Assembly: GCF_002865585.1 (NCBI RefSeq)
Contig: NZ_CP025581.1
Location: forward strand, 1,364,001-1,428,000
Direction: 5' to 3'
DNA: 64,000 nucleotides
Source of the DNA: Nocardioides houyundeii
Lineage (GTDB): Bacteria > Actinomycetota > Actinomycetes > Propionibacteriales > Nocardioidaceae
Shown here in pieces: positions 1 to 64,000 of this stretch. Made by a program: the position numbers and the translations under genes. The notes beneath the pieces are model-generated. The model was not told the DNA's origin. It saw only the letters and a list, made by a program, of their open reading frames with translations, and ran no database searches. The first letter of the stretch is position 1; each line of letters starts with the position of its first letter.

Positions 1-471
1 GTCCTGGTCTCCACCACCGTGATCGAGGTGGGAGTGGACGTCGCCAACGCCACGGCGATGGTGCTGCTGGACGCCGATCGCTTCGGTGTCTCCCAGCTGC
101 ACCAGCTGCGCGGCCGCGTCGGGCGGGGTGGCCTGCCCGGGCTGTGCCTGCTCGTCAGTCACGCCGAGGCGGGGAGCGAGGCCCGGATGCGTCTGGACGC
201 CGTGGCAGCCACCACGGACGGCTTCGAGCTCAGTCGCGTGGACCTGGAGCAGCGTCGCGAGGGCGACGTGCTGGGCGCCAGCCAGAGCGGCTTCCGCTCC
301 AGCCTGGAGAACCTCAGGGTGCTCCGCGACGAGAAGACGATCATCGCCGCCCGCAAGGCGGCGGAGGCGCTGCTCGCCGAGGACCCGTCCCTGGCCACCT
401 GGCCCCGGCTGGCGGAGGCCGTGGACCGGATGCAGGCGAGCACCGAGTCCGAGTTCATGGAGAAGGCATGA
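1..471 (+). CDS. recG: ATP-dependent DNA helicase RecG, C-terminal part (5' end outside window)
   Basis: The reading frame is open from base 1 and ends at the TGA at 469-471, so only about the last 156 residues are present. They contain the end of the second helicase domain: the conserved stretch [11 protein letters not shown], then [10 protein letters not shown] with the arginines of motif VI, followed by the RecG C-terminal region ([11 protein letters not shown]). RecG remodels stalled replication forks and Holliday junctions as a monomeric 3'-5' translocase. The gene overlaps rsmD by 4 bp (ATGA), the usual actinobacterial recG-rsmD-coaD arrangement, which suggests translational coupling. 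TRCF (Mfd) shares motif VI but lacks this tail and context. Confidence 0.93.
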
Positions 472-1070
472 CGAGGATCATCGGCGGCACCGCCGGGGGC
501 CGGCGGCTGGCCACGCCACGCGGCTCGGCCACCCGGCCCACCAGCGACCGGGTGCGGGAGGCGCTCTTCTCCGCGATCGAGGCCTGGTGCGGCGCCCTGG
601 AGGGACTGCGCGTGCTGGACCTCTACTCCGGCTCGGGGGCGGTGGGCCTGGAGGCCTGGTCCCGTGGTGCCGGGGTGGTCACCATGGTCGAGCAGGACCG
701 GCGTACCGCCGCGCTGATCTCGGAGAACGCCCGCACCCTGGGGTTCGCCAAGGCGCAGGTGCGCGCCGCCTCCGTGGCCGCGGTGCTGCGGGGCGTCCCG
801 TCGGCTCCCTACGACGTGGTCTACCTGGACCCGCCCTACCCGCTGCCGAACGAGGCCGTGGAGGACGACCTCGCCGCCCTGGTCGCCCAGGGATGGCTGG
901 TGCCCGACGGCCTGGTCGTGGTGGAGCGCTCGGCCCGCACCAAGCCGCTGGTATGGCCGGCGGGCCTGGTCTACGACCGGGAGCGTCGCTACGGCGAGAC
1001 GGTGCTTTGGTACGGTCACGCCGGCGGCGCCGACCCCGGGGCCGCACCCCCAGCCGAGGAGGAGCAGTGA
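468..1070 (+). CDS. rsmD: 16S rRNA (guanine(966)-N2)-methyltransferase RsmD
   Basis: The 200-residue protein is a standard-length RsmD. It starts [12 protein letters not shown], carries the SAM-binding glycine-rich loop [10 protein letters not shown] at residues 51-60, and has the catalytic DPPY motif at 121-124, typical of N-methyltransferases acting on an exocyclic amine. The family methylates G966 of 16S rRNA in the small subunit. The ATG at 468 overlaps the recG stop, and the end overlaps the coaD GTG start by 4 bp, so the three genes are probably translated from one mRNA. The last dozen residues (Gly/Ala/Pro/Glu rich) look like an unconserved tail. Confidence 0.95.
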
Positions 1071-1567
1071 CGTTGCACCGCGCCGTGTGCCCCGGCTCGT
1101 TCGACCCGGTCACCAACGGTCACCTCGACATCGTCGGACGTGCCTCCAAGATCTTCGACGAGGTCGTGGTCGCCGTCGGGGTGAACCAGTCCAAGAACAG
1201 GCTCTTCGATGCCGAGGAGCGCATCTCGATGCTCCGTGAGGCCTGCGAGGAGTTCCCCAACGTCCGGGTGGACGGCTTCACCGGACTGCTGACCGACTTC
1301 TGCAGGAGCAACGACATCCAGGCCATCGTCAAGGGTCTGCGCGCCGTCAGCGACTTCGACTACGAGCTCCAGATGGCCCAGATGAACGCCAGCCTGGCAC
1401 CGATCGAGACGGTCTTCGTGCCGACCAGCCCCGAGTACTCCTTCCTGGCCTCGAGCCTGGTCAAGGAGGTGGCCACCTACGGCGGCGACGTCTCCGCGCT
1501 GGTCCCAGGATTCGTGCTGGAGCGCCTGACCGCGCGCCTGGCCGAGCGAGCGGCGGCACCGGCATGA
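1067..1567 (+). CDS. coaD: Phosphopantetheine adenylyltransferase
   Basis: CoaD transfers AMP from ATP to 4'-phosphopantetheine, the penultimate step of coenzyme A synthesis in the cytoplasm. The 166-residue protein has the nucleotidyltransferase signature PGSFDPVTNGH near the N terminus (TNGH at 16-19, the family T/HxGH), a conserved KGLRAVSDFDYE block in the middle, and the C-terminal SSLVKEV motif. I chose the GTG at 1067, which overlaps the rsmD stop as GTGA; it places the signature at its usual distance from the N terminus. Length is normal (about 160). Confidence 0.96.
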   Translation: MTLHRAVCPGSFDPVTNGHLDIVGRASKIFDEVVVAVGVNQSKNRLFDAEERISMLREACEEFPNVRVDGFTGLLTDFCRSNDIQAIVKGLRAVSDFDYELQMAQMNASLAPIETVFVPTSPEYSFLASSLVKEVATYGGDVSALVPGFVLERLTARLAERAAAPA

Positions 1568-1574
1568 GCATCCG

Positions 1575-1606
1575 TTTTGCTCGCCGAGCGTGCGGCCGGT
1601 TAAGAT
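1575..1606 (+). promoter_or_regulatory. Probable promoter of the DUF177-rpmF-rnc-mutM group
   Basis: A TTGCTC hexamer at 1577-1582 and TAAGAT at 1601-1606 are separated by 18 bp, in the short gap after coaD. The -10 fits the actinobacterial TANNNT form; the -35 matches TTGACA only partly. Confidence 0.45.
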
Positions 1607-1673
1607 CTGCAAGTTCTGTTGCACCTGAACTGAGAGTGGACCACTGAGCAGCCTGGACCCGAGAGCGCCGCTC

Positions 1674-2198
1674 GTGCTCGACACGCGCGAGCTCGGCCGC
1701 CGCCCGGGGTCCCAACGTGAAGTGGTCCGTTCTGTTCCGGCGCCGGCAGAGCTTGGCATCGAAGTGCTCCGTGTCCCCGAGGGGTCCCAGGTCGAGCTTG
1801 ACCTGAGGCTCGAGGCGGTCATGGAGGGCGTGTTGGTCACGGGAACGGCGGAAGCCGAGCTCGAAGGTGAATGCGTGCGGTGCCTGGAGAAGATCGAGGA
1901 CGAGCTCCTCGTGAACTTCCAGGAGCTGTTCGTCTACGCCGACGTCAAACACGACCAGTCCGACGAGGAACTGGACGACGAGGTCAGCAAGCTCGAGGGA
2001 GACCTGCTCGACCTCGAGCCCCTGTTGCGGGAAGCGGTGGTGCTTGCACTGCCGTTCCAGCCGCTGTGCCAGGACGACTGTCCCGGGTTGTGCGTCGAGT
2101 GTGGCGCCCGGCTCGCGGATGACCCCGACCATGGGCACGACGCTGCGATCGACCCGCGCTGGGCGGGCCTCACGGCCCTACAGCAGGACGAGGACTGA
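1674..2198 (+). CDS. DUF177 (YceD-like) protein
   Basis: The 174-residue protein belongs to the DUF177/YceD family, whose gene sits directly before rpmF in most bacteria. Family members are linked to 23S rRNA or 50S metabolism, but the biochemical role is unsettled. Visible marks are LDTRELGRRPGS at the N terminus, the middle stretch GECVRCLEKIEDEL, a central acidic region, and a Cys-rich C-terminal segment (CQDDCPGLCVECG) that may bind metal. The GTG at 1674 is the first conventional start, but the frame is open upstream and the family often has about ten more residues, so a CTG at 1644 is possible. The next gene, rpmF, follows after 66 bp. Confidence 0.85.
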   Translation: MLDTRELGRRPGSQREVVRSVPAPAELGIEVLRVPEGSQVELDLRLEAVMEGVLVTGTAEAELEGECVRCLEKIEDELLVNFQELFVYADVKHDQSDEELDDEVSKLEGDLLDLEPLLREAVVLALPFQPLCQDDCPGLCVECGARLADDPDHGHDAAIDPRWAGLTALQQDED

Positions 2199-2264
2199 CC
2201 CGGTCGGGCCCCCGACCGGCACGAGAGCAAGTGGCCGAAATGGCCCAGGCATGAGGAGATCACA

Positions 2265-2450
2265 GTGGCTGTCCCCAAGCGGAAGATGTCGCGCAGCAAC
2301 ACGCGCCACCGTCGCTCGCAGTGGAAGGCCGTCGCGCCTGCCCTGGTGACCTGCGCCAACCCGGCGTGCGGTGCCAAGCACCTCCCGCACCGCGCCTGCG
2401 GTGCGTGCGGTCAGTACGGCGCGCGCGCCGACCGCCGCCAGGTCCTCTGA
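2265..2450 (+). CDS. rpmF: 50S ribosomal protein L32 (bL32), zinc-binding form
   Basis: This 61-residue basic protein starts [16 protein letters not shown], the classic L32 N terminus. It has four cysteines in two pairs (CANPAC and CGAC), so it is the zinc-ribbon (C+) paralogue type rather than the zinc-free C- form. It is a structural protein of the large subunit. The GTG start is preceded by GAGGAG at 2253-2258 with 6-nt spacing, a clear Shine-Dalgarno. It is followed at once by rnc. Confidence 0.97.
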
Positions 2451-2479
2451 CCCAGGTCCTGGTTCTGAGCACGGAGCGG

Positions 2480-3196
2480 TTGCGCACAGCACTCGGCGAT
2501 CCAGTCCTGGATCCCGAGCTGCTGGAGCGCGCCCTCACTCACCGGTCCTACGCCTACGAGAACGGTGGCCTGCCCACCAACGAGCGGCTGGAGTTCCTCG
2601 GGGACTCGGTGCTCGGCGTCGTGGTGACCGAGACGCTCTACACCACCCATCCCGACCTCTCCGAGGGTCGGCTGGCCAAGCTGAGGGCTGCCGTCGTCAA
2701 CGCGCGGGCCCTGGCCGAGGTGGCCCGCACCGTCGAGCTCGGCCAGCACATCAAGCTGGGCCGCGGCGAGGAGTCGACGGGCGGTCGCAACAAGGCCTCG
2801 ATCCTGTCCGACACCGTGGAGGCCGTGATCGGGGCGATCCACCTCTCCGGGGGCTTCGAGGTCTCGGCCCAGGTCGTGCACCGGCTCTTCGACCCGCTCA
2901 TGGAGGCGGCTGCCGCCATGGGTGCCGGACTCGACTGGAAGACCTCCCTGCAGGAGCTCGCGGCCGAGCACGCCCTCGGCGTGCCCGACTACGTCCTCCA
3001 GGACGACGGGCCCGACCACCTCAAGACCTTCACCGCTCAGGTGCGGGTCGGGGACGGGCTCTACGGCCACGGCACGGGCCGGTCGAAGAAGGAGGCCGAG
3101 CAGGCCGCCGCCGAGACGGCGTACGGCGAGATCCTCGCCGCGCGGGCCGCGAGGGTGAACGGCACGTCCCCCGACGGGACCGGCGACAGGGCCTGA
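2480..3196 (+). CDS. rnc: Ribonuclease III
   Basis: RNase III cuts double-stranded RNA and matures rRNA. The catalytic domain has the signature [12 protein letters not shown] and the second acidic cluster [10 protein letters not shown]. The C-terminal double-stranded-RNA-binding domain runs from about [13 protein letters not shown] to the [12 protein letters not shown] helix. The start is uncertain. There is no ATG or GTG between the rpmF stop and the conserved region; the options are TTG 2480 (used here), CTG codons at 2447, 2459 or 2465, or GTG 2405 inside rpmF. Homologues usually have a few residues before the TALGDP stretch, so the true start may be slightly upstream. The next gene, mutM, begins 4 bp after the stop. 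Confidence 0.9.
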
Positions 3197-3200
3197 CGGC

Positions 3201-4061
3201 GTGCCTGAGCTGCCGGAGGTCGAAGTCGTCCGGCGGGGCCTGGAGCGACATGTCGTGGGGACCTCGCTGACCGGGGTGGAGGTCCTCCACCCACGGCCGC
3301 TCCGGCGCGACCCGCTGGGGCCGTCCGGCTTCGCCGAGGCGATGACCGGCCGTACGGTCACCGCGGTACGACGTCGGGGCAAGTACTTCTGGCTGGTCCT
3401 CGACGACGTGGACGCGCTGCTGGGTCACCTGGGCATGAGCGGCCAGATGCTCGTCCAGCCGGCCGACGCCCCTGACGAGCGGCACCTGCGGGTGCGGTTC
3501 ACGCTGTCCACCGGGGCGGAGCTGCGCTTCGTGGACCAACGCATGTTCGGCGGACTGATGACCTCCCCGGGCGGGGCGGTGCTGCCGTCGGTCATCTCCC
3601 ACATCGGCCGCGACCCCCTGGACCCGGAGTTCGACGCCGAGGCCGTGGGCCGTCGGATGCGTCAGCGGCCCGGGGCGGTGAAGCGCCAGCTGCTGGACCA
3701 GGACCTGGTCTCGGGAGTCGGCAACATCTACGCCGACGAGGCGCTGTGGCGGGCGCGGCTGCACGGGGAACGGCCCGGGAACCGGCTCACCCGGGGGCAG
3801 GCCCTCGGCGTGCTCGCCCAGGCCCAGGCGGTCATGCTGGCGGCCCTGGAGCAGGGGGGCACGTCCTTCGACTCCCTCTACGTCAACGTCAACGGCGAGT
3901 CCGGCTACTTCGACCGCAGCCTGCACGCCTATGGGCGCGAGGGCCAGGCCTGCGAGCGGTGCGGCGCCCCGATCCGGCGGGTGGCGTTCATGAACCGGTC
4001 GTCGTACTTCTGCCCGGTCTGTCAGGTCCCGCCGCGGCGGCGCCGGGTGGCAGCGGTGTGA
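3201..4061 (+). CDS. mutM: Formamidopyrimidine-DNA glycosylase
   Basis: MutM (Fpg) excises 8-oxoguanine and formamidopyrimidines and nicks the abasic site. The 286-residue protein starts MPELPEVE, which supplies the catalytic N-terminal proline and the following glutamate after Met removal. It has the conserved RRGKYFW lysine (about residue 61), the helix-two-turn-helix [12 protein letters not shown], and a C-terminal zinc finger with two Cys pairs (CERC and CPVC). The GTG at 3201 is fixed by the invariant N-terminal proline. It lies just after rnc, as in many actinobacteria. Confidence 0.96.
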
Positions 4062-4150
4062 AGTTGACCCAGCGAGGCCGACGGTGGGACTCTGGGAGAC
4101 GGCTCGAAACAGGGCCTAAAGACCCCACATCTTTTCCCGAAAGGCTCCCG

Positions 4151-4357
4151 ATGGCCAAGGCACTTCTGGGACATCTCAGCACCGACGTGCGCGGCGGCAA
4201 TGCCCGCCTCCAGGGGGAGAACGCCCGTCTGAGGATGCGCGTGAGCGAGCTCGAGGCGCTGGTGCTGCGGCTCCAGCAGGAGAACGACCGGCTCACCGAC
4301 CTCCAGGCGGCGACCCTGCTCGACGACGAGTCGCTCCAGGACATGCTTCACGCCTGA
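4151..4357 (+). CDS. Small coiled-coil protein of unknown function
   Basis: This 68-residue protein is unrecognised by name. After a short N terminus it is a regular heptad helix (NARLQGENARLRMRVSEL and a following LRLQQENDRL stretch) with leucines spaced like a leucine zipper, so it should form a dimeric coiled coil. It ends in an acidic segment. The ATG at 4151 has AAAGG at about 7 nt upstream, and composition matches neighbouring genes, so I believe it is expressed. It lies between mutM and smc in the same direction; a role with SMC would be a guess from position only. Confidence 0.65.
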   Translation: MAKALLGHLSTDVRGGNARLQGENARLRMRVSELEALVLRLQQENDRLTDLQAATLLDDESLQDMLHA

Positions 4358-4390
4358 CGCCGTACCCCGGTGAGCGACCGTCCCTGCGGG

Positions 4391-4396
4391 TAGGGT
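4391..4396 (+). promoter_or_regulatory. Candidate -10 element upstream of smc
   Basis: TAGGGT lies 86 bp before the smc start in the intergenic gap. I see no convincing -35, so the call rests on the TANNNT form and position only. Confidence 0.25.
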
Positions 4397-4482
4397 GAGC
4401 CGCGCTGGGCGTCCCGAGGCGGCGTCCCCGAGGATCTTGCGTCCAGCGCGCCGTACGTCCTCTCACCCCGGGAGCCCGAGCC

Positions 4483-7400
4483 TTGTACCTGAAGAGCCTG
4501 ACCCTGAAGGGGTTCAAGTCCTTCGCGTCGGCCACGACGCTCCAGCTGGAACCGGGCATCACGTGCATCGTGGGACCCAACGGGTCCGGCAAGTCCAACG
4601 TCGTCGACGCCCTGGCCTGGGTGATGGGCGAGCAGGGCGCGAAGTCCCTGCGCGGGGGCAAGATGGAGGACGTCATCTTCGCCGGGACCTCCGGCCGGCC
4701 CCCGCTGGGCCGGGCCGAGGTGGTCCTCACCATCGACAACACCGACGGCGCGCTGCCCATCGACTACGCCGAGGTCACCATCAGCCGGACCATGTTCCGC
4801 AACGGCGGCTCCGAGTACGCCATCAACGGCAGCTCGTGCCGACTGCTGGACGTCCAGGACCTGCTCTCGGACTCGGGCATCGGCCGCGAGATGCACGTGA
4901 TCGTCGGGCAGGGGCAGCTCGACTCGATCCTGCACGCCACGCCGGAGGACCGGCGCGGCTTCATCGAGGAGGCCGCGGGGGTCCTGAAGCACCGCAAGCG
5001 CAAGGAGAAGGCGCTGCGCAAGCTCGACTCCACCGAGGGCAACCTCACCCGGCTCAACGACCTGCTGAGCGAGATCCGGCGTCAGCTCAAGCCGCTGGGC
5101 CGGCAGGCTGAGGTGGCCCGCAGGGCCGCCACCGTCCAGGCCGACGTCCGCGACGCCCGTGCGCGTCTGGTCGCCGACGACCTGGTCACCGCCCGCTCGG
5201 CCCTGGAGCAGGAGATGGCCGACGAGTCGGTCCTCGTGGAGCGCCGCGAGCAGGTGGAGGCCGCCCTGGCCTCGGCCCGGGAGTCCGAGGGTCGTCTGGA
5301 GGCCGCGCTGCGCGAGGACCTGCCGGCGCTCGCCGCGGCCCAGGAGTCCTGGTTCGCGCTGTCGGGTCTGCGGGAGCGGCTGCGCGGCACCCAGTCACTG
5401 GCAGCCGAACGAGTGCGCAACGCCCAGGCGACCTCCCAGGAGTCCGTGGAGTCCGGGCGCGACCCCGAGCAGCTCGAGGCCCAGGCAGCCCGGGCCCGGG
5501 AGTCCGAGCGGGAGATCGGTGCCGAGGTCGACGCCCTGCGTACCGCCCTGGAGGTCGCCGTCACCGGCCGTCGTACCGCCGAGGACGCCGCCACCGAGGA
5601 GGACCGCCGGGTGGCCGCGCTCGAGCGGGCGGCCGCCGACCGCCGCGAGGGCCTGGCCCGGCTGCACGGCCAGGTCAACGCCCTGAGGTCCCGAGCCGCC
5701 GCGGCTGACGAGGAGCTCGGACGCCTCGACGCCGCGCGTCAGGAGGCTCGGGCCCGGGCCGAGCGGGCACAGCACGACTTCACCGCGCTGGAGACCAAGG
5801 TGGCGGGACTAGACGCGGGGGAGGAGGGCCTCGATGCCGAGCACGAGGCGGCGGTCGACGCGTTCGACGACGTCGAGGAGCGGCTGGCGACGCTGCGGGA
5901 GCGTGCCACCGCCGCGGACCGGGAACGGGCGGGCCTGATCGCCCGCAAGGACGCCCTGGAGCTCGGTCTCAACCGCAAGGACGGCGGCGGCGCTCTGCTC
6001 GCCGCCAGCGAGCACGTCTCAGGCGTCCTGGGGTCGGTCGCCGCGCTGCTCACGGTGCAGCCCGGGCACGAGGCCGCGGTCGCGGCTGCCCTCGGCTCGG
6101 CCGCGGACGCCGTGGCCGTCTCCGGGCCCGCGGCCGCCGTCGAGGCCATCGCCCACCTCAAGGACGCCGACCTGGGACGCGCCGTGATGCTCCTCGGTGG
6201 CGGCCCGGCATCCGAGGAGGAATGGCCCGACCTGCCCGACGGCGCGCGGTACGCCGTCGAGGTCGTGACCTGCCCGCCCGAGCTCGACACCGCGGTCCGG
6301 GGGCTCCTGCACAAGACCGCGTTGGTCGACGATCTCGACGCCGCCAGCGCCCTGGTCGCCGCCGTGCCTGAGGTCACCGCGGTGACCAGGTCCGGGGACC
6401 TGCTGGGCAGCCACCGTGCCTCCGGCGGCTCCTCGAGCCAGCCCAGCCTGCTCGAGGTGCAGGCGGCCTACGACGACGCCGCGACCAGCCTGGCCGCGGC
6501 CACCGCGGAGACCGAGCGGCTGGGCTTCGAGGCCTCGCGCCTCGACGCCGAGCGGCTCGAGGCGCTCAAGCGGGTCGACGTCGCGCTGGCCAAGCTGCAC
6601 GAGTCGGACGCGACGCTGGCCGCCGTGGCCGAGGAGCTGGGCCAGTACGGCTCCCTGGTGCGGTCCGCCCGCGGCGAGGCCGAGCGCCTGGAGCGGGCCA
6701 TCGAGACCGCGACACAGGCGCGCGAGAAGGACCTGGCCGGTCTCGCCGAGCTGGAGGGACGCCTGGCCCGCGCCGAGGAGGCGCCTGCGGAGGAGCCCGA
6801 CGTGTCCGCGCGGGAGCGGCTGGTCGAGGCCGCCCGGGCGGCGCGCCAGGAGGAGATGGACGCCAGGCTCGCGCTGCGCACGGCCGAGGAGCGAGCCCGG
6901 GCGATCCACGGCCGCGCCGATGCCCTGCTGCGCACCGCCCAGGCGGAGCGCGACAGCCGGGCCAAGGCGCGGGCGCGCCGGGAGCGGGTGCTGGCCGAGG
7001 GCCGGGCGGCCGAGGCCGTGGGGGCGGCCGTCGCCGTCGTCCTGCACCGCCTGGAGGGCTCGGTCAACCAGGCGGCGGAGGAGCGGGCAGAGATCGAGCG
7101 GGCGCGGCACGGCCGGGAGCAGGAGCTGCTGACGGTCCGGGCCACGCTGCGCGACCTGGGCCGCGAGCTCGAGGAGCTGGTCAGCTCGGTGCACCGGGAC
7201 GAGATGGCGCGCACCCAGCAACGGATGCGGATCGAGCAGCTGGAGGAGCGGGCGCTGGAGGAGCTCGGCCTGGCCGCCGAGGCGCTGGTCGCCGAGTACG
7301 GCCCGCACAACCCGGTCCCCTTTTCCGGGGAGGTCGCCGAGGGGGAGGAGCGGCCCGAGCCGGCGCCGTTCGTCCGTGAGGAGCAGCAGAAGCGGCTGCG

Positions 7401-8061
7401 GTCCGCGGAGCGTGCCCTGAGCATGCTCGGCCGGGTCAACCCACTGGCCCTGGAGGAGTTCTCCGCCATGGAGGAGCGCCACAAGTTCCTCACCGAGCAG
7501 CTGGAGGACCTCAGGAGCACACGCAAGGACCTCCTCGACATCGTCCGGGAGGTGGATGCGCGGGTGGAGCAGGTCTTCACCGAGGCCTACGCCGATGTCA
7601 CCAAAGCGTTCGACTCGACCTTCGCCCGGCTGTTCCCCGGGGGCGAGGGGAGGCTGGTCCTCACCAACCCCGGCGACATGCTCTCCACCGGTGTCGAGGT
7701 CGAGGCGCGTCCACCCGGCAAGAAGGTGAAGCGGCTCTCGCTCCTCTCCGGCGGCGAGCGCTCGCTGGTGGCGGTCGCCTTCCTGGTCGCCCTGTTCAAG
7801 GCCCGTCCCTCGCCGTTCTACATCCTCGACGAGGTGGAGGCTGCCTTGGACGACACCAACCTCGGGCGCCTGCTGCAGATCTACGAGGAGCTGCGCGAGA
7901 CCTCGCAGCTGCTGGTCATCACCCACCAGAAGCGGACGATGGAGGTAGGCGATGCCCTCTACGGCGTCACCATGCGCGGGGACGGGGTCTCGGCCGTGAT
8001 CAGCCAACGGCTGCGCGAGGAGGTCGCCCGACCGGCGCCCGCCCGAGTGGGCACGCCATGA
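4483..8061 (+). CDS. smc: Chromosome segregation protein SMC
   Basis: SMC condenses and segregates the chromosome together with ScpA/ScpB. The 1192-residue protein has the full SMC layout: an N-terminal Walker A (GPNGSGKSN, about 31-39), a long coiled coil, a hinge at about 513-637, a second coiled coil very rich in Glu/Arg/Ala, and a C-terminal half with the ABC signature LSGGERS (about 1088) and Walker B (FYILDEVEAALDD, about 1110). The TTG start at 4483 is preceded by GGAG (4471-4474) and gives the usual YLKSLTLKGFKSF beginning. It overlaps the next gene by 4 bp (ATGA). Confidence 0.97.
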   Translation: MYLKSLTLKGFKSFASATTLQLEPGITCIVGPNGSGKSNVVDALAWVMGEQGAKSLRGGKMEDVIFAGTSGRPPLGRAEVVLTIDNTDGALPIDYAEVTISRTMFRNGGSEYAINGSSCRLLDVQDLLSDSGIGREMHVIVGQGQLDSILHATPEDRRGFIEEAAGVLKHRKRKEKALRKLDSTEGNLTRLNDLLSEIRRQLKPLGRQAEVARRAATVQADVRDARARLVADDLVTARSALEQEMADESVLVERREQVEAALASARESEGRLEAALREDLPALAAAQESWFALSGLRERLRGTQSLAAERVRNAQATSQESVESGRDPEQLEAQAARARESEREIGAEVDALRTALEVAVTGRRTAEDAATEEDRRVAALERAAADRREGLARLHGQVNALRSRAAAADEELGRLDAARQEARARAERAQHDFTALETKVAGLDAGEEGLDAEHEAAVDAFDDVEERLATLRERATAADRERAGLIARKDALELGLNRKDGGGALLAASEHVSGVLGSVAALLTVQPGHEAAVAAALGSAADAVAVSGPAAAVEAIAHLKDADLGRAVMLLGGGPASEEEWPDLPDGARYAVEVVTCPPELDTAVRGLLHKTALVDDLDAASALVAAVPEVTAVTRSGDLLGSHRASGGSSSQPSLLEVQAAYDDAATSLAAATAETERLGFEASRLDAERLEALKRVDVALAKLHESDATLAAVAEELGQYGSLVRSARGEAERLERAIETATQAREKDLAGLAELEGRLARAEEAPAEEPDVSARERLVEAARAARQEEMDARLALRTAEERARAIHGRADALLRTAQAERDSRAKARARRERVLAEGRAAEAVGAAVAVVLHRLEGSVNQAAEERAEIERARHGREQELLTVRATLRDLGRELEELVSSVHRDEMARTQQRMRIEQLEERALEELGLAAEALVAEYGPHNPVPFSGEVAEGEERPEPAPFVREEQQKRLRSAERALSMLGRVNPLALEEFSAMEERHKFLTEQLEDLRSTRKDLLDIVREVDARVEQVFTEAYADVTKAFDSTFARLFPGGEGRLVLTNPGDMLSTGVEVEARPPGKKVKRLSLLSGGERSLVAVAFLVALFKARPSPFYILDEVEAALDDTNLGRLLQIYEELRETSQLLVITHQKRTMEVGDALYGVTMRGDGVSAVISQRLREEVARPAPARVGTP

Positions 8062-8516
8062 GCGCGCGACCCGCACCCCCGACCCGCCGGGACTACGTCG
8101 CGTGGCGCACCGTCACCACCCGGTGGCGCGACGACGACGCCTATGGCCACCTCAACAACGCGACGTACTACGAGCTCTTCGACACCGCGGTCAACGCGCA
8201 CCTGTTCGAGGCCAGCGGCACCAACGTTCGGCTCCTGCCCCAGATCGGGGTGGTGGCCGAGACCAGCTGCCGCTACTTCCGCGAGCTCGGCTTCCCCGAG
8301 CCCATCGAGACGGGGCTGGTGGTCGACAAGGTCGGCACGTCCTCGATCGTCTACCGGATCGGGCTCTTCCAGGGCCCGGGCGACCAGGCCGCCGCCGAGG
8401 GGCGCTTCGTGCACGTGTACGTCGACAACGCCCAGGGGGCGGGCAACCGGCCGGTGGTGCCGGTGCCCCAGGTCATCCGGGAGGCTGTGCTCCCGCTGCT
8501 GCGCCCCGCGGAGTGA
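8058..8516 (+). CDS. Acyl-CoA thioesterase, 4-hydroxybenzoyl-CoA thioesterase (hotdog) family
   Basis: The 152-residue protein has a hotdog-fold pattern with the DDDAYGHLNNATYYELFD motif, where the Asp, His and Asn of the 4HBT-type active site are visible. It probably hydrolyses an acyl-CoA thioester in the cytoplasm; the substrate cannot be told from sequence. The ATG overlaps the smc stop as ATGA, so it is translationally coupled to smc, a link with no obvious functional reason. A weak stem-loop follows at 8521-8552. Confidence 0.85.
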   Translation: MSARPAPPTRRDYVAWRTVTTRWRDDDAYGHLNNATYYELFDTAVNAHLFEASGTNVRLLPQIGVVAETSCRYFRELGFPEPIETGLVVDKVGTSSIVYRIGLFQGPGDQAAAEGRFVHVYVDNAQGAGNRPVVPVPQVIREAVLPLLRPAE

Positions 8517-8520
8517 CCTC

Positions 8521-8552
8521 GGGAGCAGGCGGCTCGTAGATCCTGCGCTCCC
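8521..8552 (+). terminator. Possible terminator after the thioesterase gene
   Basis: GGGAGCAGG at 8521-8529 pairs with CCTGCGCTCCC at 8542-8552 with a 2-nt bulge. No U-run follows, so termination is uncertain. Confidence 0.35.
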
Positions 8553-8601
8553 TGTGTCATGGTGGACTGGTTGACATCTCGGACCCGCTAGGAGCTTCAC
8601 C

Positions 8602-8817
8602 GTGCTGCCCGTCATCCTCGCGATGCTGTTGATCCTCGTGGTCGGCGCCGCTGTGCTCGCCTACGTGGCGTTCCCGTACCGCGGCGAGGAGATGCCCGTG
8701 GTCCCCGTCGTCGGGGACGCCATGCGCAAGGGCGTCGACGCCCTTCCGGTGATCCCCTCCGAGGACGACGAGCACGAGGACTGGAAGTTCGGCCCCCGCA
8801 GCGCACCTGAGCGCTGA
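8602..8817 (+). CDS. Small single-pass membrane protein, unknown function
   Basis: This 71-residue protein has one clear N-terminal membrane helix (about residues 2-24: Leu/Ile/Val/Ala rich), followed by a short polar domain ending in an acidic, Trp-containing tail (DEHEDWKFGP). I do not recognise a family. The GTG start has TAGGAG at 8589-8594 with 7-nt spacing. A TTGACA at 8571-8576 lies just upstream but lacks a matching -10. It precedes ftsY in the same direction, separated by about 105 bp. Confidence 0.6.
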   Translation: MLPVILAMLLILVVGAAVLAYVAFPYRGEEMPVVPVVGDAMRKGVDALPVIPSEDDEHEDWKFGPRSAPER

Positions 8818-8922
8818 GCGATCGCCGGCGTGGGCGCCTGAGCGGGTCACCTGAGCGGGGGGACCGGCCTACCGGCCACGCTGCGGGTCGGCGCCGGCGC
8901 GGCATCTGGTTGGATTGGCGCC

Positions 8923-10068
8923 ATGGGTGAATGGCTGTACCTGATCATCGGCATCGCCGTCCTCGTCGTCGCGACGACGGCCGGGCTGCTGGCCAGCGGA
9001 CGACGCAAGACGCCGCCGGCGCCGCGAGACACCACGGGGGTGATCTCGTCCACGACCACGCAGGCACCGCCTGGGACGTCCGCCGAGGCGCCGGTCGAGA
9101 CTCCGGTCGAGACCCCGCTGGAGGCGCCTGCCGCCCCCCTGGTGGAGCGTCCGGAGGGCACCGCCTCCCGCCTGGTACGGCTGCGGCAGCGGCTGGCGGG
9201 CTCCCAGGGAGCGCTGGGTCGCGGGCTGCTGGCGCTGCTCTCGCGCGATCGCCTGGACGAGGACACGTGGGAGTCGATCGAGGACACCCTGCTCACCGCC
9301 GACATCGGCGTGGCACCCACCCAGGAGCTCGTGGACCGGTTGCGCTCGCGGCTCCGGACCGAGGGCAGTCAGGCCGACGCCCGCGCGGTCCTGCGCGAGG
9401 AGCTGCTGACCCTGGTCGACCCCAGCATGGACCGGCGACTGCAGGTCAGCGGTGCCGACGGGCAGCCGGGCGTGGTGCTCGTGGTCGGCGTCAACGGTGC
9501 GGGCAAGACCACCACCGTGGGCAAGATCGGGCGCATCCTGGTGGCCGAGGGCCGCACCGTGGTGATGGGCGCGGCCGACACCTTCCGGGCCGCAGCCGTC
9601 GAGCAGCTGGTCACCTGGGGGGAGCGGGTCGGCGTGGACGTCGTGCGCGGCCCCGAGGGGACCGACCCGGCCAGCGTGGCGTTCGAGGCGGTGAAGGAGG
9701 GGAGCGCCCGTGGCGTGGACACCGTGCTGGTGGACACCGCCGGGCGCCTGCAGAACAAGGCCGGGCTGATGGACGAGCTGGGCAAGGTCAAGCGGGTGAT
9801 CGAGAAGCAGGCGCCGGTCACCGAGGTGCTGCTGGTGCTCGACGCGACCACCGGGCAGAACGGCCTGATCCAGGCCAGGGTCTTCTCCGAGGTCGTCGAC
9901 GTGACCGGGATCGTGCTGACCAAGCTCGACGGCTCTGCCAAGGGAGGTATCGTCGTGGCTGTCCAGCGCGAGCTGGGGGTGCCGGTGAAGCTGGTGGGTC
10001 TCGGCGAGGGCGCCGACGACCTGGCTCCGTTCGACGCCGAGGCCTTCGTCGACGCACTCCTGGGCTGA
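8923..10068 (+). CDS. ftsY: Signal recognition particle receptor FtsY
   Basis: FtsY is the membrane-associated GTPase that docks Ffh-ribosome complexes at the Sec translocon. The 381-residue protein starts with a membrane helix (about residues 4-24), as actinobacterial FtsY does. An acidic, Pro/Thr-rich linker of low complexity follows, then the NG domain: Walker A GVNGAGKTTT (about 188), ADTFRAAAVEQL, DTAGRLQ (about 270) and TKLDGSAKGG (about 332). Its partner ffh lies in the same window at 18719. The glycosyltransferase gene follows after 38 bp. Confidence 0.97.
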   Translation: MGEWLYLIIGIAVLVVATTAGLLASGRRKTPPAPRDTTGVISSTTTQAPPGTSAEAPVETPVETPLEAPAAPLVERPEGTASRLVRLRQRLAGSQGALGRGLLALLSRDRLDEDTWESIEDTLLTADIGVAPTQELVDRLRSRLRTEGSQADARAVLREELLTLVDPSMDRRLQVSGADGQPGVVLVVGVNGAGKTTTVGKIGRILVAEGRTVVMGAADTFRAAAVEQLVTWGERVGVDVVRGPEGTDPASVAFEAVKEGSARGVDTVLVDTAGRLQNKAGLMDELGKVKRVIEKQAPVTEVLLVLDATTGQNGLIQARVFSEVVDVTGIVLTKLDGSAKGGIVVAVQRELGVPVKLVGLGEGADDLAPFDAEAFVDALLG

Positions 10069-10106
10069 CCTGAGGACACGGCACGGCACGAGGGAAGGCA
10101 CGCAAG

Positions 10107-13100
10107 GTGGAACGACCGCGTATCTCCCGGATCCGTCGCGCCGTGGACCGCGTCCTGACGCCTCGCCCACCCCAGCCGCACGGCGTACCGCTGGGCGGTG
10201 AGGCGGCGCTCCTGATGGCCTCGCCCCTGTTCGACGAGGAGTGGTACTCCGCAGTCACCGGAGTCACCGGGAGCCGGCTGGACCTGGTGCGCCACTACCT
10301 GCGTACGCCGGTCTCCAAGCGGTGCTCGCCGAACCCGCTCTTCGACCGGGCCTGGTTCCGCGAGCACCACGCCGCCGACCTGGGCGAGCGGGACGCGTTC
10401 CTGGTCTACCTGCGCCGCAAGCCCTACCGGACCCCCACCCACCCGTTGTTCGACACCCGTCGCTACCTGCGCCGGACGCCGGGCGCCAGCGCCCATCCCG
10501 ATGGCCCCATCGGCCACTACCAGGAGATCGGGGCGGTCGCCGGAGCACCGGCCAACAAGTGGCTGGTGGCGCGCGACGGCGAGCAGGCCGTCAGCCTGCT
10601 CACCTGGATCACGGCGCGTCGCGCCGAGTGGGTCGAGCGGGCCGCGTCCCAGAGTCGCCGGAAGACCACCCGGGAGGACCTGCGGCGGGGCGAGCAGCTG
10701 GTGGACGGCTACGCACACATCGACCCCGACGTGCCCGGGACCGGGCCACTGGTCTCGGTGGTCGTCCTCGCCGGCAGCGACGTGGGTCACCTCGCCACCT
10801 CGCTGCGCTCCGTGCGTGCTCAGCGGCTCGCCAGCTGGCAGGTCGTGGTGGTCGACGGCGGGCGGATCCCGCAGCTCGACGACGTTCTCGACGCCGAGCT
10901 GGAGCCGGGCACCTGGCAGCTGGTGGCCGCCGAGGGCGAACCGCCGGCCGGAGGGGTCAACCGGGCCGTGGAGCGGTGCACCGGTGAGTGGCTGGCGTTC
11001 CTGCAGGCCGGCGACACCTGGGACCCCGACCGGCTTCGGCTGCTCACCGCAGTAGGGCAGGTCGACGGTGACCGCGCCCTGGCCGACGTGCTCAGGAGGG
11101 TACGTCGTGACGGTTCCTCGACCCTGGTCGGCAACGCCCTGCCCCGGGCCACCGTGGCTGACCGCAGCACCGTCGACCTGGGGCGGCTGCTGGTCCGGCG
11201 CGACACGTTCACCGGGCTCGGCGGGCTCGACGAGGACCTGCCGGGGGCCTGGACGTTCGGGCTGGTGACCCGGCTGGCGCGGGCCGAGGGCGTGCGGGTC
11301 GTGCCGTTCCTGGGCCTCACCCGGCACGCCGTCTGGGCGCTCGAGGCCCGGCGCCGTCCGGCGGGTGACCGACCCGCGCTGGACCACGCCAAGGTGGCGT
11401 CCTGGGCCGACGTGGTCCTCAACCGCTCCCTGGTCGACTGGGACGAGCTGGCGCACCGCGACCGCGACCCGGGCCTGGTCTCGGTGGTGATCCCCACCTA
11501 CGCGGACTGGTCCATGACCTCCGAGGCGGTCCAGAGCGTGATGGCGGCCGCCGAGGAGGACGGGGCCCCGCGCGTGGAGTGCCTGGTGGTGGACAACGGC
11601 TGCGACGCCGACACCTCGGTGATCCTGGACTCCCTCGCTGCCCGCTTCGAGCAGGTGCGGGTGCTGCACTTCCCGACCAACCACGGCTTCGCGCTGGGCA
11701 ACAACCTCGCCCTGCCGCACGTGGGCGGGGCGACGGTGGTCTTCCTGAACAACGACACCGCCGTGGACCCGGGCTGGCTGGATCCCCTGGTCACGGCCCT
11801 GGAGGACCCGGACGTGCTGGGTGCCCAGTCGCTGCTGCTCTACCCGACCGGGGTGATCCAGTCCGCGGGCGTGGCATTCCCCGCCACGGGGGGACTTCCG
11901 CACGCCTTCCTCCAGGGCTTCCCCGTCGAGGACGCGGAGGGCGTCGAGCAGCTCTCCTTCGCGGCCCTGACGGGTGCGGCGCTGGCGCTGCGGACCCGGG
12001 ACGCGATCGAGCTGCGCGGGTTCGACCCGGTCTACCGCAACGGCATGGAGGACATCGACCTGTGCCTGCGACTGGCCCAGCTGCGGCCGGGTCGCTTCGT
12101 GGTCCGCCCCGACTCCCGGGTCACGCACTTCGAGTCCCAGACTCCCGGGCGGTACGACGCCTTCGACACCAACCGGGCGCTCTTCCTGGAGCGCTGGGAA
12201 CGGCGTACCCCCGGCGACGACGTGCACCTGTGGGCCACGCGAGGCTTCCGGGTCGTGGACCACGCGGTCTCCTTCCGGCACCGCAAGCAGCGCCGTCTCG
12301 GCGTCCCGGAGCCGGTGCTGGTGCGCGAGACCAGGCACCAGGTCGACGAGCACCCCCCGAGGCTGCGGTGGGCCATCAAGAACCCCGCGCCCTTCGGACC
12401 CGAGGCCGAGCGGTGGGGGGACACCCACTTCGCCCGCGCCCTGGCCGTCGCGCTGCGGGAGCTGGGCCAGCAGGTCGTGATCGACCACCGGCCCGAGCAC
12501 GAGCGCTACACCGGCAGGTTCGACGACGTCTCGCTGGTGCTGCGCGGCCTGGCCCCGTACCGGCCCTCGTTCGAGCACGTCACCATCGGATGGGTGATCT
12601 CCCACCCCGAGATGCTGCCGACGGCGGAGGCGGTCTCCTACGACCGGTTGCTGGCGGCCTCGGCGACCTGGGCCGCGCGCCGGTCCAAGGACTGGGGGAT
12701 CGAGGTCGAGCCCATGCTCCAGGCCACCGACCCAGCGCTCTTCCACCCGGACCTCGCGATCCCCGACACCGGTCACCCGGTGCTCTTCGTCGGGGGGTCG
12801 CGCAAGGAGTACCGGCCCATCGTGCGGGCGGCCGTGGAGTCAGGTCTGCCGATCTCGATCTACGGCACCCAGTGGCGCCCCTTCGTGGCGGGGCGGCTGA
12901 TCAAGGACCCCTACCTGCCCAACACCCGGCTGGGCGCGGCCTACCGGGCTGCCGGGGTGGTGCTCAACGACCACTGGGAGGACATGCGGACCGAGGGGTT
13001 CGTCTCCAACCGCCTCTTCGACGCCGCGGCCAGCGGGGCCCGGGTGATCACCGACGACGTCGAGGGCCTCGGCGGTCTCTTCGGTCCCTCGGTCCAGGTG

Positions 13101-13286
13101 ATGAGGTCGCGGGAGCACCTGGTCGAGCTGAGTTCGTCGGCCGATCCGGACAGCATCTTCGGCAGCGACGAGGAGCGGCGTGCGGTGGCGGCACGGGTGC
13201 ACCGTGAGCACTCGTTCGCCGCGCGCGCGGCGCGGCTGGTCGAGATCGCCCTGGAGGCTCGGCGCGAACGAGGCTTCGACCGCTGA
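10107..13286 (+). CDS. Large multidomain glycosyltransferase (two GT2-like modules plus a CgeB-like module)
   Basis: This 1059-residue protein is a composite sugar transferase. Residues about 39-121 hold three copies of a PLFDxxW/RY-type motif, as seen in N-terminal repeats of rhamnan and cell-wall glycosyltransferases. About 213-360 resembles a GT2 fold (LVSVVVLAG) but lacks an obvious DxD, so it looks degenerate. About 456-700 is a convincing GT2 domain with VSVVIPTY, NNDT (about 547) and EDIDLCLRL. From about 750 a CgeB/Glyco_trans_1_2-like domain follows, with NPAPFGPEAERWGD and the C-terminal LFDAAASGARVIT. No membrane helix is seen, so it is probably a cytoplasmic or peripheral enzyme making a surface glycan. 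Donor and acceptor are unknown. Confidence 0.85.
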   Translation: MERPRISRIRRAVDRVLTPRPPQPHGVPLGGEAALLMASPLFDEEWYSAVTGVTGSRLDLVRHYLRTPVSKRCSPNPLFDRAWFREHHAADLGERDAFLVYLRRKPYRTPTHPLFDTRRYLRRTPGASAHPDGPIGHYQEIGAVAGAPANKWLVARDGEQAVSLLTWITARRAEWVERAASQSRRKTTREDLRRGEQLVDGYAHIDPDVPGTGPLVSVVVLAGSDVGHLATSLRSVRAQRLASWQVVVVDGGRIPQLDDVLDAELEPGTWQLVAAEGEPPAGGVNRAVERCTGEWLAFLQAGDTWDPDRLRLLTAVGQVDGDRALADVLRRVRRDGSSTLVGNALPRATVADRSTVDLGRLLVRRDTFTGLGGLDEDLPGAWTFGLVTRLARAEGVRVVPFLGLTRHAVWALEARRRPAGDRPALDHAKVASWADVVLNRSLVDWDELAHRDRDPGLVSVVIPTYADWSMTSEAVQSVMAAAEEDGAPRVECLVVDNGCDADTSVILDSLAARFEQVRVLHFPTNHGFALGNNLALPHVGGATVVFLNNDTAVDPGWLDPLVTALEDPDVLGAQSLLLYPTGVIQSAGVAFPATGGLPHAFLQGFPVEDAEGVEQLSFAALTGAALALRTRDAIELRGFDPVYRNGMEDIDLCLRLAQLRPGRFVVRPDSRVTHFESQTPGRYDAFDTNRALFLERWERRTPGDDVHLWATRGFRVVDHAVSFRHRKQRRLGVPEPVLVRETRHQVDEHPPRLRWAIKNPAPFGPEAERWGDTHFARALAVALRELGQQVVIDHRPEHERYTGRFDDVSLVLRGLAPYRPSFEHVTIGWVISHPEMLPTAEAVSYDRLLAASATWAARRSKDWGIEVEPMLQATDPALFHPDLAIPDTGHPVLFVGGSRKEYRPIVRAAVESGLPISIYGTQWRPFVAGRLIKDPYLPNTRLGAAYRAAGVVLNDHWEDMRTEGFVSNRLFDAAASGARVITDDVEGLGGLFGPSVQVMRSREHLVELSSSADPDSIFGSDEERRAVAARVHREHSFAARAARLVEIALEARRERGFDR

Positions 13287-13321
13287 GGGGTCCCTGCCGG
13301 GACGGACCGGGGGCGAACAGG

Positions 13322-14317
13322 TCAGGCGGTGCGTTCCCCGCTGGGGCGACGCGAGGCCCGTTCCAGCTCCAGGTGACGGCGCAGGGGGGAGTCGGGCAGC
13401 TGCGGCGGCACCGGTGACTCCAGGTCGGAGTCCAGCACCTCCTCCAGGTGCTCGGGTCGTAGCGCGGCGGGTCGTAGCGCCCTCAGGTGCTCGTGCAGCC
13501 AGGGGTCGTGGCGGAACTGCCCGGCCTCCTGGCCGGCCAGCAGCTCGTGGGGCTGCGGACTGCGGGCGAGGTAGGAGTCCTCCAGGGTGCCGTCCTTCCA
13601 GCGCCGGTAGTCGGCCATGCCGTGGTGGTTCGGGCTGGGCTTGAGGTCCGGTGAGGCTTCGTAGCCGCGACCGGCGTTGACCACCTTGCGCTCGAACTGG
13701 GTCCAGGAGCGCCACGGGAGGTGCAGGACCTCCAGGGAGACCGCGGGGTCGGGCTGTCCGTTGCTGGACATGGAGGTGAAGTGGTTCCCCTGCTGCACCA
13801 CGATGTCGGACTCGCCGCGGTGCACGGCGTTGGGGGTCGGCTGGGCGTGCAGCCCGATCGCGTGGAGCTGTTCGTCGCTGCGCTGGTCGCGCCACACCAG
13901 CCGGGAGAGGCCGCTGCCGGACCAGCCCGCGGGACCGATCAGGTTGACCACGGGAACCGTGAAGGCGTTGAGGTGCAGGGGAGTGGCCTCCAGGGCGTCG
14001 CGCACAGTGAGCGAGCGGTCGCGGGGCACCAGGAACTCGTCGGCGTCCAGGTTGAGCACCCAGTCGGCCCGGAAGCGGGTCCGGGCCCGACGGGCCATCC
14101 TGGTCACGACGTCGCGCTGCTGCTTGCGGTGCTCGGCATCGTGGTGCAGCTCGACCAGGCCGGTCTCGGCGTAGCTTTCCAGCACCTCTCTGGTGCCGTC
14201 GACGGAGGCGTTGTCGGTCACGATGATGGTGTCCAGGCCCTGCGCGAGGTGGTGCTCGACCATGGCCGCGACGATGTCGACCTCGTCGCGCACCATCAGG
14301 GTCCCGATGATCCTCAC
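13322..14317 (-). CDS. Glycosyltransferase family 2 protein (Glyco_tranf_2_4 type)
   Basis: The 331-residue protein starts RIIGTLMVRDEVDIV and carries TDNASVDGT and the DxD-containing LNLDADEFL, the pattern of Pfam Glyco_tranf_2_4, in which nucleotide-sugar is bound through the DxD metal site. Residues after about 280 are predicted to be a variable helical tail. The GTG at 14317 is chosen because AAGGTG lies about 7 nt upstream; the frame is open 22 codons further but those are unconserved. It converges with the large glycosyltransferase (36 bp between stops) and diverges from amtB. The shared neighbourhood suggests a common glycan, which is inference. Confidence 0.85.
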   Translation of the reverse strand: MRIIGTLMVRDEVDIVAAMVEHHLAQGLDTIIVTDNASVDGTREVLESYAETGLVELHHDAEHRKQQRDVVTRMARRARTRFRADWVLNLDADEFLVPRDRSLTVRDALEATPLHLNAFTVPVVNLIGPAGWSGSGLSRLVWRDQRSDEQLHAIGLHAQPTPNAVHRGESDIVVQQGNHFTSMSSNGQPDPAVSLEVLHLPWRSWTQFERKVVNAGRGYEASPDLKPSPNHHGMADYRRWKDGTLEDSYLARSPQPHELLAGQEAGQFRHDPWLHEHLRALRPAALRPEHLEEVLDSDLESPVPPQLPDSPLRRHLELERASRRPSGERTA

Positions 14318-14409
14318 AAGCCAGCACCTTAGTTCACCCGGGCGCGGCGCCACGACCGCCGACCGGCGTGAGTATCTGTTCATCTGCCCGTAACACAGGG
14401 GCGGAAGTT

Positions 14410-14425
14410 GTTTCTTGCGCGCAAC
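14410..14425 (-). promoter_or_regulatory. GlnR-like binding site in the amtB promoter region
   Basis: On the minus strand the site reads GTTGC, six bases, GAAAC. The actinobacterial GlnR consensus is GTnAC-n6-GnAAC, so there is one mismatch. It lies 73 bp before amtB. GlnR activates amtB-glnB-glnD operons in other actinobacteria under nitrogen limitation; binding here is inferred. Confidence 0.45.
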
Positions 14426-14497
14426 ACACGCAGCGGGGCGGTGAAACCTCGCTCCCCGAGGGTTCTTCCATCACACCCCGAAGCAACTGGAGGTCCA

Positions 14498-16173
<1,676 letters not shown>

Positions 16174-16291
16174 TCGGCGACCGCCCCTGTGGGGCCCATC
16201 TCGCTCCGGTGCTCGTCACCGCCGCGGGGTGGGCCCTTCGCCATGATCTGAGCTGGTCGCCCTCACCCACCCCGCCCGACCTAGGAGAGCC

Positions 16292-18529
16292 ATGACTGCC
16301 GCCGAGAGAGCCGCCCGCACCAGCGAGGCCGACGCGCTGTGCGAGGCGGCGTACCTCCAGGCGGGAGGACCGGCCACCGGCGCGGCCCTGGTGGCGGTCG
16401 GGGGCTACGGCAGGTCCGAGCTCGCCCCGCACTCCGACCTCGACGTGGTGCTGGTCCACGAGGACGATGTGGACCCGGGAGCACTCGCCGTCGACCTCTG
16501 GTACCCCCTGTGGGACAGCACCTGGAAGATCGACCACTCCGTCCGCTCCTTCTCCCAGATGACCGAGGCCGCCGAGGCCGACCTCAGGGTGGCCCTCGGA
16601 CTGCTCGACGTACGGCACCTGGCGGGTGACCCGAGCCTGACCTTGAGACTGCGGGGCTCCACCCTGGCGGCGTGGCGGCGTTCTGCCCGCCACCGGCTGC
16701 CCGAGCTCGCCGCCCTGGTACGGCGCCGGCACGAGAGCGTCGGCGAGCTGGCCCACGTCTCGGTCCCCGACCTGAAGGAGGCAGCCGGCGGGCTGCGGGA
16801 CACGGGTGTCCTCAAGGCGCTCGTCGCCACCTGGCTGGTCGACGTGCCCCACGCCGAGCTCGAGCACGAGCGCCAGGCGCTGCTGGACGTGCGTGACCTG
16901 TTGCACGGGCTGAGCCACCGTCCGGGAGACCGGATCGGACCGGACGTGTGGCCTGACCTGGCCGCAGCGGCCGGGCTGCCGGACGCCGAGACGGCGCAGC
17001 GGATGGTGCGCCTCATGGGGCGCCGGGTGGCCCACCTCTCGCGGCTGACGTGGCGGCGGGTGGACGCGGTCCTCGCCCGGCCCCGGGTGACCGGCCCTCG
17101 TCGTCCCCGGCTCGACCCGTTGGCGCCCGGAGTGGCCGCCTCGGTGGGGGAGGTGGTGCTGGACGGACGGGTGGACCCCGCGCGCGACCCGCTGCTCCTG
17201 CTCCGGGCGGCCTGCGAGGCAGCCGAGCGTGACCTGGTGCTCGCGCCTGCCACGGTGGCACGCCTGCTGAGGGAGTGCCCGCCGCTGCCGGAGCCCTGGC
17301 CCGAGGAGGCCCGGCACCTGATGGTGCGCCTGCTCGCCTCGGGTCACGGCCTGCTGGCGGTCTGGGAGACGTTGGAGGAGACCGGGGGACTGGCCGGCAT
17401 CCTGCCCGAGTGGGAGCGGATCCACCTGCTGCCCCACGCCTCCACCGTCCACCGCTTCACCGTCGACCGACACGTGGTGGAGACGTGCGTGGAGGCCTCC
17501 GCACTGATCCGTCGGGTCTCGCGTCCTGACCTGCTCATGGTCGCGGCCCTGCTGCACGACATCGGCAAGGGCGGTCTGGTGGAGCACAGCGTCGCCGGCG
17601 AGCCGATCGCCCGCGGCGTCGCTGCCCGGATGGGGTTCTCCGAGCCCGACGTGGACCTCATCGGGAACCTGGTGCGCTGGCACCTGCTGTTGCCGGAGGT
17701 CGCCACGACGCGCGACGTCGACGACCCTGCCACCGTCGGCCAGGTGACCGGCCGGGTGACGACGGCGCTGGCGCTCGACCTGCTCGCCGCGCTCACCGAG
17801 GCCGATGCCCTGGCGGCCTCGGAGAAGGCGTGGTCCACCTGGCGAGCGGGCCTGGTGGGGTCCCTGGTGGCGAGGGCGCGTCGTGCCCTGGAGTCCGGGA
17901 CCGACGGGCTCCCGGCGCCCTCCAGCATCCCGGAGGTGCCCGTCTCGGCGGCCCTCGCGGCCGGTCGGACGCTGGTGGAGATCTACGTCGACGGCCGCGA
18001 CGACGGGTCCCGGGTGACCGTGCTGGCCCCTGATCGCGTCGGCCTGCTGGCCGACGTCGCGGCCATGCTGGCCCTGCACCGTACGTCGGTCAGAGGAGCA
18101 CGCGCCTGGTCCCAGGGCGATCTCGGCGTCTCGGAGTGGGAGGTCGCCGACCCCGCGCTCGACGCGGCCGTGCTGCGCCAGCGGTTCGAGGCGATCGTGG
18201 CGGACCGGCCCCGGACGACCGAGCGGCTGCGTCGCCCGGACCCGGACGGACTGGACCCGGCGGTCGCGGTGCGCCCGGAGGCGTCGCGGCAGGCCACCGT
18301 CCTGGAGGTGCGGGCAGCGGACCGGCCCGGTCTGCTCTACCACGTGCTCGCCGCCGTCGCCGGTCTCGGCATGACCGTCCGCTCGGCGCACGTGGACACC
18401 CTGGGCCCGCAGGCGGTCGACGTGTTCTACCTCCAGGAGATCGGCGCCCAGGGCCTGGCCGACGACCGTGCCGCCTCGGCGGCCCACGCGGTGCGAGCGG
18501 CGCTGACCCGCTCGGCCAGGACCGGGTGA
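16292..18529 (+). CDS. glnD: PII adenylyl/uridylyltransferase GlnD
   Basis: GlnD modifies and demodifies PII in response to nitrogen status. The 745-residue protein has the nucleotidyltransferase motif GGYGRSELAPHSDLD (residues 37-51), a PII-UTase central domain, an HD-type hydrolase domain with LLHDIGKGG (about 421) for demodification, and two C-terminal ACT domains (VTVLAPDRVGLL, about 575, and VLEVRAADRPGLL, about 670) that sense glutamine. Actinobacterial members attach AMP rather than UMP; I infer that activity from lineage. It is 118 bp after glnB and is followed by a strong stem-loop. Confidence 0.95.
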   Translation: MTAAERAARTSEADALCEAAYLQAGGPATGAALVAVGGYGRSELAPHSDLDVVLVHEDDVDPGALAVDLWYPLWDSTWKIDHSVRSFSQMTEAAEADLRVALGLLDVRHLAGDPSLTLRLRGSTLAAWRRSARHRLPELAALVRRRHESVGELAHVSVPDLKEAAGGLRDTGVLKALVATWLVDVPHAELEHERQALLDVRDLLHGLSHRPGDRIGPDVWPDLAAAAGLPDAETAQRMVRLMGRRVAHLSRLTWRRVDAVLARPRVTGPRRPRLDPLAPGVAASVGEVVLDGRVDPARDPLLLLRAACEAAERDLVLAPATVARLLRECPPLPEPWPEEARHLMVRLLASGHGLLAVWETLEETGGLAGILPEWERIHLLPHASTVHRFTVDRHVVETCVEASALIRRVSRPDLLMVAALLHDIGKGGLVEHSVAGEPIARGVAARMGFSEPDVDLIGNLVRWHLLLPEVATTRDVDDPATVGQVTGRVTTALALDLLAALTEADALAASEKAWSTWRAGLVGSLVARARRALESGTDGLPAPSSIPEVPVSAALAAGRTLVEIYVDGRDDGSRVTVLAPDRVGLLADVAAMLALHRTSVRGARAWSQGDLGVSEWEVADPALDAAVLRQRFEAIVADRPRTTERLRRPDPDGLDPAVAVRPEASRQATVLEVRAADRPGLLYHVLAAVAGLGMTVRSAHVDTLGPQAVDVFYLQEIGAQGLADDRAASAAHAVRAALTRSARTG

Positions 18530-18543
18530 GCCCACCTCGGGGC

Positions 18544-18570
18544 GCATCCCGGGCGACGGGCCCGGGATGC
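18544..18570 (+). terminator. Stem-loop terminator after glnD
   Basis: GCATCCCGGGC (18544-18554) and GCCCGGGATGC (18560-18570) form a perfect 11-bp stem with a 5-nt loop, 15 bp after the glnD stop. No U-run follows, as is common in high-GC actinobacteria. Confidence 0.6.
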
Positions 18571-18639
18571 CCGACCTGCTGTGCGGGGTGCCGGGGCTGC
18601 CCGGAGGTCGCCCTGGCCGGGGCGGGTGGGGGATCGGGC

Positions 18640-18645
18640 TAGGCT
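18640..18645 (+). promoter_or_regulatory. Candidate -10 element for ffh
   Basis: TAGGCT lies 73 bp before the ffh TTG start and just after the glnD stem-loop, so ffh probably has its own promoter. No clear -35 is visible. Confidence 0.4.
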
Positions 18646-18718
18646 GGTGCCTCGTCCGACAGTTGTGGGCCAGCCGCGACCGGCGCCCAGTCACCGCTCA
18701 CCACCCGAGGGAACGCTC

Positions 18719-20266
18719 TTGTTCGCCACACTCTCCGACCGCCTCGCCGACACCTTCAAGAACCTCCGTGGCAAGGGGAGGCTCTCCGAGGCCGACATCG
18801 ACGCCACCGCGCGCGAGATCCGCATCGCGCTGCTGGAGGCCGACGTCGCGCTGCCCGTGGTCAAGGAGTTCGTCGGTGCCGTGAAGGAGCGGGCTCGCGG
18901 TGAGGAGGTCAGCGGCGCCCTGAACCCGGCGCAGCAGATCGTCAAGATCGTCAACGAGGAGCTCGTCAACATCCTCGGTGGCGAGACCCGTCGCCTCCGT
19001 TACGCCAAGACCGGCCCCACCGTGATCATGCTCGCCGGGCTTCAGGGCGCCGGCAAGACCACCTTGGCCGCCAAGCTGGCACTGTGGCTCAAGGAGCAGG
19101 ACAAGACGCCGCTGCTGGTGGCCGCCGACCTGCAGCGCCCCAACGCCGTCAAGCAGCTGCAGGTCAACGGCGAGCGGGTCGGGGTGCCGGTCTTCGCGCC
19201 GGAGCCCGGCAACGGTGTGGGCGACCCGGTGGCGGTGGCCCGGGCCTCCGTGGCCGAGGCCAAGCGCACGCTGCACGACGTGGTCATCATCGACACCGCC
19301 GGACGGCTCGGCGTGGACGCCGAGCTGATGAAGCAGGCAGCCGACATCCGGGACGCCGTCAACCCGGACGAGGTGCTGTTCGTCGTCGACGCCATGATCG
19401 GCCAGGACGCGGTCACCACGGCCCAGGCGTTCCTGTCCGGCGTCGGCTACGACGGGGTGGTGCTCACCAAGCTCGACGGTGACGCCCGAGGCGGTGCCGC
19501 ACTGTCCATCGCCGCCATCACCGGGAAGCCGGTCATGTTCGCCTCCGCCGGCGAGAAGATGACCGACTTCGACCTGTTCCACCCCGACCGCATGGCCTCG
19601 CGCATCCTCGACATGGGCGACATGCTCACCCTGATCGAGCAGGCGGAGAAGGCGTTCGACGCGGAGACGTCGGCGAAGGCCGCGGAGAAGCTGCTCGGTG
19701 GCAAGGGTGACTTCACCCTCGACGACTTCATGCAGCAGATGCAGCAGCTCCGCAAGCTCGGCTCGATGACGAAGATCATGGGGATGCTGCCCGGGATGGG
19801 GCAGTACCGCGAGCAGCTGGAGAACTTCGACGAGCGGGAGCTGGACCGGATCCAGGCCATCATCTCCTCGATGACCCCTGCGGAGCGGGCCAACCCCAAG
19901 ATCATCGACGGCTCCCGTCGAGCCCGGATCTCCAAGGGCTCCGGCACCACGGTGGCCGACGTCAACCAGCTGGTCGACCGGTTCTTCGAGGCGCGCAAGA
20001 TGATGCAGCAGATGGCGCGCGGGGGTATGCCGGGCATGCCCGGCATGCCGGGCATGGGCGGGGGCAAGAAGGGCAAGACCGCGCCCAAGAAGGGCAAGGC
20101 CAAGCGCGGATCGGGGAACCCCGCCAAGGCCGCCCAGCAGAAGGCGGCCGCGGCGAAGGCCGGCAAGGCTGCGCTGGCCCCGGGGGCGGCGGCCGAGGGC
20201 TTCGACTACGAGCAGGCTGCGGCAGCGCTGGACCTGCCCAAGGACTTCTCCAAGTTCCTCAAGTGA
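18719..20266 (+). CDS. ffh: Signal recognition particle protein Ffh
   Basis: Ffh binds signal peptides and 4.5S RNA and delivers nascent chains to FtsY. The 515-residue protein has the N domain (FATLSDRLADTFKNLRGKG), the GTPase domain with GLQGAGKTT (about 105), DTAGRLGVD and TKLDGDARGG, and a methionine-rich M domain (MLPGMGQYREQ). The tail contains a Gly-Met-Pro repeat and then a Lys-rich stretch, and is longer than in E. coli. The TTG start at 18719 has GAGGG upstream and matches the family N terminus. The NYN gene starts 22 bp after the stop. Confidence 0.97.
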   Translation: MFATLSDRLADTFKNLRGKGRLSEADIDATAREIRIALLEADVALPVVKEFVGAVKERARGEEVSGALNPAQQIVKIVNEELVNILGGETRRLRYAKTGPTVIMLAGLQGAGKTTLAAKLALWLKEQDKTPLLVAADLQRPNAVKQLQVNGERVGVPVFAPEPGNGVGDPVAVARASVAEAKRTLHDVVIIDTAGRLGVDAELMKQAADIRDAVNPDEVLFVVDAMIGQDAVTTAQAFLSGVGYDGVVLTKLDGDARGGAALSIAAITGKPVMFASAGEKMTDFDLFHPDRMASRILDMGDMLTLIEQAEKAFDAETSAKAAEKLLGGKGDFTLDDFMQQMQQLRKLGSMTKIMGMLPGMGQYREQLENFDERELDRIQAIISSMTPAERANPKIIDGSRRARISKGSGTTVADVNQLVDRFFEARKMMQQMARGGMPGMPGMPGMGGGKKGKTAPKKGKAKRGSGNPAKAAQQKAAAAKAGKAALAPGAAAEGFDYEQAAAALDLPKDFSKFLK

Positions 20267-20288
20267 GCGACCGGGTGCGGGACCGGGC

Positions 20289-20693
20289 GTGCCTACGGCG
20301 AGCGCTCCCGACCCGGACGACGTGATGGGCACCGTGATGGTCGTGGACGGCGCCAACGTGGTGGGATCGCGCCCCGACGGGTGGTGGAAGGACCGAGCAG
20401 GAGCGGCTCGGCGCCTGCACGAGGAGCTGCTGGTGGCCGACCTCCCGCACGACCAGCTGGTGCTGGTCCTGGAGGGCGGTGCGAAGGCGGGGGTGCGTGC
20501 GGGGCGTGACGTCCACGTGCGCACCGTGCACGCGCCCCGCGACGGTGACTCCGAGGTGGTCGCGCAGGTGCAGGCCGCTACTGCGGCCGGTCACGTGGTG
20601 ACGGTGGTGACCGCCGACCAGTTCCTGCGGGCTCGGGTCGAGGGGCTCGGGGCCAGGGCGATGAGTCCGTCCTGGCTGCTCGACCAGCTCTGA
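20289..20693 (+). CDS. NYN/PIN-like domain protein, putative ribonuclease
   Basis: This 134-residue protein starts its fold with MVVDGANVVGSRPDGWW, which resembles the first strand and acidic residue of NYN/PIN-like RNases, and has the later conserved Asp-rich element (APRDGDSEVV) and VVTADQFLR. This suggests a metal-dependent RNA-cleaving fold, but I assign it only by pattern. The GTG at 20289 is used; an internal ATG at 20325 would remove a non-conserved dozen residues. It lies immediately after ffh and converges with the gtrA-like gene, with stops 3 bp apart. Confidence 0.65.
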   Translation: MPTASAPDPDDVMGTVMVVDGANVVGSRPDGWWKDRAGAARRLHEELLVADLPHDQLVLVLEGGAKAGVRAGRDVHVRTVHAPRDGDSEVVAQVQAATAAGHVVTVVTADQFLRARVEGLGARAMSPSWLLDQL

Positions 20694-20696
20694 GGG

Positions 20697-21317
20697 TCAG
20701 CGCAGACCCTGGGGATCCTGCACGCGCTCATCCGGGTGAGCCTGCCGAGCCGGGTCCTCCCCGCCGGCCCCCACCGGGACCGGCAGCACCGCCGGGTGGT
20801 TCGCCCGTACGGCCGCGAAGGTCCACAGGCGGTTGAGCACGAAGGACAGCGGCGTCACCACGACGATGACCGCCAGCTGGCCCCAGTACAGCCGCGTCCG
20901 GAGACCGGAGGAGTCGTCGAGCAGACCGGTGGGCAGCGAGATCACCGACCCCGGATGCATCAGCAGCGTCAGCAGGACCAGGCCCAGCAGCTGCCCGAGC
21001 AGGCCGACGGCGAGGAAGGGCCAGTACTCCGCCCACCACTTGGCGTGCTTGGTCGTCCGGAACGTCCAGCTGCGGTTGAGCTGGAAGTTCCACAGGTTCG
21101 CCACCAGGAACGCGAAGGTGGACAACAGGTGGTACCAGCGCACGTTGAAGTCGCTGAGCGGCAACCCCCACACCGGGAGCTCAGGGTGCGGACCGAGTCT
21201 CTTGGCCACGACCAGGGCCACCAGGTTGACGGCGACCCCCGAGGCTCCCACCAGTCCGAAGCGGAGGAAGAGCCCCAGCTCGCGCCGACGTCTGGCAAAG
21301 CGGGGTCCCTGGCTCAC
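20697..21317 (-). CDS. GtrA-like membrane protein
   Basis: The 206-residue protein has four hydrophobic helices: FGLVGASGVAVNLVALVV, a segment around LLSTFAFLVANLWNFQLN, LAVGLLGQLLGLVLLTLL, and VIVVVTPLSFVLNRLWTF. The FLVANLWNFQLNRSWTF block is characteristic of the GtrA/DPMS-type family, proposed to flip lipid-linked sugars across the membrane. The terminal 35 residues are Pro/Asp/Gln rich and probably cytoplasmic. The GTG start at 21317 follows a minus-strand TAGGGT (21324-21329) by 6 nt, so the mRNA may be leaderless. Its substrate is unknown; two glycosyltransferase genes lie 6-10 kb away. Confidence 0.85.
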   Translation of the reverse strand: MSQGPRFARRRRELGLFLRFGLVGASGVAVNLVALVVAKRLGPHPELPVWGLPLSDFNVRWYHLLSTFAFLVANLWNFQLNRSWTFRTTKHAKWWAEYWPFLAVGLLGQLLGLVLLTLLMHPGSVISLPTGLLDDSSGLRTRLYWGQLAVIVVVTPLSFVLNRLWTFAAVRANHPAVLPVPVGAGGEDPARQAHPDERVQDPQGLR

Positions 21318-21323
21318 CCCAAG

Positions 21324-21329
21324 ACCCTA
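21324..21329 (-). promoter_or_regulatory. -10 element of the GtrA-like gene, leaderless type
   Basis: Reads TAGGGT on the minus strand, ending 6 nt before the GTG start, so the transcript should begin at or next to the start codon. Confidence 0.5.
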
Positions 21330-21517
21330 GCGCCAAGTCAGGGGTCGGGCGGGGCCCACGTTCGCTGCCTGCATGCTCCGCGGAAACCACCCGGGTGCAC
21401 GAGGGCGAGGACCTCCTCCGGGTGGGCGTGCTGCCGCCCCTGCAGCTCGAGAAGTTCCCCAGGACGCCCCGTGGCCGAGCGGTGGCGGGGCCCGATTGGT
21501 GACTCCGCTGGGGCATC

Positions 21518-21528
21518 TGGCAGACTTG
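21518..21528 (+). promoter_or_regulatory. Probable rpsP promoter core (TGGCAGACTTG)
   Basis: The same 11 bases occur at 24198-24208 ahead of rplS. CAGACT fits a -10 hexamer. The identical string in front of two ribosomal-protein genes suggests shared promoter architecture, giving rpsP a leader of roughly 125 nt. Confidence 0.45.
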
Positions 21529-21655
21529 CTCGACGTGTCCTGTGTGCCCGGACCCTCTCATCCGGGCTTGCAGAGCCCCTCGAGCGACCTGATCCCGGTC
21601 CCCACCTGGTTGGGGGTCGTTCATCCACCACAACTTGCAAGGAGACACCACAAAC

Positions 21656-22153
21656 GTGGCCGTCAAGATCCGTTTGAAGCGCCTGGGCAAGATCCGGGTG
21701 CCGCAGTACCGCATCGTCGTCGTGGACTCGCGCAAGAAGCGCGACGGCCGCGTCATCGAGGAGATCGGCAAGTACCACCCCAAGGAGGAGCCCTCGTTGA
21801 TCGAGGTGACCTCCGACCGGGCGCAGTACTGGCTCGGGGTCGGCGCGCAGCCGACCGAGGCTGTCGAGGTGCTCCTGAAGGTGACCGGCGACTGGCAGAA
21901 GTTCAAGGGCCTGCCGGGCACCGAGGGCACCCTGAAGGTCAAGGAGCCCAAGCGCGACAAGCTCGAGATCTTCAACGAGGCGCTCAAGGACGCCGCCAGC
22001 GAGCCCAAGGGCGCTGCGGTGACCAAGAAGGCCAAGAAGGACGAGAAGAAGGCAGAGGAGGCCCCCGCGGCCGAGACCCCCGCCGAGACGCCGTCCGCCG
22101 AGACGCCCGAGGTTGCCGCGGAGGCCGCTGAGGCCTCGTCCGAGAAGGCCTGA
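21656..22153 (+). CDS. rpsP: 30S ribosomal protein S16 (bS16) with a long acidic tail
   Basis: The first 85 or so residues are a standard S16 ([20 protein letters not shown], then [10 protein letters not shown]). The remaining region, to residue 165, is a low-complexity Lys, Ala, Glu, Thr and Pro tail with ETP/AET repeats. S16 assembles early on 16S rRNA; such tails are common in actinobacteria and have no assigned role. The GTG at 21656 follows AAGGAG. The gene starts the rpsP-khpA-rimM-trmD-rplS series; khpA begins 5 bp after the stop. Confidence 0.96.
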
Positions 22154-22158
22154 GCCTC

Positions 22159-22401
22159 GTGCTGGCCGACGCTCTCGAGCACCTCGTCCGTGGCATCGTC
22201 GACCACCCGGACGACGTGTCCGTCAAGGACATGCGCCTGCGGCGAGGTGCCGTCCTGGAGGTCCGGGTTCACCCGGACGACCTGGGCAAGGTCATCGGTC
22301 GCCAGGGCAGGACGGCGACGGCCTTCCGCACGGTGGTCTATGCGCTCGCGGGCAAGAACCGGCCCCAGGTCGACTTCGTGGACGTCGACCAGCGTCGCTG
22401 A
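22159..22401 (+). CDS. khpA: KH-domain RNA-binding protein KhpA
   Basis: The 80-residue protein is essentially one KH domain with the GxxG loop as GRQG within VIGRQGRTA. KhpA, with KhpB, binds RNA and is linked to cell-wall and sRNA functions in other Gram-positive bacteria. It usually lies between rpsP and rimM, as here. The GTG start is 5 bp after the rpsP stop. A very stable stem-loop follows at 22419-22455. Confidence 0.92.
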
Positions 22402-22418
22402 TCCGCACCTGCTCCACC

Positions 22419-22455
22419 AGCACGGGCGTCACCCCACCGGGGTGGCGCCCGTGCT
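22419..22455 (+). terminator. Strong stem-loop between khpA and rimM
   Basis: A 17-bp stem (22419-22435 with 22439-22455, one G-U pair) closes a 3-nt loop. It lies just after khpA and before the rimM -10, so it probably ends the rpsP-khpA transcript. It has no U-run. Confidence 0.6.
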
Positions 22456-22468
22456 GCGTGCTGGCCAC

Positions 22469-22474
22469 TATTGT
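22469..22474 (+). promoter_or_regulatory. -10 element of rimM, leaderless type
   Basis: TATTGT ends 6 nt before the rimM GTG, and lies just downstream of the khpA stem-loop, which fits a new transcription start. Confidence 0.5.
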
Positions 22475-22480
22475 TGGGTC

Positions 22481-23028
22481 GTGAACAGCATCGAGGTCGT
22501 GGTGGGACGGATCGGCAAGCCGCATGGCGTTCGGGGCGAGGTGACGATCGACGTCCGGACCGACGAGCCGGAGCGCAGGTTCGCCCCCGGGGCGGTGCTC
22601 AGGGCGGTGCCCCCGAGGGGGCGTCGTCGCAGCTGAAGGCCCTGACGGTCCGGTCCACCAGATGGCACCAGCAGGTGCTGCTGGTGAGCTTCGAGGAGGC
22701 GGGTGACCGCAACGCCGCCGAGGCCGTGCGCGGCACCGTGCTGCACGCCGAGCTCCCGGTCGACGCCGTCCCCGAGGACCCCGAGGAGTTCTACGACCAC
22801 CAGCTCGCGGGCCTCTCGGCGTACGACCTGGACGGGCGTCTGCTCGGCACGGTCAAGGGGCTGGTCCACGGGGCGGCGCAGGACCTGGTCACCGTGCTGA
22901 CCCCTGACGGACGCGAGGCCCTGGTGCCGTTCGTGAAGGAGCTGGTGCCGGAGGTCGACGTCCCGGGCGGCCGGCTGGTGGTCGCGGACCGGCCCGGTCT
23001 GGTCAGCCCCTTCCCCGACGAGGCCTGA
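22481..23028 (+). CDS. rimM: Ribosome maturation factor RimM, reading frame broken once as sequenced
   Basis: RimM helps mature the 3' domain of the 30S subunit. The GTG at 22481 gives the correct N terminus ([19 protein letters not shown]), but this frame stops at 22636. The rest of RimM ([24 protein letters not shown] to the PRC-barrel end VSPFPDEA) continues in the frame one base earlier to 23028. The switch falls at C5 (22610-22614) and G5 (22617-22621). One extra C or G there restores a normal 182-residue RimM. I judge a missing base in the sequence more likely than a pseudogene or programmed -1 frameshift. trmD follows after 3 bp. Confidence 0.85.
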
Positions 23029-23031
23029 TCG

Positions 23032-24189
23032 GTGCGCATCGACATCTTCTCGATCTTCCCCGACTACCTCAGTCCCCTGGAGCTGAGCCTGGCCGGCAAG
23101 GCCCGGCAGTCCGGGCTGCTGCAGATCGAGGTCCACGACCTGCGTGCCTGGACCCACGACCGGCACCGCACCGTCGACGACACCCCCTACGGCGGCGGTG
23201 CCGGGATGGTGATGAAGCCGGAGCCCTGGGGCGAGGCGCTGGAGCACGTGGCCGCCGATGGCAGGCCTACCTTCGTCTTCACCACTCCCAGCGGCACCCC
23301 GTTCACCCAGGGGCTGGCCCGGGAGCTGGCCGCCTCGGAGCACCTCGTCTTCGCCTGCGGGCGCTACGAGGGGATCGACCAGCGGGTCCTCGACCACGCC
23401 GCCACGCTCGGCGAGGTCCGCGAGATCTCCCTGGGCGACTACGTGCTGAACGGGGGAGAGGTCGCCGCGCTGGCCATCACCGAGGCCGTGGTGCGCCTGC
23501 TGCCGGGGTTCATGGGCAACCCCGAGTCGCTGGTGGAGGAGTCCCACGAGGACGGTCTGCTGGAGTACCCGGTCTACACCAAGCCCCAGTCCTGGCGCGG
23601 TCTGGAGGTGCCCGCGGTGCTGCTGTCGGGCAACCACGCCGCGATCGCTGCGTGGCGGCGCAGCGAGGCGGTACGGCGTACCGCCCGCCGGCGGCCCGAC
23701 CTGCTGCACGCCAGCACGGTGGTCGACGGCTGGGAGATCGTGGCGGCCCGGCCCAGCGACGCCCCGGAGCTCCTCACCCTGCAGCTCGCCTGCTGGGTGA
23801 CCGAGGCGATCGCCAACGACGACCTGGGCATCCCGCCCCTGCACGAGGGGCTCGGCGACGTGCAGGCCTCGCTGGCCTCCTGGGACACCTACGTCGTCCG
23901 CTCGGCGGGGCGGCTGGTCGGCTCGGTGCGCGGGCGACTCGCCGGGACCGAGTGGGAGATGGGGCGGCTGATGGTCGCTCCCGACCTGCGTGGCCGGGGG
24001 CTGGGACGCCTGCTCCTGGAGCACGCCGAGGCGGTCGCTCCCGCCGAGGCGCTCTCGGCCCGCCTCCTCACGGGCAGGTCGAGCCTGGACAACCTGCGCC
24101 GCTACCGCAGGGCCGGCTTCGCCGTCGCCGAAGTCGGAGACGGCCGGTCGGGTCCGGTGGTGCTCACCAAGCGGATTTCCCGGCCCTGA
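23032..24189 (+). CDS. trmD: tRNA (guanine(37)-N1)-methyltransferase TrmD fused to a GNAT acetyltransferase domain
   Basis: Residues 1 to about 230 are a complete Trm[40 protein letters not shown] and [11 protein letters not shown] form its trefoil-knot SAM site. It methylates G37 of tRNAs and prevents +1 frameshifts. From about residue 237 to 385 a second domain begins [13 protein letters not shown] and holds the acetyl-CoA loop [16 protein letters not shown] (about 313), the GNAT motif A. TrmD alone is about 230-250 residues, so this is a fusion in one frame. The acetyl acceptor is unknown. GTG start, 3 bp after rimM. Confidence 0.93.
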
Positions 24190-24193
24190 TCGT

Positions 24194-24281
24194 CCTGTGG
24201 CAGACTTGGCAGCTGGCCAGTCGGTCGAAAGGTGGCCCCGGTAGTTCACGCGGGGGACCTGTGCCGGGCCCCTGCCACAGG
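24194..24281 (+). promoter_or_regulatory. rplS leader: promoter core and long-range inverted repeat
   Basis: CCTGTGGCAG (24194-24203) and CTGCCACAGG (24272-24281) are perfect inverted repeats 68 bp apart in the rplS upstream region. The left arm overlaps the TGGCAGACTTG element shared with rpsP (24198-24208). If transcription starts at that element, the left arm would not be in the RNA and the repeat would act at the DNA level. Confidence 0.4.
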
Positions 24282-24394
24282 GGGAGCCCGACACCGCCGA
24301 CCACCCGTTCGCCCGACCGGGCGACACGCTGGCCTGCACTCCTAATCGATCACACACACACCGCGGCTGACCTGTGGCACTCGCGAGGAGCATC

Positions 24395-24745
24395 ATGACC
24401 AATGTCATTGCCGAGCTCGGCAACGCCCAGAAGCGCGACGACGTCCCGGACTTCCGCGCCGGCGACACCATCAAGGTCCACGTGAAGGTCATCGAGGGCA
24501 GCCGCTCCCGTGTGCAGGTCTTCCAGGGCGTCGTGATCAAGGTGCAGGGCTCCGGCGTGGGGCGCACCTTCACCGTCCGCAAGGTCTCCTTCAGCGTCGG
24601 CGTCGAGCGCACCTTCCCGCTGAACTCGCCGATCTTCGAGAAGATCGAGGTCGTCACCCGCGGTGACGTGCGTCGCGCCAAGCTCTACTACCTGCGCAAC
24701 CTGCGCGGCAAGAAGGCGAAGATCAAGGAGCGCCGCGAGGCCTGA
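24395..24745 (+). CDS. rplS: 50S ribosomal protein L19 (bL19)
   Basis: The 116-residue protein is a complete L19 ([41 protein letters not shown], then [11 protein letters not shown]), a large-subunit protein at the interface with the 30S. The ATG at 24395 has GAGGAG 5 nt upstream. It is 205 bp after trmD, a gap containing its own leader with a promoter-like element. The order trmD-rplS-lepB-rnhB is the actinobacterial standard. Confidence 0.97.
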
Positions 24746-24770
24746 GCGGCCCCGCCGACCAGCCCTGGAT

Positions 24771-24776
24771 TAGTCT
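24771..24776 (+). promoter_or_regulatory. -10 element of lepB, leaderless type
   Basis: TAGTCT ends 6 nt before the lepB GTG start, so the message probably begins at the start codon. Confidence 0.5.
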
Positions 24777-24782
24777 CTGCTC

Positions 24783-25565
24783 GTGACTTCTGAAGACCGC
24801 GACCTAGCCTCCGCCACCCCCAGTGCGGACGGGTCGCGGTCTTCGTCGTCTCGGGGTCGGCGGCAGCGCAAGCACCTGCCGCTGTGGCAGGAGACGTTCC
24901 TGCTCCTGGGGGTCGCCCTGGTCCTGGCGATCATCGTCAAGTCCTTCCTCGTCCAGGCCTTCTACATCCCCTCGGAGTCGATGGAGCCGGGTCTGGTGAA
25001 CCGGGATCGCATCCTGGTCCAGAAGGTCTCCTACTGGGGTGGGGGCAGCCCGGAGCGCGGGGACGTGGTGGTCTTCAAGGACCCCGGGTCCTGGCTTCGC
25101 GGCGTGGAGGAGGCGGACAACCTCGTGGTCAAGGGGATGACCAAGATCGGGCTGTACCCCTCCGGTGGTCATCTGGTCAAGCGCGTGATCGGGGTCGCGG
25201 GCGACGTCATCACCTGCTGCGACGACCAGGGGCGGCTCGCCGTCAACGGCGAGCCCCTGGACGAGGACGCCTACGTCAAGGACGACCCACTGACCCAGTG
25301 CAACGGGCCGATGGTGCCCAACTGCGACTGGGAGGCCGGGCCGGTGCCCGAGGGACACATCTTCGTGATGGGGGACAACCGTGGTCGGTCCGCGGACTCG
25401 TCGGAGAAGATGTGCCGCAAGAACGAGACCGACTGCGTCCCGGGACGGGAGTTCGTCCCGGTCGACCTGGTGGTGGGCAAGGTCTTCGTCCTGATCTGGC
25501 CCTGGAGCCACTTCCGCTGGGTGACCCGCCCGGACTCCTTCGCGGACGTGCCCGACGCTGGCTGA
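24783..25565 (+). CDS. lepB: Signal peptidase I
   Basis: LepB removes signal peptides from secreted proteins at the outer face of the membrane. The 260-residue protein has a cytoplasmic Ser/Arg-rich start, one membrane helix (about 38-58), the catalytic serine in PSESMEP (about residue 64) and the general-base lysine in HLVKRVIGV (about 131), and the C-terminal GDNRGRSADS box. A cysteine-bearing insertion of about 40 residues sits between the catalytic boxes. It is followed by rnhB after 10 bp. Confidence 0.96.
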   Translation: MTSEDRDLASATPSADGSRSSSSRGRRQRKHLPLWQETFLLLGVALVLAIIVKSFLVQAFYIPSESMEPGLVNRDRILVQKVSYWGGGSPERGDVVVFKDPGSWLRGVEEADNLVVKGMTKIGLYPSGGHLVKRVIGVAGDVITCCDDQGRLAVNGEPLDEDAYVKDDPLTQCNGPMVPNCDWEAGPVPEGHIFVMGDNRGRSADSSEKMCRKNETDCVPGREFVPVDLVVGKVFVLIWPWSHFRWVTRPDSFADVPDAG

Positions 25566-25575
25566 GGGATCGCCC

Positions 25576-26295
25576 GTGCCCGGACTGCCCCGCGGAGTCA
25601 CCGTGCGTCGCGACGCCGGCCTCTACGGCTACGAGCGCGCCCTGCGCCGGGCCGGGATCGACCCCGTCGCGGGCGTGGACGAAGCCGGTCGCGGGGCGTG
25701 CGCCGGCCCCCTGGTGGCGGCCGCCTGCATCCTGCCCGCGGGTCGCGCGGGCATCGTCCCGGGCCTGGCGGACTCCAAGCTGCTGACCGAGAGGGCGCGA
25801 GAGGCCTGCTACGAGCAGGTGCTGCGTCGGGCCGTGTCCTGGTCGGTGGTGGTCGTCGACAACCAGGAGTGCGACCGCCTCGGGATGCACGTCGCCAACG
25901 TCGAGGCGCTGCGCCGGGCGGTGGCCCTCCTGGACATCCGTCCGGCCTACGTGCTCACCGACGGGTTCCCGGTCGACGGCCTGCACGTGCCCGGGCTGGC
26001 CATGTGGAAGGGGGACCGGGTCGCGGCGTGCATCTCCGCCGCCTCGGTGCTGGCCAAGGTGACCCGCGACCGACTGATGCGAGAGCTCGACAGCCAGTGG
26101 CCGGCGTACGACTTCAAGACGCACAAGGGCTACATCACCGACGTCCATGCCGCGGCGCTGACCGAGCACGGGCCGTGCCCGGTGCACCGGATGCGGTTCG
26201 TCAACGTCCGCCGTGCCGCCGGGCTCGAACCGCCCGCGAGGAGTCCCGGCGAAACCTGCACCGAGTACGACGGGGAGACTAGTGTCGAGACGTAG
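25576..26295 (+). CDS. rnhB: Ribonuclease HII
   Basis: RNase HII incises RNA-DNA hybrids and misincorporated ribonucleotides. The 239-residue protein has the DEAGRG catalytic motif at about residues 35-40, the LADSKLL block, the downstream acidic LTDGF, and the conserved KGDRVAACISAASVLAKVTRD region. The GTG start is 10 bp after lepB. The C-terminal tail after the HRMRFVNV block is Glu/Thr rich and not conserved. Confidence 0.95.
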   Translation: MPGLPRGVTVRRDAGLYGYERALRRAGIDPVAGVDEAGRGACAGPLVAAACILPAGRAGIVPGLADSKLLTERAREACYEQVLRRAVSWSVVVVDNQECDRLGMHVANVEALRRAVALLDIRPAYVLTDGFPVDGLHVPGLAMWKGDRVAACISAASVLAKVTRDRLMRELDSQWPAYDFKTHKGYITDVHAAALTEHGPCPVHRMRFVNVRRAAGLEPPARSPGETCTEYDGETSVET

Positions 26296-26315
26296 CCAGC
26301 CATGAGGGAGTGACG

Positions 26316-26624
26316 ATGAGCGCCGAGGATCTCGAGAAGTACGAGACCGAGATGGAGCTCACCCTCTACCGGGAGTACCGCGACGTCGTCTCGATCTTCA
26401 AGTACGTGGTGGAGACCGACCGTCGCTTCTACCTGTGCAACCAGGTGGACGTGAAGGCGCGGACCGAGAACGGCGACGTCTTCTTCGAGGTGTCGATGAG
26501 CGATGCCTGGGTGTGGGACATGTACCGGCCTGCACGCTTCGCCAAGAACGTGAAGGTGCTGACGTTCAAGGACGTCAACGTCGAGGAGCTCAGCCAGCAG
26601 GACATCGATCCGCCCAAGGAGTAG
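26316..26624 (+). CDS. DUF2469 family protein
   Basis: This 102-residue acidic protein (SAEDLEKYETEMELTLYREY) is a member of the actinobacterial DUF2469 family, typically found between rnhB and the YraN-type nuclease gene, as here. No function is established. The family pattern of aromatic residues (FKYVVETDRRFYLCNQVDV) is intact. The ATG at 26316 is preceded by GAGGGAG at 26304-26310; a GTG at 26310 in the same frame is inside that Shine-Dalgarno and unlikely. Confidence 0.9.
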   Translation: MSAEDLEKYETEMELTLYREYRDVVSIFKYVVETDRRFYLCNQVDVKARTENGDVFFEVSMSDAWVWDMYRPARFAKNVKVLTFKDVNVEELSQQDIDPPKE

Positions 26625-26654
26625 CGGGTCGCCGGGCCGTGGGTGGGCCGCGGC

Positions 26655-26690
26655 GTATCCACAGCCGCCGGACGACGGGCTCTGTCCACA
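26655..26690 (+). promoter_or_regulatory. Two DnaA-box-like sequences before the YraN-like gene
   Basis: GTATCCACA (26655-26663) and CTGTCCACA (26682-26690) each match 8 of 9 bases of the DnaA consensus TT(A/G)TCCACA, in the same orientation 27 bp apart. They lie in the gap between the DUF2469 and YraN-like genes. Confidence 0.3.
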
Positions 26691-26757
26691 GGGTCCCGTC
26701 CGCCGTGGACCGGGCCGACGCGGCTGTCGGCAGGCTGTGGGCCATGGAGACGTGGCA

Positions 26758-27123
26758 GTGACGACGGCAGCGCACAAGCAGGCGCTGGGGGCGTACGGCG
26801 AAGAGCTGGCGGCGCGACATCTGGTCCGGGCCGGCATGGTGGTGCTGGACCGCAACTGGCGCTGCGCGGCCGGTGAGATCGACCTGGTGCTGCGTGACGC
26901 GCAGACCCTGGTGGTGTGCGAGGTCAAGACCCGCACCGACGACCGGTTCGGCAGCCCCCACGAGGCGATCACCCCGGTCAAGCTGCGCCGGTTGCGGGCA
27001 CTGGCGGCGACCTGGCTGGTGGCGCACCAGGCGCACCCGCAGGAGGTCCGCATCGACCTCGTGGCCATCCTCCGGCCGCGCCGCGGGCCTTCGGTCCTGG
27101 ACCACGTCAGGGGCATCGGCTGA
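26758..27123 (+). CDS. UPF0102 (YraN) family nuclease-like protein
   Basis: The 121-residue protein has the PD-(D/E)XK-like UPF0102 pattern: LGAYGEELAARHL, GEIDLVLRD and VVCEVKTR. The family is predicted to be a Holliday-junction-resolvase-like nuclease; its activity is not established. The GTG at 26758 is used because GGAGA (26746-26750) lies 7 nt upstream. Its stop TGA (27121-27123) overlaps the ATG of the next gene by 1 base, indicating coupling to the comM-dprA pair. Confidence 0.88.
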   Translation: MTTAAHKQALGAYGEELAARHLVRAGMVVLDRNWRCAAGEIDLVLRDAQTLVVCEVKTRTDDRFGSPHEAITPVKLRRLRALAATWLVAHQAHPQEVRIDLVAILRPRRGPSVLDHVRGIG

Positions 27124-28703
27124 TGCTGGCCACCGCGCACACCATCGCGCTGCAGGGCTCGACCGGACACCTGATCGAGGTGCAGGTCGACATCTCGCCC
27201 GGGGTGGTGGGGGCGACCATCGTGGGGCGTCCCGACGCCTCGCTGATGGAGGCCCGGGACCGGGTCCGCATGGCGATCACCCATGCGGCACCGCGCTGGC
27301 CCTCCACCCGGCGGGTGACGATCCTGCTGTCTCCCGCGGACCTGCCCAAACGGGGCACCCACTTCGACCTGGCGATCGCCATGGGCATCAAGGCGGCCGA
27401 CGCCGGGGTGCCGCGCGAGGCGCTGCGCGACACCGTCTTCCTCGGCGAGCTGGCGCTGGACGGCGGCCTGCGCCCGGTGCCCGGCGTGCTGCCGATGGTG
27501 ATGGCCGCGGCGGCGCGCGGGTTCGGCCGGGTCTTCGTGCCCGAGCCGCAGGCGGCCGAGGCGGCGCTGGTGCCCGGCATCGAGGTGTACGGCGTGCGGT
27601 CGCTGACCCAGGTGGTGGCCCAGCTCTGCGGGGAGATCGTGCCCGTGGCCGCGCCAGTGACCGAGCTCAGGGCGGCCAGCACGCTGTCGTGGCGCGGCCA
27701 GGACCGGCGCGAGGAGGTCGACATGCTCGACCTGGTGGGCCTCAGCGATGCCAAGTACGCCGTCGAGGTCGCGGCGGCAGGCGGCCACCATGTGCTGCTT
27801 TCGGGCCCCAAGGGGTCGGGCAAGACGAGCTTGGCGGAGCGGATCCCGACGATCCTGCCGGACCTCACCCGCGAGGAGGCCCTGGAGCTGACGGCCGTGT
27901 GGTCGCTGTCCGGCCCCATCGAGTCCGCCACCGGCGTCCTGGTGCGCCCGCCCTTCAGCGCCCCGCACCACGACGCCTCGAAGGCCAGCATCCTCGGCGG
28001 CGGGACCGGACGTGTCCGTCCCGGCGAGCTGAGCCGGGCGCACTGCGGTGTGCTGTTCCTCGACGAGTTCCCACTGTTCCGATCCGACGTCATCGAGGCG
28101 CTCCGGCAGCCCCTGGAGAGCGGGGAGGTCCGCGTGGTGCGCGGGGACGACGCAGCCACCTTCCCCGCCGGGGGCATGGTGGTGCTGGCCGCCAACCCCT
28201 GCCCCTGTGGGGAGTTCCATCCCTCCGCCGGTCTCGACAGGTGCGAGTGCCCGGAGGTGGCGCGCCGCGAGTACCGCCGGAAGGTCTCGGGGCCCATCTC
28301 CGACCGGATCGACATCGTGCGCCACGTGCTCCCGGCTCAGCCCCACGAGCGCGACCCCTTCGCCCCGCGTGAGGGATCGCCGGAGATCCGGGGGCGGGTG
28401 ACGCGTGCACGCCTGCGCCAGCATCAGCGGTACGCGGGACTCGGGTGGCGGCTCAACGCCCAGGCTCCGGGCCACCTGCTGCGCGAGCGGTGGCCGCTCC
28501 CGGACGCCGAGCAGCACCGGGTCGACGACGAGGTGTACGCCGGCCGGCTGAGCAGGCGGGGCGCCATCCGGGTCCACCGCCTCGCGTGGTCGGTGGCGGA
28601 CCTCGCCGCGGTGGACGAGCCGGGGGAGCGCGAGGTGGAGACCGCGCTGCGACTTCGTACCGGCGAGCCGCTGCGCTCCAGCGACCTGGGGCGGGTCGGA
28701 TGA
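27123..28703 (+). CDS. YifB/ComM family Mg chelatase-like AAA ATPase
   Basis: The 526-residue protein has the ComM layout: an N-terminal Lon-protease-like fold (about 1-190: GLP-like SPADLPKRGTHFDLAIA), the AAA core with Walker A GPKGSGKTS (about 228), Walker B (VLFLDEF), the ANPCPCGEF cysteine pair and a C-terminal Mg-chelatase helical domain. ComM is a branch-migration helicase promoting integration of donor DNA in transformable bacteria. It overlaps its neighbours on both sides (1 and 4 bp), giving YraN-ComM-DprA as a coupled unit. Confidence 0.93.
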   Translation: MLATAHTIALQGSTGHLIEVQVDISPGVVGATIVGRPDASLMEARDRVRMAITHAAPRWPSTRRVTILLSPADLPKRGTHFDLAIAMGIKAADAGVPREALRDTVFLGELALDGGLRPVPGVLPMVMAAAARGFGRVFVPEPQAAEAALVPGIEVYGVRSLTQVVAQLCGEIVPVAAPVTELRAASTLSWRGQDRREEVDMLDLVGLSDAKYAVEVAAAGGHHVLLSGPKGSGKTSLAERIPTILPDLTREEALELTAVWSLSGPIESATGVLVRPPFSAPHHDASKASILGGGTGRVRPGELSRAHCGVLFLDEFPLFRSDVIEALRQPLESGEVRVVRGDDAATFPAGGMVVLAANPCPCGEFHPSAGLDRCECPEVARREYRRKVSGPISDRIDIVRHVLPAQPHERDPFAPREGSPEIRGRVTRARLRQHQRYAGLGWRLNAQAPGHLLRERWPLPDAEQHRVDDEVYAGRLSRRGAIRVHRLAWSVADLAAVDEPGEREVETALRLRTGEPLRSSDLGRVG

Positions 28704-29833
28704 GCGTCACCGAGGAGGAGCGTCTGGCCAGGGCAGCGCTGAGCCGGCTCGCCGAGCCGGGAGACCCACGGCTGACCGGTCTGGTCAGCGAGATCGGCGC
28801 TGTCACCGTGCGCGACCACCTGCAGGCCGAGCGTGACCTCCACGGACTCCGCACCGACGTGGCGGAGCGTCTGGAGGCCCTGGACCCGGCCGCGGACCTG
28901 GAGCGCGCCGACAGGCTCGGTGTCCGGTTCGTGGTGCCTGGTGACCCGGAGTGGCCTGAGGGGCTGGACGAGCTCGCGCACGCTGGCGCGGTCGCCAACC
29001 GGGGCGGAGTGCCCGTCGGGCTGTGGCTGCGCGGGCACGCCCGGCTCGACACCGTGGCCTCGGGCGTGGCGGTGGTGGGGTGCCGGTCCTCCACCACCTA
29101 CGGGGACTCCACGGCGGGGGAGATCGCGGCGATGGCGGCCCGGGCGGGACTCAGCGTCGTGTCCGGGGCCGCGTTCGGCATAGACCAGGCCGCGCACCGG
29201 GGAGCCCTCGCGATGCAGGGGAGCACAGTCGCCGTGCTGGCCTGCGGGGCGGACCGGCACTATCCCGCGGCCCATCGCAGGCTGATCGACCACATCGCCG
29301 ACGTCGGCCTCGTGGTCTCCGAGGCTGCGCCCGGCTGTGCGCCCCTGCGGGTGCGGTTCCTGGCACGCAACCGCCTCGTGGCTGCCCTGGCCCGCGGCAC
29401 GGTGGTGGTCGAGGCGGCGGTCCGCAGTGGCGCGTTGAGCACCGCGCACTGGACGACGAGGCTGAACCGGCCGCTCATGGGCGTCCCCGGTCCGGTGACC
29501 AGCGCGCAGTCCCAGGGGGTGCACGAGAAGCTGCGCAGTGGAGAGGCGACGCTGGTGACCGGGGGCGAGGACGTGCTGGAGATCCTGGGACGTCCCGGAG
29601 ACCACCTGCGCGAGGAGCCCCGGGGGCCGGTCCGGGTCCGCGACGGTCTGGGACTACGGGCCCAGCAGGTGCTGGACGCGGTGCCAGTCACCCGGGGAGC
29701 AGCCGTGGACAGCATCGCCCGCTCCGCCGGCATCGGGCTGCGGGAGGTGCACTCGACGCTGGTGACCCTGGCGAGCCAGGGACTGGTGGTCCACGACTCC
29801 CGGGGCTGGCGGCTGGGGGACACGGCACGCTGA
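28700..29833 (+). CDS. dprA: DNA processing protein DprA
   Basis: DprA protects incoming single-stranded DNA and loads RecA. The 377-residue protein holds an N-terminal SAM-like region, the Rossmann-fold core ([14 protein letters not shown], then [21 protein letters not shown]) and a C-terminal winged-helix segment (about 310-377). The ATG overlaps the comM-like stop (ATGA). No other competence genes are visible here, so a role in natural transformation in this organism is an inference. Confidence 0.95.
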
Positions 29834-29859
29834 ACCGGGGCGTCCGGCGCCAGACTGTC

Positions 29860-29865
29860 TACGAT
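29860..29865 (+). promoter_or_regulatory. -10 element of xerC, leaderless type
   Basis: TACGAT ends 6 nt before the xerC ATG at 29872. Confidence 0.5.
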
Positions 29866-29871
29866 CGGCTC

Positions 29872-30825
29872 ATGACTGCCGAGGAGGACGGGGCTGCCGC
29901 GGCGCCCGAGCTGCTCCCGGAGCCCCTGGCCCGGGTCCTGGCCGACTACGAGCGGCACCTCGTCGCCGAGCGCGACCTGACGCCCAACACGGTCCGCGCC
30001 TACCTCAAGGACGTGGCCGGCATGCTGGAGCACGTCCACCGGCTCGGCCACGTGGACGTCAGCGGCCTGGACCTGCGAGCGCTGCGCAGCTGGCTGGCCA
30101 AGCAACAGAGTCTCGGAAGGTCTCGCACGACGCTGGCGCGACGTGCCAGCGCGGTGCGGGTGTTCACCAGGTGGCTGGCCCGCACCGACCGCACCCCCCA
30201 GGACGCGGGGGCCTCGCTGCTCTCTCCGAAGCTGGCCAGGACGTTGCCCCCGGTCCTGCGTGCCGACGAGGCGACGGACCTCATCGCCGCAGCCGCGGCG
30301 CGGATGGAGGACGGCGGACCGGTGGCGCTGCGGGACGTGGCGATCCTGGAGATCCTCTACGCCACCGGGATCCGGGTGGGCGAGCTCGCCGGCCTGGACC
30401 TGGACGACGTCGACGACGACCGGCAGGTGCTGCGGGTCTTCGGCAAGGGACGCAAGGAGCGCACCGTCCCCTTCGGTCGACCGGCGGCCGTCGCCCTTGC
30501 CTCGTGGCGGCTCCAGGGCCGCCCTCGCCTGGTGGTGCCGGGCTCCGGTCCCGCGCTGTTCCTGGGTGCCCGCGGCGGGCGGGTGGACGCGCGCATCGTG
30601 CGCGAGATGGTGCACCGGCGCCTGGCCGAGGTGCCCGGGGCTCCCGACATGGGGCCGCACGGGCTGCGGCACACCGCGGCGACCCACCTACTCGAGGGTG
30701 GTGCGGACCTCCGGTCCGTGCAGGAGCTCCTGGGCCATGCCTCGCTGTCGACCACCCAGCTCTACACCCACGTCTCCACGGATCGGCTGCGCCGGGCCTA
30801 TCGACAGGCTCATCCGCGCGCGTGA
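29872..30825 (+). CDS. xerC: Tyrosine recombinase XerC
   Basis: XerC, with XerD, resolves chromosome dimers at dif. The 317-residue protein carries an N-terminal core-binding domain with [13 protein letters not shown], and all catalytic residues: R168 (ATGIRVGEL), K192 (GKGRKERTV), H263 and R266 ([10 protein letters not shown]), H289 (LGHASLST) and Y298 (LYTHV). Its location after dprA is the usual one, so it is the housekeeping recombinase rather than an integrase of a mobile element. The ATG at 29872 is close after TACGAT. Confidence 0.95.
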
Positions 30826-30839
30826 GCGGTCCGGCTCAC
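30822..30839. terminator. Convergent stem-loop between xerC and the M23-type gene
   Basis: GTGAGC (30822-30827) pairs with GCTCAC (30834-30839), a 6-bp stem over a 6-nt loop. It is built around the xerC stop codon and abuts the stop of the opposing gene. Confidence 0.35.
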
Positions 30840-30840
30840 C

Positions 30841-31365
30841 TCACCGGCGCCACAGCGGCAGCAGCCTGACCGGGACGTCCTCGCCCACCAGCCGGAGCGG
30901 GTCGAGGTAGACCTTGCCCCGCCGCCATCCCCAGTGCAGGCACGCGGCGGGGTAGCAGTGCGAGAACGGCACGACCAGCCAGCCCACGCGCTCACCTGCC
31001 CGCACCACGTCTCCGGGGCGCACCGAGGCGGCCACCGGCTCGTAGGTGGTCCTCGTCTCGCCGTGGTCCACCACGACGACCCGCTTGCCGCCGATCGAGC
31101 CGGCGAAGCTCACCCGCCCGGGCAGCGCCGCCCGGACCGGCTGGGCCGGGCTGCCCAGCAGGTCCACTCCCCGGTGCCCCGAGCCGTAGACCAGCTCCGG
31201 CGGGTCGAACGCCCTGACCAGCGCAGGCTCCGGAGCCAGAGGCCACGTGCCCACCGGATCGGCGGCGGCGGGCAGAGCGGCCCGTGCCCCACCGGCACCG
31301 GGGTGCGGGGTCACGGCCACCAGGATCGCAGCGACGAGGATGACGAGACGGATTCGCACCATCAA
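30841..31365 (-). CDS. Secreted M23-type (LytM-like) peptidase homologue with altered active site
   Basis: The 174-residue protein has a signal peptide (hydrophobic core VILVAAILVAV) and a LytM-like domain. GHRGVDLLG holds the first zinc ligands (HxxxD). The second motif, normally HxH, reads CLHWG, so a cysteine replaces the first of those histidines. That position is the catalytic base in LytM, so the protein may be inactive, or use cysteine, or regulate another hydrolase. I recall similar variants in actinobacteria, so the change is probably lineage-wide. It faces rpsB across a 401-bp gap and converges with xerC. Confidence 0.85.
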   Translation of the reverse strand: MMVRIRLVILVAAILVAVTPHPGAGGARAALPAAADPVGTWPLAPEPALVRAFDPPELVYGSGHRGVDLLGSPAQPVRAALPGRVSFAGSIGGKRVVVVDHGETRTTYEPVAASVRPGDVVRAGERVGWLVVPFSHCYPAACLHWGWRRGKVYLDPLRLVGEDVPVRLLPLWRR

Positions 31366-31766
31366 GCCAGCCTTGAGCAGGACGCGGCACCGGGCGGGCG
31401 GCGTTGCCCGGGACTGTGGAACAACCCTGGAGATGGACGCAGAAACCGTCGGTGTGCACGTGCGGCGGCCCGGGCGCTGCGATTTCCCCGGGCGTGGCGA
31501 GGTGGCCTACTCTGTCAGGAGCAGCTCACCCGAGCTGACTTCGCACGCTTGCAGACCACGCCGGAGTCGTCTTCCTAGACTCCGACCACCCGTGGGCGAC
31601 GATCCTCGGTTCCAGCTCCCGCAAGGGAAGTGGATGGGATCGCGCGTGAGCGTCAGGGCCTGCGGCACCCGCCGCCGGCAGCAAACCGCAAACATGCAGG
31701 AGCCACCAGGCTCCCCGCTCCTCGGAGCCGGGGTCTCGGAGCTCCGCACTGAACATGGAGATCCAC
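31366..31766. other. Intergenic region between the M23-type gene and rpsB
   Basis: This 401-bp stretch separates divergent genes and must hold the rpsB promoter and leader. I see no protein gene. GC-rich hairpin sequence is present just before rpsB (around 31705-31745), including GGCTCC/GGAGCC arms. A TAGACT at 31576-31581 is a possible -10 but lacks a well-spaced -35. A ribosomal-protein S2 leader structure is possible but I cannot define it. Confidence 0.5.
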
Positions 31767-32768
31767 ATGGCAGTCGTCACCATGCGCCAGCTTCTCGAGA
31801 GCGGCGTCCACTTCGGGCACCAGACCCGTCGTTGGAACCCCAAGATGAAGCGCTTCATCATGACCGAGCGCAACGGCATCTACATCATCGACCTGCAGCA
31901 GTCGCTGGCCTACATCGACCGTTCCTACGCCTTCATCAAGGAGGTCGTCTCCAAGGGCGGCACCGTGATGTTCGTGGGCACCAAGAAGCAGGCGCAGGAG
32001 GCCATCGCCGAGCAGGCCACCCGCGTCGGCATGCCCTACGTCAACCAGCGCTGGCTCGGTGGCATGCTCACCAACTTCCAGACCGTGCACCAGCGGATCA
32101 ACCGCCTCAAGGAGCTCGACGAGATCGACTTCGACGACGTGGCCGGCAGCAGCCGCACCAAGAAGGAGCTGCTGCAGATGCGCCGCGAGCGCGACAAGCT
32201 CAACAAGTCGCTGGGCGGTATCCGCGAGATGACCCGGACCCCCTCCGCGGTGTGGATCGTCGACACCAACAAGGAGCACCTCGCCGTCGAGGAGGCGCGC
32301 AAGCTGCGCATCCCGATCGTGGGCATCCTGGACTCCAACTGCGACCCCGACGTCGTCGACTTCCCGATCCCGGGCAACGACGACGCGATCCGCGCGGTCG
32401 GCCTGCTGACCCGCGTGGTCGCCGACGCCGTCGCCGAGGGCCTGATCGCCCGCTCCGGCGCCAAGACCGGTGCCGAGTCCGGTGCCGCGGCCAGCGAGCC
32501 CCTCGCCGAGTGGGAGCGCGAGCTGCTCTCCGGTGAGGCCGAGAAGGCCGCCGTCGAGGCGACCGGTGGCGACTCCGCGACCGACGCTCCGGCTTCCGAG
32601 TCGACCGGTGCCGCCGCCGAGGCGCCCGCCGCCGACGCTGTCGCCGAGGCTGCCCAGGAGGCCCCCGTTGCTGAGGCCCCTGCTGCCGAGGCCCCTGCTG
32701 CTGAGGCCCCCGTTGCTGAGGCCCCCGCTGCCGAGGCGCCTGCCGAGGACGCCGCCGAGAAGAACTGA
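31767..32768 (+). CDS. rpsB: 30S ribosomal protein S2 (uS2) with an Ala/Glu/Pro-rich tail
   Basis: Residues up to about 245 are typical uS2 ([42 protein letters not shown]). The C-terminal 85 or so residues are Ala/Glu/Pro rich and include five near-identical EAP(V/A)A units encoded by a 15-nt tandem repeat at 32658-32732. The ATG at 31767 has GGAG 6 nt upstream; an in-frame ATG at 31755 is possible but lacks a Shine-Dalgarno. tsf follows after 48 bp, the standard pair. Confidence 0.95.
32658..32732 (+). repeat. 15-nt tandem repeat in rpsB (5 copies)
   Basis: Five consecutive units of the form GAGGCCCCYGYTGCY encode the EAP(V/A)A repeat of the S2 tail. Such direct repeats can expand or contract by replication slippage. 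Confidence 0.85.
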
Positions 32769-32816
32769 CGTCCGCGTCAGTCCTCCGACTACCCCCAGAA
32801 CTCAAGGAAGTAGAAC

Positions 32817-33632
32817 ATGGCTAACTTCTCCGCAGCCGACGTCAAGAAGCTCCGTGAGCTGACCAGCGCCGGCATGATGGACTGCAAGAAGGCGCTCACC
32901 GAGACCGACGGCGACTTCGACAAGGCGATCGAGCTGCTTCGCGTCAAGGGCGCGGCGAAGGCCGCGAGCCGGGCCGCCGAGCGCGAGACCAGCGCCGGCC
33001 TCGTCGCCCACCACGGTGGTGCGCTCATCGAGCTCAAGTCCGAGACCGACTTCGTGGCCAAGAACGAGGACTTCATCGCGGTCGCCAACCAGATCGTCGA
33101 GGCGGCTGACGCCGCCAAGGCCGGCGACCTCGAGACGCTCAAGGCCGTGTCGCTGGGCGACAAGACCGTCGGGGAGGTCGTGGAGAACCTGGCGATCACC
33201 ATCGGCGAGAAGATCGAGCTCGGCCGGGTCGCCTACTTCGACGGGGACGTCGTGTCGTACATGCACAAGCGTGCCGCCGACCTGCCCCCTGCCGTGGGTG
33301 TCCTGATCGAGTACACCGGCGACAACGCGGACGCTGCTCGCGGTGCCGCGATGCAGGTCGCGGCCATGCGCCCGCAGTACCTCACCCGCGACGAGGTCCC
33401 CGCGGACATCGTCGCCAAGGAGCGCGAGATCGCCGAGGCGACCTCGCGTGAGGAGGGCAAGCCCGAGCAGGCGATCGCCAAGATCACCGAGGGTCGTCTG
33501 AACGGCTTCTTCAAGGACGTCGTCCTGCTCGAGCAGCCGTCGGTGACCGAGAACAAGAAGTCGGTCAAGACCGTCCTCGACGAGGCCGGCGTGACGCTGA
33601 CGCGCTTCGCCCGCTTCGAGGTCGGCGCCTGA
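32817..33632 (+). CDS. tsf: Elongation factor Ts
   Basis: EF-Ts recycles EF-Tu from GDP to GTP form. The 271-residue protein has the UBA-like N-terminal domain ([20 protein letters not shown]), the EF-Tu-interacting [10 protein letters not shown] motif, and a complete core and C-terminal module. The ATG is preceded by AAGGAAG (about 8 nt upstream). It lies in rpsB-tsf-pyrH-frr order, the bacterial standard. A TAGGGT at 33638-33643 downstream may give pyrH a separate promoter. Confidence 0.97.
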
Positions 33633-33637
33633 CCTGA

Positions 33638-33643
33638 GTAGGG
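33638..33643 (+). promoter_or_regulatory. Candidate -10 element between tsf and pyrH
   Basis: TAGGGT lies just after the tsf stop and about 109 bp before the pyrH start. It would give pyrH a leadered transcript in addition to read-through from rpsB-tsf. Confidence 0.3.
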
Positions 33644-33751
33644 TTCGACCCAATTAGACGACGAGGAGGCCGGTTCGGTGGATCAGCACATGACCATCGG
33701 GCCGGTCTTCTCGCATCCTCGCCGCAACCCGGCGACGCGAAAGGATCTGGC

Positions 33752-34468
33752 GTGACCCTGTACTCCCGTGTCCTGATCAAGCTCTCCGGCGAGGTGTTCG
33801 GCGGCGGGCGGGTGGGCGTCGACCCCGATGTGGTCGCCAAGGTCGCGCGCGAGATAGCCGCCGTGGTCCGCGCCGGTGTCGGCGTCTCGATCGTGGTCGG
33901 CGGTGGCAACTTCTTCCGCGGCGCCGAGATGCAGCAGCGCGGCATGGACCGCGCCCGCGCCGACTACATGGGCATGCTCGGCACCGTGATGAACTGCCTG
34001 GCCCTCCAGGACTTCCTGGAGAAGGAGGGCATCGAGACCCGGGTGCAGACCGCCATCACCATGGGTCAGGTGGCCGAGCCCTACATTCCGCGGCGCGCCA
34101 TCCGGCACCTCGAGAAGGGCCGCGTCGTCATCTTCGGCGCCGGGGCGGGCATGCCGTTCTTCTCCACCGACACCGTGGCGGCTCAGCGAGCGCTGGAGAC
34201 CCGCTGCGAGGTCGTGCTGATGGCCAAGCAGGGTGTGGACGGCGTCTACACCGCCGACCCCCGCATCGACCCCACGGCCACCAAGCTCGACACGCTGTCC
34301 TTCTCCGACGCCCTGCGCCAGGGCCTCAAGGTGGCCGACGCGACCGCGTTCGCGCTGTGCATGGAGAACAACATGCCGCTCATCGTCTTCGGCATGGAGG
34401 ACGAGGGTGCGATCCTGCGCATCGTGCAGGGTGAGAAGATTGGCACGCTGGTGAGCACCGAGGGCTGA
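33752..34468 (+). CDS. pyrH: UMP kinase
   Basis: PyrH phosphorylates UMP to UDP. The 238-residue protein belongs to the amino-acid kinase fold: [12 protein letters not shown] at the N terminus, [11 protein letters not shown], and [14 protein letters not shown] near the nucleotide site. The family is hexameric and feedback-regulated by UTP. The GTG at 33752 has AAAGGA about 6 nt upstream. frr starts 56 bp later. Confidence 0.97.
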
Positions 34469-34524
34469 GCCCTCTGCGCCACCTCCCACAGCACCACGAC
34501 GACGCATCCCGAGAGTAGGCAGCC

Positions 34525-35082
34525 GTGATCAACGACATCCTCCGCGAGACCGAGGGCAAGATGGGCAAGTCGGTGGAGTCCACCCGAGAGGACTTCTCGA
34601 CCATCCGTGCCGGTCGCGCCAACCCCAGCATGTTCAGCAAGATCGTGGTGGACTACTACGGGTCCCCGACGCCGCTGCAGTCGCTGGCCACCTTCACCTC
34701 GCAGGACGCCCGGGTGATCCTCATCGCGCCCTTCGACATCAGCGCCATGGACGCCATCGAGCGTGCGGTCCGGGACTCGGACCTGGGCGTCAACCCCTCC
34801 AACGACGGTCGGGTGCTGCGCTGCGCGTTCCCTGAGCTGACCGAGGAGCGCCGCAAGGAGTACATCAAGCTCGCGAAGGGCAAGGCCGAGGACGGCCGGG
34901 TCTCGGTGCGCAACGTGCGTCGTACCGCCAAGCAGCAGCTCGAGAAGCTCGAGAAGGACGGCGAGGTGGGCAAGGACGACGTCTCGGGCGCGGAGAAGCG
35001 ACTGGACGCGATGACCAAGACCCACACCGACCAGATCGACGAGATGCTGAAGAAGAAGGAAGCCGAGCTGCTCGAGGTCTGA
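34525..35082 (+). CDS. frr: Ribosome recycling factor
   Basis: RRF, with EF-G, splits the post-termination ribosome. The 185-residue protein is full length: the N-terminal half of the helical bundle (REDFSTIRAGRANPSMFSKI), domain II (YYGSPTPLQSLATFT), and a long C-terminal helix (EKDGEVGKDDVSGAEKRL). The GTG start is preceded by GAGAGTAGG, a weak Shine-Dalgarno. cdsA begins 13 bp after the stop. Confidence 0.97.
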   Translation: MINDILRETEGKMGKSVESTREDFSTIRAGRANPSMFSKIVVDYYGSPTPLQSLATFTSQDARVILIAPFDISAMDAIERAVRDSDLGVNPSNDGRVLRCAFPELTEERRKEYIKLAKGKAEDGRVSVRNVRRTAKQQLEKLEKDGEVGKDDVSGAEKRLDAMTKTHTDQIDEMLKKKEAELLEV

Positions 35083-35095
35083 GCTACCCACTTCT

Positions 35096-35971
35096 ATGAC
35101 GACCCCCTCACCCACGTCCGACGTGCCCCAGAAGGACCACGGGCGCGCCGGTCGCAACCTCCCGGCAGCGGTCGCTTCCGCCGTCGTGCTGCTCGGCATG
35201 GTCGCCGGGACCCTGTACTTCTGGAAGACCGCCTTCATCGTCGTCGTGGCGGTCGCGGTGCTGGTGGGGGTGTGGGAGCTGCGCCGCGGCTTCCTGGTCA
35301 AGGACATCGACCTCCCCGAGCAGCCGCTGATGCTCGGCGGGGTCGTGATGGTCGCGGTGGCCTACTTCGGGGGAGCGGCCGCGCTCGTCACGGCCACGGC
35401 GGTGACGGCGCTGGCCGTCATGCTGTGGCTGTTGCGGCGAGGGGTCGAGGGGTACGTCCGGACCGCGACGGCCTCGGTCTTCGTGCTGGTCTACCTGCCG
35501 TTCCTGGCCTCGTTCGTGGGGCTGATGCTCTCCGAGGGCGGGACCAGCGACTTCGACCGGTGGGACGAGGGCGTGAAGGGGATCGTGGTCTTCATCCTCG
35601 TCACCGTCGCCTCGGACACCGGCGGCTACGTCGCGGGGGTGCTGTTCGGCAAGCACCCGATGGCGCCGGTCATCTCGCCCAAGAAGTCCTGGGAGGGCTT
35701 CGCGGGCTCGGCTGTGGCCTGTGTGGCGGCCGGGTGGTTCCTGGTGACCGTCCTGCTCGAGGGCGACGCCTGGGTCGGGGTGCTGCTGGGCCTGATCACC
35801 GTGGTGATGGCCACCCTCGGTGACCTCGTCGAGTCGGTGATCAAGCGCGATCTCGGGATCAAGGACATGTCGCACGTGATCCCCGGGCACGGCGGGCTGA
35901 TGGACCGGCTGGACTCGCTGCTCGCCACCATCGCGCCGACCTGGCTGCTGCTGCACTACCTCGTCTTCTAG
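35096..35971 (+). CDS. cdsA: Phosphatidate cytidylyltransferase
   Basis: CdsA makes CDP-diacylglycerol from phosphatidic acid and CTP, the branch point of phospholipid synthesis, in the membrane. The 291-residue protein has about eight hydrophobic helices, the ISPKKSWEGF motif and the C-terminal CDS signature (VIKRDLGIKDMSHVIPGHGG, with its acidic and aromatic residues). The first 25 residues are polar and cytoplasmic. It follows frr, as in most actinobacteria. Confidence 0.95.
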   Translation: MTTPSPTSDVPQKDHGRAGRNLPAAVASAVVLLGMVAGTLYFWKTAFIVVVAVAVLVGVWELRRGFLVKDIDLPEQPLMLGGVVMVAVAYFGGAAALVTATAVTALAVMLWLLRRGVEGYVRTATASVFVLVYLPFLASFVGLMLSEGGTSDFDRWDEGVKGIVVFILVTVASDTGGYVAGVLFGKHPMAPVISPKKSWEGFAGSAVACVAAGWFLVTVLLEGDAWVGVLLGLITVVMATLGDLVESVIKRDLGIKDMSHVIPGHGGLMDRLDSLLATIAPTWLLLHYLVF

Positions 35972-36037
35972 CCTGCCCTGGGCAGTGGCCGGTGCCGCGC
36001 ACCGGAACGTCGCGCCGCGGCCGGGGGTGCTGCCCCC

Positions 36038-36043
36038 TACGAT
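36038..36043 (+). promoter_or_regulatory. -10 element of the 36051 gene, leaderless type
   Basis: TACGAT ends 7 nt before the ATG at 36051. Confidence 0.45.
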
Positions 36044-36050
36044 GAGGCGC

Positions 36051-36410
36051 ATGAGTTCACCGGAGTCCCCGACCCGCCCGGAGACCGAGGCGGCTGCCCG
36101 TCGCCTGGACTGGTGGCACCGCAGCCACCCGACCTTCGCCGCGCTCACCGGGTTCTTCGCCGGCATGCTCTTCGTGACAGCCGTCCCGGGTGGGTTCGTC
36201 AGCGTGCTGCGGCTGATGCTGCCCTACGAGGACGCGGAGAGGCTGTTCCCGCTCGTCGCGATCGGGCTGGTCGTGCCCATCGCCATGCTGGCGCGCCGCA
36301 AGACCCGGCGCTTCGGGATCTTCATGGCCATCGGCATGGTCCTCACCGCGCTCGTGGTGCTCGGCGTCGCCTCGCTGGTTCTCTACTTCATGGTCCGCCA
36401 AGACGCCTGA
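36051..36410 (+). CDS. Small membrane protein, unknown function
   Basis: The 119-residue protein has about three hydrophobic segments (around FAALTGFFAGMLFVTAV, FPLVAIGLVVPIAMLA and FMAIGMVLTALVVLGVASL) between short polar loops, after a polar N terminus with a Trp-Trp pair. I do not recognise a family. The ATG at 36051 follows TACGAT by 7 nt. It lies between cdsA and rlmN in the same direction. Confidence 0.65.
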   Translation: MSSPESPTRPETEAAARRLDWWHRSHPTFAALTGFFAGMLFVTAVPGGFVSVLRLMLPYEDAERLFPLVAIGLVVPIAMLARRKTRRFGIFMAIGMVLTALVVLGVASLVLYFMVRQDA

Positions 36411-36463
36411 GGTGAGCCCGCGACTCGGCGCTGGTGGGGGTGGGGTGGGATGATTGACCAGCC

Positions 36464-37599
36464 ATGCCTGATGACCAGATCGAGTCCCCCGTCTCCTGCC
36501 CCTCGTCTTCGACGAGCCGCGCGGGCGCAAGAAGCCGCCCCGCCACCTGGCCGACCTGGACGAGGACGGCCGCAAGGAGCTGCTGACCTCGCTGGGTCTC
36601 CCGGGCTTCCGGGCCAGGCAGCTCTCCACCCACTACTTCGGCAGGCTGGTCGACGACCCGGCCCTGATGACTGACCTTCCGGCGCTGCAGCGCGACGAGC
36701 TGGTGGCCGCGCTGCTCCCGCCGCTGATGACCGCGCTGCGCACCCAGGAGGCGGACAAGGGCGCGACCCGCAAGACGCTGTGGAAGCTGTTCGACGGTGC
36801 GCTGGTGGAGTCGGTGCTGATGCGCTACCCGGACCGGGCCACGGTGTGCGTGTCCAGCCAGGCCGGGTGCGGCATGGCGTGTCCTTTCTGCGCGACCGGT
36901 CAGGGCGGGCTGCAGCGCAACATGTCCACCGCCGAGATCGTGGAGCAGGTGGTCGCCGCGGCGCGCAGCCTGGCTCGCGACGAGGTCCCCGGTGGCGTCG
37001 GCCGGGTCTCCAACGTGGTCTTCATGGGCATGGGGGAGCCGCTGGCCAACTACAAGGCCGTGATCGGCGCGGTACGACGGCTGACTGACCCGTCGCCGGC
37101 GGGCCTGGGCATGAGCGCGCGGGGCATCACCGTGTCGACCGTGGGCCTGGTGCCGCGGATCAACCAGCTCGCCCAGGAGGGCATCCCCGTCACCCTGGCA
37201 CTGTCGCTGCACGCCCCCGACGACGAGCTGCGCAACGAGCTGGTGCCGATCAACACCCGCTTCTCGGTCGCGCAGACCGTCGAGGCGGCCTGGAACTACG
37301 CCCGCACCACCAAGCGGCGGGTCTCCATCGAGTACGCCATGATGCGCGGCATCAACGACCAGGGGCATCGTGCCGACCTGCTCGGCGACGTGCTGAACTC
37401 CTACGGGGACTGGGGCTGGGTGCACGTCAACCTGATTCCCCTCAACCCGACGCCCGGGTCCAAGTGGACCGCCTCGGACCCCCGCGACGAGCGGGAGTTC
37501 GTCCGTCGGCTGGAGGCCAAGGGCATCCCGACCACGGTGCGCGACACCCGGGGGCGGGAGATCGACGGCGCCTGCGGGCAGCTGGCCGCCTCCGAGTGA
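36464..37599 (+). CDS. rlmN: 23S rRNA/tRNA adenine-C2 methyltransferase RlmN, frame broken near the N terminus as sequenced
   Basis: RlmN is a radical-SAM enzyme that methylates C2 of A2503 in 23S rRNA and A37 in tRNA. The CxxxCxxC cluster motif is in [11 protein letters not shown], and the second conserved Cys near the C terminus (DGACGQLA) is present. Conserved N-terminal sequence ([21 protein letters not shown]) is read in a frame that has no start codon. The likely start, ATG 36464, is one frame away. The switch point is a C5 run at 36486-36490; adding one C joins them into a normal 378-residue protein. Without repair the only in-frame ATG is 36667, which would lose the N-terminal domain. 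Confidence 0.88.
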
Positions 37600-37618
37600 G
37601 CTGCCGACCGCGGCTCAC
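37596..37618. terminator. Convergent stem-loop between rlmN and the LOG-family gene
   Basis: GTGAGC (37596-37601) pairs with GCTCAC (37613-37618), extended by three inner pairs to a 9-bp stem with a 5-nt loop. It contains the stop codons of both converging genes. Confidence 0.45.
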
Positions 37619-38694
37619 CGGTGGCTGAGGACCAGAGCAGCGGCCTCTTCCACGTCCTCCACCAGGTGCACGTGCGGCTCCATCGGTCGCCCGCGCGCCA
37701 GCGCCTGCAGCAGCGGCCACGCCGGCACGGTCTGCGTCCAGTGCTCTCGACCCACCAGGACCATGGGCGCGGTCGAGGACTCATCGGCGTAGTAGTTCTC
37801 GCAGCCGTCCTGGAACACCTCCTGCACCGTGCCCGCGGCGCCGGGGAGGAACACGATGCCGGCCGAGCAGATCTCCAGCAGGATCGCCTCCCGGGTCGCG
37901 TTGCGGAAGTACTTGGCGATCGCCGTGCCGAACGCGTTCGGCGGCTCGTGCCCGTAGTGCCAGGTCGGGATCCCCAGGGTGTCGGCGCCGGCCGGGTGGC
38001 GTGCGAGCACCTCGAAGGCCGCCCTGACCCAGGCGTCGGTGTCGGGACGGAACGAGGGGGTGGCCGACAGCACGGCGACGGCTTCGTCGAGGCTCTCCGC
38101 GGGCTGCCCGGCCAGGTAGCCGCCGAGGTTGGCGGCCTCCATGGCGCCCGGGCCGCCCCCGGTCGCCACCACGTACGAGCCACCGAGCGCGTGCCCCAGG
38201 CGGGAGGCCGCGGCGTACTCGGGCTCGCCGCGCAGGACCGCGTGGCCGCCCATCACGCCGACCAGGCGCCGACCCTGGATCCAGTCGGCGAGCGCGGCGT
38301 CGATGGCGTGGTCGTGCAGCGCCTGCGCCAGGTCGGGGTCCGCGCCCCGGGACCAGGCGTAGGCGCGCGCGTCCAGCGAGTCCTGGTAGTCGGGAGTGTC
38401 GTAGAGCTCGCGGGCCGAGTACAGGTGCGAACGGTAGGAGTCGACCGGTGACCCGGGCACCGCAGGGAAGACGATGGCGCCCCGCGCACGCAGCGACTGC
38501 TCGGTGCTGGCGGACAGGACGCACCCCAGGAAGAGAGCACCGGCCACGTCGCACGCCGACAGGGCCGCGCCGTACGGGGTGAGGTCGAGTCCCCGGAGCC
38601 GCCAGCCCGTCAGCGAGCGGGCGCCGGCGGCCAGGCGCCACTCGAGCTCCGCGACGGAATCCACCTCGACGACCCGCCCCCGTGTGTGCCTCAC
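37615..38694 (-). CDS. LOG-family (lysine-decarboxylase-like Rossmann) protein
   Basis: The 359-residue protein has a C-terminal Rossmann-like domain of the LOG type: GGGPGAMEAAN and, later, the PGAAGTVQEVF version of the PGGxGTxxE motif. True LOG proteins release cytokinin nucleobases from nucleotides; members of this longer type (N-terminal about 130 residues unlike LOG) have no established substrate. The GTG at 38694 lies 7 nt after a minus-strand TAGGTT (38702-38707). It converges with rlmN. Confidence 0.8.
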   Translation of the reverse strand: MRHTRGRVVEVDSVAELEWRLAAGARSLTGWRLRGLDLTPYGAALSACDVAGALFLGCVLSASTEQSLRARGAIVFPAVPGSPVDSYRSHLYSARELYDTPDYQDSLDARAYAWSRGADPDLAQALHDHAIDAALADWIQGRRLVGVMGGHAVLRGEPEYAAASRLGHALGGSYVVATGGGPGAMEAANLGGYLAGQPAESLDEAVAVLSATPSFRPDTDAWVRAAFEVLARHPAGADTLGIPTWHYGHEPPNAFGTAIAKYFRNATREAILLEICSAGIVFLPGAAGTVQEVFQDGCENYYADESSTAPMVLVGREHWTQTVPAWPLLQALARGRPMEPHVHLVEDVEEAAALVLSHR

Positions 38695-38701
38695 CCGGCA
38701 G

Positions 38702-38707
38702 AACCTA
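38702..38707 (-). promoter_or_regulatory. -10 element of the LOG-family gene, leaderless type
   Basis: Reads TAGGTT on the minus strand, 7 nt before the GTG start. Confidence 0.5.
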
Positions 38708-38720
38708 GCCGAGGGGCCGG

Positions 38721-39588
38721 TCAGAAGGCCTGGGCCGTCACCTGCGCGAACAGCTCCTGCTCGTCCACCTCGAGCCCGCGGGCACGGAACCAGGTGCAGA
38801 TGTTGGTGCAGTCGCGGAGCAGGAAGTCCAGCCCTGGGCGTTGCCCGCCAGGTCCACCACCTGCGGGAGGTCGATCACCACCAGCCGGTCGCCCGCAGCC
38901 AGGATGTTGTAGGCGGACAGGTCGCCGTGCGCCACCCCGGCAACGGCGAGCGTCGTCACCACGCCCACCAGCTGCTCGTAGTAGTGCGCCAGCAGTGGCG
39001 ACGGCGGCCGGGTCTGGGCGAGGCGCGGAGCCGTCTCGCCGTCGTGGGTGATCCACTCCATCAGGATCTCGGTGCCGTGGATCTGCACGGGATAGGGGAC
39101 CGGCACGCCCAGCTCCCACAGTTGCTTCAGCGCAGTCCATTCCGCCGCCGCCCACTCACCGGCTGCCACGGCCCGTCCCCAGGTGGACTTGCGCTTGAGT
39201 GCCCTGGTGTCCCGCGACCGCTTCGTGGCCCGGCCCTCGGCGTAGTCGGCGGCGCGGTGGAAGGTGCGATGAGTGGTGTCGCGGTAGCGCTTGGCGGCCA
39301 TCACGACCCCTGCCCGGGGCTCGTGCGGGTCGGCGCGCTCGAGGAGGAAGACGTCTGCCTCCTTCCCCGTCTTGAGGATGCCGAGCTCGGTGTCGACAGC
39401 CCCTGCGAGGTCACGACCCAGTCGGGCCGTGGCTCGGGACCGCGCATGAGGGGTTCCACGTCGAGCCAGGTGGACCAGCGCTGCGCCGGGTCCCGCAGCT
39501 CGTCGTAGGCGTGGAAGTCGAAGACGAAGCGGGGGTCGAGGTCGCGGGAAGGGTCTCGATCAGGTGTCTCTGGGAACTGCAGTGGCAT
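38721..39588 (-). CDS. RIO-family serine kinase, frame broken twice as sequenced
   Basis: RIO kinases are ancient atypical kinases; the role of bacterial members is unclear. Three overlapping frames together form a complete protein. The first (ATG 39588, GGAG upstream) covers FDFHAYDEL to WVVTSQG. The second covers ILKTGKEADVFLLERA, HGDLSAYNIL (catalytic loop) and IDLPQVVDLAGNAQG. The third covers DFLLRDCTNICTWFRARGL to the stop. The junctions lie at a C4 run (39400-39403) and a C3 run (38832-38834), read on the plus strand. One added base at each gives a 289-residue RIO protein. I favour missing bases in the sequence over gene decay, because every segment is conserved. Confidence 0.78.
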
Positions 39589-39652
39589 GGGAGGCGCTCC
39601 AGCTGGGTGCGAGAAGGCGGTCTGTGGACAGGCCGGTGACAGTCGTGGCCAT
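39560..39652 (-). CDS. Possible short upstream ORF (30 codons) before the RIO kinase
   Basis: An ATG at 39652 is preceded by AGGAGG (plus-strand 39659-39664) at 6-nt spacing, the best Shine-Dalgarno match in the window. The frame encodes 30 residues and overlaps the start of the RIO kinase. It has no recognisable family and could be a leader peptide, or simply a chance site. If the region also lacks bases, it might be part of the kinase N terminus. Confidence 0.3.
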   Translation of the reverse strand: MATTVTGLSTDRLLAPSWSASHATAVPRDT

Positions 39653-39749
39653 GTCGTGCCTCCTCTCGTGCAGCGGGCGCGGACGCACCTCACGAGACGA
39701 TCCTGGACCCTGCCGGGGTCAGCGGCAACGCATTTTCCCCGCCGTGCGC

Positions 39750-41102
39750 TCAGGCGGCGCGCGAGGAGGTGAGCGGGACCCGCAGGCTCACCGCGTTGTC
39801 CCAGCTGTCGTCCACGTGGACGACGTTGCGTCCGGCCCGGTGCAGCAGGCTGGCCGCGATGCCTGCCCGGTAGCCGCTGTGACAGTAGACCCACAGCTCC
39901 CCGGGCGGGAGGTCGCGGGAGCGCTGCTCGACCTGGTGCAGCGCGATGTTCACCGCGCCCGGCACGTGGGCCAGCTCGAACTCCTCCGCGTCGCGGACGT
40001 CGACCAGCGTGGCCCCGGCCGGCGCTGTGCCGTGCTCGGCCCAGGTGCGGCGCCGGTGGTAGGGGTCGGGTCGCAGCGTGGGCTCGGGGTCCAGGGTGTG
40101 CACGGGAACTCCTTCGATGCCGATGCGTTCGAGGTCCCGGACCGCGCAGGACAGCTGCTCGGGGGAGTCCGAGACGAGCGCGAGCTCGGCGTACGACGGC
40201 TTGAGCCAGCCGAGCCAGGTGGCGAACGAGGCGCCGTGCTCGACGTTGACCGACCCGGACAGATGACCCCGGGCGTAGGCGGCCCGGTCGCGCAGGTCCA
40301 CCAGCCAGCCGCCCCGGCTCAGCACTCCGTGCAGGTCGTCCGCCGCCAGCACAGCGCCGGTGCGTCGCGGGTCGGTGTCGGTGCAGCCGCGGTTGAGCCG
40401 GGTCAGGCGTGGGAAGTGGGCGGGGACCGGGCCGAAGCCGGCCACGAGCTGCTCGACGAACTCCTCGCGGGGGAGCCGGAAGACCGGGTTACGCGCGATC
40501 TCCTCGGCCAGGACGAGCGGGGTGTCGCCGAGGGCGACCGCGCCCCGGGCCACGCACCGGCTGCCCTGCCCGTGCGAGGGATGGAGCGTGGTGTCGGGGT
40601 CCAGACGGTGCAGGGCGCGCACCCCTGACCACTGTGCGCGAGCCAGGTGGCGGACCAGCAGGGGGTCACAGAGGTCGGTCCGTCCGACGCTGCCCGGGAC
40701 CAGGCTCCCGCCGGTGAACAGCGCCGCCGGACCGCTGTCCCCGGTGACCAGGAAGGCCTGGTGGTGCAGGGTGTGGCCAGGGGTGGCCAGCACCTCCACG
40801 CGGAGCGAGCCGACGTCGAGCACGTCCCCGTCCTGCACCGGCTGACGGTCCCGCTCCACCCGTTCGTCGGCGCTGAGCAGGTACGGCGCGCCGTGGCGCC
40901 GGGCCAGGAGGGCGGCGCCGGAGACGTAGTCGTGGTGCACGTGGGTGTCGGCGACCGCCGCGATCTGCAGCGCCGCCAGCTCGGCGGCCTCCTCGACCAG
41001 CTCGACGTCGCGCGGCGGGTCCACGACCAGTGCCTGGGAGCCGTCGTGGACCAGGTGGGTGAGGTTGCCAAGCTCAGGTATCCCGATGGTCATCACGTGC
41101 AT
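39750..41102 (-). CDS. MBL-fold hydrolase fused to rhodanese domains (persulfide-dioxygenase-like)
   Basis: The 450-residue protein starts with a metallo-beta-lactamase domain (HVMTIGIPELGNLTHLV, about 1-215). The zinc motif, normally HxHxDH, reads HVHHDY, with Tyr in the last position. Two rhodanese-like domains follow (about 245-330 and 350-450); only the last has an active-site loop cysteine (VYCHSGYRAG), so the first is probably inactive. Such fusions detoxify sulfide/persulfide or process glutathione-linked persulfides, consistent with ETHE1-type enzymes. The start at 41102 is chosen because an AGGGG Shine-Dalgarno precedes it, while the other possible ATG at 41132 lies inside the promoter. 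Confidence 0.83.
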   Translation of the reverse strand: MHVMTIGIPELGNLTHLVHDGSQALVVDPPRDVELVEEAAELAALQIAAVADTHVHHDYVSGAALLARRHGAPYLLSADERVERDRQPVQDGDVLDVGSLRVEVLATPGHTLHHQAFLVTGDSGPAALFTGGSLVPGSVGRTDLCDPLLVRHLARAQWSGVRALHRLDPDTTLHPSHGQGSRCVARGAVALGDTPLVLAEEIARNPVFRLPREEFVEQLVAGFGPVPAHFPRLTRLNRGCTDTDPRRTGAVLAADDLHGVLSRGGWLVDLRDRAAYARGHLSGSVNVEHGASFATWLGWLKPSYAELALVSDSPEQLSCAVRDLERIGIEGVPVHTLDPEPTLRPDPYHRRRTWAEHGTAPAGATLVDVRDAEEFELAHVPGAVNIALHQVEQRSRDLPPGELWVYCHSGYRAGIAASLLHRAGRNVVHVDDSWDNAVSLRVPLTSSRAA

Positions 41103-41117
41103 GCCTGCCCCTAAGTC

Positions 41118-41136
41118 GAGTGAATTACTCATATTA
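41118..41136 (-). promoter_or_regulatory. Promoter and operator-like site of the MBL/rhodanese gene
   Basis: On the minus strand TAATAT (41131-41136) is a good -10. Immediately downstream is GAGTAATTCACTC (41118-41130), an interrupted inverted repeat (GAGT...ACTC) at about the transcription start. The stretch is AT-rich in a GC-rich window. ArsR-type sulfur repressors bind similar sites; the regulator here is unknown. Confidence 0.4.
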
Positions 41137-41185
41137 AACCACGACGAGCGGCTGAATGGGGCTGGTCGCCCCCGTCTCCGGACGC

Positions 41186-41191
41186 TAGGTT
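41186..41191 (+). promoter_or_regulatory. -10 element of the M1 peptidase gene, leaderless type
   Basis: TAGGTT ends 7 nt before the ATG at 41199. Confidence 0.5.
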
Positions 41192-41198
41192 CACGTGC

Positions 41199-42638
41199 AT
41201 GAGGCGTCCCGTGGCACGAGTGCAGCACCGCAGCCTGGCTGCCATCCCGCTGGTCCTGCTGCTGGCGGCCGGCTCGCCCGCCGCCGCGGTCCCCGACGCT
41301 CGGGAGGCGCCCGGTCGGGGTGCTCCCGGTGTGGGCGACCCCTACTTCCCGTTGGACGGCAACGGCGGCATCGACGTCCTGCACTACGACGTGAGGGCTC
41401 GCTACGACTTCGACTCGGCTCGGCTCCGCGGTCGCACCACTGTGACCATCAGTCCCACCGCGGACCTCTCCCGGTTCAACCTCGACCTGCTCCTGCCGGT
41501 CACCGAGGTCACGGTGGACGGGGTTGAGGCGAAGCACCGCCGGGCCAAGGGCCACGAGCTGGTCATCACCCCGGCCGAGCCGCTGGTGACGGGCACGCAG
41601 GTCGAGGTGACGGTCTCCTACGCCGGAAAGCCGGGAGGGCGCCGGTACGCCGGGGAGGGCAACTGGCTGGCCGACGACCAGGAGGTCGTCACGATGAACG
41701 AGCCGCACATGGCGCCGTGGTGGTTCCCGGCCAACGACCACCCCACGGACAAGGCGACCTACGACATCGCGATCCGGGTGCCCCGGGGGATGCAGGTGGT
41801 GGCCAACGGGCAGCTGGTGGGCCGGGTCCAGCGCCGGGGGAGCACGACGTGGAAGTGGCACGCCGCCGAACCGATGGCCTCCTATCTCGCCTACTTCGCA
41901 GCCGGCAGGTTCCAGATCGACCGTGGGGTGCGCAACGGACGCCCCTGGCTGGTCGCCGCATCCCGTCGGCTCCCCGCCCCGGCGCGCCGGACCTCGATGC
42001 GCATGCTGCGCCGCACCCCGGCCGTGGTGGAGTGGCTGGAGTCCCAGCTGGGGCCGTACCCCTTCTCCACCACCGGCGGCCTGGTGACCGGGCTGAACCC
42101 GGGGTTCGCGCTGGAGAACCAGACTCGCCCCACCTATCCGGCACTGGGGCGCGGCAGCACCTCTCTGCTCGTGCACGAGCTGGCGCACCAGTGGTTCGGC
42201 GACAGCGTGTCCGTGGGCCGCTGGCGCGACATCTGGCTCAACGAGGGCGCCGCCACCTTCATGGAGGTGCGTCACGACGAGCTGGCCCGCGGCCGGTCGG
42301 CGCAGCAGTGGCTGGTCCAGTGGCACCAGGCCATGAAGCCCGAGGACCCCTTGTGGGACGTGGTGGTCGCAGACCCGGGCCGGGACGACATCTTCGCCTC
42401 GGCCGTCTACGGGCGCGGCGCGATGACGTTGCAGGCGCTGCGCACCCGGGTCGGGGACGAGGTCTTCTGGCGCCTGCTGCGCACGTGGCTGGAGAGCCGC
42501 AAGAACGGCAACGGCACCTCCGAGGACTTCGAGGCGCTCGCCGCGCAGCTCAGCGGGCAGGACCTGACCGGGTTCTTCACCGCTTGGCTGAGGAGTCCGC
42601 AGAAGCCCGCCGCGACACCGGAGAACGGGCTGGGATGA
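41199..42638 (+). CDS. Secreted M1-family zinc metallopeptidase
   Basis: The 479-residue protein has an N-terminal signal peptide (about 1-32, LAAIPLVLLLAAGSPAAA), an N-terminal beta domain, and the catalytic domain with HELAHQWFGD (zinc HExxH, about residue 326) and NEGAATFME (third ligand). The usual GAMEN substrate motif is replaced by a stretch with FALENQT. It lacks the large C-terminal helical domain of PepN, so it is a short M1 enzyme, presumably acting on peptides outside the cell. The ATG at 41199 lies 7 nt after TAGGTT. Confidence 0.9.
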   Translation: MRRPVARVQHRSLAAIPLVLLLAAGSPAAAVPDAREAPGRGAPGVGDPYFPLDGNGGIDVLHYDVRARYDFDSARLRGRTTVTISPTADLSRFNLDLLLPVTEVTVDGVEAKHRRAKGHELVITPAEPLVTGTQVEVTVSYAGKPGGRRYAGEGNWLADDQEVVTMNEPHMAPWWFPANDHPTDKATYDIAIRVPRGMQVVANGQLVGRVQRRGSTTWKWHAAEPMASYLAYFAAGRFQIDRGVRNGRPWLVAASRRLPAPARRTSMRMLRRTPAVVEWLESQLGPYPFSTTGGLVTGLNPGFALENQTRPTYPALGRGSTSLLVHELAHQWFGDSVSVGRWRDIWLNEGAATFMEVRHDELARGRSAQQWLVQWHQAMKPEDPLWDVVVADPGRDDIFASAVYGRGAMTLQALRTRVGDEVFWRLLRTWLESRKNGNGTSEDFEALAAQLSGQDLTGFFTAWLRSPQKPAATPENGLG

Positions 42639-42708
42639 GTGCCGCGGCCGGGCACCGCGCGAGGGGGTGCCGTGGACTCGGTCGCGGCGCTTCGCGACGA
42701 TGGTCGCC

Positions 42709-44595
42709 ATGAGCTACCGCACGGAGTACCAGCAGTCCATCTCAGACCCGGAGACCTTCTGGGGCACGCAGGCCGCGCTGGTCGACTGGTTCCGCAAGCC
42801 CCGCCGGGTGCTGGACGACGACCAGCCCCCGTTCTACCGCTGGTTCCCCGACGCCACGCTCAACACCTGCTACAACGCGCTCGACCGGCACGTGGCCAAG
42901 GGAGCGGCCGACCGGACCGCGATCATCTACGACTCCCCGGTCACCGGCGTCCAGCAACGGATCTCCTACGCCGAGCTGCTGGCCGACGTGGCCGCGTTCG
43001 CCGGGGTCCTGCGCCACCTCGGCGTGGAGAAGGGCGACCGGGTCGTCATCTACATGCCGATGATCCCGGAGGCGGTCGTGGGCATGCTGGCCTGCGCCAG
43101 GCTCGGTGCCGTCCACTCAGTGGTCTTCGGCGGCTTCGCCCCGCACGAGCTGGCCGTCCGCATCGACGACGCCGCGCCGAAGGTGGTGCTCACCGCCAGC
43201 TGCGGCATCGAGCCCAGCCGGGTGGTGGAGTACAAGCCGTTGCTCGACCGCGCCCTCGAGCTCGCGGACCACGCCCCCGGCGCCGTGGTGGTCAAGCAGC
43301 GCCCGCAGGCGCAGGCGTCGCTGGTCGAGCACCGGGACCTCGACTGGGACCTGGCCATGCGCGCGGGGCGCACCAACCCCGCCGAGTGCGTCGAGGTCGC
43401 GGCCACCGACCCGCTCTACGTCCTCTACACCTCCGGCACCACCGGCAAGCCCAAGGGCATCGTGCGGGACAACGGCGGACACGCGGTCGCGATGGCCTGG
43501 TCCCTGCCCGCCGTCTACGGATGCGGCGCGGGGGACGTCTGGTGGGCCGCCTCCGACGTCGGCTGGGTGGTCGGCCACTCCTACATCGTCTACGCACCCC
43601 TGATCAACGGGGCCACCACCGTGCTCTACGAGGGCAAGCCCGTCGGTACGCCGGATCCCGGGGCCTTCTGGCGGGTCATCGCCGAGCACGGGGTCAAGGC
43701 GCTGCTCACCGCGCCCACGGCGATCCGCGCGATCCGCAAGCAGGACCCGGACGCGGCCCTGCTGGCCGAGCACGACACCTCGGGCCTGCAGACCCTCTTC
43801 CTGGCCGGGGAGCGGCTGGACCCCGACACCCTGGAGTGGGCGGGGGAGAAGCTCGGGGTCCCGGTGGTGGACAACTGGTGGCAGACCGAGACCGGCTGGC
43901 CGATCGCGGCGAACCTGCGCGGGCTGGAGCCGATGCCGATCAAGCCCGGTTCGCCGACCGTGCCGGTGCCCGGCTTCGACGTGGCCGTGCTGGGGCCCGA
44001 CGGCGTCCCGGTCGAGGCCGGCACCGAGGGGGCGATCTGCCTGAGGCTGCCGCTACCGCCGGGCACGCTGGCGACCCTGTGGCGCGACGACGAGCGCTTC
44101 GTCTCCTCCTACCTCTCGGCCTTCGAGGGGTACTACCTCTCCGGGGACGGTGGATTCCTCGACTCCGACGGCTACCTCTACGTGATGGGCCGCACCGACG
44201 ACGTGATCAACGTGGCCGGCCACCGGCTCTCGACCGGGTCGATGGAGGAGGTCATCTCCCGGCACCCGGCGGTCGCCGAATGTGCGGTGATCGGCGTGGC
44301 GGACCAGCTCAAGGGCCAGCTGCCCCGGGCCTTCGTGGTCCTCAAGGCGGGCGTGCAGGCCGAACCCGACCAGATTCGCGACGAGCTGGTGGCCATGGTG
44401 CGTGACCAGATCGGCGCGGTCGCCGCCTTCCGCGAGGTTGCGGTGGTTGAGGGCCTGCCCAAGACCCGCAGCGGCAAGATCCTGCGCGCCACGATGCGCC
44501 AGATCGCCGACGGTCAGCAGGCGCGGGTGCCCTCCACCATCGAGGACGAGACCGTCCTGGACTCGCTCCGTCCCACCCTGCGAGGCCAGGGCTGA
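42709..44595 (+). CDS. prpE: Propionyl-CoA synthetase-like acyl-CoA ligase (PrpE type)
   Basis: The 628-residue protein is an adenylate-forming acyl-CoA synthetase: YTSGTTGKPKGIVRDNGG (A3 motif), WWQTETGWP, and the C-terminal lysine in TRSGKILRAT that catalyses adenylation. The VGHSYIVYAPL and VRDNGGHAVA segments resemble PrpE, so propionate is the likely substrate over acetate; I cannot exclude acetate. The ATG at 42709 is used; an in-frame ATG 9 bp upstream is possible. It follows the M1 peptidase gene closely and precedes dxr. Confidence 0.88.
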   Translation: MSYRTEYQQSISDPETFWGTQAALVDWFRKPRRVLDDDQPPFYRWFPDATLNTCYNALDRHVAKGAADRTAIIYDSPVTGVQQRISYAELLADVAAFAGVLRHLGVEKGDRVVIYMPMIPEAVVGMLACARLGAVHSVVFGGFAPHELAVRIDDAAPKVVLTASCGIEPSRVVEYKPLLDRALELADHAPGAVVVKQRPQAQASLVEHRDLDWDLAMRAGRTNPAECVEVAATDPLYVLYTSGTTGKPKGIVRDNGGHAVAMAWSLPAVYGCGAGDVWWAASDVGWVVGHSYIVYAPLINGATTVLYEGKPVGTPDPGAFWRVIAEHGVKALLTAPTAIRAIRKQDPDAALLAEHDTSGLQTLFLAGERLDPDTLEWAGEKLGVPVVDNWWQTETGWPIAANLRGLEPMPIKPGSPTVPVPGFDVAVLGPDGVPVEAGTEGAICLRLPLPPGTLATLWRDDERFVSSYLSAFEGYYLSGDGGFLDSDGYLYVMGRTDDVINVAGHRLSTGSMEEVISRHPAVAECAVIGVADQLKGQLPRAFVVLKAGVQAEPDQIRDELVAMVRDQIGAVAAFREVAVVEGLPKTRSGKILRATMRQIADGQQARVPSTIEDETVLDSLRPTLRGQG

Positions 44596-44633
44596 CCAGA
44601 GCGGAGGCACACGGGACCTGAGAGACTCCCGGG

Positions 44634-45755
44634 GTGAAGCGACGCGACGTGGTCATCCTCGGCAGCACCGGTTCGATCGGCACCCAGGCGCTCGACATCG
44701 TGCGGGCCCACCCCGAGCGCTTCCGGGTGGTCGGGCTCACCGCCGGGGGAAGCAATCTCGCGCTGTTCGAGGCCCAGGTGGCGGAGTTCGCTCCGCAGTT
44801 CTCCGGGCTGGGCGAGGAGGCCTCCGTCGCGGCCGCCGCCCGGGGCTGCGACGTGGTGCTCAACGCCGTCACCGGCGCGGTGGGGCTGCGGCCGACCCTG
44901 GCGGCGCTCGAGGCGGGCAACGTGCTGGCGCTGGCCAACAAGGAGTCGCTGGTGATGGGCGGGGAGGTGGTGACCCGGAAGGCGGGTGAGGGGCAGCTGG
45001 TTCCCGTGGACTCCGAGCACTCCGCTCTGGCGCAGTGCCTGCGCTCGGGGCGCGCCGACGAGGTGCGCCGGCTGGTGCTCACCGCCTCCGGAGGTCCCTT
45101 CCGGGGACGCACCCGCGAGGAGCTCGCCGGCGTCACGGTGGCCGAGGCCCTGAACCACCCCACCTGGGACATGGGGCCGGTGGTGACCATCAACTCCGCC
45201 ACCCTGCTCAACAAGGGCCTGGAGGTGATCGAGGCGCACCTGCTGTTCGACATCGACTACGACGACATCAAGGTCACCGTCCATCCCACCAGCGTGGTGC
45301 ACTCCATGGTCGAGTTCGTCGACGGCTCGACGATCGCGCAGGCGAGCCCTCCGACCATGCTGATCCCGATCGCGCTCGGCCTCGGCTGGCCCGACCGGGT
45401 CCCGCACACCGCGCCCGCAGTGGACTGGACCAGCGACCAGCGCTGGGAGTTCTTCCCCCTGGACGATGCCGCGTTCCCTGCCGTCGCCCTGGCCCGCGAG
45501 GCAGGCCGACGGGGCGGTACGGCGCCCGCGGTCTACAACGCGGCCAACGAGGTGTGCGTGCAGGCGTTCCGCCACGGCCAGATCGGGTTCCTCGACATCA
45601 TCGACACGGTTTCGGCCGCGGTGACCGCGCACGGCGTACCCTCGAAGGGCGAGGACCTGGGCGTGGACGACATCCTGGCCGCCGACGCCTGGGCTCGCGA
45701 CGAGGCGCACCGTCTCGTGTCCACCATCGACCCTCCGGAGAGTCCGAACGCATGA
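44634..45755 (+). CDS. dxr: 1-deoxy-D-xylulose 5-phosphate reductoisomerase
   Basis: Dxr converts DXP to MEP, the committed step of the non-mevalonate isoprenoid pathway, using NADPH. The 373-residue protein has GSTGSIGTQALD (NADPH site), ALANKESLVMGG, VPVDSEHSA, and the metal-binding/flexible-loop region near TASGGPFRG. The GTG at 44634 is the start. The stop overlaps the next gene by 4 bp (ATGA), the conserved dxr-rip1-ispG arrangement of actinobacteria. Confidence 0.97.
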   Translation: MKRRDVVILGSTGSIGTQALDIVRAHPERFRVVGLTAGGSNLALFEAQVAEFAPQFSGLGEEASVAAAARGCDVVLNAVTGAVGLRPTLAALEAGNVLALANKESLVMGGEVVTRKAGEGQLVPVDSEHSALAQCLRSGRADEVRRLVLTASGGPFRGRTREELAGVTVAEALNHPTWDMGPVVTINSATLLNKGLEVIEAHLLFDIDYDDIKVTVHPTSVVHSMVEFVDGSTIAQASPPTMLIPIALGLGWPDRVPHTAPAVDWTSDQRWEFFPLDDAAFPAVALAREAGRRGGTAPAVYNAANEVCVQAFRHGQIGFLDIIDTVSAAVTAHGVPSKGEDLGVDDILAADAWARDEAHRLVSTIDPPESPNA

Positions 45756-47101
45756 CCGCTCTGCTCTATCTCCTCGGAGTGCTCGCCTTCGTGCTGGCGA
45801 TCCTGGTCTCCATCGGCCTGCACGAGCTCGGGCACCTGATCCCGGCCAAGGCCTTCGGCGGCAAGGTCACCCAGTACTTCATCGGCTTCGGGCCGACGGT
45901 CTGGAGCAAGCAGGTCGGGGAGACCGAGTACGGCGTCAAGGCGATTCCCCTGGGCGGCTACGTCAAGATCGTGGGCATGCTGCCGCCCGGCGCCGAGGAC
46001 CTGGCGGAGCCCGCCGGCTTCGACGAGAACGGGGCCCCGCTGTTCAAGGTCCGCCAGTCCAACACCGGCATGTTCACCCAGCTCATCTCCGACGCCCGCA
46101 GCGCGGAGTGGGAGCTGATCGAGCCCGGTGACGAGGAGCGGCTGTTCTACCGGATGCCCTGGTGGAAGAAGGTCGTGGTGATGGCCGGGGGTCCGACGGT
46201 CAACATCCTCATCGCCCTGGCCATCTTCGCGCCCGTGTTCGCCACCTACGGCAACCCCTCGGACCAGCGCGCCGAACCGGTCGTGGCCGACGTCAGCGCC
46301 TGTGTGGTGCCGGCGTCCGAGGACCAGCGCGAGTGCCGCAGCGACGACCCCGTCGCCCCGGCGTACGCCGCGGGGATCCGGGCCGGTGACGAGCTGGTCT
46401 CGTTCAACGGGGTGCAGATCACCGACTGGGAGATGCTGCAGGACCTGATCCGGGGCAACGCCGACGGCCGGGCCGAGATCGTGATCCGCCGCGACGGTGC
46501 CGAGCAGACCGTGGTCGCCACCACCACCGTCACCGCCCGGCCCACCTCCGCCGAGGACACCACGCCCGTCCAGGTGGGCTTCCTCGGGGTCACGCCCGAG
46601 GTGGACAACGTCACCGGTGGGCTCGGCTACACGCTCGGTCAGATGGGCGGCATGACCGTGGACACGCTGCGGGCCATGGTGCACCTGCCGCAGAAGGTCT
46701 GGGGGGTCGCGAAGGCGATCGTGGGCCTGGAGGAGCGCGACCCGCTGAGCCCGGTCTCGATCGTCGGCGGCGGCCGGCTCGCCGGGGAGGCGGTCTCCAA
46801 CGAGATCGCGCCGGGGGTCGACAAGGCCGTCTACCTGCTGATGCTGGTGGCCGGCTTCAACTTCTTCATCGGCATGTTCAACTTCCTGCCGCTGCTGCCG
46901 CTGGACGGCGGCCACATCGCCGGGGCGCTGTACGAGGCCGCGCGCCGGGCGCTGGCCCGCCTGCGCCGTCGTCCCGACCCGGGGCACTTCGACACCGCCA
47001 AGCTCTTGCCGGTGGCCTACGTCGTCGGTTCGGCGCTGCTGGTGATGGGCATGGTGCTCATCGTGGGCGACCTCGTCGTGCCGCTCAGTCTCACCGGATG
47101 A
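45752..47101 (+). CDS. Site-2 membrane metalloprotease (Rip1/RseP type, M50)
   Basis: The 449-residue protein has the zinc HELGH (about residues 24-28) in the first membrane helix and the second ligand in LDGGH (about 385) in a later helix, with a PDZ domain ([18 protein letters not shown]) between them, and about four membrane segments in total. Rip1/RseP proteases cut anti-sigma factors within the membrane to release sigma factors. Targets here are unknown. It is coupled to dxr upstream and lies 34 bp before ispG. Confidence 0.94.
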
Positions 47102-47122
47102 GGGCTGTCGGGGACGGCGAAG

Positions 47123-47128
47123 TAACCT
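47123..47128 (+). promoter_or_regulatory. -10 element of ispG, leaderless type
   Basis: TAACCT ends 7 nt before the ispG ATG at 47136. Confidence 0.5.
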
Positions 47129-47135
47129 TGCAGTC

Positions 47136-48287
47136 ATGACTGCCATCGGGCTGGGCATGCCCGCGCTCCCGCCTCCGGTCCTCGCTCCCCGACGACAGAC
47201 CCGCCAGATCCAGGTCGGCTCCGTGGGGGTGGGCAGCGACCACCCGATCTCGGTGCAGTCGATGACCACCACCCTGACCTCCGACGTCAACACCACGCTG
47301 CAGCAGATCGCCGAGCTGACCGCCGCCGGGTGCGACATCGTGCGGGTCGCGTGCCCGAGCCAGGACGACGCGGACGCGCTGCCCGAGATCGCCCAGCACT
47401 CCCAGATCCCGGTGATCGCCGACATCCACTTCCAGCCGAAGTACGTCTACGCGGCGATCGACGCCGGCTGTGCCGCGGTGCGCGTCAACCCGGGCAACAT
47501 CCGCCAGTTCGACGACCAGGTCAAGCAGATCGCACGCGCCGCCAAGGACCGCGGGACCTCCATCCGGATCGGCGTCAACGCCGGGTCGCTGGACAAGCGC
47601 CTGCTGGAGAAGTACGGCCGGGCCACCCCGGAGGCCCTGGTGGAGTCGGCCGTGTGGGAGGCCGGCCTGTTCGAGGAGCACGACTTCCACGACTTCAAGA
47701 TCTCGGTGAAGCACAACGACCCGGTCGTGATGGTGGCGGCCTACGAGATGCTCGCCGAGCGCGGCGACTGGCCGCTGCACCTCGGCGTCACCGAGGCCGG
47801 CCCGGCGTTCCAGGGGACGATCAAGTCCGCCACCGCGTTCGGAGCCCTGCTCAGCCGCGGCATCGGCGACACCATCCGCGTCTCGCTCTCGGCCCCGCCG
47901 GTGGAGGAGATCAAGGTCGGCCTGCAGATCCTGCAGTCGCTGAACCTGCGCGAGCGCCGGCTCGAGATCGTCTCCTGCCCCAGCTGCGGCCGCGCCCAGG
48001 TCGACGTCTACACGTTGGCCGAGCAGGTCACCGCGGGGCTGGAGGGCCTCGAGGTGCCGTTGCGGGTGGCCGTCATGGGGTGCGTGGTCAACGGACCTGG
48101 AGAGGCACGGGAGGCAGACCTCGGCGTGGCCTCGGGCAACGGCAAGGGGCAGATCTTCGTCAAGGGCGAGGTCATCAAGACCGTGCCGGAGTCCCAGATC
48201 GTGGAGACCCTCATCGAGGAGGCTCTGCGCATCGCCGAAGGCATGGAGCCCGTCGACGGTGCGGCGCCCTCCGTCAACGTCTCCTGA
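47136..48287 (+). CDS. ispG: 4-hydroxy-3-methylbut-2-en-1-yl diphosphate synthase
   Basis: IspG (GcpE) is a [4Fe-4S] enzyme that makes HMBPP in the MEP pathway. The 383-residue protein is a TIM barrel plus C-terminal Fe-S domain, with the cluster cysteines in SCPSCGR and [10 protein letters not shown] and the substrate-binding IADIHFQ and RVNPGNI motifs. The start ATG 47136 lies 7 nt after a TAACCT. It sits in the dxr-M50-ispG group. Confidence 0.97.
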
Positions 48288-48312
48288 CTGCCGGCGGTGG
48301 CACTGCTCGGAC

Positions 48313-48318
48313 TAGGCT
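48313..48318 (+). promoter_or_regulatory. -10 element of the GNAT gene, leaderless type
   Basis: TAGGCT ends 7 nt before the GTG at 48326. Confidence 0.5.
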
Positions 48319-48325
48319 CGCGGCC

Positions 48326-49168
48326 GTGACCACCGACGAGCTCCGCGTCCTCGGCGCCGCCGACCTGGTGGAGTTCCTGGCCCTCGCGGACGCCGACCCC
48401 GTGGTCAACGTCTTCGCCGACCACCGGGCGCGGACCACCGGGCTGGACCCGCGATGGCTCGGCGGGGAGGTCTGGGGGCGCTTCGTCTCGGGCCGGCTGG
48501 TGGCTGCCTGCCACGCCGGCGCCAACCTGGTGCCGGTCCAGTGCGACCAGGAGTCCGCGGCCCGGTTCGCCGAGCGCGCGGTCCAGGTGGGGCGCCGGGC
48601 CAGCACCATCGTGGGGCCGGACGCGGCCGTGCGTCAGATCTGGCGGACGATCGACGGTGCCTGGGGTGCCGCGCGTGAGGAGCGGTGGCTCCAGCCTCAC
48701 CTCGAGATCGCCGGTGATCCCCTCGTCGATCCCGATCCCGGTGTCCGCAACACCACGCGGGAGGACCTCGCAGCGCTCTACCCGGCGTGCGTGGCGATGT
48801 ACACCGAGGAGGTCGGGGTCTCACCCGAGGCCACCGGCGGGGCAGAGCTCTACCGAGCCAGGATCCAGCAGCTGATCGCGCGACAGTGGTCCTTCGCCCG
48901 GTTCGACGACGCGGGCGAGGTGATCTTCAAGGCGGAGGTGGCGTGCGTGTCGCCGTACGCCGCCCAGGTGCAGGGCGTCTTCGTCCCACCGCACCGCCGG
49001 GGCGAGGGACTGGCCACCCACGGCATGGCGGCGGTGGTGGAGCACGTGCGACGCAGCATCGCGCCGGTCGTCTCGCTCTACCTCAACGACTGGAACCACC
49101 CGGCCCGCACGGCCTACGAGCGTGTGGGATTCACCGAGAGCGCCAGGTTCGCCACCATCATGTTCTAG
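48326..49168 (+). CDS. GNAT-family N-acetyltransferase with DUF4081-like N-terminal half
   Basis: The 280-residue protein has a second half with the GNAT acetyl-CoA motif [19 protein letters not shown] and [19 protein letters not shown]. The first half (about 1-110) resembles the DUF4081 region that precedes GNAT domains in actinobacteria. It lies between ispG and proS, where such a gene is common. Its substrate is unknown. The GTG at 48326 lies 7 nt after TAGGCT. Confidence 0.85.
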
Positions 49169-49205
49169 GGGCACGTCCGGTTCGTCGCACGCCTCGACGC
49201 GCCAG

Positions 49206-49211
49206 TAGCCT
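49206..49211 (+). promoter_or_regulatory. -10 element of proS, leaderless type
   Basis: TAGCCT ends 7 nt before the proS ATG at 49219. Confidence 0.5.
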
Positions 49212-49218
49212 GACCCCC

Positions 49219-50988
49219 ATGATCCTGCGGATGTCCCAGCTCTTCCTGCGCACGCTCCGAGACGACCCGGCTGACGCGGAGGTGCCCAGCCACCGGCTGC
49301 TGCTCCGCGCGGGCTACATCCGCCGCGTGGCCCCGGGCATCTACACCTGGCTGCCGCTGGGGCTGCGGGTGCTGCGCCGCATCGAGGGGGTCATCCGGGA
49401 GGAGATGGACGCGATCGGCGCCCAGGAGGTGCTCTTCCCCGCGCTCCTGCCCAAGGAGCCCTACGAGGCCACCAACCGGTGGACCGAGTACGGCGACAAC
49501 ATCTTCCGGCTCACCGACCGCAAGGGCGGTGAGTACCTGCTGGGTCCCACCCACGAGGAGATGTTCACCCTGGTGGTCAAGGACCTGTACTCCTCCTACA
49601 AGGACCTGCCGCTCTCGATCTACCAGATCCAGACCAAGTATCGCGACGAGGCGCGGCCCCGCGCTGGTCTGCTGCGGGGCCGGGAGTTCGTGATGAAGGA
49701 CTCCTACTCCTTCGACGTCGACGACGCCGGACTGGAGGCCGCCTACCAGCGGCACCGTGACGCCTACATCAGGATCTTCGACCGGCTCGGGTTCGACTAC
49801 GTCATCGTCCGGGCGACCAGCGGCGCGATGGGCGGTTCGCGCTCGGAGGAGTTCCTGGCGCGTACCGACGTGGGGGAGGACACCTACGTGCGGTGCACCC
49901 ACTGCGACTACGCGGCCAACGTCGAGGCGGTCACGGTCCGGGCGCCGGAGCCCGTGGCCCACGACGGGGTGCCGCCGGCGCACGCCGAGGACACCCCGGC
50001 CACGCCCACGATCGCCACCCTGGTGGACCACCTGAACGCGCAGTACCCCCGCCAGGACCGCCCGTGGCACGCTGGAGACACCCTCAAGAACGTGCTCGTG
50101 GTGCTCAAGCACCCCGACGGCACCCGGGAGCCCCTGGCGATCGGCCTGCCCGGGGACCGCGAGGTCGACCAGAAGCGGCTGGAGGGCCAGCTCGAGCCCA
50201 TCGAGGTCGAGGCCATGGACGAGGCTGAGATGCGCAAGCACCCGACGCTGGTCAAGGGCTACATCGGCCCCGGGGTGCTCGGCGAGGAGTCCGCCTCCGG
50301 CATCCGGTACCTGGTCGACCCGCGCGTGGTCGAGGGCACCCGGTGGGTCACCGGCGCCGACGCCGAGGGTCGCCACGTCATCGACCTGGTGGCAGGTCGG
50401 GACTTCACCCCGGACGGCACCATCGAGGCGGCCGAGGTGCGCGACGGCGACGAGTGCCCGGCATGTGCCGAGGGCTCCCTGGAGTCGGCGCGGGGCGTGG
50501 AGATGGGGCACATCTTCCAGCTCGGCCGCAAGTACGCCGAGGCGCTGGACCTGAAGGTGCTCGACGAGAACGGCAAGCTGGTCACCGTCACCATGGGCTC
50601 GTACGGAATCGGTCCCTCCCGGGCGGTGGCGGCGATCGCCGAGAACACCCTCGACGCCTCGGGGCTGTGCTGGCCGCGTGAGGTGTCCCCGGCCGACGTA
50701 CACGTCGTGGCTGCGGGCAAGGACCCCGCGGTGTTCGCCGCGGCTGAGCAGCTCTGTGCCGACCTGACGGCCCAGGGGCTGGACGTGATCTACGACGACC
50801 GGGCCGGCAAGATCAGCCCCGGGGTGAAGTTCAAGGACGCCGAGCTCATCGGCGTTCCCACCCTGGTCACGGTCGGGCGGGGGCTGGCCGACGGCACCGT
50901 CGAGGTGCGGGACCGGGGCAGCGACGACCGGGTCGAGGTGCCGGTGGCGGAGGCGGCCGGTCGTATCGTCGCGGCGGTCCGAGCCTGA
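49219..50988 (+). CDS. proS: Prolyl-tRNA synthetase (bacterial type)
   Basis: ProRS charges tRNA-Pro. The 589-residue protein is a class II synthetase: motif 2 ([21 protein letters not shown]), the motif 3 region ([13 protein letters not shown]), an INS editing domain in the middle (about 220-400) that removes mischarged Ala, and a C-terminal anticodon-binding domain. The bacterial type is indicated by the inserted editing domain. The ATG 49219 lies 7 nt after TAGCCT. A structured intergenic region follows. Confidence 0.97.
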
Positions 50989-51061
50989 CGGGATTGTTGC
51001 GGGTTTACGCACTGCAAGAACATGCAGGCGACAAGCCGTTACTCCGGTCGGTTCTCTGCTG

Positions 51062-51212
51062 CATACTCATGTCAGTGAAGTGATCCTCGACCCAGGTTGA
51101 ACTCCACGACGGACTGCTGCTGACCAGTCCACCAGGGCCCGCTGGCTCGGCTTTCTGGGGAAGATCTCGGGACTTCCCCAAGGAGTCGAGACCGCGGGCC
51201 TTCGGGCTTTTC
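51062..51212 (+). ncRNA. Candidate structured RNA or 3' region after proS
   Basis: A possible promoter (TTACTC 51039-51044, CATACT 51062-51067, 17-bp spacing) precedes a region with two stem-loops: an 8-bp stem (51156-51163 with 51173-51180) and a short UUCG-capped GC stem around 51196-51207 followed by CTTTT. The end fits an intrinsic terminator on the plus strand. It may be a small RNA or only the proS 3' end. Confidence 0.28.
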
Positions 51213-51242
51213 CGGGCCCCTGTCCTCGCGCGAGTGCTGCGC

Positions 51243-51689
51243 CTACAGCTCGTCGGCCCCGGGGAACGACGCGGGTCGAGCGCCCCAGGCAAGCTCGGCC
51301 AGGGCGGTCTCGCCCAGGGCGCTGATGGCCCAGCGGCGCAACCGGCCCTCGCTCTGGCTCACCAGCTGGGCGTAGGCCCCCGCGCACTGCTGCTCGAGCT
51401 CGAGTCCGGCCGCCCCCACCGCGGCCGGCGACCCGAGGGCGGGCAGGTGGTAGGCACTCGCGGCGGGAGTCGGCTCGACGCCTCGCCGCCGCAGGGCCGA
51501 GGCCACGTCGTCGCGCCGTTCCCGGTGCACGGCGTACCGGGCGGTGATCAGGCCGTGCCGCGCAGGCTCGGCGGTCAACGACGTCTGGCCGCCCAGCAGG
51601 CCATAGAGCTGGACGGCGGCGTGCTCCAGGCTCAGCACCGCCTGCAGGGCGCTCGAGGTCGCCCCCGAGGTCGTCTCCGAGGTTGTCAT
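51243..51689 (-). CDS. Ferritin-like DUF4439-type protein
   Basis: The 148-residue protein is helical and Ala/Leu-rich. It contains EHAAVQLYGLLGG near the N terminus, then a His-containing RYAVHRERRDDV stretch and a C-terminal LELEQQCAGAYAQL helix, a pattern of the DUF4439 ferritin-like four-helix bundle. No metal-binding set can be confirmed. The ATG at 51689 overlaps the stop of the upstream lipoprotein gene as ATGA, so the two are translated together. Confidence 0.75.
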   Translation of the reverse strand: MTTSETTSGATSSALQAVLSLEHAAVQLYGLLGGQTSLTAEPARHGLITARYAVHRERRDDVASALRRRGVEPTPAASAYHLPALGSPAAVGAAGLELEQQCAGAYAQLVSQSEGRLRRWAISALGETALAELAWGARPASFPGADEL

Positions 51690-52183
51690 GGACTCACCGT
51701 GGCGGCCGCCGCGCTCGCCAGGTGCTGGTCGACCCCGGCGCTCATGCACGCCAGGACCCGGGCGAACCGGCCACTGCGGGCCTCAGCCGCGCTGGCGCGC
51801 AACCACGCGGCATGCCGGCCCTCGGCCGACTGCATCCGGGTGAGGGCGCGGCGGGGAGCCGGTGGCACCGAGGGCGCCGGGGACGGGCTGGCCGAGGAGG
51901 TGTCCTCGGCCGGGTCCAGCAGTGCCAGGTGGTCGGCGTGCATCAGGTCGAAGGGGCTCAGGGCCGGCGCGAGTGAGGGGTGGACGGCGATGGTGTCGCC
52001 GAGCATCGTCCGCAGCGAGAGCGTCCTGGCCAGGACGGCCGCGAGGAGAGCGGAGTCGGGGTCCGGGGGAGGGGGCTTGGTGCTGGCCGAGCCCTCGACA
52101 TCGCATCCCGTGAGCAGGGCGCCCGCCCCCAGGGCGGCGACGAGCACGGCACGTCTGGACGGGGCGAGCTGATACTCCGACAC
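51686..52183 (-). CDS. Putative lipoprotein, ferritin-like helical domain
   Basis: The 165-residue protein has a signal peptide with a double arginine ([19 protein letters not shown]), ending in the lipobox LLTGC, so Tat- or Sec-dependent export and lipidation on that cysteine are likely. After a Pro-rich linker the mature part is Ala/Leu-rich helical with paired His residues ([11 protein letters not shown]) and a later EGRHAAWL segment. It is coupled to the DUF4439-like gene. The GTG start lies 6 nt after a minus-strand TAGGGT (52190-52195). Confidence 0.7.
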
Positions 52184-52189
52184 CGGACA

Positions 52190-52195
52190 ACCCTA
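52190..52195 (-). promoter_or_regulatory. -10 element of the lipoprotein gene, leaderless type
   Basis: Reads TAGGGT on the minus strand, 6 nt before the GTG at 52183. Confidence 0.5.
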
Positions 52196-52255
52196 CCGAG
52201 CCCCGGACGCTCCACGCGCCAGCGCCCGGACTCTGCCTCGGGGGTCGCTCGGGGC

Positions 52256-52261
52256 TATGGT
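52256..52261 (+). promoter_or_regulatory. Candidate -10 element of the rimP-nusA operon
   Basis: TATGGT lies 32 bp before the rimP ATG, leaving a short leader with the CGGAGG Shine-Dalgarno. Confidence 0.4.
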
Positions 52262-52293
52262 GGGCGCCGACAACAGCACACGGAGGTCGACAC

Positions 52294-52860
52294 ATGAGCC
52301 AGGCCAGGAACGACGCCACTCGGAGCCGCATCGAAGCGGAGATCGCCGGCCCCCTGAGTGCGCTCGGTCTCGACGTCGAGGCTGTCGAGCTCACGCCGGC
52401 AGGCAAGCGCCGCGTGCTCCGCATCGCCGTGGACAAGGACGGCGGGGTGAACCTCGACGACGTGACCGAGGCGACCCGCGAGATCTCCGGGGTTCTCGAC
52501 GACTCCGACGTGATGGGGGAGATGCCCTTCCTCCTCGAGGTGACCTCCCGGGGGGTGGACCGGCCGCTGACGCTGCCGCGGCACTGGCGACGCAACCAGG
52601 ACCGCCTGGTGCGCGTCACCCTCGCCGAGGGCGAGCCCGTCACCGGGCGCATCCAGCAGCACGACGACGAGTCGGTGTCCCTCGAGGTCGAGGGAGCAAC
52701 GGTGCGGATCGCCTACGCCGACATCGCCAAGGCGCTGGTGCAGGTGGAGTTCAACCGCAGGAAGCAGGACGAGGGCCAGGACCCTGACGTGCACGAGGAC
52801 ATGCACGAGGACACGCACGAGGACATGCACGGGGACGAGAACGAGGACGAGGACGACTGA
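52294..52860 (+). CDS. rimP: Ribosome maturation factor RimP with a His/Glu/Asp-rich tail
   Basis: RimP assists 30S assembly. The 188-residue protein has both RimP domains: [20 protein letters not shown] and the SRGVDRPLT block in the first, and a C-terminal SH3-like part. After the conserved end (about residue 155) is an acidic tail containing four [16 protein letters not shown] units encoded by 12-nt repeats at 52792-52839. It has CGGAGG about 7 nt before the ATG. nusA overlaps its stop by 1 bp (TGATG), so the two are coupled. Confidence 0.95.
52792..52839 (+). repeat. 12-nt tandem repeat in rimP (4 units)
   Basis: Units of the form CACGAGGACAYG (the last degenerate) encode His-Glu-Asp-x repeats at the RimP C terminus. 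Confidence 0.8.
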
Positions 52861-53834
52861 TGGACATCGACCTGAGCATCCTGAGGATGCTGGAACGCGA
52901 GAAGGAGATCTCCTTCGACGTGCTCGTCGAGGCGATCGAGCAGGCGCTTCTCACCGCCTACCACAAGACCCCCGGAGCCCAGGAGCGCGCCAGGGTGACG
53001 CTGGACCGGAAGAACGGGCACGTCTCGGTGCTGGCCGCCGAGCTCGATGCCGAGGGCAACGTGGTGGCGGAGTACGAGGACACCCCGGACGGCTTCGGCC
53101 GCATCGCCGCGACCACGGCGAAGCAGATCATGCTGCAACGGCTCCGGGACGCGGAGGACGACCTGCGGTTCGGCGAGTTCGCCGGACGCGAGGGCGACAT
53201 CGTCTCGGGCGTCATCCAGCAGGGACACAACCCCGACGACGTGATGGTCGACCTCGGCAAGCTCGAGGCCGTCCTGCCGGTGAGCGAACGCGTCCCCGGC
53301 GAGGTCTACGCGCACGGCACCCGCATCAAGTGCCTCGTGGTCTCGGTGCGCAAGGGGATGCGGGGCCCACAGATCACCCTGTCCCGGACGCACCCGAGCC
53401 TGGTGAAGAAGCTGTTCGCCCTCGAGGTTCCCGAGATCGCCGACGGCACGGTGGAGATCGCGGCCATCGCGCGCGAAGCGGGACACCGCTCCAAGATCGC
53501 CGTCCACTCCACGGTCGCGGGGGTGAACGCCAAGGGTGCCTGCATCGGGCCGATGGGTCAGCGGGTGCGCAACGTGATGGCGGAGCTGCACGGCGAGAAG
53601 ATCGACATCGTGGACTGGTCGGACGAGCCCGCCGAGTTCGTGGCCCACGCGCTCTCCCCGGCGCGGGTGACCTCGGTGGAGGTGCTGGACGCCGCTGCCC
53701 GTTCCTGCCGTGTCGTGGTCCCGGACTTCCAGCTCTCGCTGGCCATCGGCAAGGAGGGGCAGAACGCCCGCCTGGCGGCTCGGCTGACCGGCTGGCGCAT
53801 CGACATCCGCTCCGACGAGCCCGACGAGGACTGA
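52860..53834 (+). CDS. nusA: Transcription termination/antitermination factor NusA
   Basis: NusA modulates pausing, termination and antitermination on RNA polymerase. The 324-residue protein has the N-terminal RNAP-binding domain ([16 protein letters not shown]), an S1 domain (about 110-180), and two KH domains ([11 protein letters not shown] and [19 protein letters not shown]). It lacks the acidic C-terminal repeats of E. coli NusA, as is usual for actinobacteria. The ATG overlaps the rimP TGA. Confidence 0.97.
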
Positions 53835-53896
53835 GCCTGGTCCCGGCTGCGCGCCCGCGGTGCGCTCCCGGTTCGGAATTACCTGGCAGCACCCGC

Positions 53897-53902
53897 TAAG
53901 GT
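53897..53902 (+). promoter_or_regulatory. -10 element of ylxR, leaderless type
   Basis: TAAGGT ends 7 nt before the GTG at 53910. Confidence 0.5.
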
Positions 53903-53909
53903 TGAGTCA

Positions 53910-54218
53910 GTGGCACGTGCAACGCTCTCCCCAGTCCTCAGCCCCATCAGGACCTGCGTGGGATGCCGGAAGCGGGCCACGAAGAGCGAGTTGTTGCGCG
54001 TGGTGGCAGGCAAGGGGCCAGACGGTCTTCCGGCCGTCGTCCCTGATCCCACCGCCACGTCACCAGGTCGCGGGGCGCACCTGCACCCCACGCCCGAGTG
54101 CTATGAACTCGCGGTGCGACGCCGAGCTTTCACCCGGGCCCTCAGGGTCCGCGAGGGGCTCGCCGCCACACCGCTGGGGGAGTACCTCACCGCTCACCCA
54201 CCAAGATCGACACCATGA
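53910..54218 (+). CDS. YlxR (DUF448) RNA-binding protein
   Basis: The 102-residue protein has the YlxR hallmark RTCVGCRKRATKSELLRVV with the conserved GRGAHLHP stretch. YlxR is a small nucleic-acid-binding protein linked to RNase P and to nusA-infB expression in other bacteria. It lies between nusA and infB, the standard position. The GTG at 53910 lies 7 nt after TAAGGT. Confidence 0.92.
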   Translation: MARATLSPVLSPIRTCVGCRKRATKSELLRVVAGKGPDGLPAVVPDPTATSPGRGAHLHPTPECYELAVRRRAFTRALRVREGLAATPLGEYLTAHPPRSTP

Positions 54219-54236
54219 TCGACACCGTGATCGACC
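54205..54236 (+). repeat. 12-nt direct repeats across the ylxR end and infB leader
   Basis: GATCGACACC occurs at 54205-54214 and 54217-54226, and GATCGACC at 54229-54236, a strict 12-nt period. The ylxR stop is inside the array. Confidence 0.7.
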
Positions 54237-54360
54237 GACCAGAAACTGGAGCAGGCAGCTCATGAGCACTCGATGAGTACTTTCCGATGAGCCAGCACCA
54301 CAACTAACGGTCCGAAAAACATCCCTTCGGGGCTCGGGCCAGAAGGAGCAGCGTTCTAAC

Positions 54361-57239
54361 GTGGCCAAGACCCGAGTCCACGAACTCGCCAAGGAGTTCG
54401 GAGTCGAGAGCAAGTTCGTTCTCGAGAAGCTGAAGGAGATGGGGGAGTTCGTCAAGTCGGCATCGTCGACCGTCGAGCCCCCTGTCGAGATGCGCTTCAA
54501 GAAGCAGTACGGCGCCGAGCTGAAGAGCTCCGCGTCCTCAGCCCCGGCAGCGGAGCAGACCGCGGCGGCACCTGCCGCCAAGCCCGGCCCCAAGCCCGCG
54601 CCCCGTCCCGTGGAGACCGCACCGGTCGTCCAGGACGTCGCGCCCGTCGTCGAGGCAGCCGCTCCAGCGGCCGCCCCCGCAGCTGCGCCCGCCGCCGCTG
54701 AGGCGCCGTCCCCGGCCCCCGCCCGCCCGGGTCCCAAGCCCGGTCCCAAGGCCAAGCCGACCCCGGAGCCGAAGCCGGAGCCGGAGCCGCAGGCTCCCGT
54801 CGCGCCCGAAGCCCCGACCGCCGAGGCGCCCGCCGCGGCAGCGCCGAAGGCCGCGTCCCCGGCTGCGCCGAAGGCTCCCACGCCCGCTCCGCGGCCCGTG
54901 GGCAAGCCCGGTGCGCCTCGCCCCGGCAACAACCCGTTCGCCCCGAGCCAGGGCATGGGCCGCCGTCCGGCTGCTCCTGCCGCGCCCGCCGCGGCGCCCG
55001 GCGACGAGCAGCGTCCCCCGAGGCCGCCGGCCTCCCGCGAAGGCGGTGCCCCCGCGGCCCGTCCCGGGATGCCGCGACCCAACCCGGCGATGATGCCCAA
55101 GTCCCCCTCATCCTTCGGTCGTGGCCCCGGTGGCCCCGGCGGCGGTCCTGGTGGACCGGGCGGACGCGGTGGTGCCCCGGGCGTCCCGGCGCCCCGTCCC
55201 GTGGTGGAGCCCCGGGCCGTCCCGGTGCCGGTGCGCCTGCAGGCGGCCGTCCCGGTGGCTTCGGTCCGCCGGCCAGCGGCCGTCCGGGCCAGCGCCCGGG
55301 CCAGCGTGGCCAGACCCAGGGTGCCTTCGGGCGTCCCGGTGGTCCGTCGCGTCGCGGCCGCAAGTCCAAGCGCGCCCGTCGCCAGGAGTTCGAGGCCATG
55401 GAGGCCCCGACCATCGGCGGCGTGCGCGTCCGCAAGGGCAACGGGGAGACCGTCCGTCTCCCCCGCGGTGCCTCGCTGACCGACTTCGCCGAGCGCATCA
55501 ACGTCGACGCAGCAGCTCTGGTGCAGATGCTCTTCTCGCTGGGCGAGATGGTCACCGCCACCCAGTCCGTGGGTGACGAGACCTTCGAGCTGATCGGCGA
55601 GGAGCTCAACTACGTCGTCCAGATCGTCTCTCCCGAGGACGAGGACCGCGAGCTGCTGGAGTCCTTCGACCTGGAGTTCGGCTCCGACGAGGGCGACGAG
55701 TCCGACCTGGTCATCCGACCGCCGGTCGTCACCGTCATGGGTCACGTCGACCACGGAAAGACCAAGCTCCTCGACGCGCTGCGCAACGCCAACGTCGTCG
55801 CCAAGGAGGCCGGTGGCATCACCCAGCACATCGGTGCCTACCAGGTCCACACCGAGGTCGACGGCGTCGACCGCCGGATCACCTTCATCGACACCCCCGG
55901 TCACGAGGCGTTCACCGCCATGCGTGCCCGTGGTGCGCAGGCCACCGACATCGCGATCCTCGTGGTCGCGGCGGACGACGGCGTCATGCCCCAGACGGTC
56001 GAGGCGCTCAACCACGCCAAGGCTGCCGGAGTGCCGGTCGTGGTCGCGGTCAACAAGATCGACAAGCCGGACGCGGACCCGACCAAGGTCCGTGGCCAGC
56101 TGACCGAGTACGGCCTCATCCCCGAGGAGTACGGCGGCGACTCGATGTTCGTCGACGTCTCGGCCAAGTCCGGGCTCAACCTGGACAAGCTCCTGGAGGC
56201 GGTCGTGCTGACCGCCGACGCGTCCCTGGACCTGCGGGCCAACCCCACCCAGGACGCCCAGGGCCTCGTGGTCGAGGCGCACCTGGACCGCGGTCGCGGC
56301 CCGGTCGCCACGGTGCTGGTCCAGCGCGGCACCCTGCGGGTCGGCGACTCGATCGTGGCCGGTCCGGCACACGGCCGGGTCCGGGCCATGCTCGACGAGT
56401 TCGGCAACGAGATCACCGAGGCAGACCCGGCACGTCCGGCGATGGTCCTCGGCCTCAGTGCCGTGCCGGGTGCGGGTCAGAACTTCATCGTGGTCGACGA
56501 CGACCGCATGGCCCGCCAGATCGCCGAGAAGCGCGAGGCGCGCGAGCGTGCGGCCATGCAGGCCAAGCGTCGCGTCCGTCGTACCCTCGAGGACTTCATG
56601 GCCTCCATGGAGAAGGGCGAGAGCCAGGAGCTCAACCTCATCCTCAAGGGTGACGTGTCCGGCTCGGTCGAGGCCCTCGAGGACTCGCTGGCCCAGATCG
56701 ACGTCGGCGACGAGGTCACCCTGCGGGTCATCGACCGCGGTGTCGGTGCGATCACCGAGACCAACGTCGACCTGGCCGCTGCGTCCGACGCCATCATCAT
56801 CGGCTTCAACGTCCGGCCCCAGGGCAAGGCGGCTCAGATGGCCGACAAGGAAGGTGTCGAGATTCGCTACTACTCGGTCATCTACCAGGCGATCGAGGAG
56901 ATCGAGGCGGCGCTCAAGGGCCTGCTCAAGCCGGAGTACGAAGAGGCCGTCCTGGGTCAGGCGGAGATCCGCGAGATCTTCCGCTCCTCCAAGGCGGGCA
57001 ACATCGCCGGCTGCATGGTCACCTCGGGGACCGTCCGCCGCAACGCCAAGGTGCGCATCCTGCGCGACGGCAAGACCGTGGCTGACAACCTCGACCTGGC
57101 CTCGCTCAAGCGGGAGAAGGACGACGCCTCCGAGGTCCGCGAGGGCTTCGAGTGTGGTCTGGTGCTCAAGAACTTCCAGGACATCAAGATCGGCGATGTC
57201 GTGGAGTCCTTCGAGATGCGCGAGATCCCGCGCTCCTGA
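54361..57239 (+). CDS. infB: Translation initiation factor IF-2, frame broken once as sequenced
   Basis: IF-2 is the GTPase that places initiator tRNA on the ribosome. The GTG start (54361) gives the N-domain [23 protein letters not shown] and a long Pro/Ala/Gly-rich linker. Then, around 55177-55184, the linker (GRPG repeats) shifts to another frame, in which [15 protein letters not shown], the G1 motif [14 protein letters not shown], the G3 region [15 protein letters not shown] and all C-terminal domains are read to 57239. The expected repeat there reads GGGCCGTCCC elsewhere in the linker, but GGGCGTCCC here. One added base yields a 959-residue IF-2 of normal size. Because infB is essential, a missing base in the sequence is the likely cause. 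Confidence 0.9.
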
Positions 57240-57250
57240 AAGTAACCCCC

Positions 57251-57290
57251 GTCGAGTCGGCGCCGGCCGCAAGGCTGGCGCCGACTCGGC
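57251..57290 (+). terminator. 18-bp GNRA-capped hairpin between infB and rbfA
   Basis: Bases 57251-57268 pair with 57273-57290 (two G-U pairs) around a GCAA tetraloop, and ATTTTC follows. It starts 11 nt after the infB stop. It looks like a terminator or an RNA-processing/stability element; rbfA would need read-through or a new promoter. Confidence 0.65.
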
Positions 57291-57310
57291 ATTTTCACGA
57301 AGGTAGGAAC

Positions 57311-57799
57311 ATGGGCAACGCACGGTCGCGCAAGATCGCCGACAGGATCCAGGTCATCGTGGCCGAGATGCTGGAGCGTCGGATCAAGGACCCCAGGCTC
57401 GGGTTCGTCACGGTGACCGAGGTTCGCGTCACCGGCGACAACCAGCACGCCACGATCTTCTACACCGTGCTCGGTGAGGAGACCGAGGCTGAGGCGTCGG
57501 CGGCTGCGCTCGAGTCGGCCAAGGGGCTGCTCCGCTCGGAGGTGGCCAAGCAGCTCGGCATGAGGCTCTCCCCGACGCTGGAGTTCGTCCGCGACGCCCT
57601 GCCGGAGACCGCCCGCCACCTCGACGAGGTGCTGGCGGCGGCTCGGGCCAGCGACGAGGCGGTGGCGGCACAGCGTGCCGGCGCCACGTACGCCAGCGAG
57701 GAGGACCCGTACCGCAAGCCCCGCGAGGCGGCCGAGGAGCCCGACAGCTCCGAGGCTGGGCCCGAGGTCGGGGACGACGAGGACGACGAGCGGGAGTGA
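57311..57799 (+). CDS. rbfA: Ribosome-binding factor A
   Basis: RbfA binds the 30S neck during cold adaptation and 17S rRNA maturation. The 162-residue protein has [35 protein letters not shown], and TPTLEFV-like [11 protein letters not shown]. The last 50 residues are an acidic low-complexity tail. The ATG at 57311 is preceded by AGGTAGG and follows the infB hairpin by 20 nt. The truB GTG overlaps the stop (GTGA). Confidence 0.94.
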
Positions 57800-58662
57800 G
57801 TGTGGAGCCCGGGCTCGTCGTCGTCGACAAGCCCGCCGGGATCACCTCGCACGGAGTGGTGGCCCGGGTACGTCGTCTGGCCGGCACCCGCAAGGTCGGC
57901 CACGCCGGCACCCTGGACCCGATGGCGACCGGGGTGCTCGTGCTCGGGGTGGACCGCGCCACGCGGCTGCTGGGGCACCTCATGCTGACGGAGAAGGCCT
58001 ACGACGCCACCGTGGTGCTGGGAGTGGCCACCGACACCGACGACGCCGAGGGCGAGCCCACGGCTCGCACGGACGCCTCGGGGGTGGACCCGGCAGCGGT
58101 GCGCACGGCGCTGGCGGCGTTCGTCGGGGACATCGAGCAGGTGCCCACCTCGGTCTCGGCGATCAAGGTCGACGGCAAGCGCGCCTACCAACGCGTGCGC
58201 GAAGGCGAGGACGTGGTGCTCCCGGCCCGACCCGTCACGGTCCACGAGATCACCGTGGCGAGGATCGAGACGGTGGGGGAGACCGTCGAGGTGGACATCA
58301 GGGTGCGCTGCTCCAGCGGCACGTACATCCGGGCCATCGCCCGCGACCTGGGCGCGGCGCTGGGCGTCGGCGGTCACCTGGGTGCCCTGCGGCGCACCGC
58401 GGTGGGGAGCTTCGACCTGAGCACCGCCCGCACGCTGGAGGAGCTGGAGGAGCACTTCGCCGTGCTCCCCATCGCGGAGGCCGCCCGGCGCAGCTTCGCC
58501 TGCCGGGAGCTCGACGAAGACCAGGCCGCCTCGGCTCGGGTGGGTCGGGCGCTCGCCCTCGGCCTGGACGCGCTGACCGCGCTCTTCGCCCCCGACGGGC
58601 AGTTCCTGGCGCTGTACGAACCCACCTCGGACGGCGCACGACCGGTCGCCGTCTTCGTGTGA
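57796..58662 (+). CDS. truB: tRNA pseudouridine(55) synthase TruB
   Basis: TruB makes pseudouridine 55 in tRNAs. The 288-residue protein has [14 protein letters not shown], the catalytic aspartate in [29 protein letters not shown] and a shortened C-terminal PUA-like region. The GTG at 57796 overlaps the rbfA stop; a GTG at 57802 is also possible. ribF follows within 25 bp. Confidence 0.95.
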
Positions 58663-58687
58663 CCAGGCCGTGTGGCAGGCTGATTAC

Positions 58688-59623
58688 GTGCAGATCTGGC
58701 GTTCGCTGACCGAGGTGCCCGCGGACGCGGGCCCGACGGTCGTCACCATCGGCAACTTCGACGGGGTCCACCTGGGACACCAGCACGTGCTGCGACGCGC
58801 CCGGGAGGTCGCCGACGACCTGGGTGTGGCGCGGGTGGTGGTGGTGACCTTCGACCCTCACCCCATCGCGGTGCTGCGGCCCGAGCACGCCCCGCCGATC
58901 ATGACCTCGATCCAGACCCGGGTGCGTCTGCTCGGGGACGCCGGCGTCGACGACGTGCTCGTCATCCCGTTCGACCGGGACATCGCGGGCTGGAGCCCGG
59001 AGGAGTTCATCGACCGCGTCCTGGTCGAGGCGCTCGGTGCCCGGGCGGTGGTGGTGGGCGCGAACTTCCGCTTCGGCAAGCGTGCGGCCGGTGACCTCGC
59101 CCTGCTGCGCGAGGTCGGGGCGGTCCGCGGCTTCGCCGTCGAGGGCGTCGCCCTGGACGGGGGCCCCCAGGTCTGGTCCTCCACCTACGTGCGCAACTGC
59201 CTGGCCGCCGGCGACGTGGCGGGGGCCGCGGAGGCGCTGGGACGTCCGTTCACCGTCCGCGGCGTCGTGGTGCAGGGGGACCAGCGCGGTCGGGGACTCG
59301 GCTTCCCCACCGCCAACGTGCCCACCGCCGCCATGGCCGCGGCTCCCAGCGACGGCGTGTACGCCGGGTGGCTCACCAGGCTCGACACCGGCGCGCGCTA
59401 CCCGGCAGCGATCTCCGTGGGGACCAACCCCACGTTCGAGGGGGAGCGCGAGCGTCGCGTGGAGTCCTACGTGCTGGACCGCGACGACCTGGAGCTCTAC
59501 GGCGTGGAGGTCGAGGTCTCCTTCGTCGAGCGGTTGCGCGGGATGGTGCGGTTCGAGGGGGTCGACTCCCTCATCGAGACGATGCACGACGACGTACGCC
59601 GGACCAGGCTCGCCCTCGGCTGA
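58688..59623 (+). CDS. ribF: Bifunctional riboflavin kinase/FAD synthetase RibF
   Basis: RibF phosphorylates riboflavin to FMN and adenylates it to FAD. The 311-residue protein has the N-terminal FAD synthetase domain with GNFDGVHLGHQHVL (nucleotidyltransferase motif) and VVTFDPHP, and the C-terminal riboflavin kinase domain with GRGLGFPTANV and the DGVYAGW stretch. Of two in-frame GTG starts I use 58688, which gives the family N terminus QIWRSL; 58670 would add six residues. It lies after truB, as is standard, and converges with the molybdoenzyme gene. Confidence 0.95.
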   Translation: MQIWRSLTEVPADAGPTVVTIGNFDGVHLGHQHVLRRAREVADDLGVARVVVVTFDPHPIAVLRPEHAPPIMTSIQTRVRLLGDAGVDDVLVIPFDRDIAGWSPEEFIDRVLVEALGARAVVVGANFRFGKRAAGDLALLREVGAVRGFAVEGVALDGGPQVWSSTYVRNCLAAGDVAGAAEALGRPFTVRGVVVQGDQRGRGLGFPTANVPTAAMAAAPSDGVYAGWLTRLDTGARYPAAISVGTNPTFEGERERRVESYVLDRDDLELYGVEVEVSFVERLRGMVRFEGVDSLIETMHDDVRRTRLALG

Positions 59624-59641
59624 TCCGGCCCGAGCGCCGAC

Positions 59642-61762
59642 TCACTCGCTGGTGACGGTGACGACCACCCCGCTCAGCCCGGCGTTGCCGGAGACGTCGA
59701 GGATCTCGGTGTCGGTGAGGTCGTTGATCGAGACGCCCTCGACGCTCGCGGCGCGGTGCATGCGGCTGCCCGGGCGACCGTGCCCGTAGCCGTGGGGCAG
59801 TGACACGACGCCCTGCATGATGTCCTCGCTCGCCTGGACCTCGACCACGACGCTGCCCACCCGAGAGGCCACGCGTACCCGGCTGCCGTCGGGGATGCCC
59901 CGGGCTGCCAGGTCGTGCGGATGCATCAGCAGCTGATGCCGGGGGCGGCCCCGGGTGAGTCGCTCGGCGTTGTGCATCCAGGAGTTGTTGTCCCGCTGGT
60001 GACGGCGCCCGATGAGCTGCAGCGAGCCTGCCGCTGGGGCCACGGCGGCGTCCAGGCGAGACAGGTCGTCGAGCACGAGGTCGGGGGCGGCGTCGACCCG
60101 GCCGTCCCGGGTGTGGAGCCGGTGGGGCAGCTGGCCCTCCCGGAGGGGGCCCAGGTCGATTCCGGACGGAGCGCGTCGCAGCGCCCTCAGGGTGACCTTG
60201 GAGGAGCCGGTCCGCAGCAGCAGGGCGACCGTCCGGGTGGGGGAGACCGCGAGCCGCGCACGGGTGACGAGGCGCTTGCGGACCGACGACCTCCGCTCCA
60301 GCCGCTGCCCGAGACGGCGTACCAGTCCGGCGTAGATCTGCCAGTCGTGACGCTGGTCGGCGCTCTTGGCGAAGACCGCGGGGGAGAAGCGCGCGGTGTT
60401 CCGGACCGCGAGAGCGTTGAAGACCAGGTCGTAGTGGTCTCGCTCCAGGTGCGAGGTGGGCGGCAGGATCACGTCGGCGTGCCGCGTGGTCTCGTTGATG
60501 TAGAAGTCGACGGCCGCCATGAACTCCAGCCCGCCGAGAGCCCGGTCGAGCCGGGCGCCGTCGGGAGTGGAGAGCACCGGGTTGCCACTCATGGTGAGCA
60601 GGGCGCGGACCTGTCCGCGCCCCGGGGTCTCGATCTCCTCGCTCAGCGCCGCCACGGGCAGCTCTCCGTGGGTCTCGGGGAGCCCGCGGACCCGGCTGTG
60701 CCAGAGGCCGCGATGCCCCCGGCCGACGAGCCCTCGGCCGACCACGTCGATGGCGGGCGTGGTGAACATCGCGCCGCCGACGCGGTCGGTGTTGCCGGTG
60801 AGCAGGTTGAGCAGCTGCACGCCCCACTGGGCCAGTGTGCCGAACTCGGTGGTGGAGACTCCGATGCGGCCGTGCACCACGGCCCGCTCCGCGGTGGCGA
60901 GCTCCCGGGCCAGGGCCCTGATCCGGTCCGCGGGTATGCCGCTGGCGCGCTCGGCCCGTTCCGGCGTCCGGTCGGCAAGAGCGGCCGCCACCCGGTCCAG
61001 CCCGTCGACGTACGCCCCGGGGCGGGCCAGGTCCTCGGTGATCAGCACCCGCGCCATGGCCAGCAGCACGTGGACGTCGGTGCCGGGGCGGATGAACAGG
61101 TGCTCGTGCGCGACGCGCGCTGTCTCGGTCCGTCGGGGGTCCACCACCACCATCCGGCCGCCCCGTGCCTTGAGCTCGCGCAGGCGCGCTGGGAAGTCCG
61201 GGACGGTCATCAGGGAGCCGTTGGAGGCCATCGGGTTGTAGCCGAAGGCCAGGAAGAGGTCGGTGCGGTCCAGGTCCGGCACCGGGAGGAGGAGCTGGTG
61301 GCCGTACATCAGGTGGGCCAGCAGCTGATGGGGGAGCTGGTCGACCGAGGTGGCACTGAACCGGTTGCGGGTGGGGATCGCCTTGGCCAGGGCCGCGCCG
61401 TGGGTCATCGAGCCCAAGCTGTGCACGTTGGGGTTGCCGAGGTACACCCCGACGGCGTCCGCGCCGTGCTCGTTCACGATGCCCGAGAGGCGATCGGCGG
61501 TGAGGTCGAGGGCCTCGTCCCAGCCGATCTCCTCCCAGGTGGGGTCCTCGACCGGGCCCCGACGGCGCACGGGCGCGCGCAGCCGGTCCGGGTCGACGAG
61601 CACGTCGGCGATCGCCACGCCCTTGGGACAGACGTGACCGCGCGACAGCGGATCGTCGGGGTCGCCGCGAACGGCTGTCACTGCACCATCGGTGAGCTCG
61701 AGCCGTAGCCCGCAGATGGCCTCGCACAGGTTGCAGGTCGTGGTGCGAGTGATGGTCGTCAC
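59642..61762 (-). CDS. Molybdopterin-dependent oxidoreductase (formate dehydrogenase/BisC-like)
   Basis: The 706-residue protein begins with TTTCNLCEAICG and, after a spacer, GHVCPKG: four cysteines for a [4Fe-4S] cluster, as in the DMSO-reductase family. It continues with molybdopterin-binding blocks (YLGNPNVHSLGSM, FGYNPMASNG, MVVVDPRRTETA) and a C-terminal molydopterin-dinucleotide-binding domain (HPHDLAARGIPDGSRVRV). It probably oxidises or reduces a small substrate in the cytoplasm, but no subunit partner is nearby and the substrate is unknown. Start GTG 61762 has AGGA about 8 nt upstream; ATG 61771 is a close alternative. Confidence 0.86.
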   Translation of the reverse strand: MTTITRTTTCNLCEAICGLRLELTDGAVTAVRGDPDDPLSRGHVCPKGVAIADVLVDPDRLRAPVRRRGPVEDPTWEEIGWDEALDLTADRLSGIVNEHGADAVGVYLGNPNVHSLGSMTHGAALAKAIPTRNRFSATSVDQLPHQLLAHLMYGHQLLLPVPDLDRTDLFLAFGYNPMASNGSLMTVPDFPARLRELKARGGRMVVVDPRRTETARVAHEHLFIRPGTDVHVLLAMARVLITEDLARPGAYVDGLDRVAAALADRTPERAERASGIPADRIRALARELATAERAVVHGRIGVSTTEFGTLAQWGVQLLNLLTGNTDRVGGAMFTTPAIDVVGRGLVGRGHRGLWHSRVRGLPETHGELPVAALSEEIETPGRGQVRALLTMSGNPVLSTPDGARLDRALGGLEFMAAVDFYINETTRHADVILPPTSHLERDHYDLVFNALAVRNTARFSPAVFAKSADQRHDWQIYAGLVRRLGQRLERRSSVRKRLVTRARLAVSPTRTVALLLRTGSSKVTLRALRRAPSGIDLGPLREGQLPHRLHTRDGRVDAAPDLVLDDLSRLDAAVAPAAGSLQLIGRRHQRDNNSWMHNAERLTRGRPRHQLLMHPHDLAARGIPDGSRVRVASRVGSVVVEVQASEDIMQGVVSLPHGYGHGRPGSRMHRAASVEGVSINDLTDTEILDVSGNAGLSGVVVTVTSE

Positions 61763-61900
61763 ACGCCGCATCCTGCCATTTGCACCCACTGGGCACGAGG
61801 CCCGAACCAAACCTGCTCAATGTTGTGGAAACGCGCCACTCGGATGCGACGCATATGGAAGCGTCCGCGGTGCCTCGGACCTACACGCCGGGTGAGACCA

Positions 61901-61935
61901 AGCAGTCTCACCGAACCAGGAAGATGGAGACTGCT
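61901..61935 (+). promoter_or_regulatory. Hairpin covering the ribosome-binding site of the 61936 gene
   Basis: AGCAGTCTC (61901-61909) pairs with GAGACTGCT (61927-61935), a perfect 9-bp stem. The Shine-Dalgarno GGAG (61926-61929) lies mostly within it, just before the GTG start. Folding would hide the ribosome-binding site. Confidence 0.4.
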
Positions 61936-63258
61936 GTGCCGCGACGACCTCCTGTGAAACCGGCCAGCAGGGTGGTGCTCAGCAGGTTCGTCGGCACCTC
62001 GCGGGCATCTTCAGTGCTCGTCGCGGTCATCGTCTGCTCCACGTTCGCCCGGTTGTACCTCGCAGCGAAATCGGGGGGCTCCAGCGACGTCGCGTACTGG
62101 TCGGAGTTCGCACAAGGGGTCCGGGAGCATGGTCCCATCGGCATCTACGGCCACGAGTTCGACATCCAGTACAACCACGCGCCCCTGGCGGGTTGGTTCC
62201 TGAAGTTGGTCAACGCGGGGATCGACGTAGGGCTTCCGTTCGCGTACCTGATCCGTGTCCCCTCCTCGCTCATGGATGGTGTGACGTGCTGGTTGATCTA
62301 CCGGCTGCTCTCGGAACACCTCAGTACCAGGGAGGCGTGGGCGGCCACCGCCGCAGTTGCCTGGAGTCCGGTGCTGATCGTCATCTCGGGATTCCACGGC
62401 AACACCGACACGGTCTTCGTTGCGCTCGTGCTTGTCTCCTACTACCTCCTCACCCGTCGCTCGCGGCCGTTCGTCGCGGGTGTGTGCATCGCACTGGCCA
62501 TCAGCTTGAAGCTGGTGCCGGTGGTGGCGCTCCCGTGGTTGTTGTATCTCGCGTGGCGCGCCGGCTGGGCCGCATGGGGGCGCTTCGTGCTGGGCGGGAT
62601 GCTGGTGGTGGTCGTCCTGTGGTTGCCGGTCATCGTCCTGGCTTGGCCCGAGTTCCGGGACAACGTCTTGGGCTACCAGGGCATGCCATTCGGGCAATGG
62701 GGGGTGGCAGAGCTGCTGCAGGGAGCTGGCTATCCCGGCGGGGACGCCTGGCTGGCGGCACACGCGACGTGGGCGGCGTTCGTCGCGGCAGCCCTTCCAT
62801 TCTCGACGTTGCTGTCACGGCGACGTCGTCAGGACACGGTCGGCATCGCCCTCGCCCTGGTGTCGATGCTCCTGCTCACGCCAGCCTTCGGCATGCAGTA
62901 CCTGGCGTGGGGCGTGGCCGCCGCCTACCTGGTCTCCCTTCGCGGTGGTTGGTTGTTCAACGTGGCCGCGAGCGTGTTCGTGCTGCAGGTCTACGGCAGC
63001 TGGAGTGGCGGCGGCGGGCCCTGGGTGTGGGAAGTCGCAGTGGCCGAGCCGTTGCATGACGGGCAGCTCCCGCTGATGGCGTTGACCTGGGCGTGCCTCC
63101 TCGTCGTGTGGATCGACGGGCTCGTCCCGGCGTCATGGGAGCGCCGAAGGAATGGAACGCTGGGAAGTGGGTATACCTGCGTCGGGCCTCGCATTCGAGG
63201 CACCACACTTGACATGGACGGAGACCGCAGATGGGCTACGGAGGCGCAGTCGGACTGA
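61936..63258 (+). CDS. Polytopic membrane glycosyltransferase (GT-C type, GT87/GT39-like)
   Basis: The 440-residue protein has many hydrophobic helices (I count roughly ten), with a short luminal-type loop after the first and an early acidic residue (DVAYWSEFAQG), as in GT-C enzymes that use polyprenol-phosphate sugars such as mannosyltransferases. HAPLAGWFLKLVN and GFHGNTDTVF fit this class. Donor and acceptor are unknown. Start GTG 61936 has GGAG (61926-61929) 6 nt upstream; ATG 61924 is possible. Codon and base use look somewhat less GC-rich than neighbouring genes. The 3' end overlaps the next gene by 28 bp. Confidence 0.75.
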   Translation: MPRRPPVKPASRVVLSRFVGTSRASSVLVAVIVCSTFARLYLAAKSGGSSDVAYWSEFAQGVREHGPIGIYGHEFDIQYNHAPLAGWFLKLVNAGIDVGLPFAYLIRVPSSLMDGVTCWLIYRLLSEHLSTREAWAATAAVAWSPVLIVISGFHGNTDTVFVALVLVSYYLLTRRSRPFVAGVCIALAISLKLVPVVALPWLLYLAWRAGWAAWGRFVLGGMLVVVVLWLPVIVLAWPEFRDNVLGYQGMPFGQWGVAELLQGAGYPGGDAWLAAHATWAAFVAAALPFSTLLSRRRRQDTVGIALALVSMLLLTPAFGMQYLAWGVAAAYLVSLRGGWLFNVAASVFVLQVYGSWSGGGGPWVWEVAVAEPLHDGQLPLMALTWACLLVVWIDGLVPASWERRRNGTLGSGYTCVGPRIRGTTLDMDGDRRWATEAQSD

Positions 63259-63497
63259 TCGTGGTGGGGCTCATCCTGTCCCTGGCGGTCAACAAGGAGC
63301 AGGTGGGCCCGGTCAACCTCGGCACCATCGGGTGGATCCTCGCGATCGCGGGGGTGGCGCTGCTGGTGCTGAGCATCGCCCAGCAGAACGCGCGTCGCCG
63401 CACCAGCACGGTGGCGACCACCACCGACGCCCAGGGGCGACAGGCCACCACCGAGCGTCACATGGAGACCGACCCGCCGGCCCCGCCGGTGGCCTGA
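63231..63497 (+). CDS. DUF6458-type small membrane protein
   Basis: The 88-residue protein has two N-terminal membrane helices (AVGLIVVGLILSLAV and IGWILAIAGVALLVLSIA) and a polar, Thr/Arg/Gln-rich tail. This layout fits the actinobacterial DUF6458 family, which has no known function. The ATG at 63231 has GGAG about 6 nt upstream. It overlaps the preceding glycosyltransferase gene by 28 bp and is followed by a strong stem-loop. Confidence 0.75.
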   Translation: MGYGGAVGLIVVGLILSLAVNKEQVGPVNLGTIGWILAIAGVALLVLSIAQQNARRRTSTVATTTDAQGRQATTERHMETDPPAPPVA

Positions 63498-63514
63498 TCA
63501 AGCTGCACCACCGC

Positions 63515-63542
63515 CAGCGGGCTCTCGATTGGGAGCCCGCTG
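63515..63542 (+). terminator. Stem-loop terminator after the DUF6458-type gene
   Basis: A 12-bp stem (63515-63526 with 63531-63542, one G-U pair) closes a GATT loop 17 nt after the stop. The rpsO -10 lies just beyond. Confidence 0.6.
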
Positions 63543-63553
63543 TCGTGCGCTGT

Positions 63554-63559
63554 TAATCT
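63554..63559 (+). promoter_or_regulatory. Probable -10 element of rpsO
   Basis: TAATCT sits just after the DUF6458 terminator and gives rpsO a leader of roughly 120 nt. Confidence 0.45.
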
Positions 63560-63688
63560 GGTCCGGTGTCCCCGTGTCATGCGGGGCCACGTGCCGTCCA
63601 ACGGCCGCGGATCCAGAGTGCCCGGGTGAACAGGCCCCGGCGCGCCGCGCAACGAGTGAGCCCCAGGTGGGCCGGAAGGAGCCTTCGC

Positions 63689-63964
63689 ATGTCAATCGGT
63701 ACCGACGCGGAGACCAAGAAGAAGATCATCGCTGAGTACGGCACCACCGAGGGCGACACCGGTTCGCCCGAGGTGCAGATCGCACTGCTCAGCCACCGCA
63801 TCTCGCACCTCACCGAGCACCTCAAGCAGCACAAGCACGACCACCACAGCCGTCGTGGTCTGCTGCTGCTCGTCGGCCAGCGCCGTCGCCTGCTGAACTA
63901 CCTGCAGAAGACCGAGATCGAGCGCTACCGCTCGATCGTCGAGCGCCTCGGCCTGCGACGCTGA
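63689..63964 (+). CDS. rpsO: 30S ribosomal protein S15 (uS15)
   Basis: The 91-residue protein is a complete S15: [39 protein letters not shown] and the [15 protein letters not shown] helix, which contact 16S rRNA and the 50S bridge. The ATG at 63689 is preceded by GGAAGGAG. pnp normally lies next; the window ends first. A 13-bp stem-loop closes the gene. Confidence 0.97.
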
Positions 63965-63970
63965 TGTGAC

Positions 63971-64000
63971 GGAGGGTCCACCCGTGCGGGTGGGCCCTCC
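63971..64000 (+). terminator. rpsO terminator stem-loop (cut by window end)
   Basis: Bases 63971-63983 pair with 63988-64000 (13 bp, one G-U pair) around a GTGC loop, 6 nt after the rpsO stop. A following U-run cannot be seen because the window ends. Confidence 0.65.

Follow-up and report, generated by a model that had tools for sequence, protein, structure and literature searches.

The window analyzed here, a 64-kb stretch of DNA, covers positions 1364001-1428000 of a single-contig genome of 3,840,802 bases (G000:C1) with a G+C content of about 71%. It was aligned in six frames by tblastn, with genes called in 11 genomes of the same genus as queries; the queries were limited to called genes because antisense frames blurred a position-wise map. 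These alignments, combined with checks by hand, locate five frame breaks in four conserved genes (rimM, rlmN, infB and, twice, the gene of a RIO-domain kinase), all five being one base short, as the first-pass annotation had proposed. Scans for tRNAs and Rfam families across the 64-kb window returned nothing. The genes and their breaks are as follows:

22481..23028, plus strand: rimM (ribosome maturation factor), starting in frame 2 and continuing in frame 1
22607..22621, plus strand: break in rimM, placed from the frameshift-aware alignment, the sequence and the run table
36464..37599, plus strand: rlmN, ATG in frame 2, remainder in frame 1
36485..36491, plus strand: break in rlmN, at a run of five C (36486-36490), placed by hand with N-termini compared
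38721..39588, minus strand: RIO-domain serine kinase, in three frames with two breaks
39398..39405, minus strand: first break in the RIO kinase, at four G on the gene strand (39400-39403)
38832..38839, minus strand: second break in the RIO kinase, at three G on the gene strand (38832-38834)
54361..57239, plus strand: infB (IF-2), frame 1 then frame 3
55175..55186, plus strand: break in infB, at CCCC adjoining GGG, placed by hand

In rimM, frame 2 gives way to frame 1 near 22609-22621, as seen with the genes of 11/11 genomes. The break holds five C (22610-22614) and five G (22617-22621), either of which may be the short run. Homologue P0241 (192 aa), on which the Pfam RimM domain was found, is a near-identical, continuous RimM encoded on a 500,715-base contig and differs from the two pieces in the window at a few residues, while the RimM of the window genome itself is represented in the protein set by a 114-aa fragment (P0243). 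A RimM match is present in 144 of 147 genomes of the genus and, by our reading of the tables, runs uninterrupted over the site in 142 of the 143 others, the single exception being G034. Five RimM rows in this genus-wide search carry a stop inside the match.

The rlmN gene breaks close to its start. Its ATG (36464) is in frame 2; the conserved protein is encoded in frame 1, which is open from 36475, and the alignment of the relatives' RlmN proteins starts at 36475-36496. Read from its opening at 36475, frame 1 offers no ATG, GTG or TTG ahead of 36667. RlmN also finds a match in 144/147 genus genomes, a search that cannot discriminate broken from intact genes because the break site is too close to the start.

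The RIO-domain kinase switches frame near 39400 and again near 38831-38846, each switch being seen with the genes of 8 genomes. Its closest comparison is P0001, a 289-aa protein with a Pfam RIO1 domain from a Nocardioides houyundeii record (751,430-base contig), which is a single open frame through both break sites. Aligned in three pieces, the window kinase and P0001 are identical at 284 of 289 residues (98%): 63/63 residues match before the first site, 5 differences fall between the sites, and the remainder after the second site is identical. Since P0001 and P0241 both differ from the window at a few residues, they belong to other strains and show the frames to be open in very close relatives, which is no proof for the DNA of this isolate. 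RIO kinase matches occur in 129 of 147 genus genomes, and 127 of the 128 others are uninterrupted over both sites (reading of tables); the exception is G018, where the match is limited to residues 242-288 (G018:C11:406989-407129) and the gene is truncated or broken. The kinase is thus common, not universal, in the genus, with 18/147 genomes lacking a match. G017 carries the region twice, on contigs C4 and C8 with equal match scores, which probably reflects a duplicated assembly, the listed contamination of this genome being 9%.

The infB gene starts in frame 1 at 54361 and continues in frame 3 after about 55185. Both parts are spanned as one protein by P0121 (952 aa), which carries the Pfam IF2_N and IF-2 domains, and P0122 is likewise continuous. 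Among named loci, the closest infB is that of Nocardioides daejeonensis (90%), and the infB matches in plasmid records are all distant. The first-pass annotation had argued that infB cannot be lost, so that at least this break must be an error or an unusual decoding event. The gene is indeed broken, but the argument is weaker than it was taken to be, since a start at the in-frame ATG at 55398 would leave a product of 613 residues that keeps the G domain and the C-terminal part.

The search was extended to the window plus the adjoining 400 kb, that is, 464 kb, of which 236 kb lie under homologues. It returned 25 break clusters, every one of them (25/25) one base short, as the first-pass annotation had noted for its five sites; 16 clusters were seen with genes from two or more genomes, the other 9 with genes from one genome. 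Once cluster 202646, a weak duplicate of the one next to it, is set aside, 24 distinct breaks remain. The identical search in three control genomes found 2 clusters over 90 kb in G002 (1 contig), 4 over 187 kb in G012 (1 contig) and 6 over 229 kb in G003 (2 contigs). Of these clusters, 10/12 derive from a single genome's genes and 9/12 have the opposite sign, so the method is able to detect both signs. Close to the contig start the break rate is lower than in the 464-kb stretch: 2 breaks in 56 kb under homologues, each seen with a single query, compared with none in 50 kb of G002. With this region included, about 664 kb of the 3.84 Mb were sampled for breaks.

The automatic search overlooked rlmN and infB, both of which were checked by hand. 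A separate search for unaligned homologue ends, limited to window genes having homologues in the set, flagged rimM, the RIO kinase and infB, together with 1-468, 10131-13277 and 30739-31389; rlmN was unflagged, so short terminal breaks can escape this search. The feature at 1-468 is cut by the window edge, and that at 30739-31389 is a variable C-terminus. Identity at 10131-13277 is 47%.

The breaks fall in genes irrespective of essentiality, 24 over the 464 kb and 2 at the contig start. Among the genes affected are dnaE, murE, pnp, ctaD, qcrC, metF and lgt, together with gltB, which is hit twice, and dnaN; for lgt, gltB and dnaN the evidence comes from one relative each. Above the curated NCBIfam cut-offs, the intact relatives of broken genes are named as polynucleotide phosphorylase, cytochrome aa3 subunit I, QcrC, a MacS-type histidine kinase, MetF, MurE, DNA polymerase III alpha, Lgt, the glutamate synthase large subunit (with two breaks) and, close to the contig start, DNA polymerase III beta. 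Pfam adds KdpC and a DUF1206 protein, and several others are transporters or unnamed. Flank identity at the breaks is high (88% and 85% on the two sides in dnaE, 92% and 88% in pnp), and dnaN is one base short at G000:C1:2464-2467 (L217). A free-living actinomycete should need dnaE, dnaN, murE and infB. The breaks in dnaE, murE, pnp and dnaN make a better argument than infB for a fault in the sequence.

Break positions were set by frameshift-aware alignment for 24 breaks, and rlmN and infB, added by hand, bring the total to 26. With two bases of slack, all 24 aligned breaks touch a G/C run of at least three bases, 22/24 one of at least four and 11/24 one of at least five, whereas random gene draws subjected to the same tests gave means of 11.0, 3.4 and 0.9. 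None of 2000 random draws was as high as observed, the maximum for runs of at least four being 10. Thus the location at or beside G/C runs noted for the initial five sites extends to the larger set, in which 2/24 placed breaks touch no G/C run of four. Of the 26 runs at the breaks, 2 have 3 bases, 12 have 4 and 12 have 5. Taking the inferred length as the run plus one, the share of runs that are broken is 2/1890 at length 4, 12/536 at length 5, 12/75 at length 6 and 0/4 at length 7, a climb from 0.1% to 16% between lengths 4 and 6. The longest run near each break was taken, which biases the counts toward long runs; the trend is steep despite this choice. G/C-run depletion in the assembly, looked for against G002, G012 and G003, was not found, runs of 4-6 being more frequent instead, so depletion provides no evidence for an artefact. 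Per Mb, the window genome has 2170 runs of five and 319 of six, compared with 1472-1737 and 138-162 in the three relatives, so that runs of six are about twice as frequent in it.

We interpret the breaks as errors of the deposited sequence caused by systematic homopolymer undercalling, an ordinary assembly artefact, with a probability of about 97%. In the proposed mechanism, short G/C homopolymers would be read one base short at the sequencing or consensus step, with a chance of error that would increase with run length; intact genes of the organism would in consequence look frameshifted. This is the systematic loss of homopolymer bases that had been suggested from five sites, and it is now borne out by the uniform sign, the G/C context, the length dependence, the spread along the sampled genome, the essential genes hit, and the intact relatives and near-identical intact copies. 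The cause would be technical, most likely a long-read consensus made without accurate short-read polishing. Against this reading stand the abundance of G/C runs of 4-6 in the assembly, the four runs of seven that are all unbroken, the lower break rate close to the contig start and the two placed breaks that touch no run of four. PMC8812927 names indels in homopolymers as the chief error left in long-read-only bacterial assemblies, and in PMC12007338 the most frequent deletion errors of one such assembly are false deletions that follow runs of four to five. The errors described in both sources resemble the present ones in being one-base deletions at short homopolymers, numbering hundreds per genome and frameshifting conserved genes. 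They differ in that all placed runs here are G/C, as expected at 71% GC, whereas A/T runs dominate in the example of PMC12007338.

The first-pass annotation had also raised, as less likely, that programmed -1 frameshifting by the ribosome might be frequent on GGG/CCC codons, so that a correctly sequenced genome would still make full proteins. Every shift does have a sign that -1 frameshifting could repair, as in programmed frameshifting of the X XXY YYZ type, where the same direction would restore the frame, and the infB break holds an in-frame heptamer, C CCG GGC. However, infB is the sole site of 26 with an in-frame X XXY YYZ heptamer, against 63/5000 random gene positions. At the infB break, the one site folded, the 80 bases that follow fold no better than shuffles (z -0.21). 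Moreover, the rimM and RIO breaks are without conservation, being absent from nearly all of the other matching genomes (142/143 and 127/128 uninterrupted), and the continuous P0001 and P0241 also speak against such recoding. The proposal is therefore not supported, and we consider it scarcely credible. A broader version takes the sequence as correct and has the strain read several hundred genes that are one base short, dnaE, dnaN and infB among them, through efficient -1 recoding at short G/C runs, either on the ribosome or in transcription; it is equally hard to credit, as is a narrower form confined to infB, in which C CCG GGC would give two forms of IF-2.

A biological origin could also be sought in real and recent deletions, in a strain that has accumulated many slippage mutations and pseudogenes, possibly rescued by transcriptional slippage. 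Slippage in the cell would also fit the homopolymer context and the length dependence, yet it would leave dnaE, dnaN, murE, pnp and infB damaged together, which a free-living cell should not survive, and the absence of insertions (0/25 clusters) argues against real slippage deletions. G/C runs of 3-5 bases would be short for efficient slippage, and rescue by transcriptional slippage would need a long homopolymer, of about 8 bases or more; the runs at the breaks, at 3-5 bases, lie below this threshold. Transcriptional slippage as proposed for long homopolymers in endosymbionts (PMC3017870) shares the homopolymer-based loss of frame in conserved genes, but the present case concerns a free-living genus, a 3.84-Mb genome and G/C runs of 3-5. 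Real deletions are accordingly very improbable, although not quite to the degree of programmed frameshifting. An artefact of alignment or gene calling, with the sequence itself unbroken, would be in keeping with the two of five sites overlooked by the automatic method and with the few single-genome events in the relatives. It is contradicted by identities of at least 90% on either side of breaks in different frames, and the alignment of the RIO kinase with P0001 refutes it; the rimM and rlmN breaks, moreover, can be read by eye. We regard its probability as practically nil.

Undercalling of homopolymers in the assembly would have consequences for the use of this genome. Although deposited as complete, it would hold many false pseudogenes, and claims of gene loss or recoding drawn from it need read support. 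Simple scaling from 26 breaks in 236 kb of covered coding sequence leads us to expect a few hundred breaks genome-wide. Sign bias, run-length dependence and relatives as controls can tell such an artefact from real recoding without reads. A literature search for Nocardioides complete genomes with frameshift and PacBio found no paper. In the single-contig genome G034, RimM is split at a GGGG run (G034:C1:1259838-1260397, L237), elsewhere than in the window genome, which is probably an error of this type in a further assembly.
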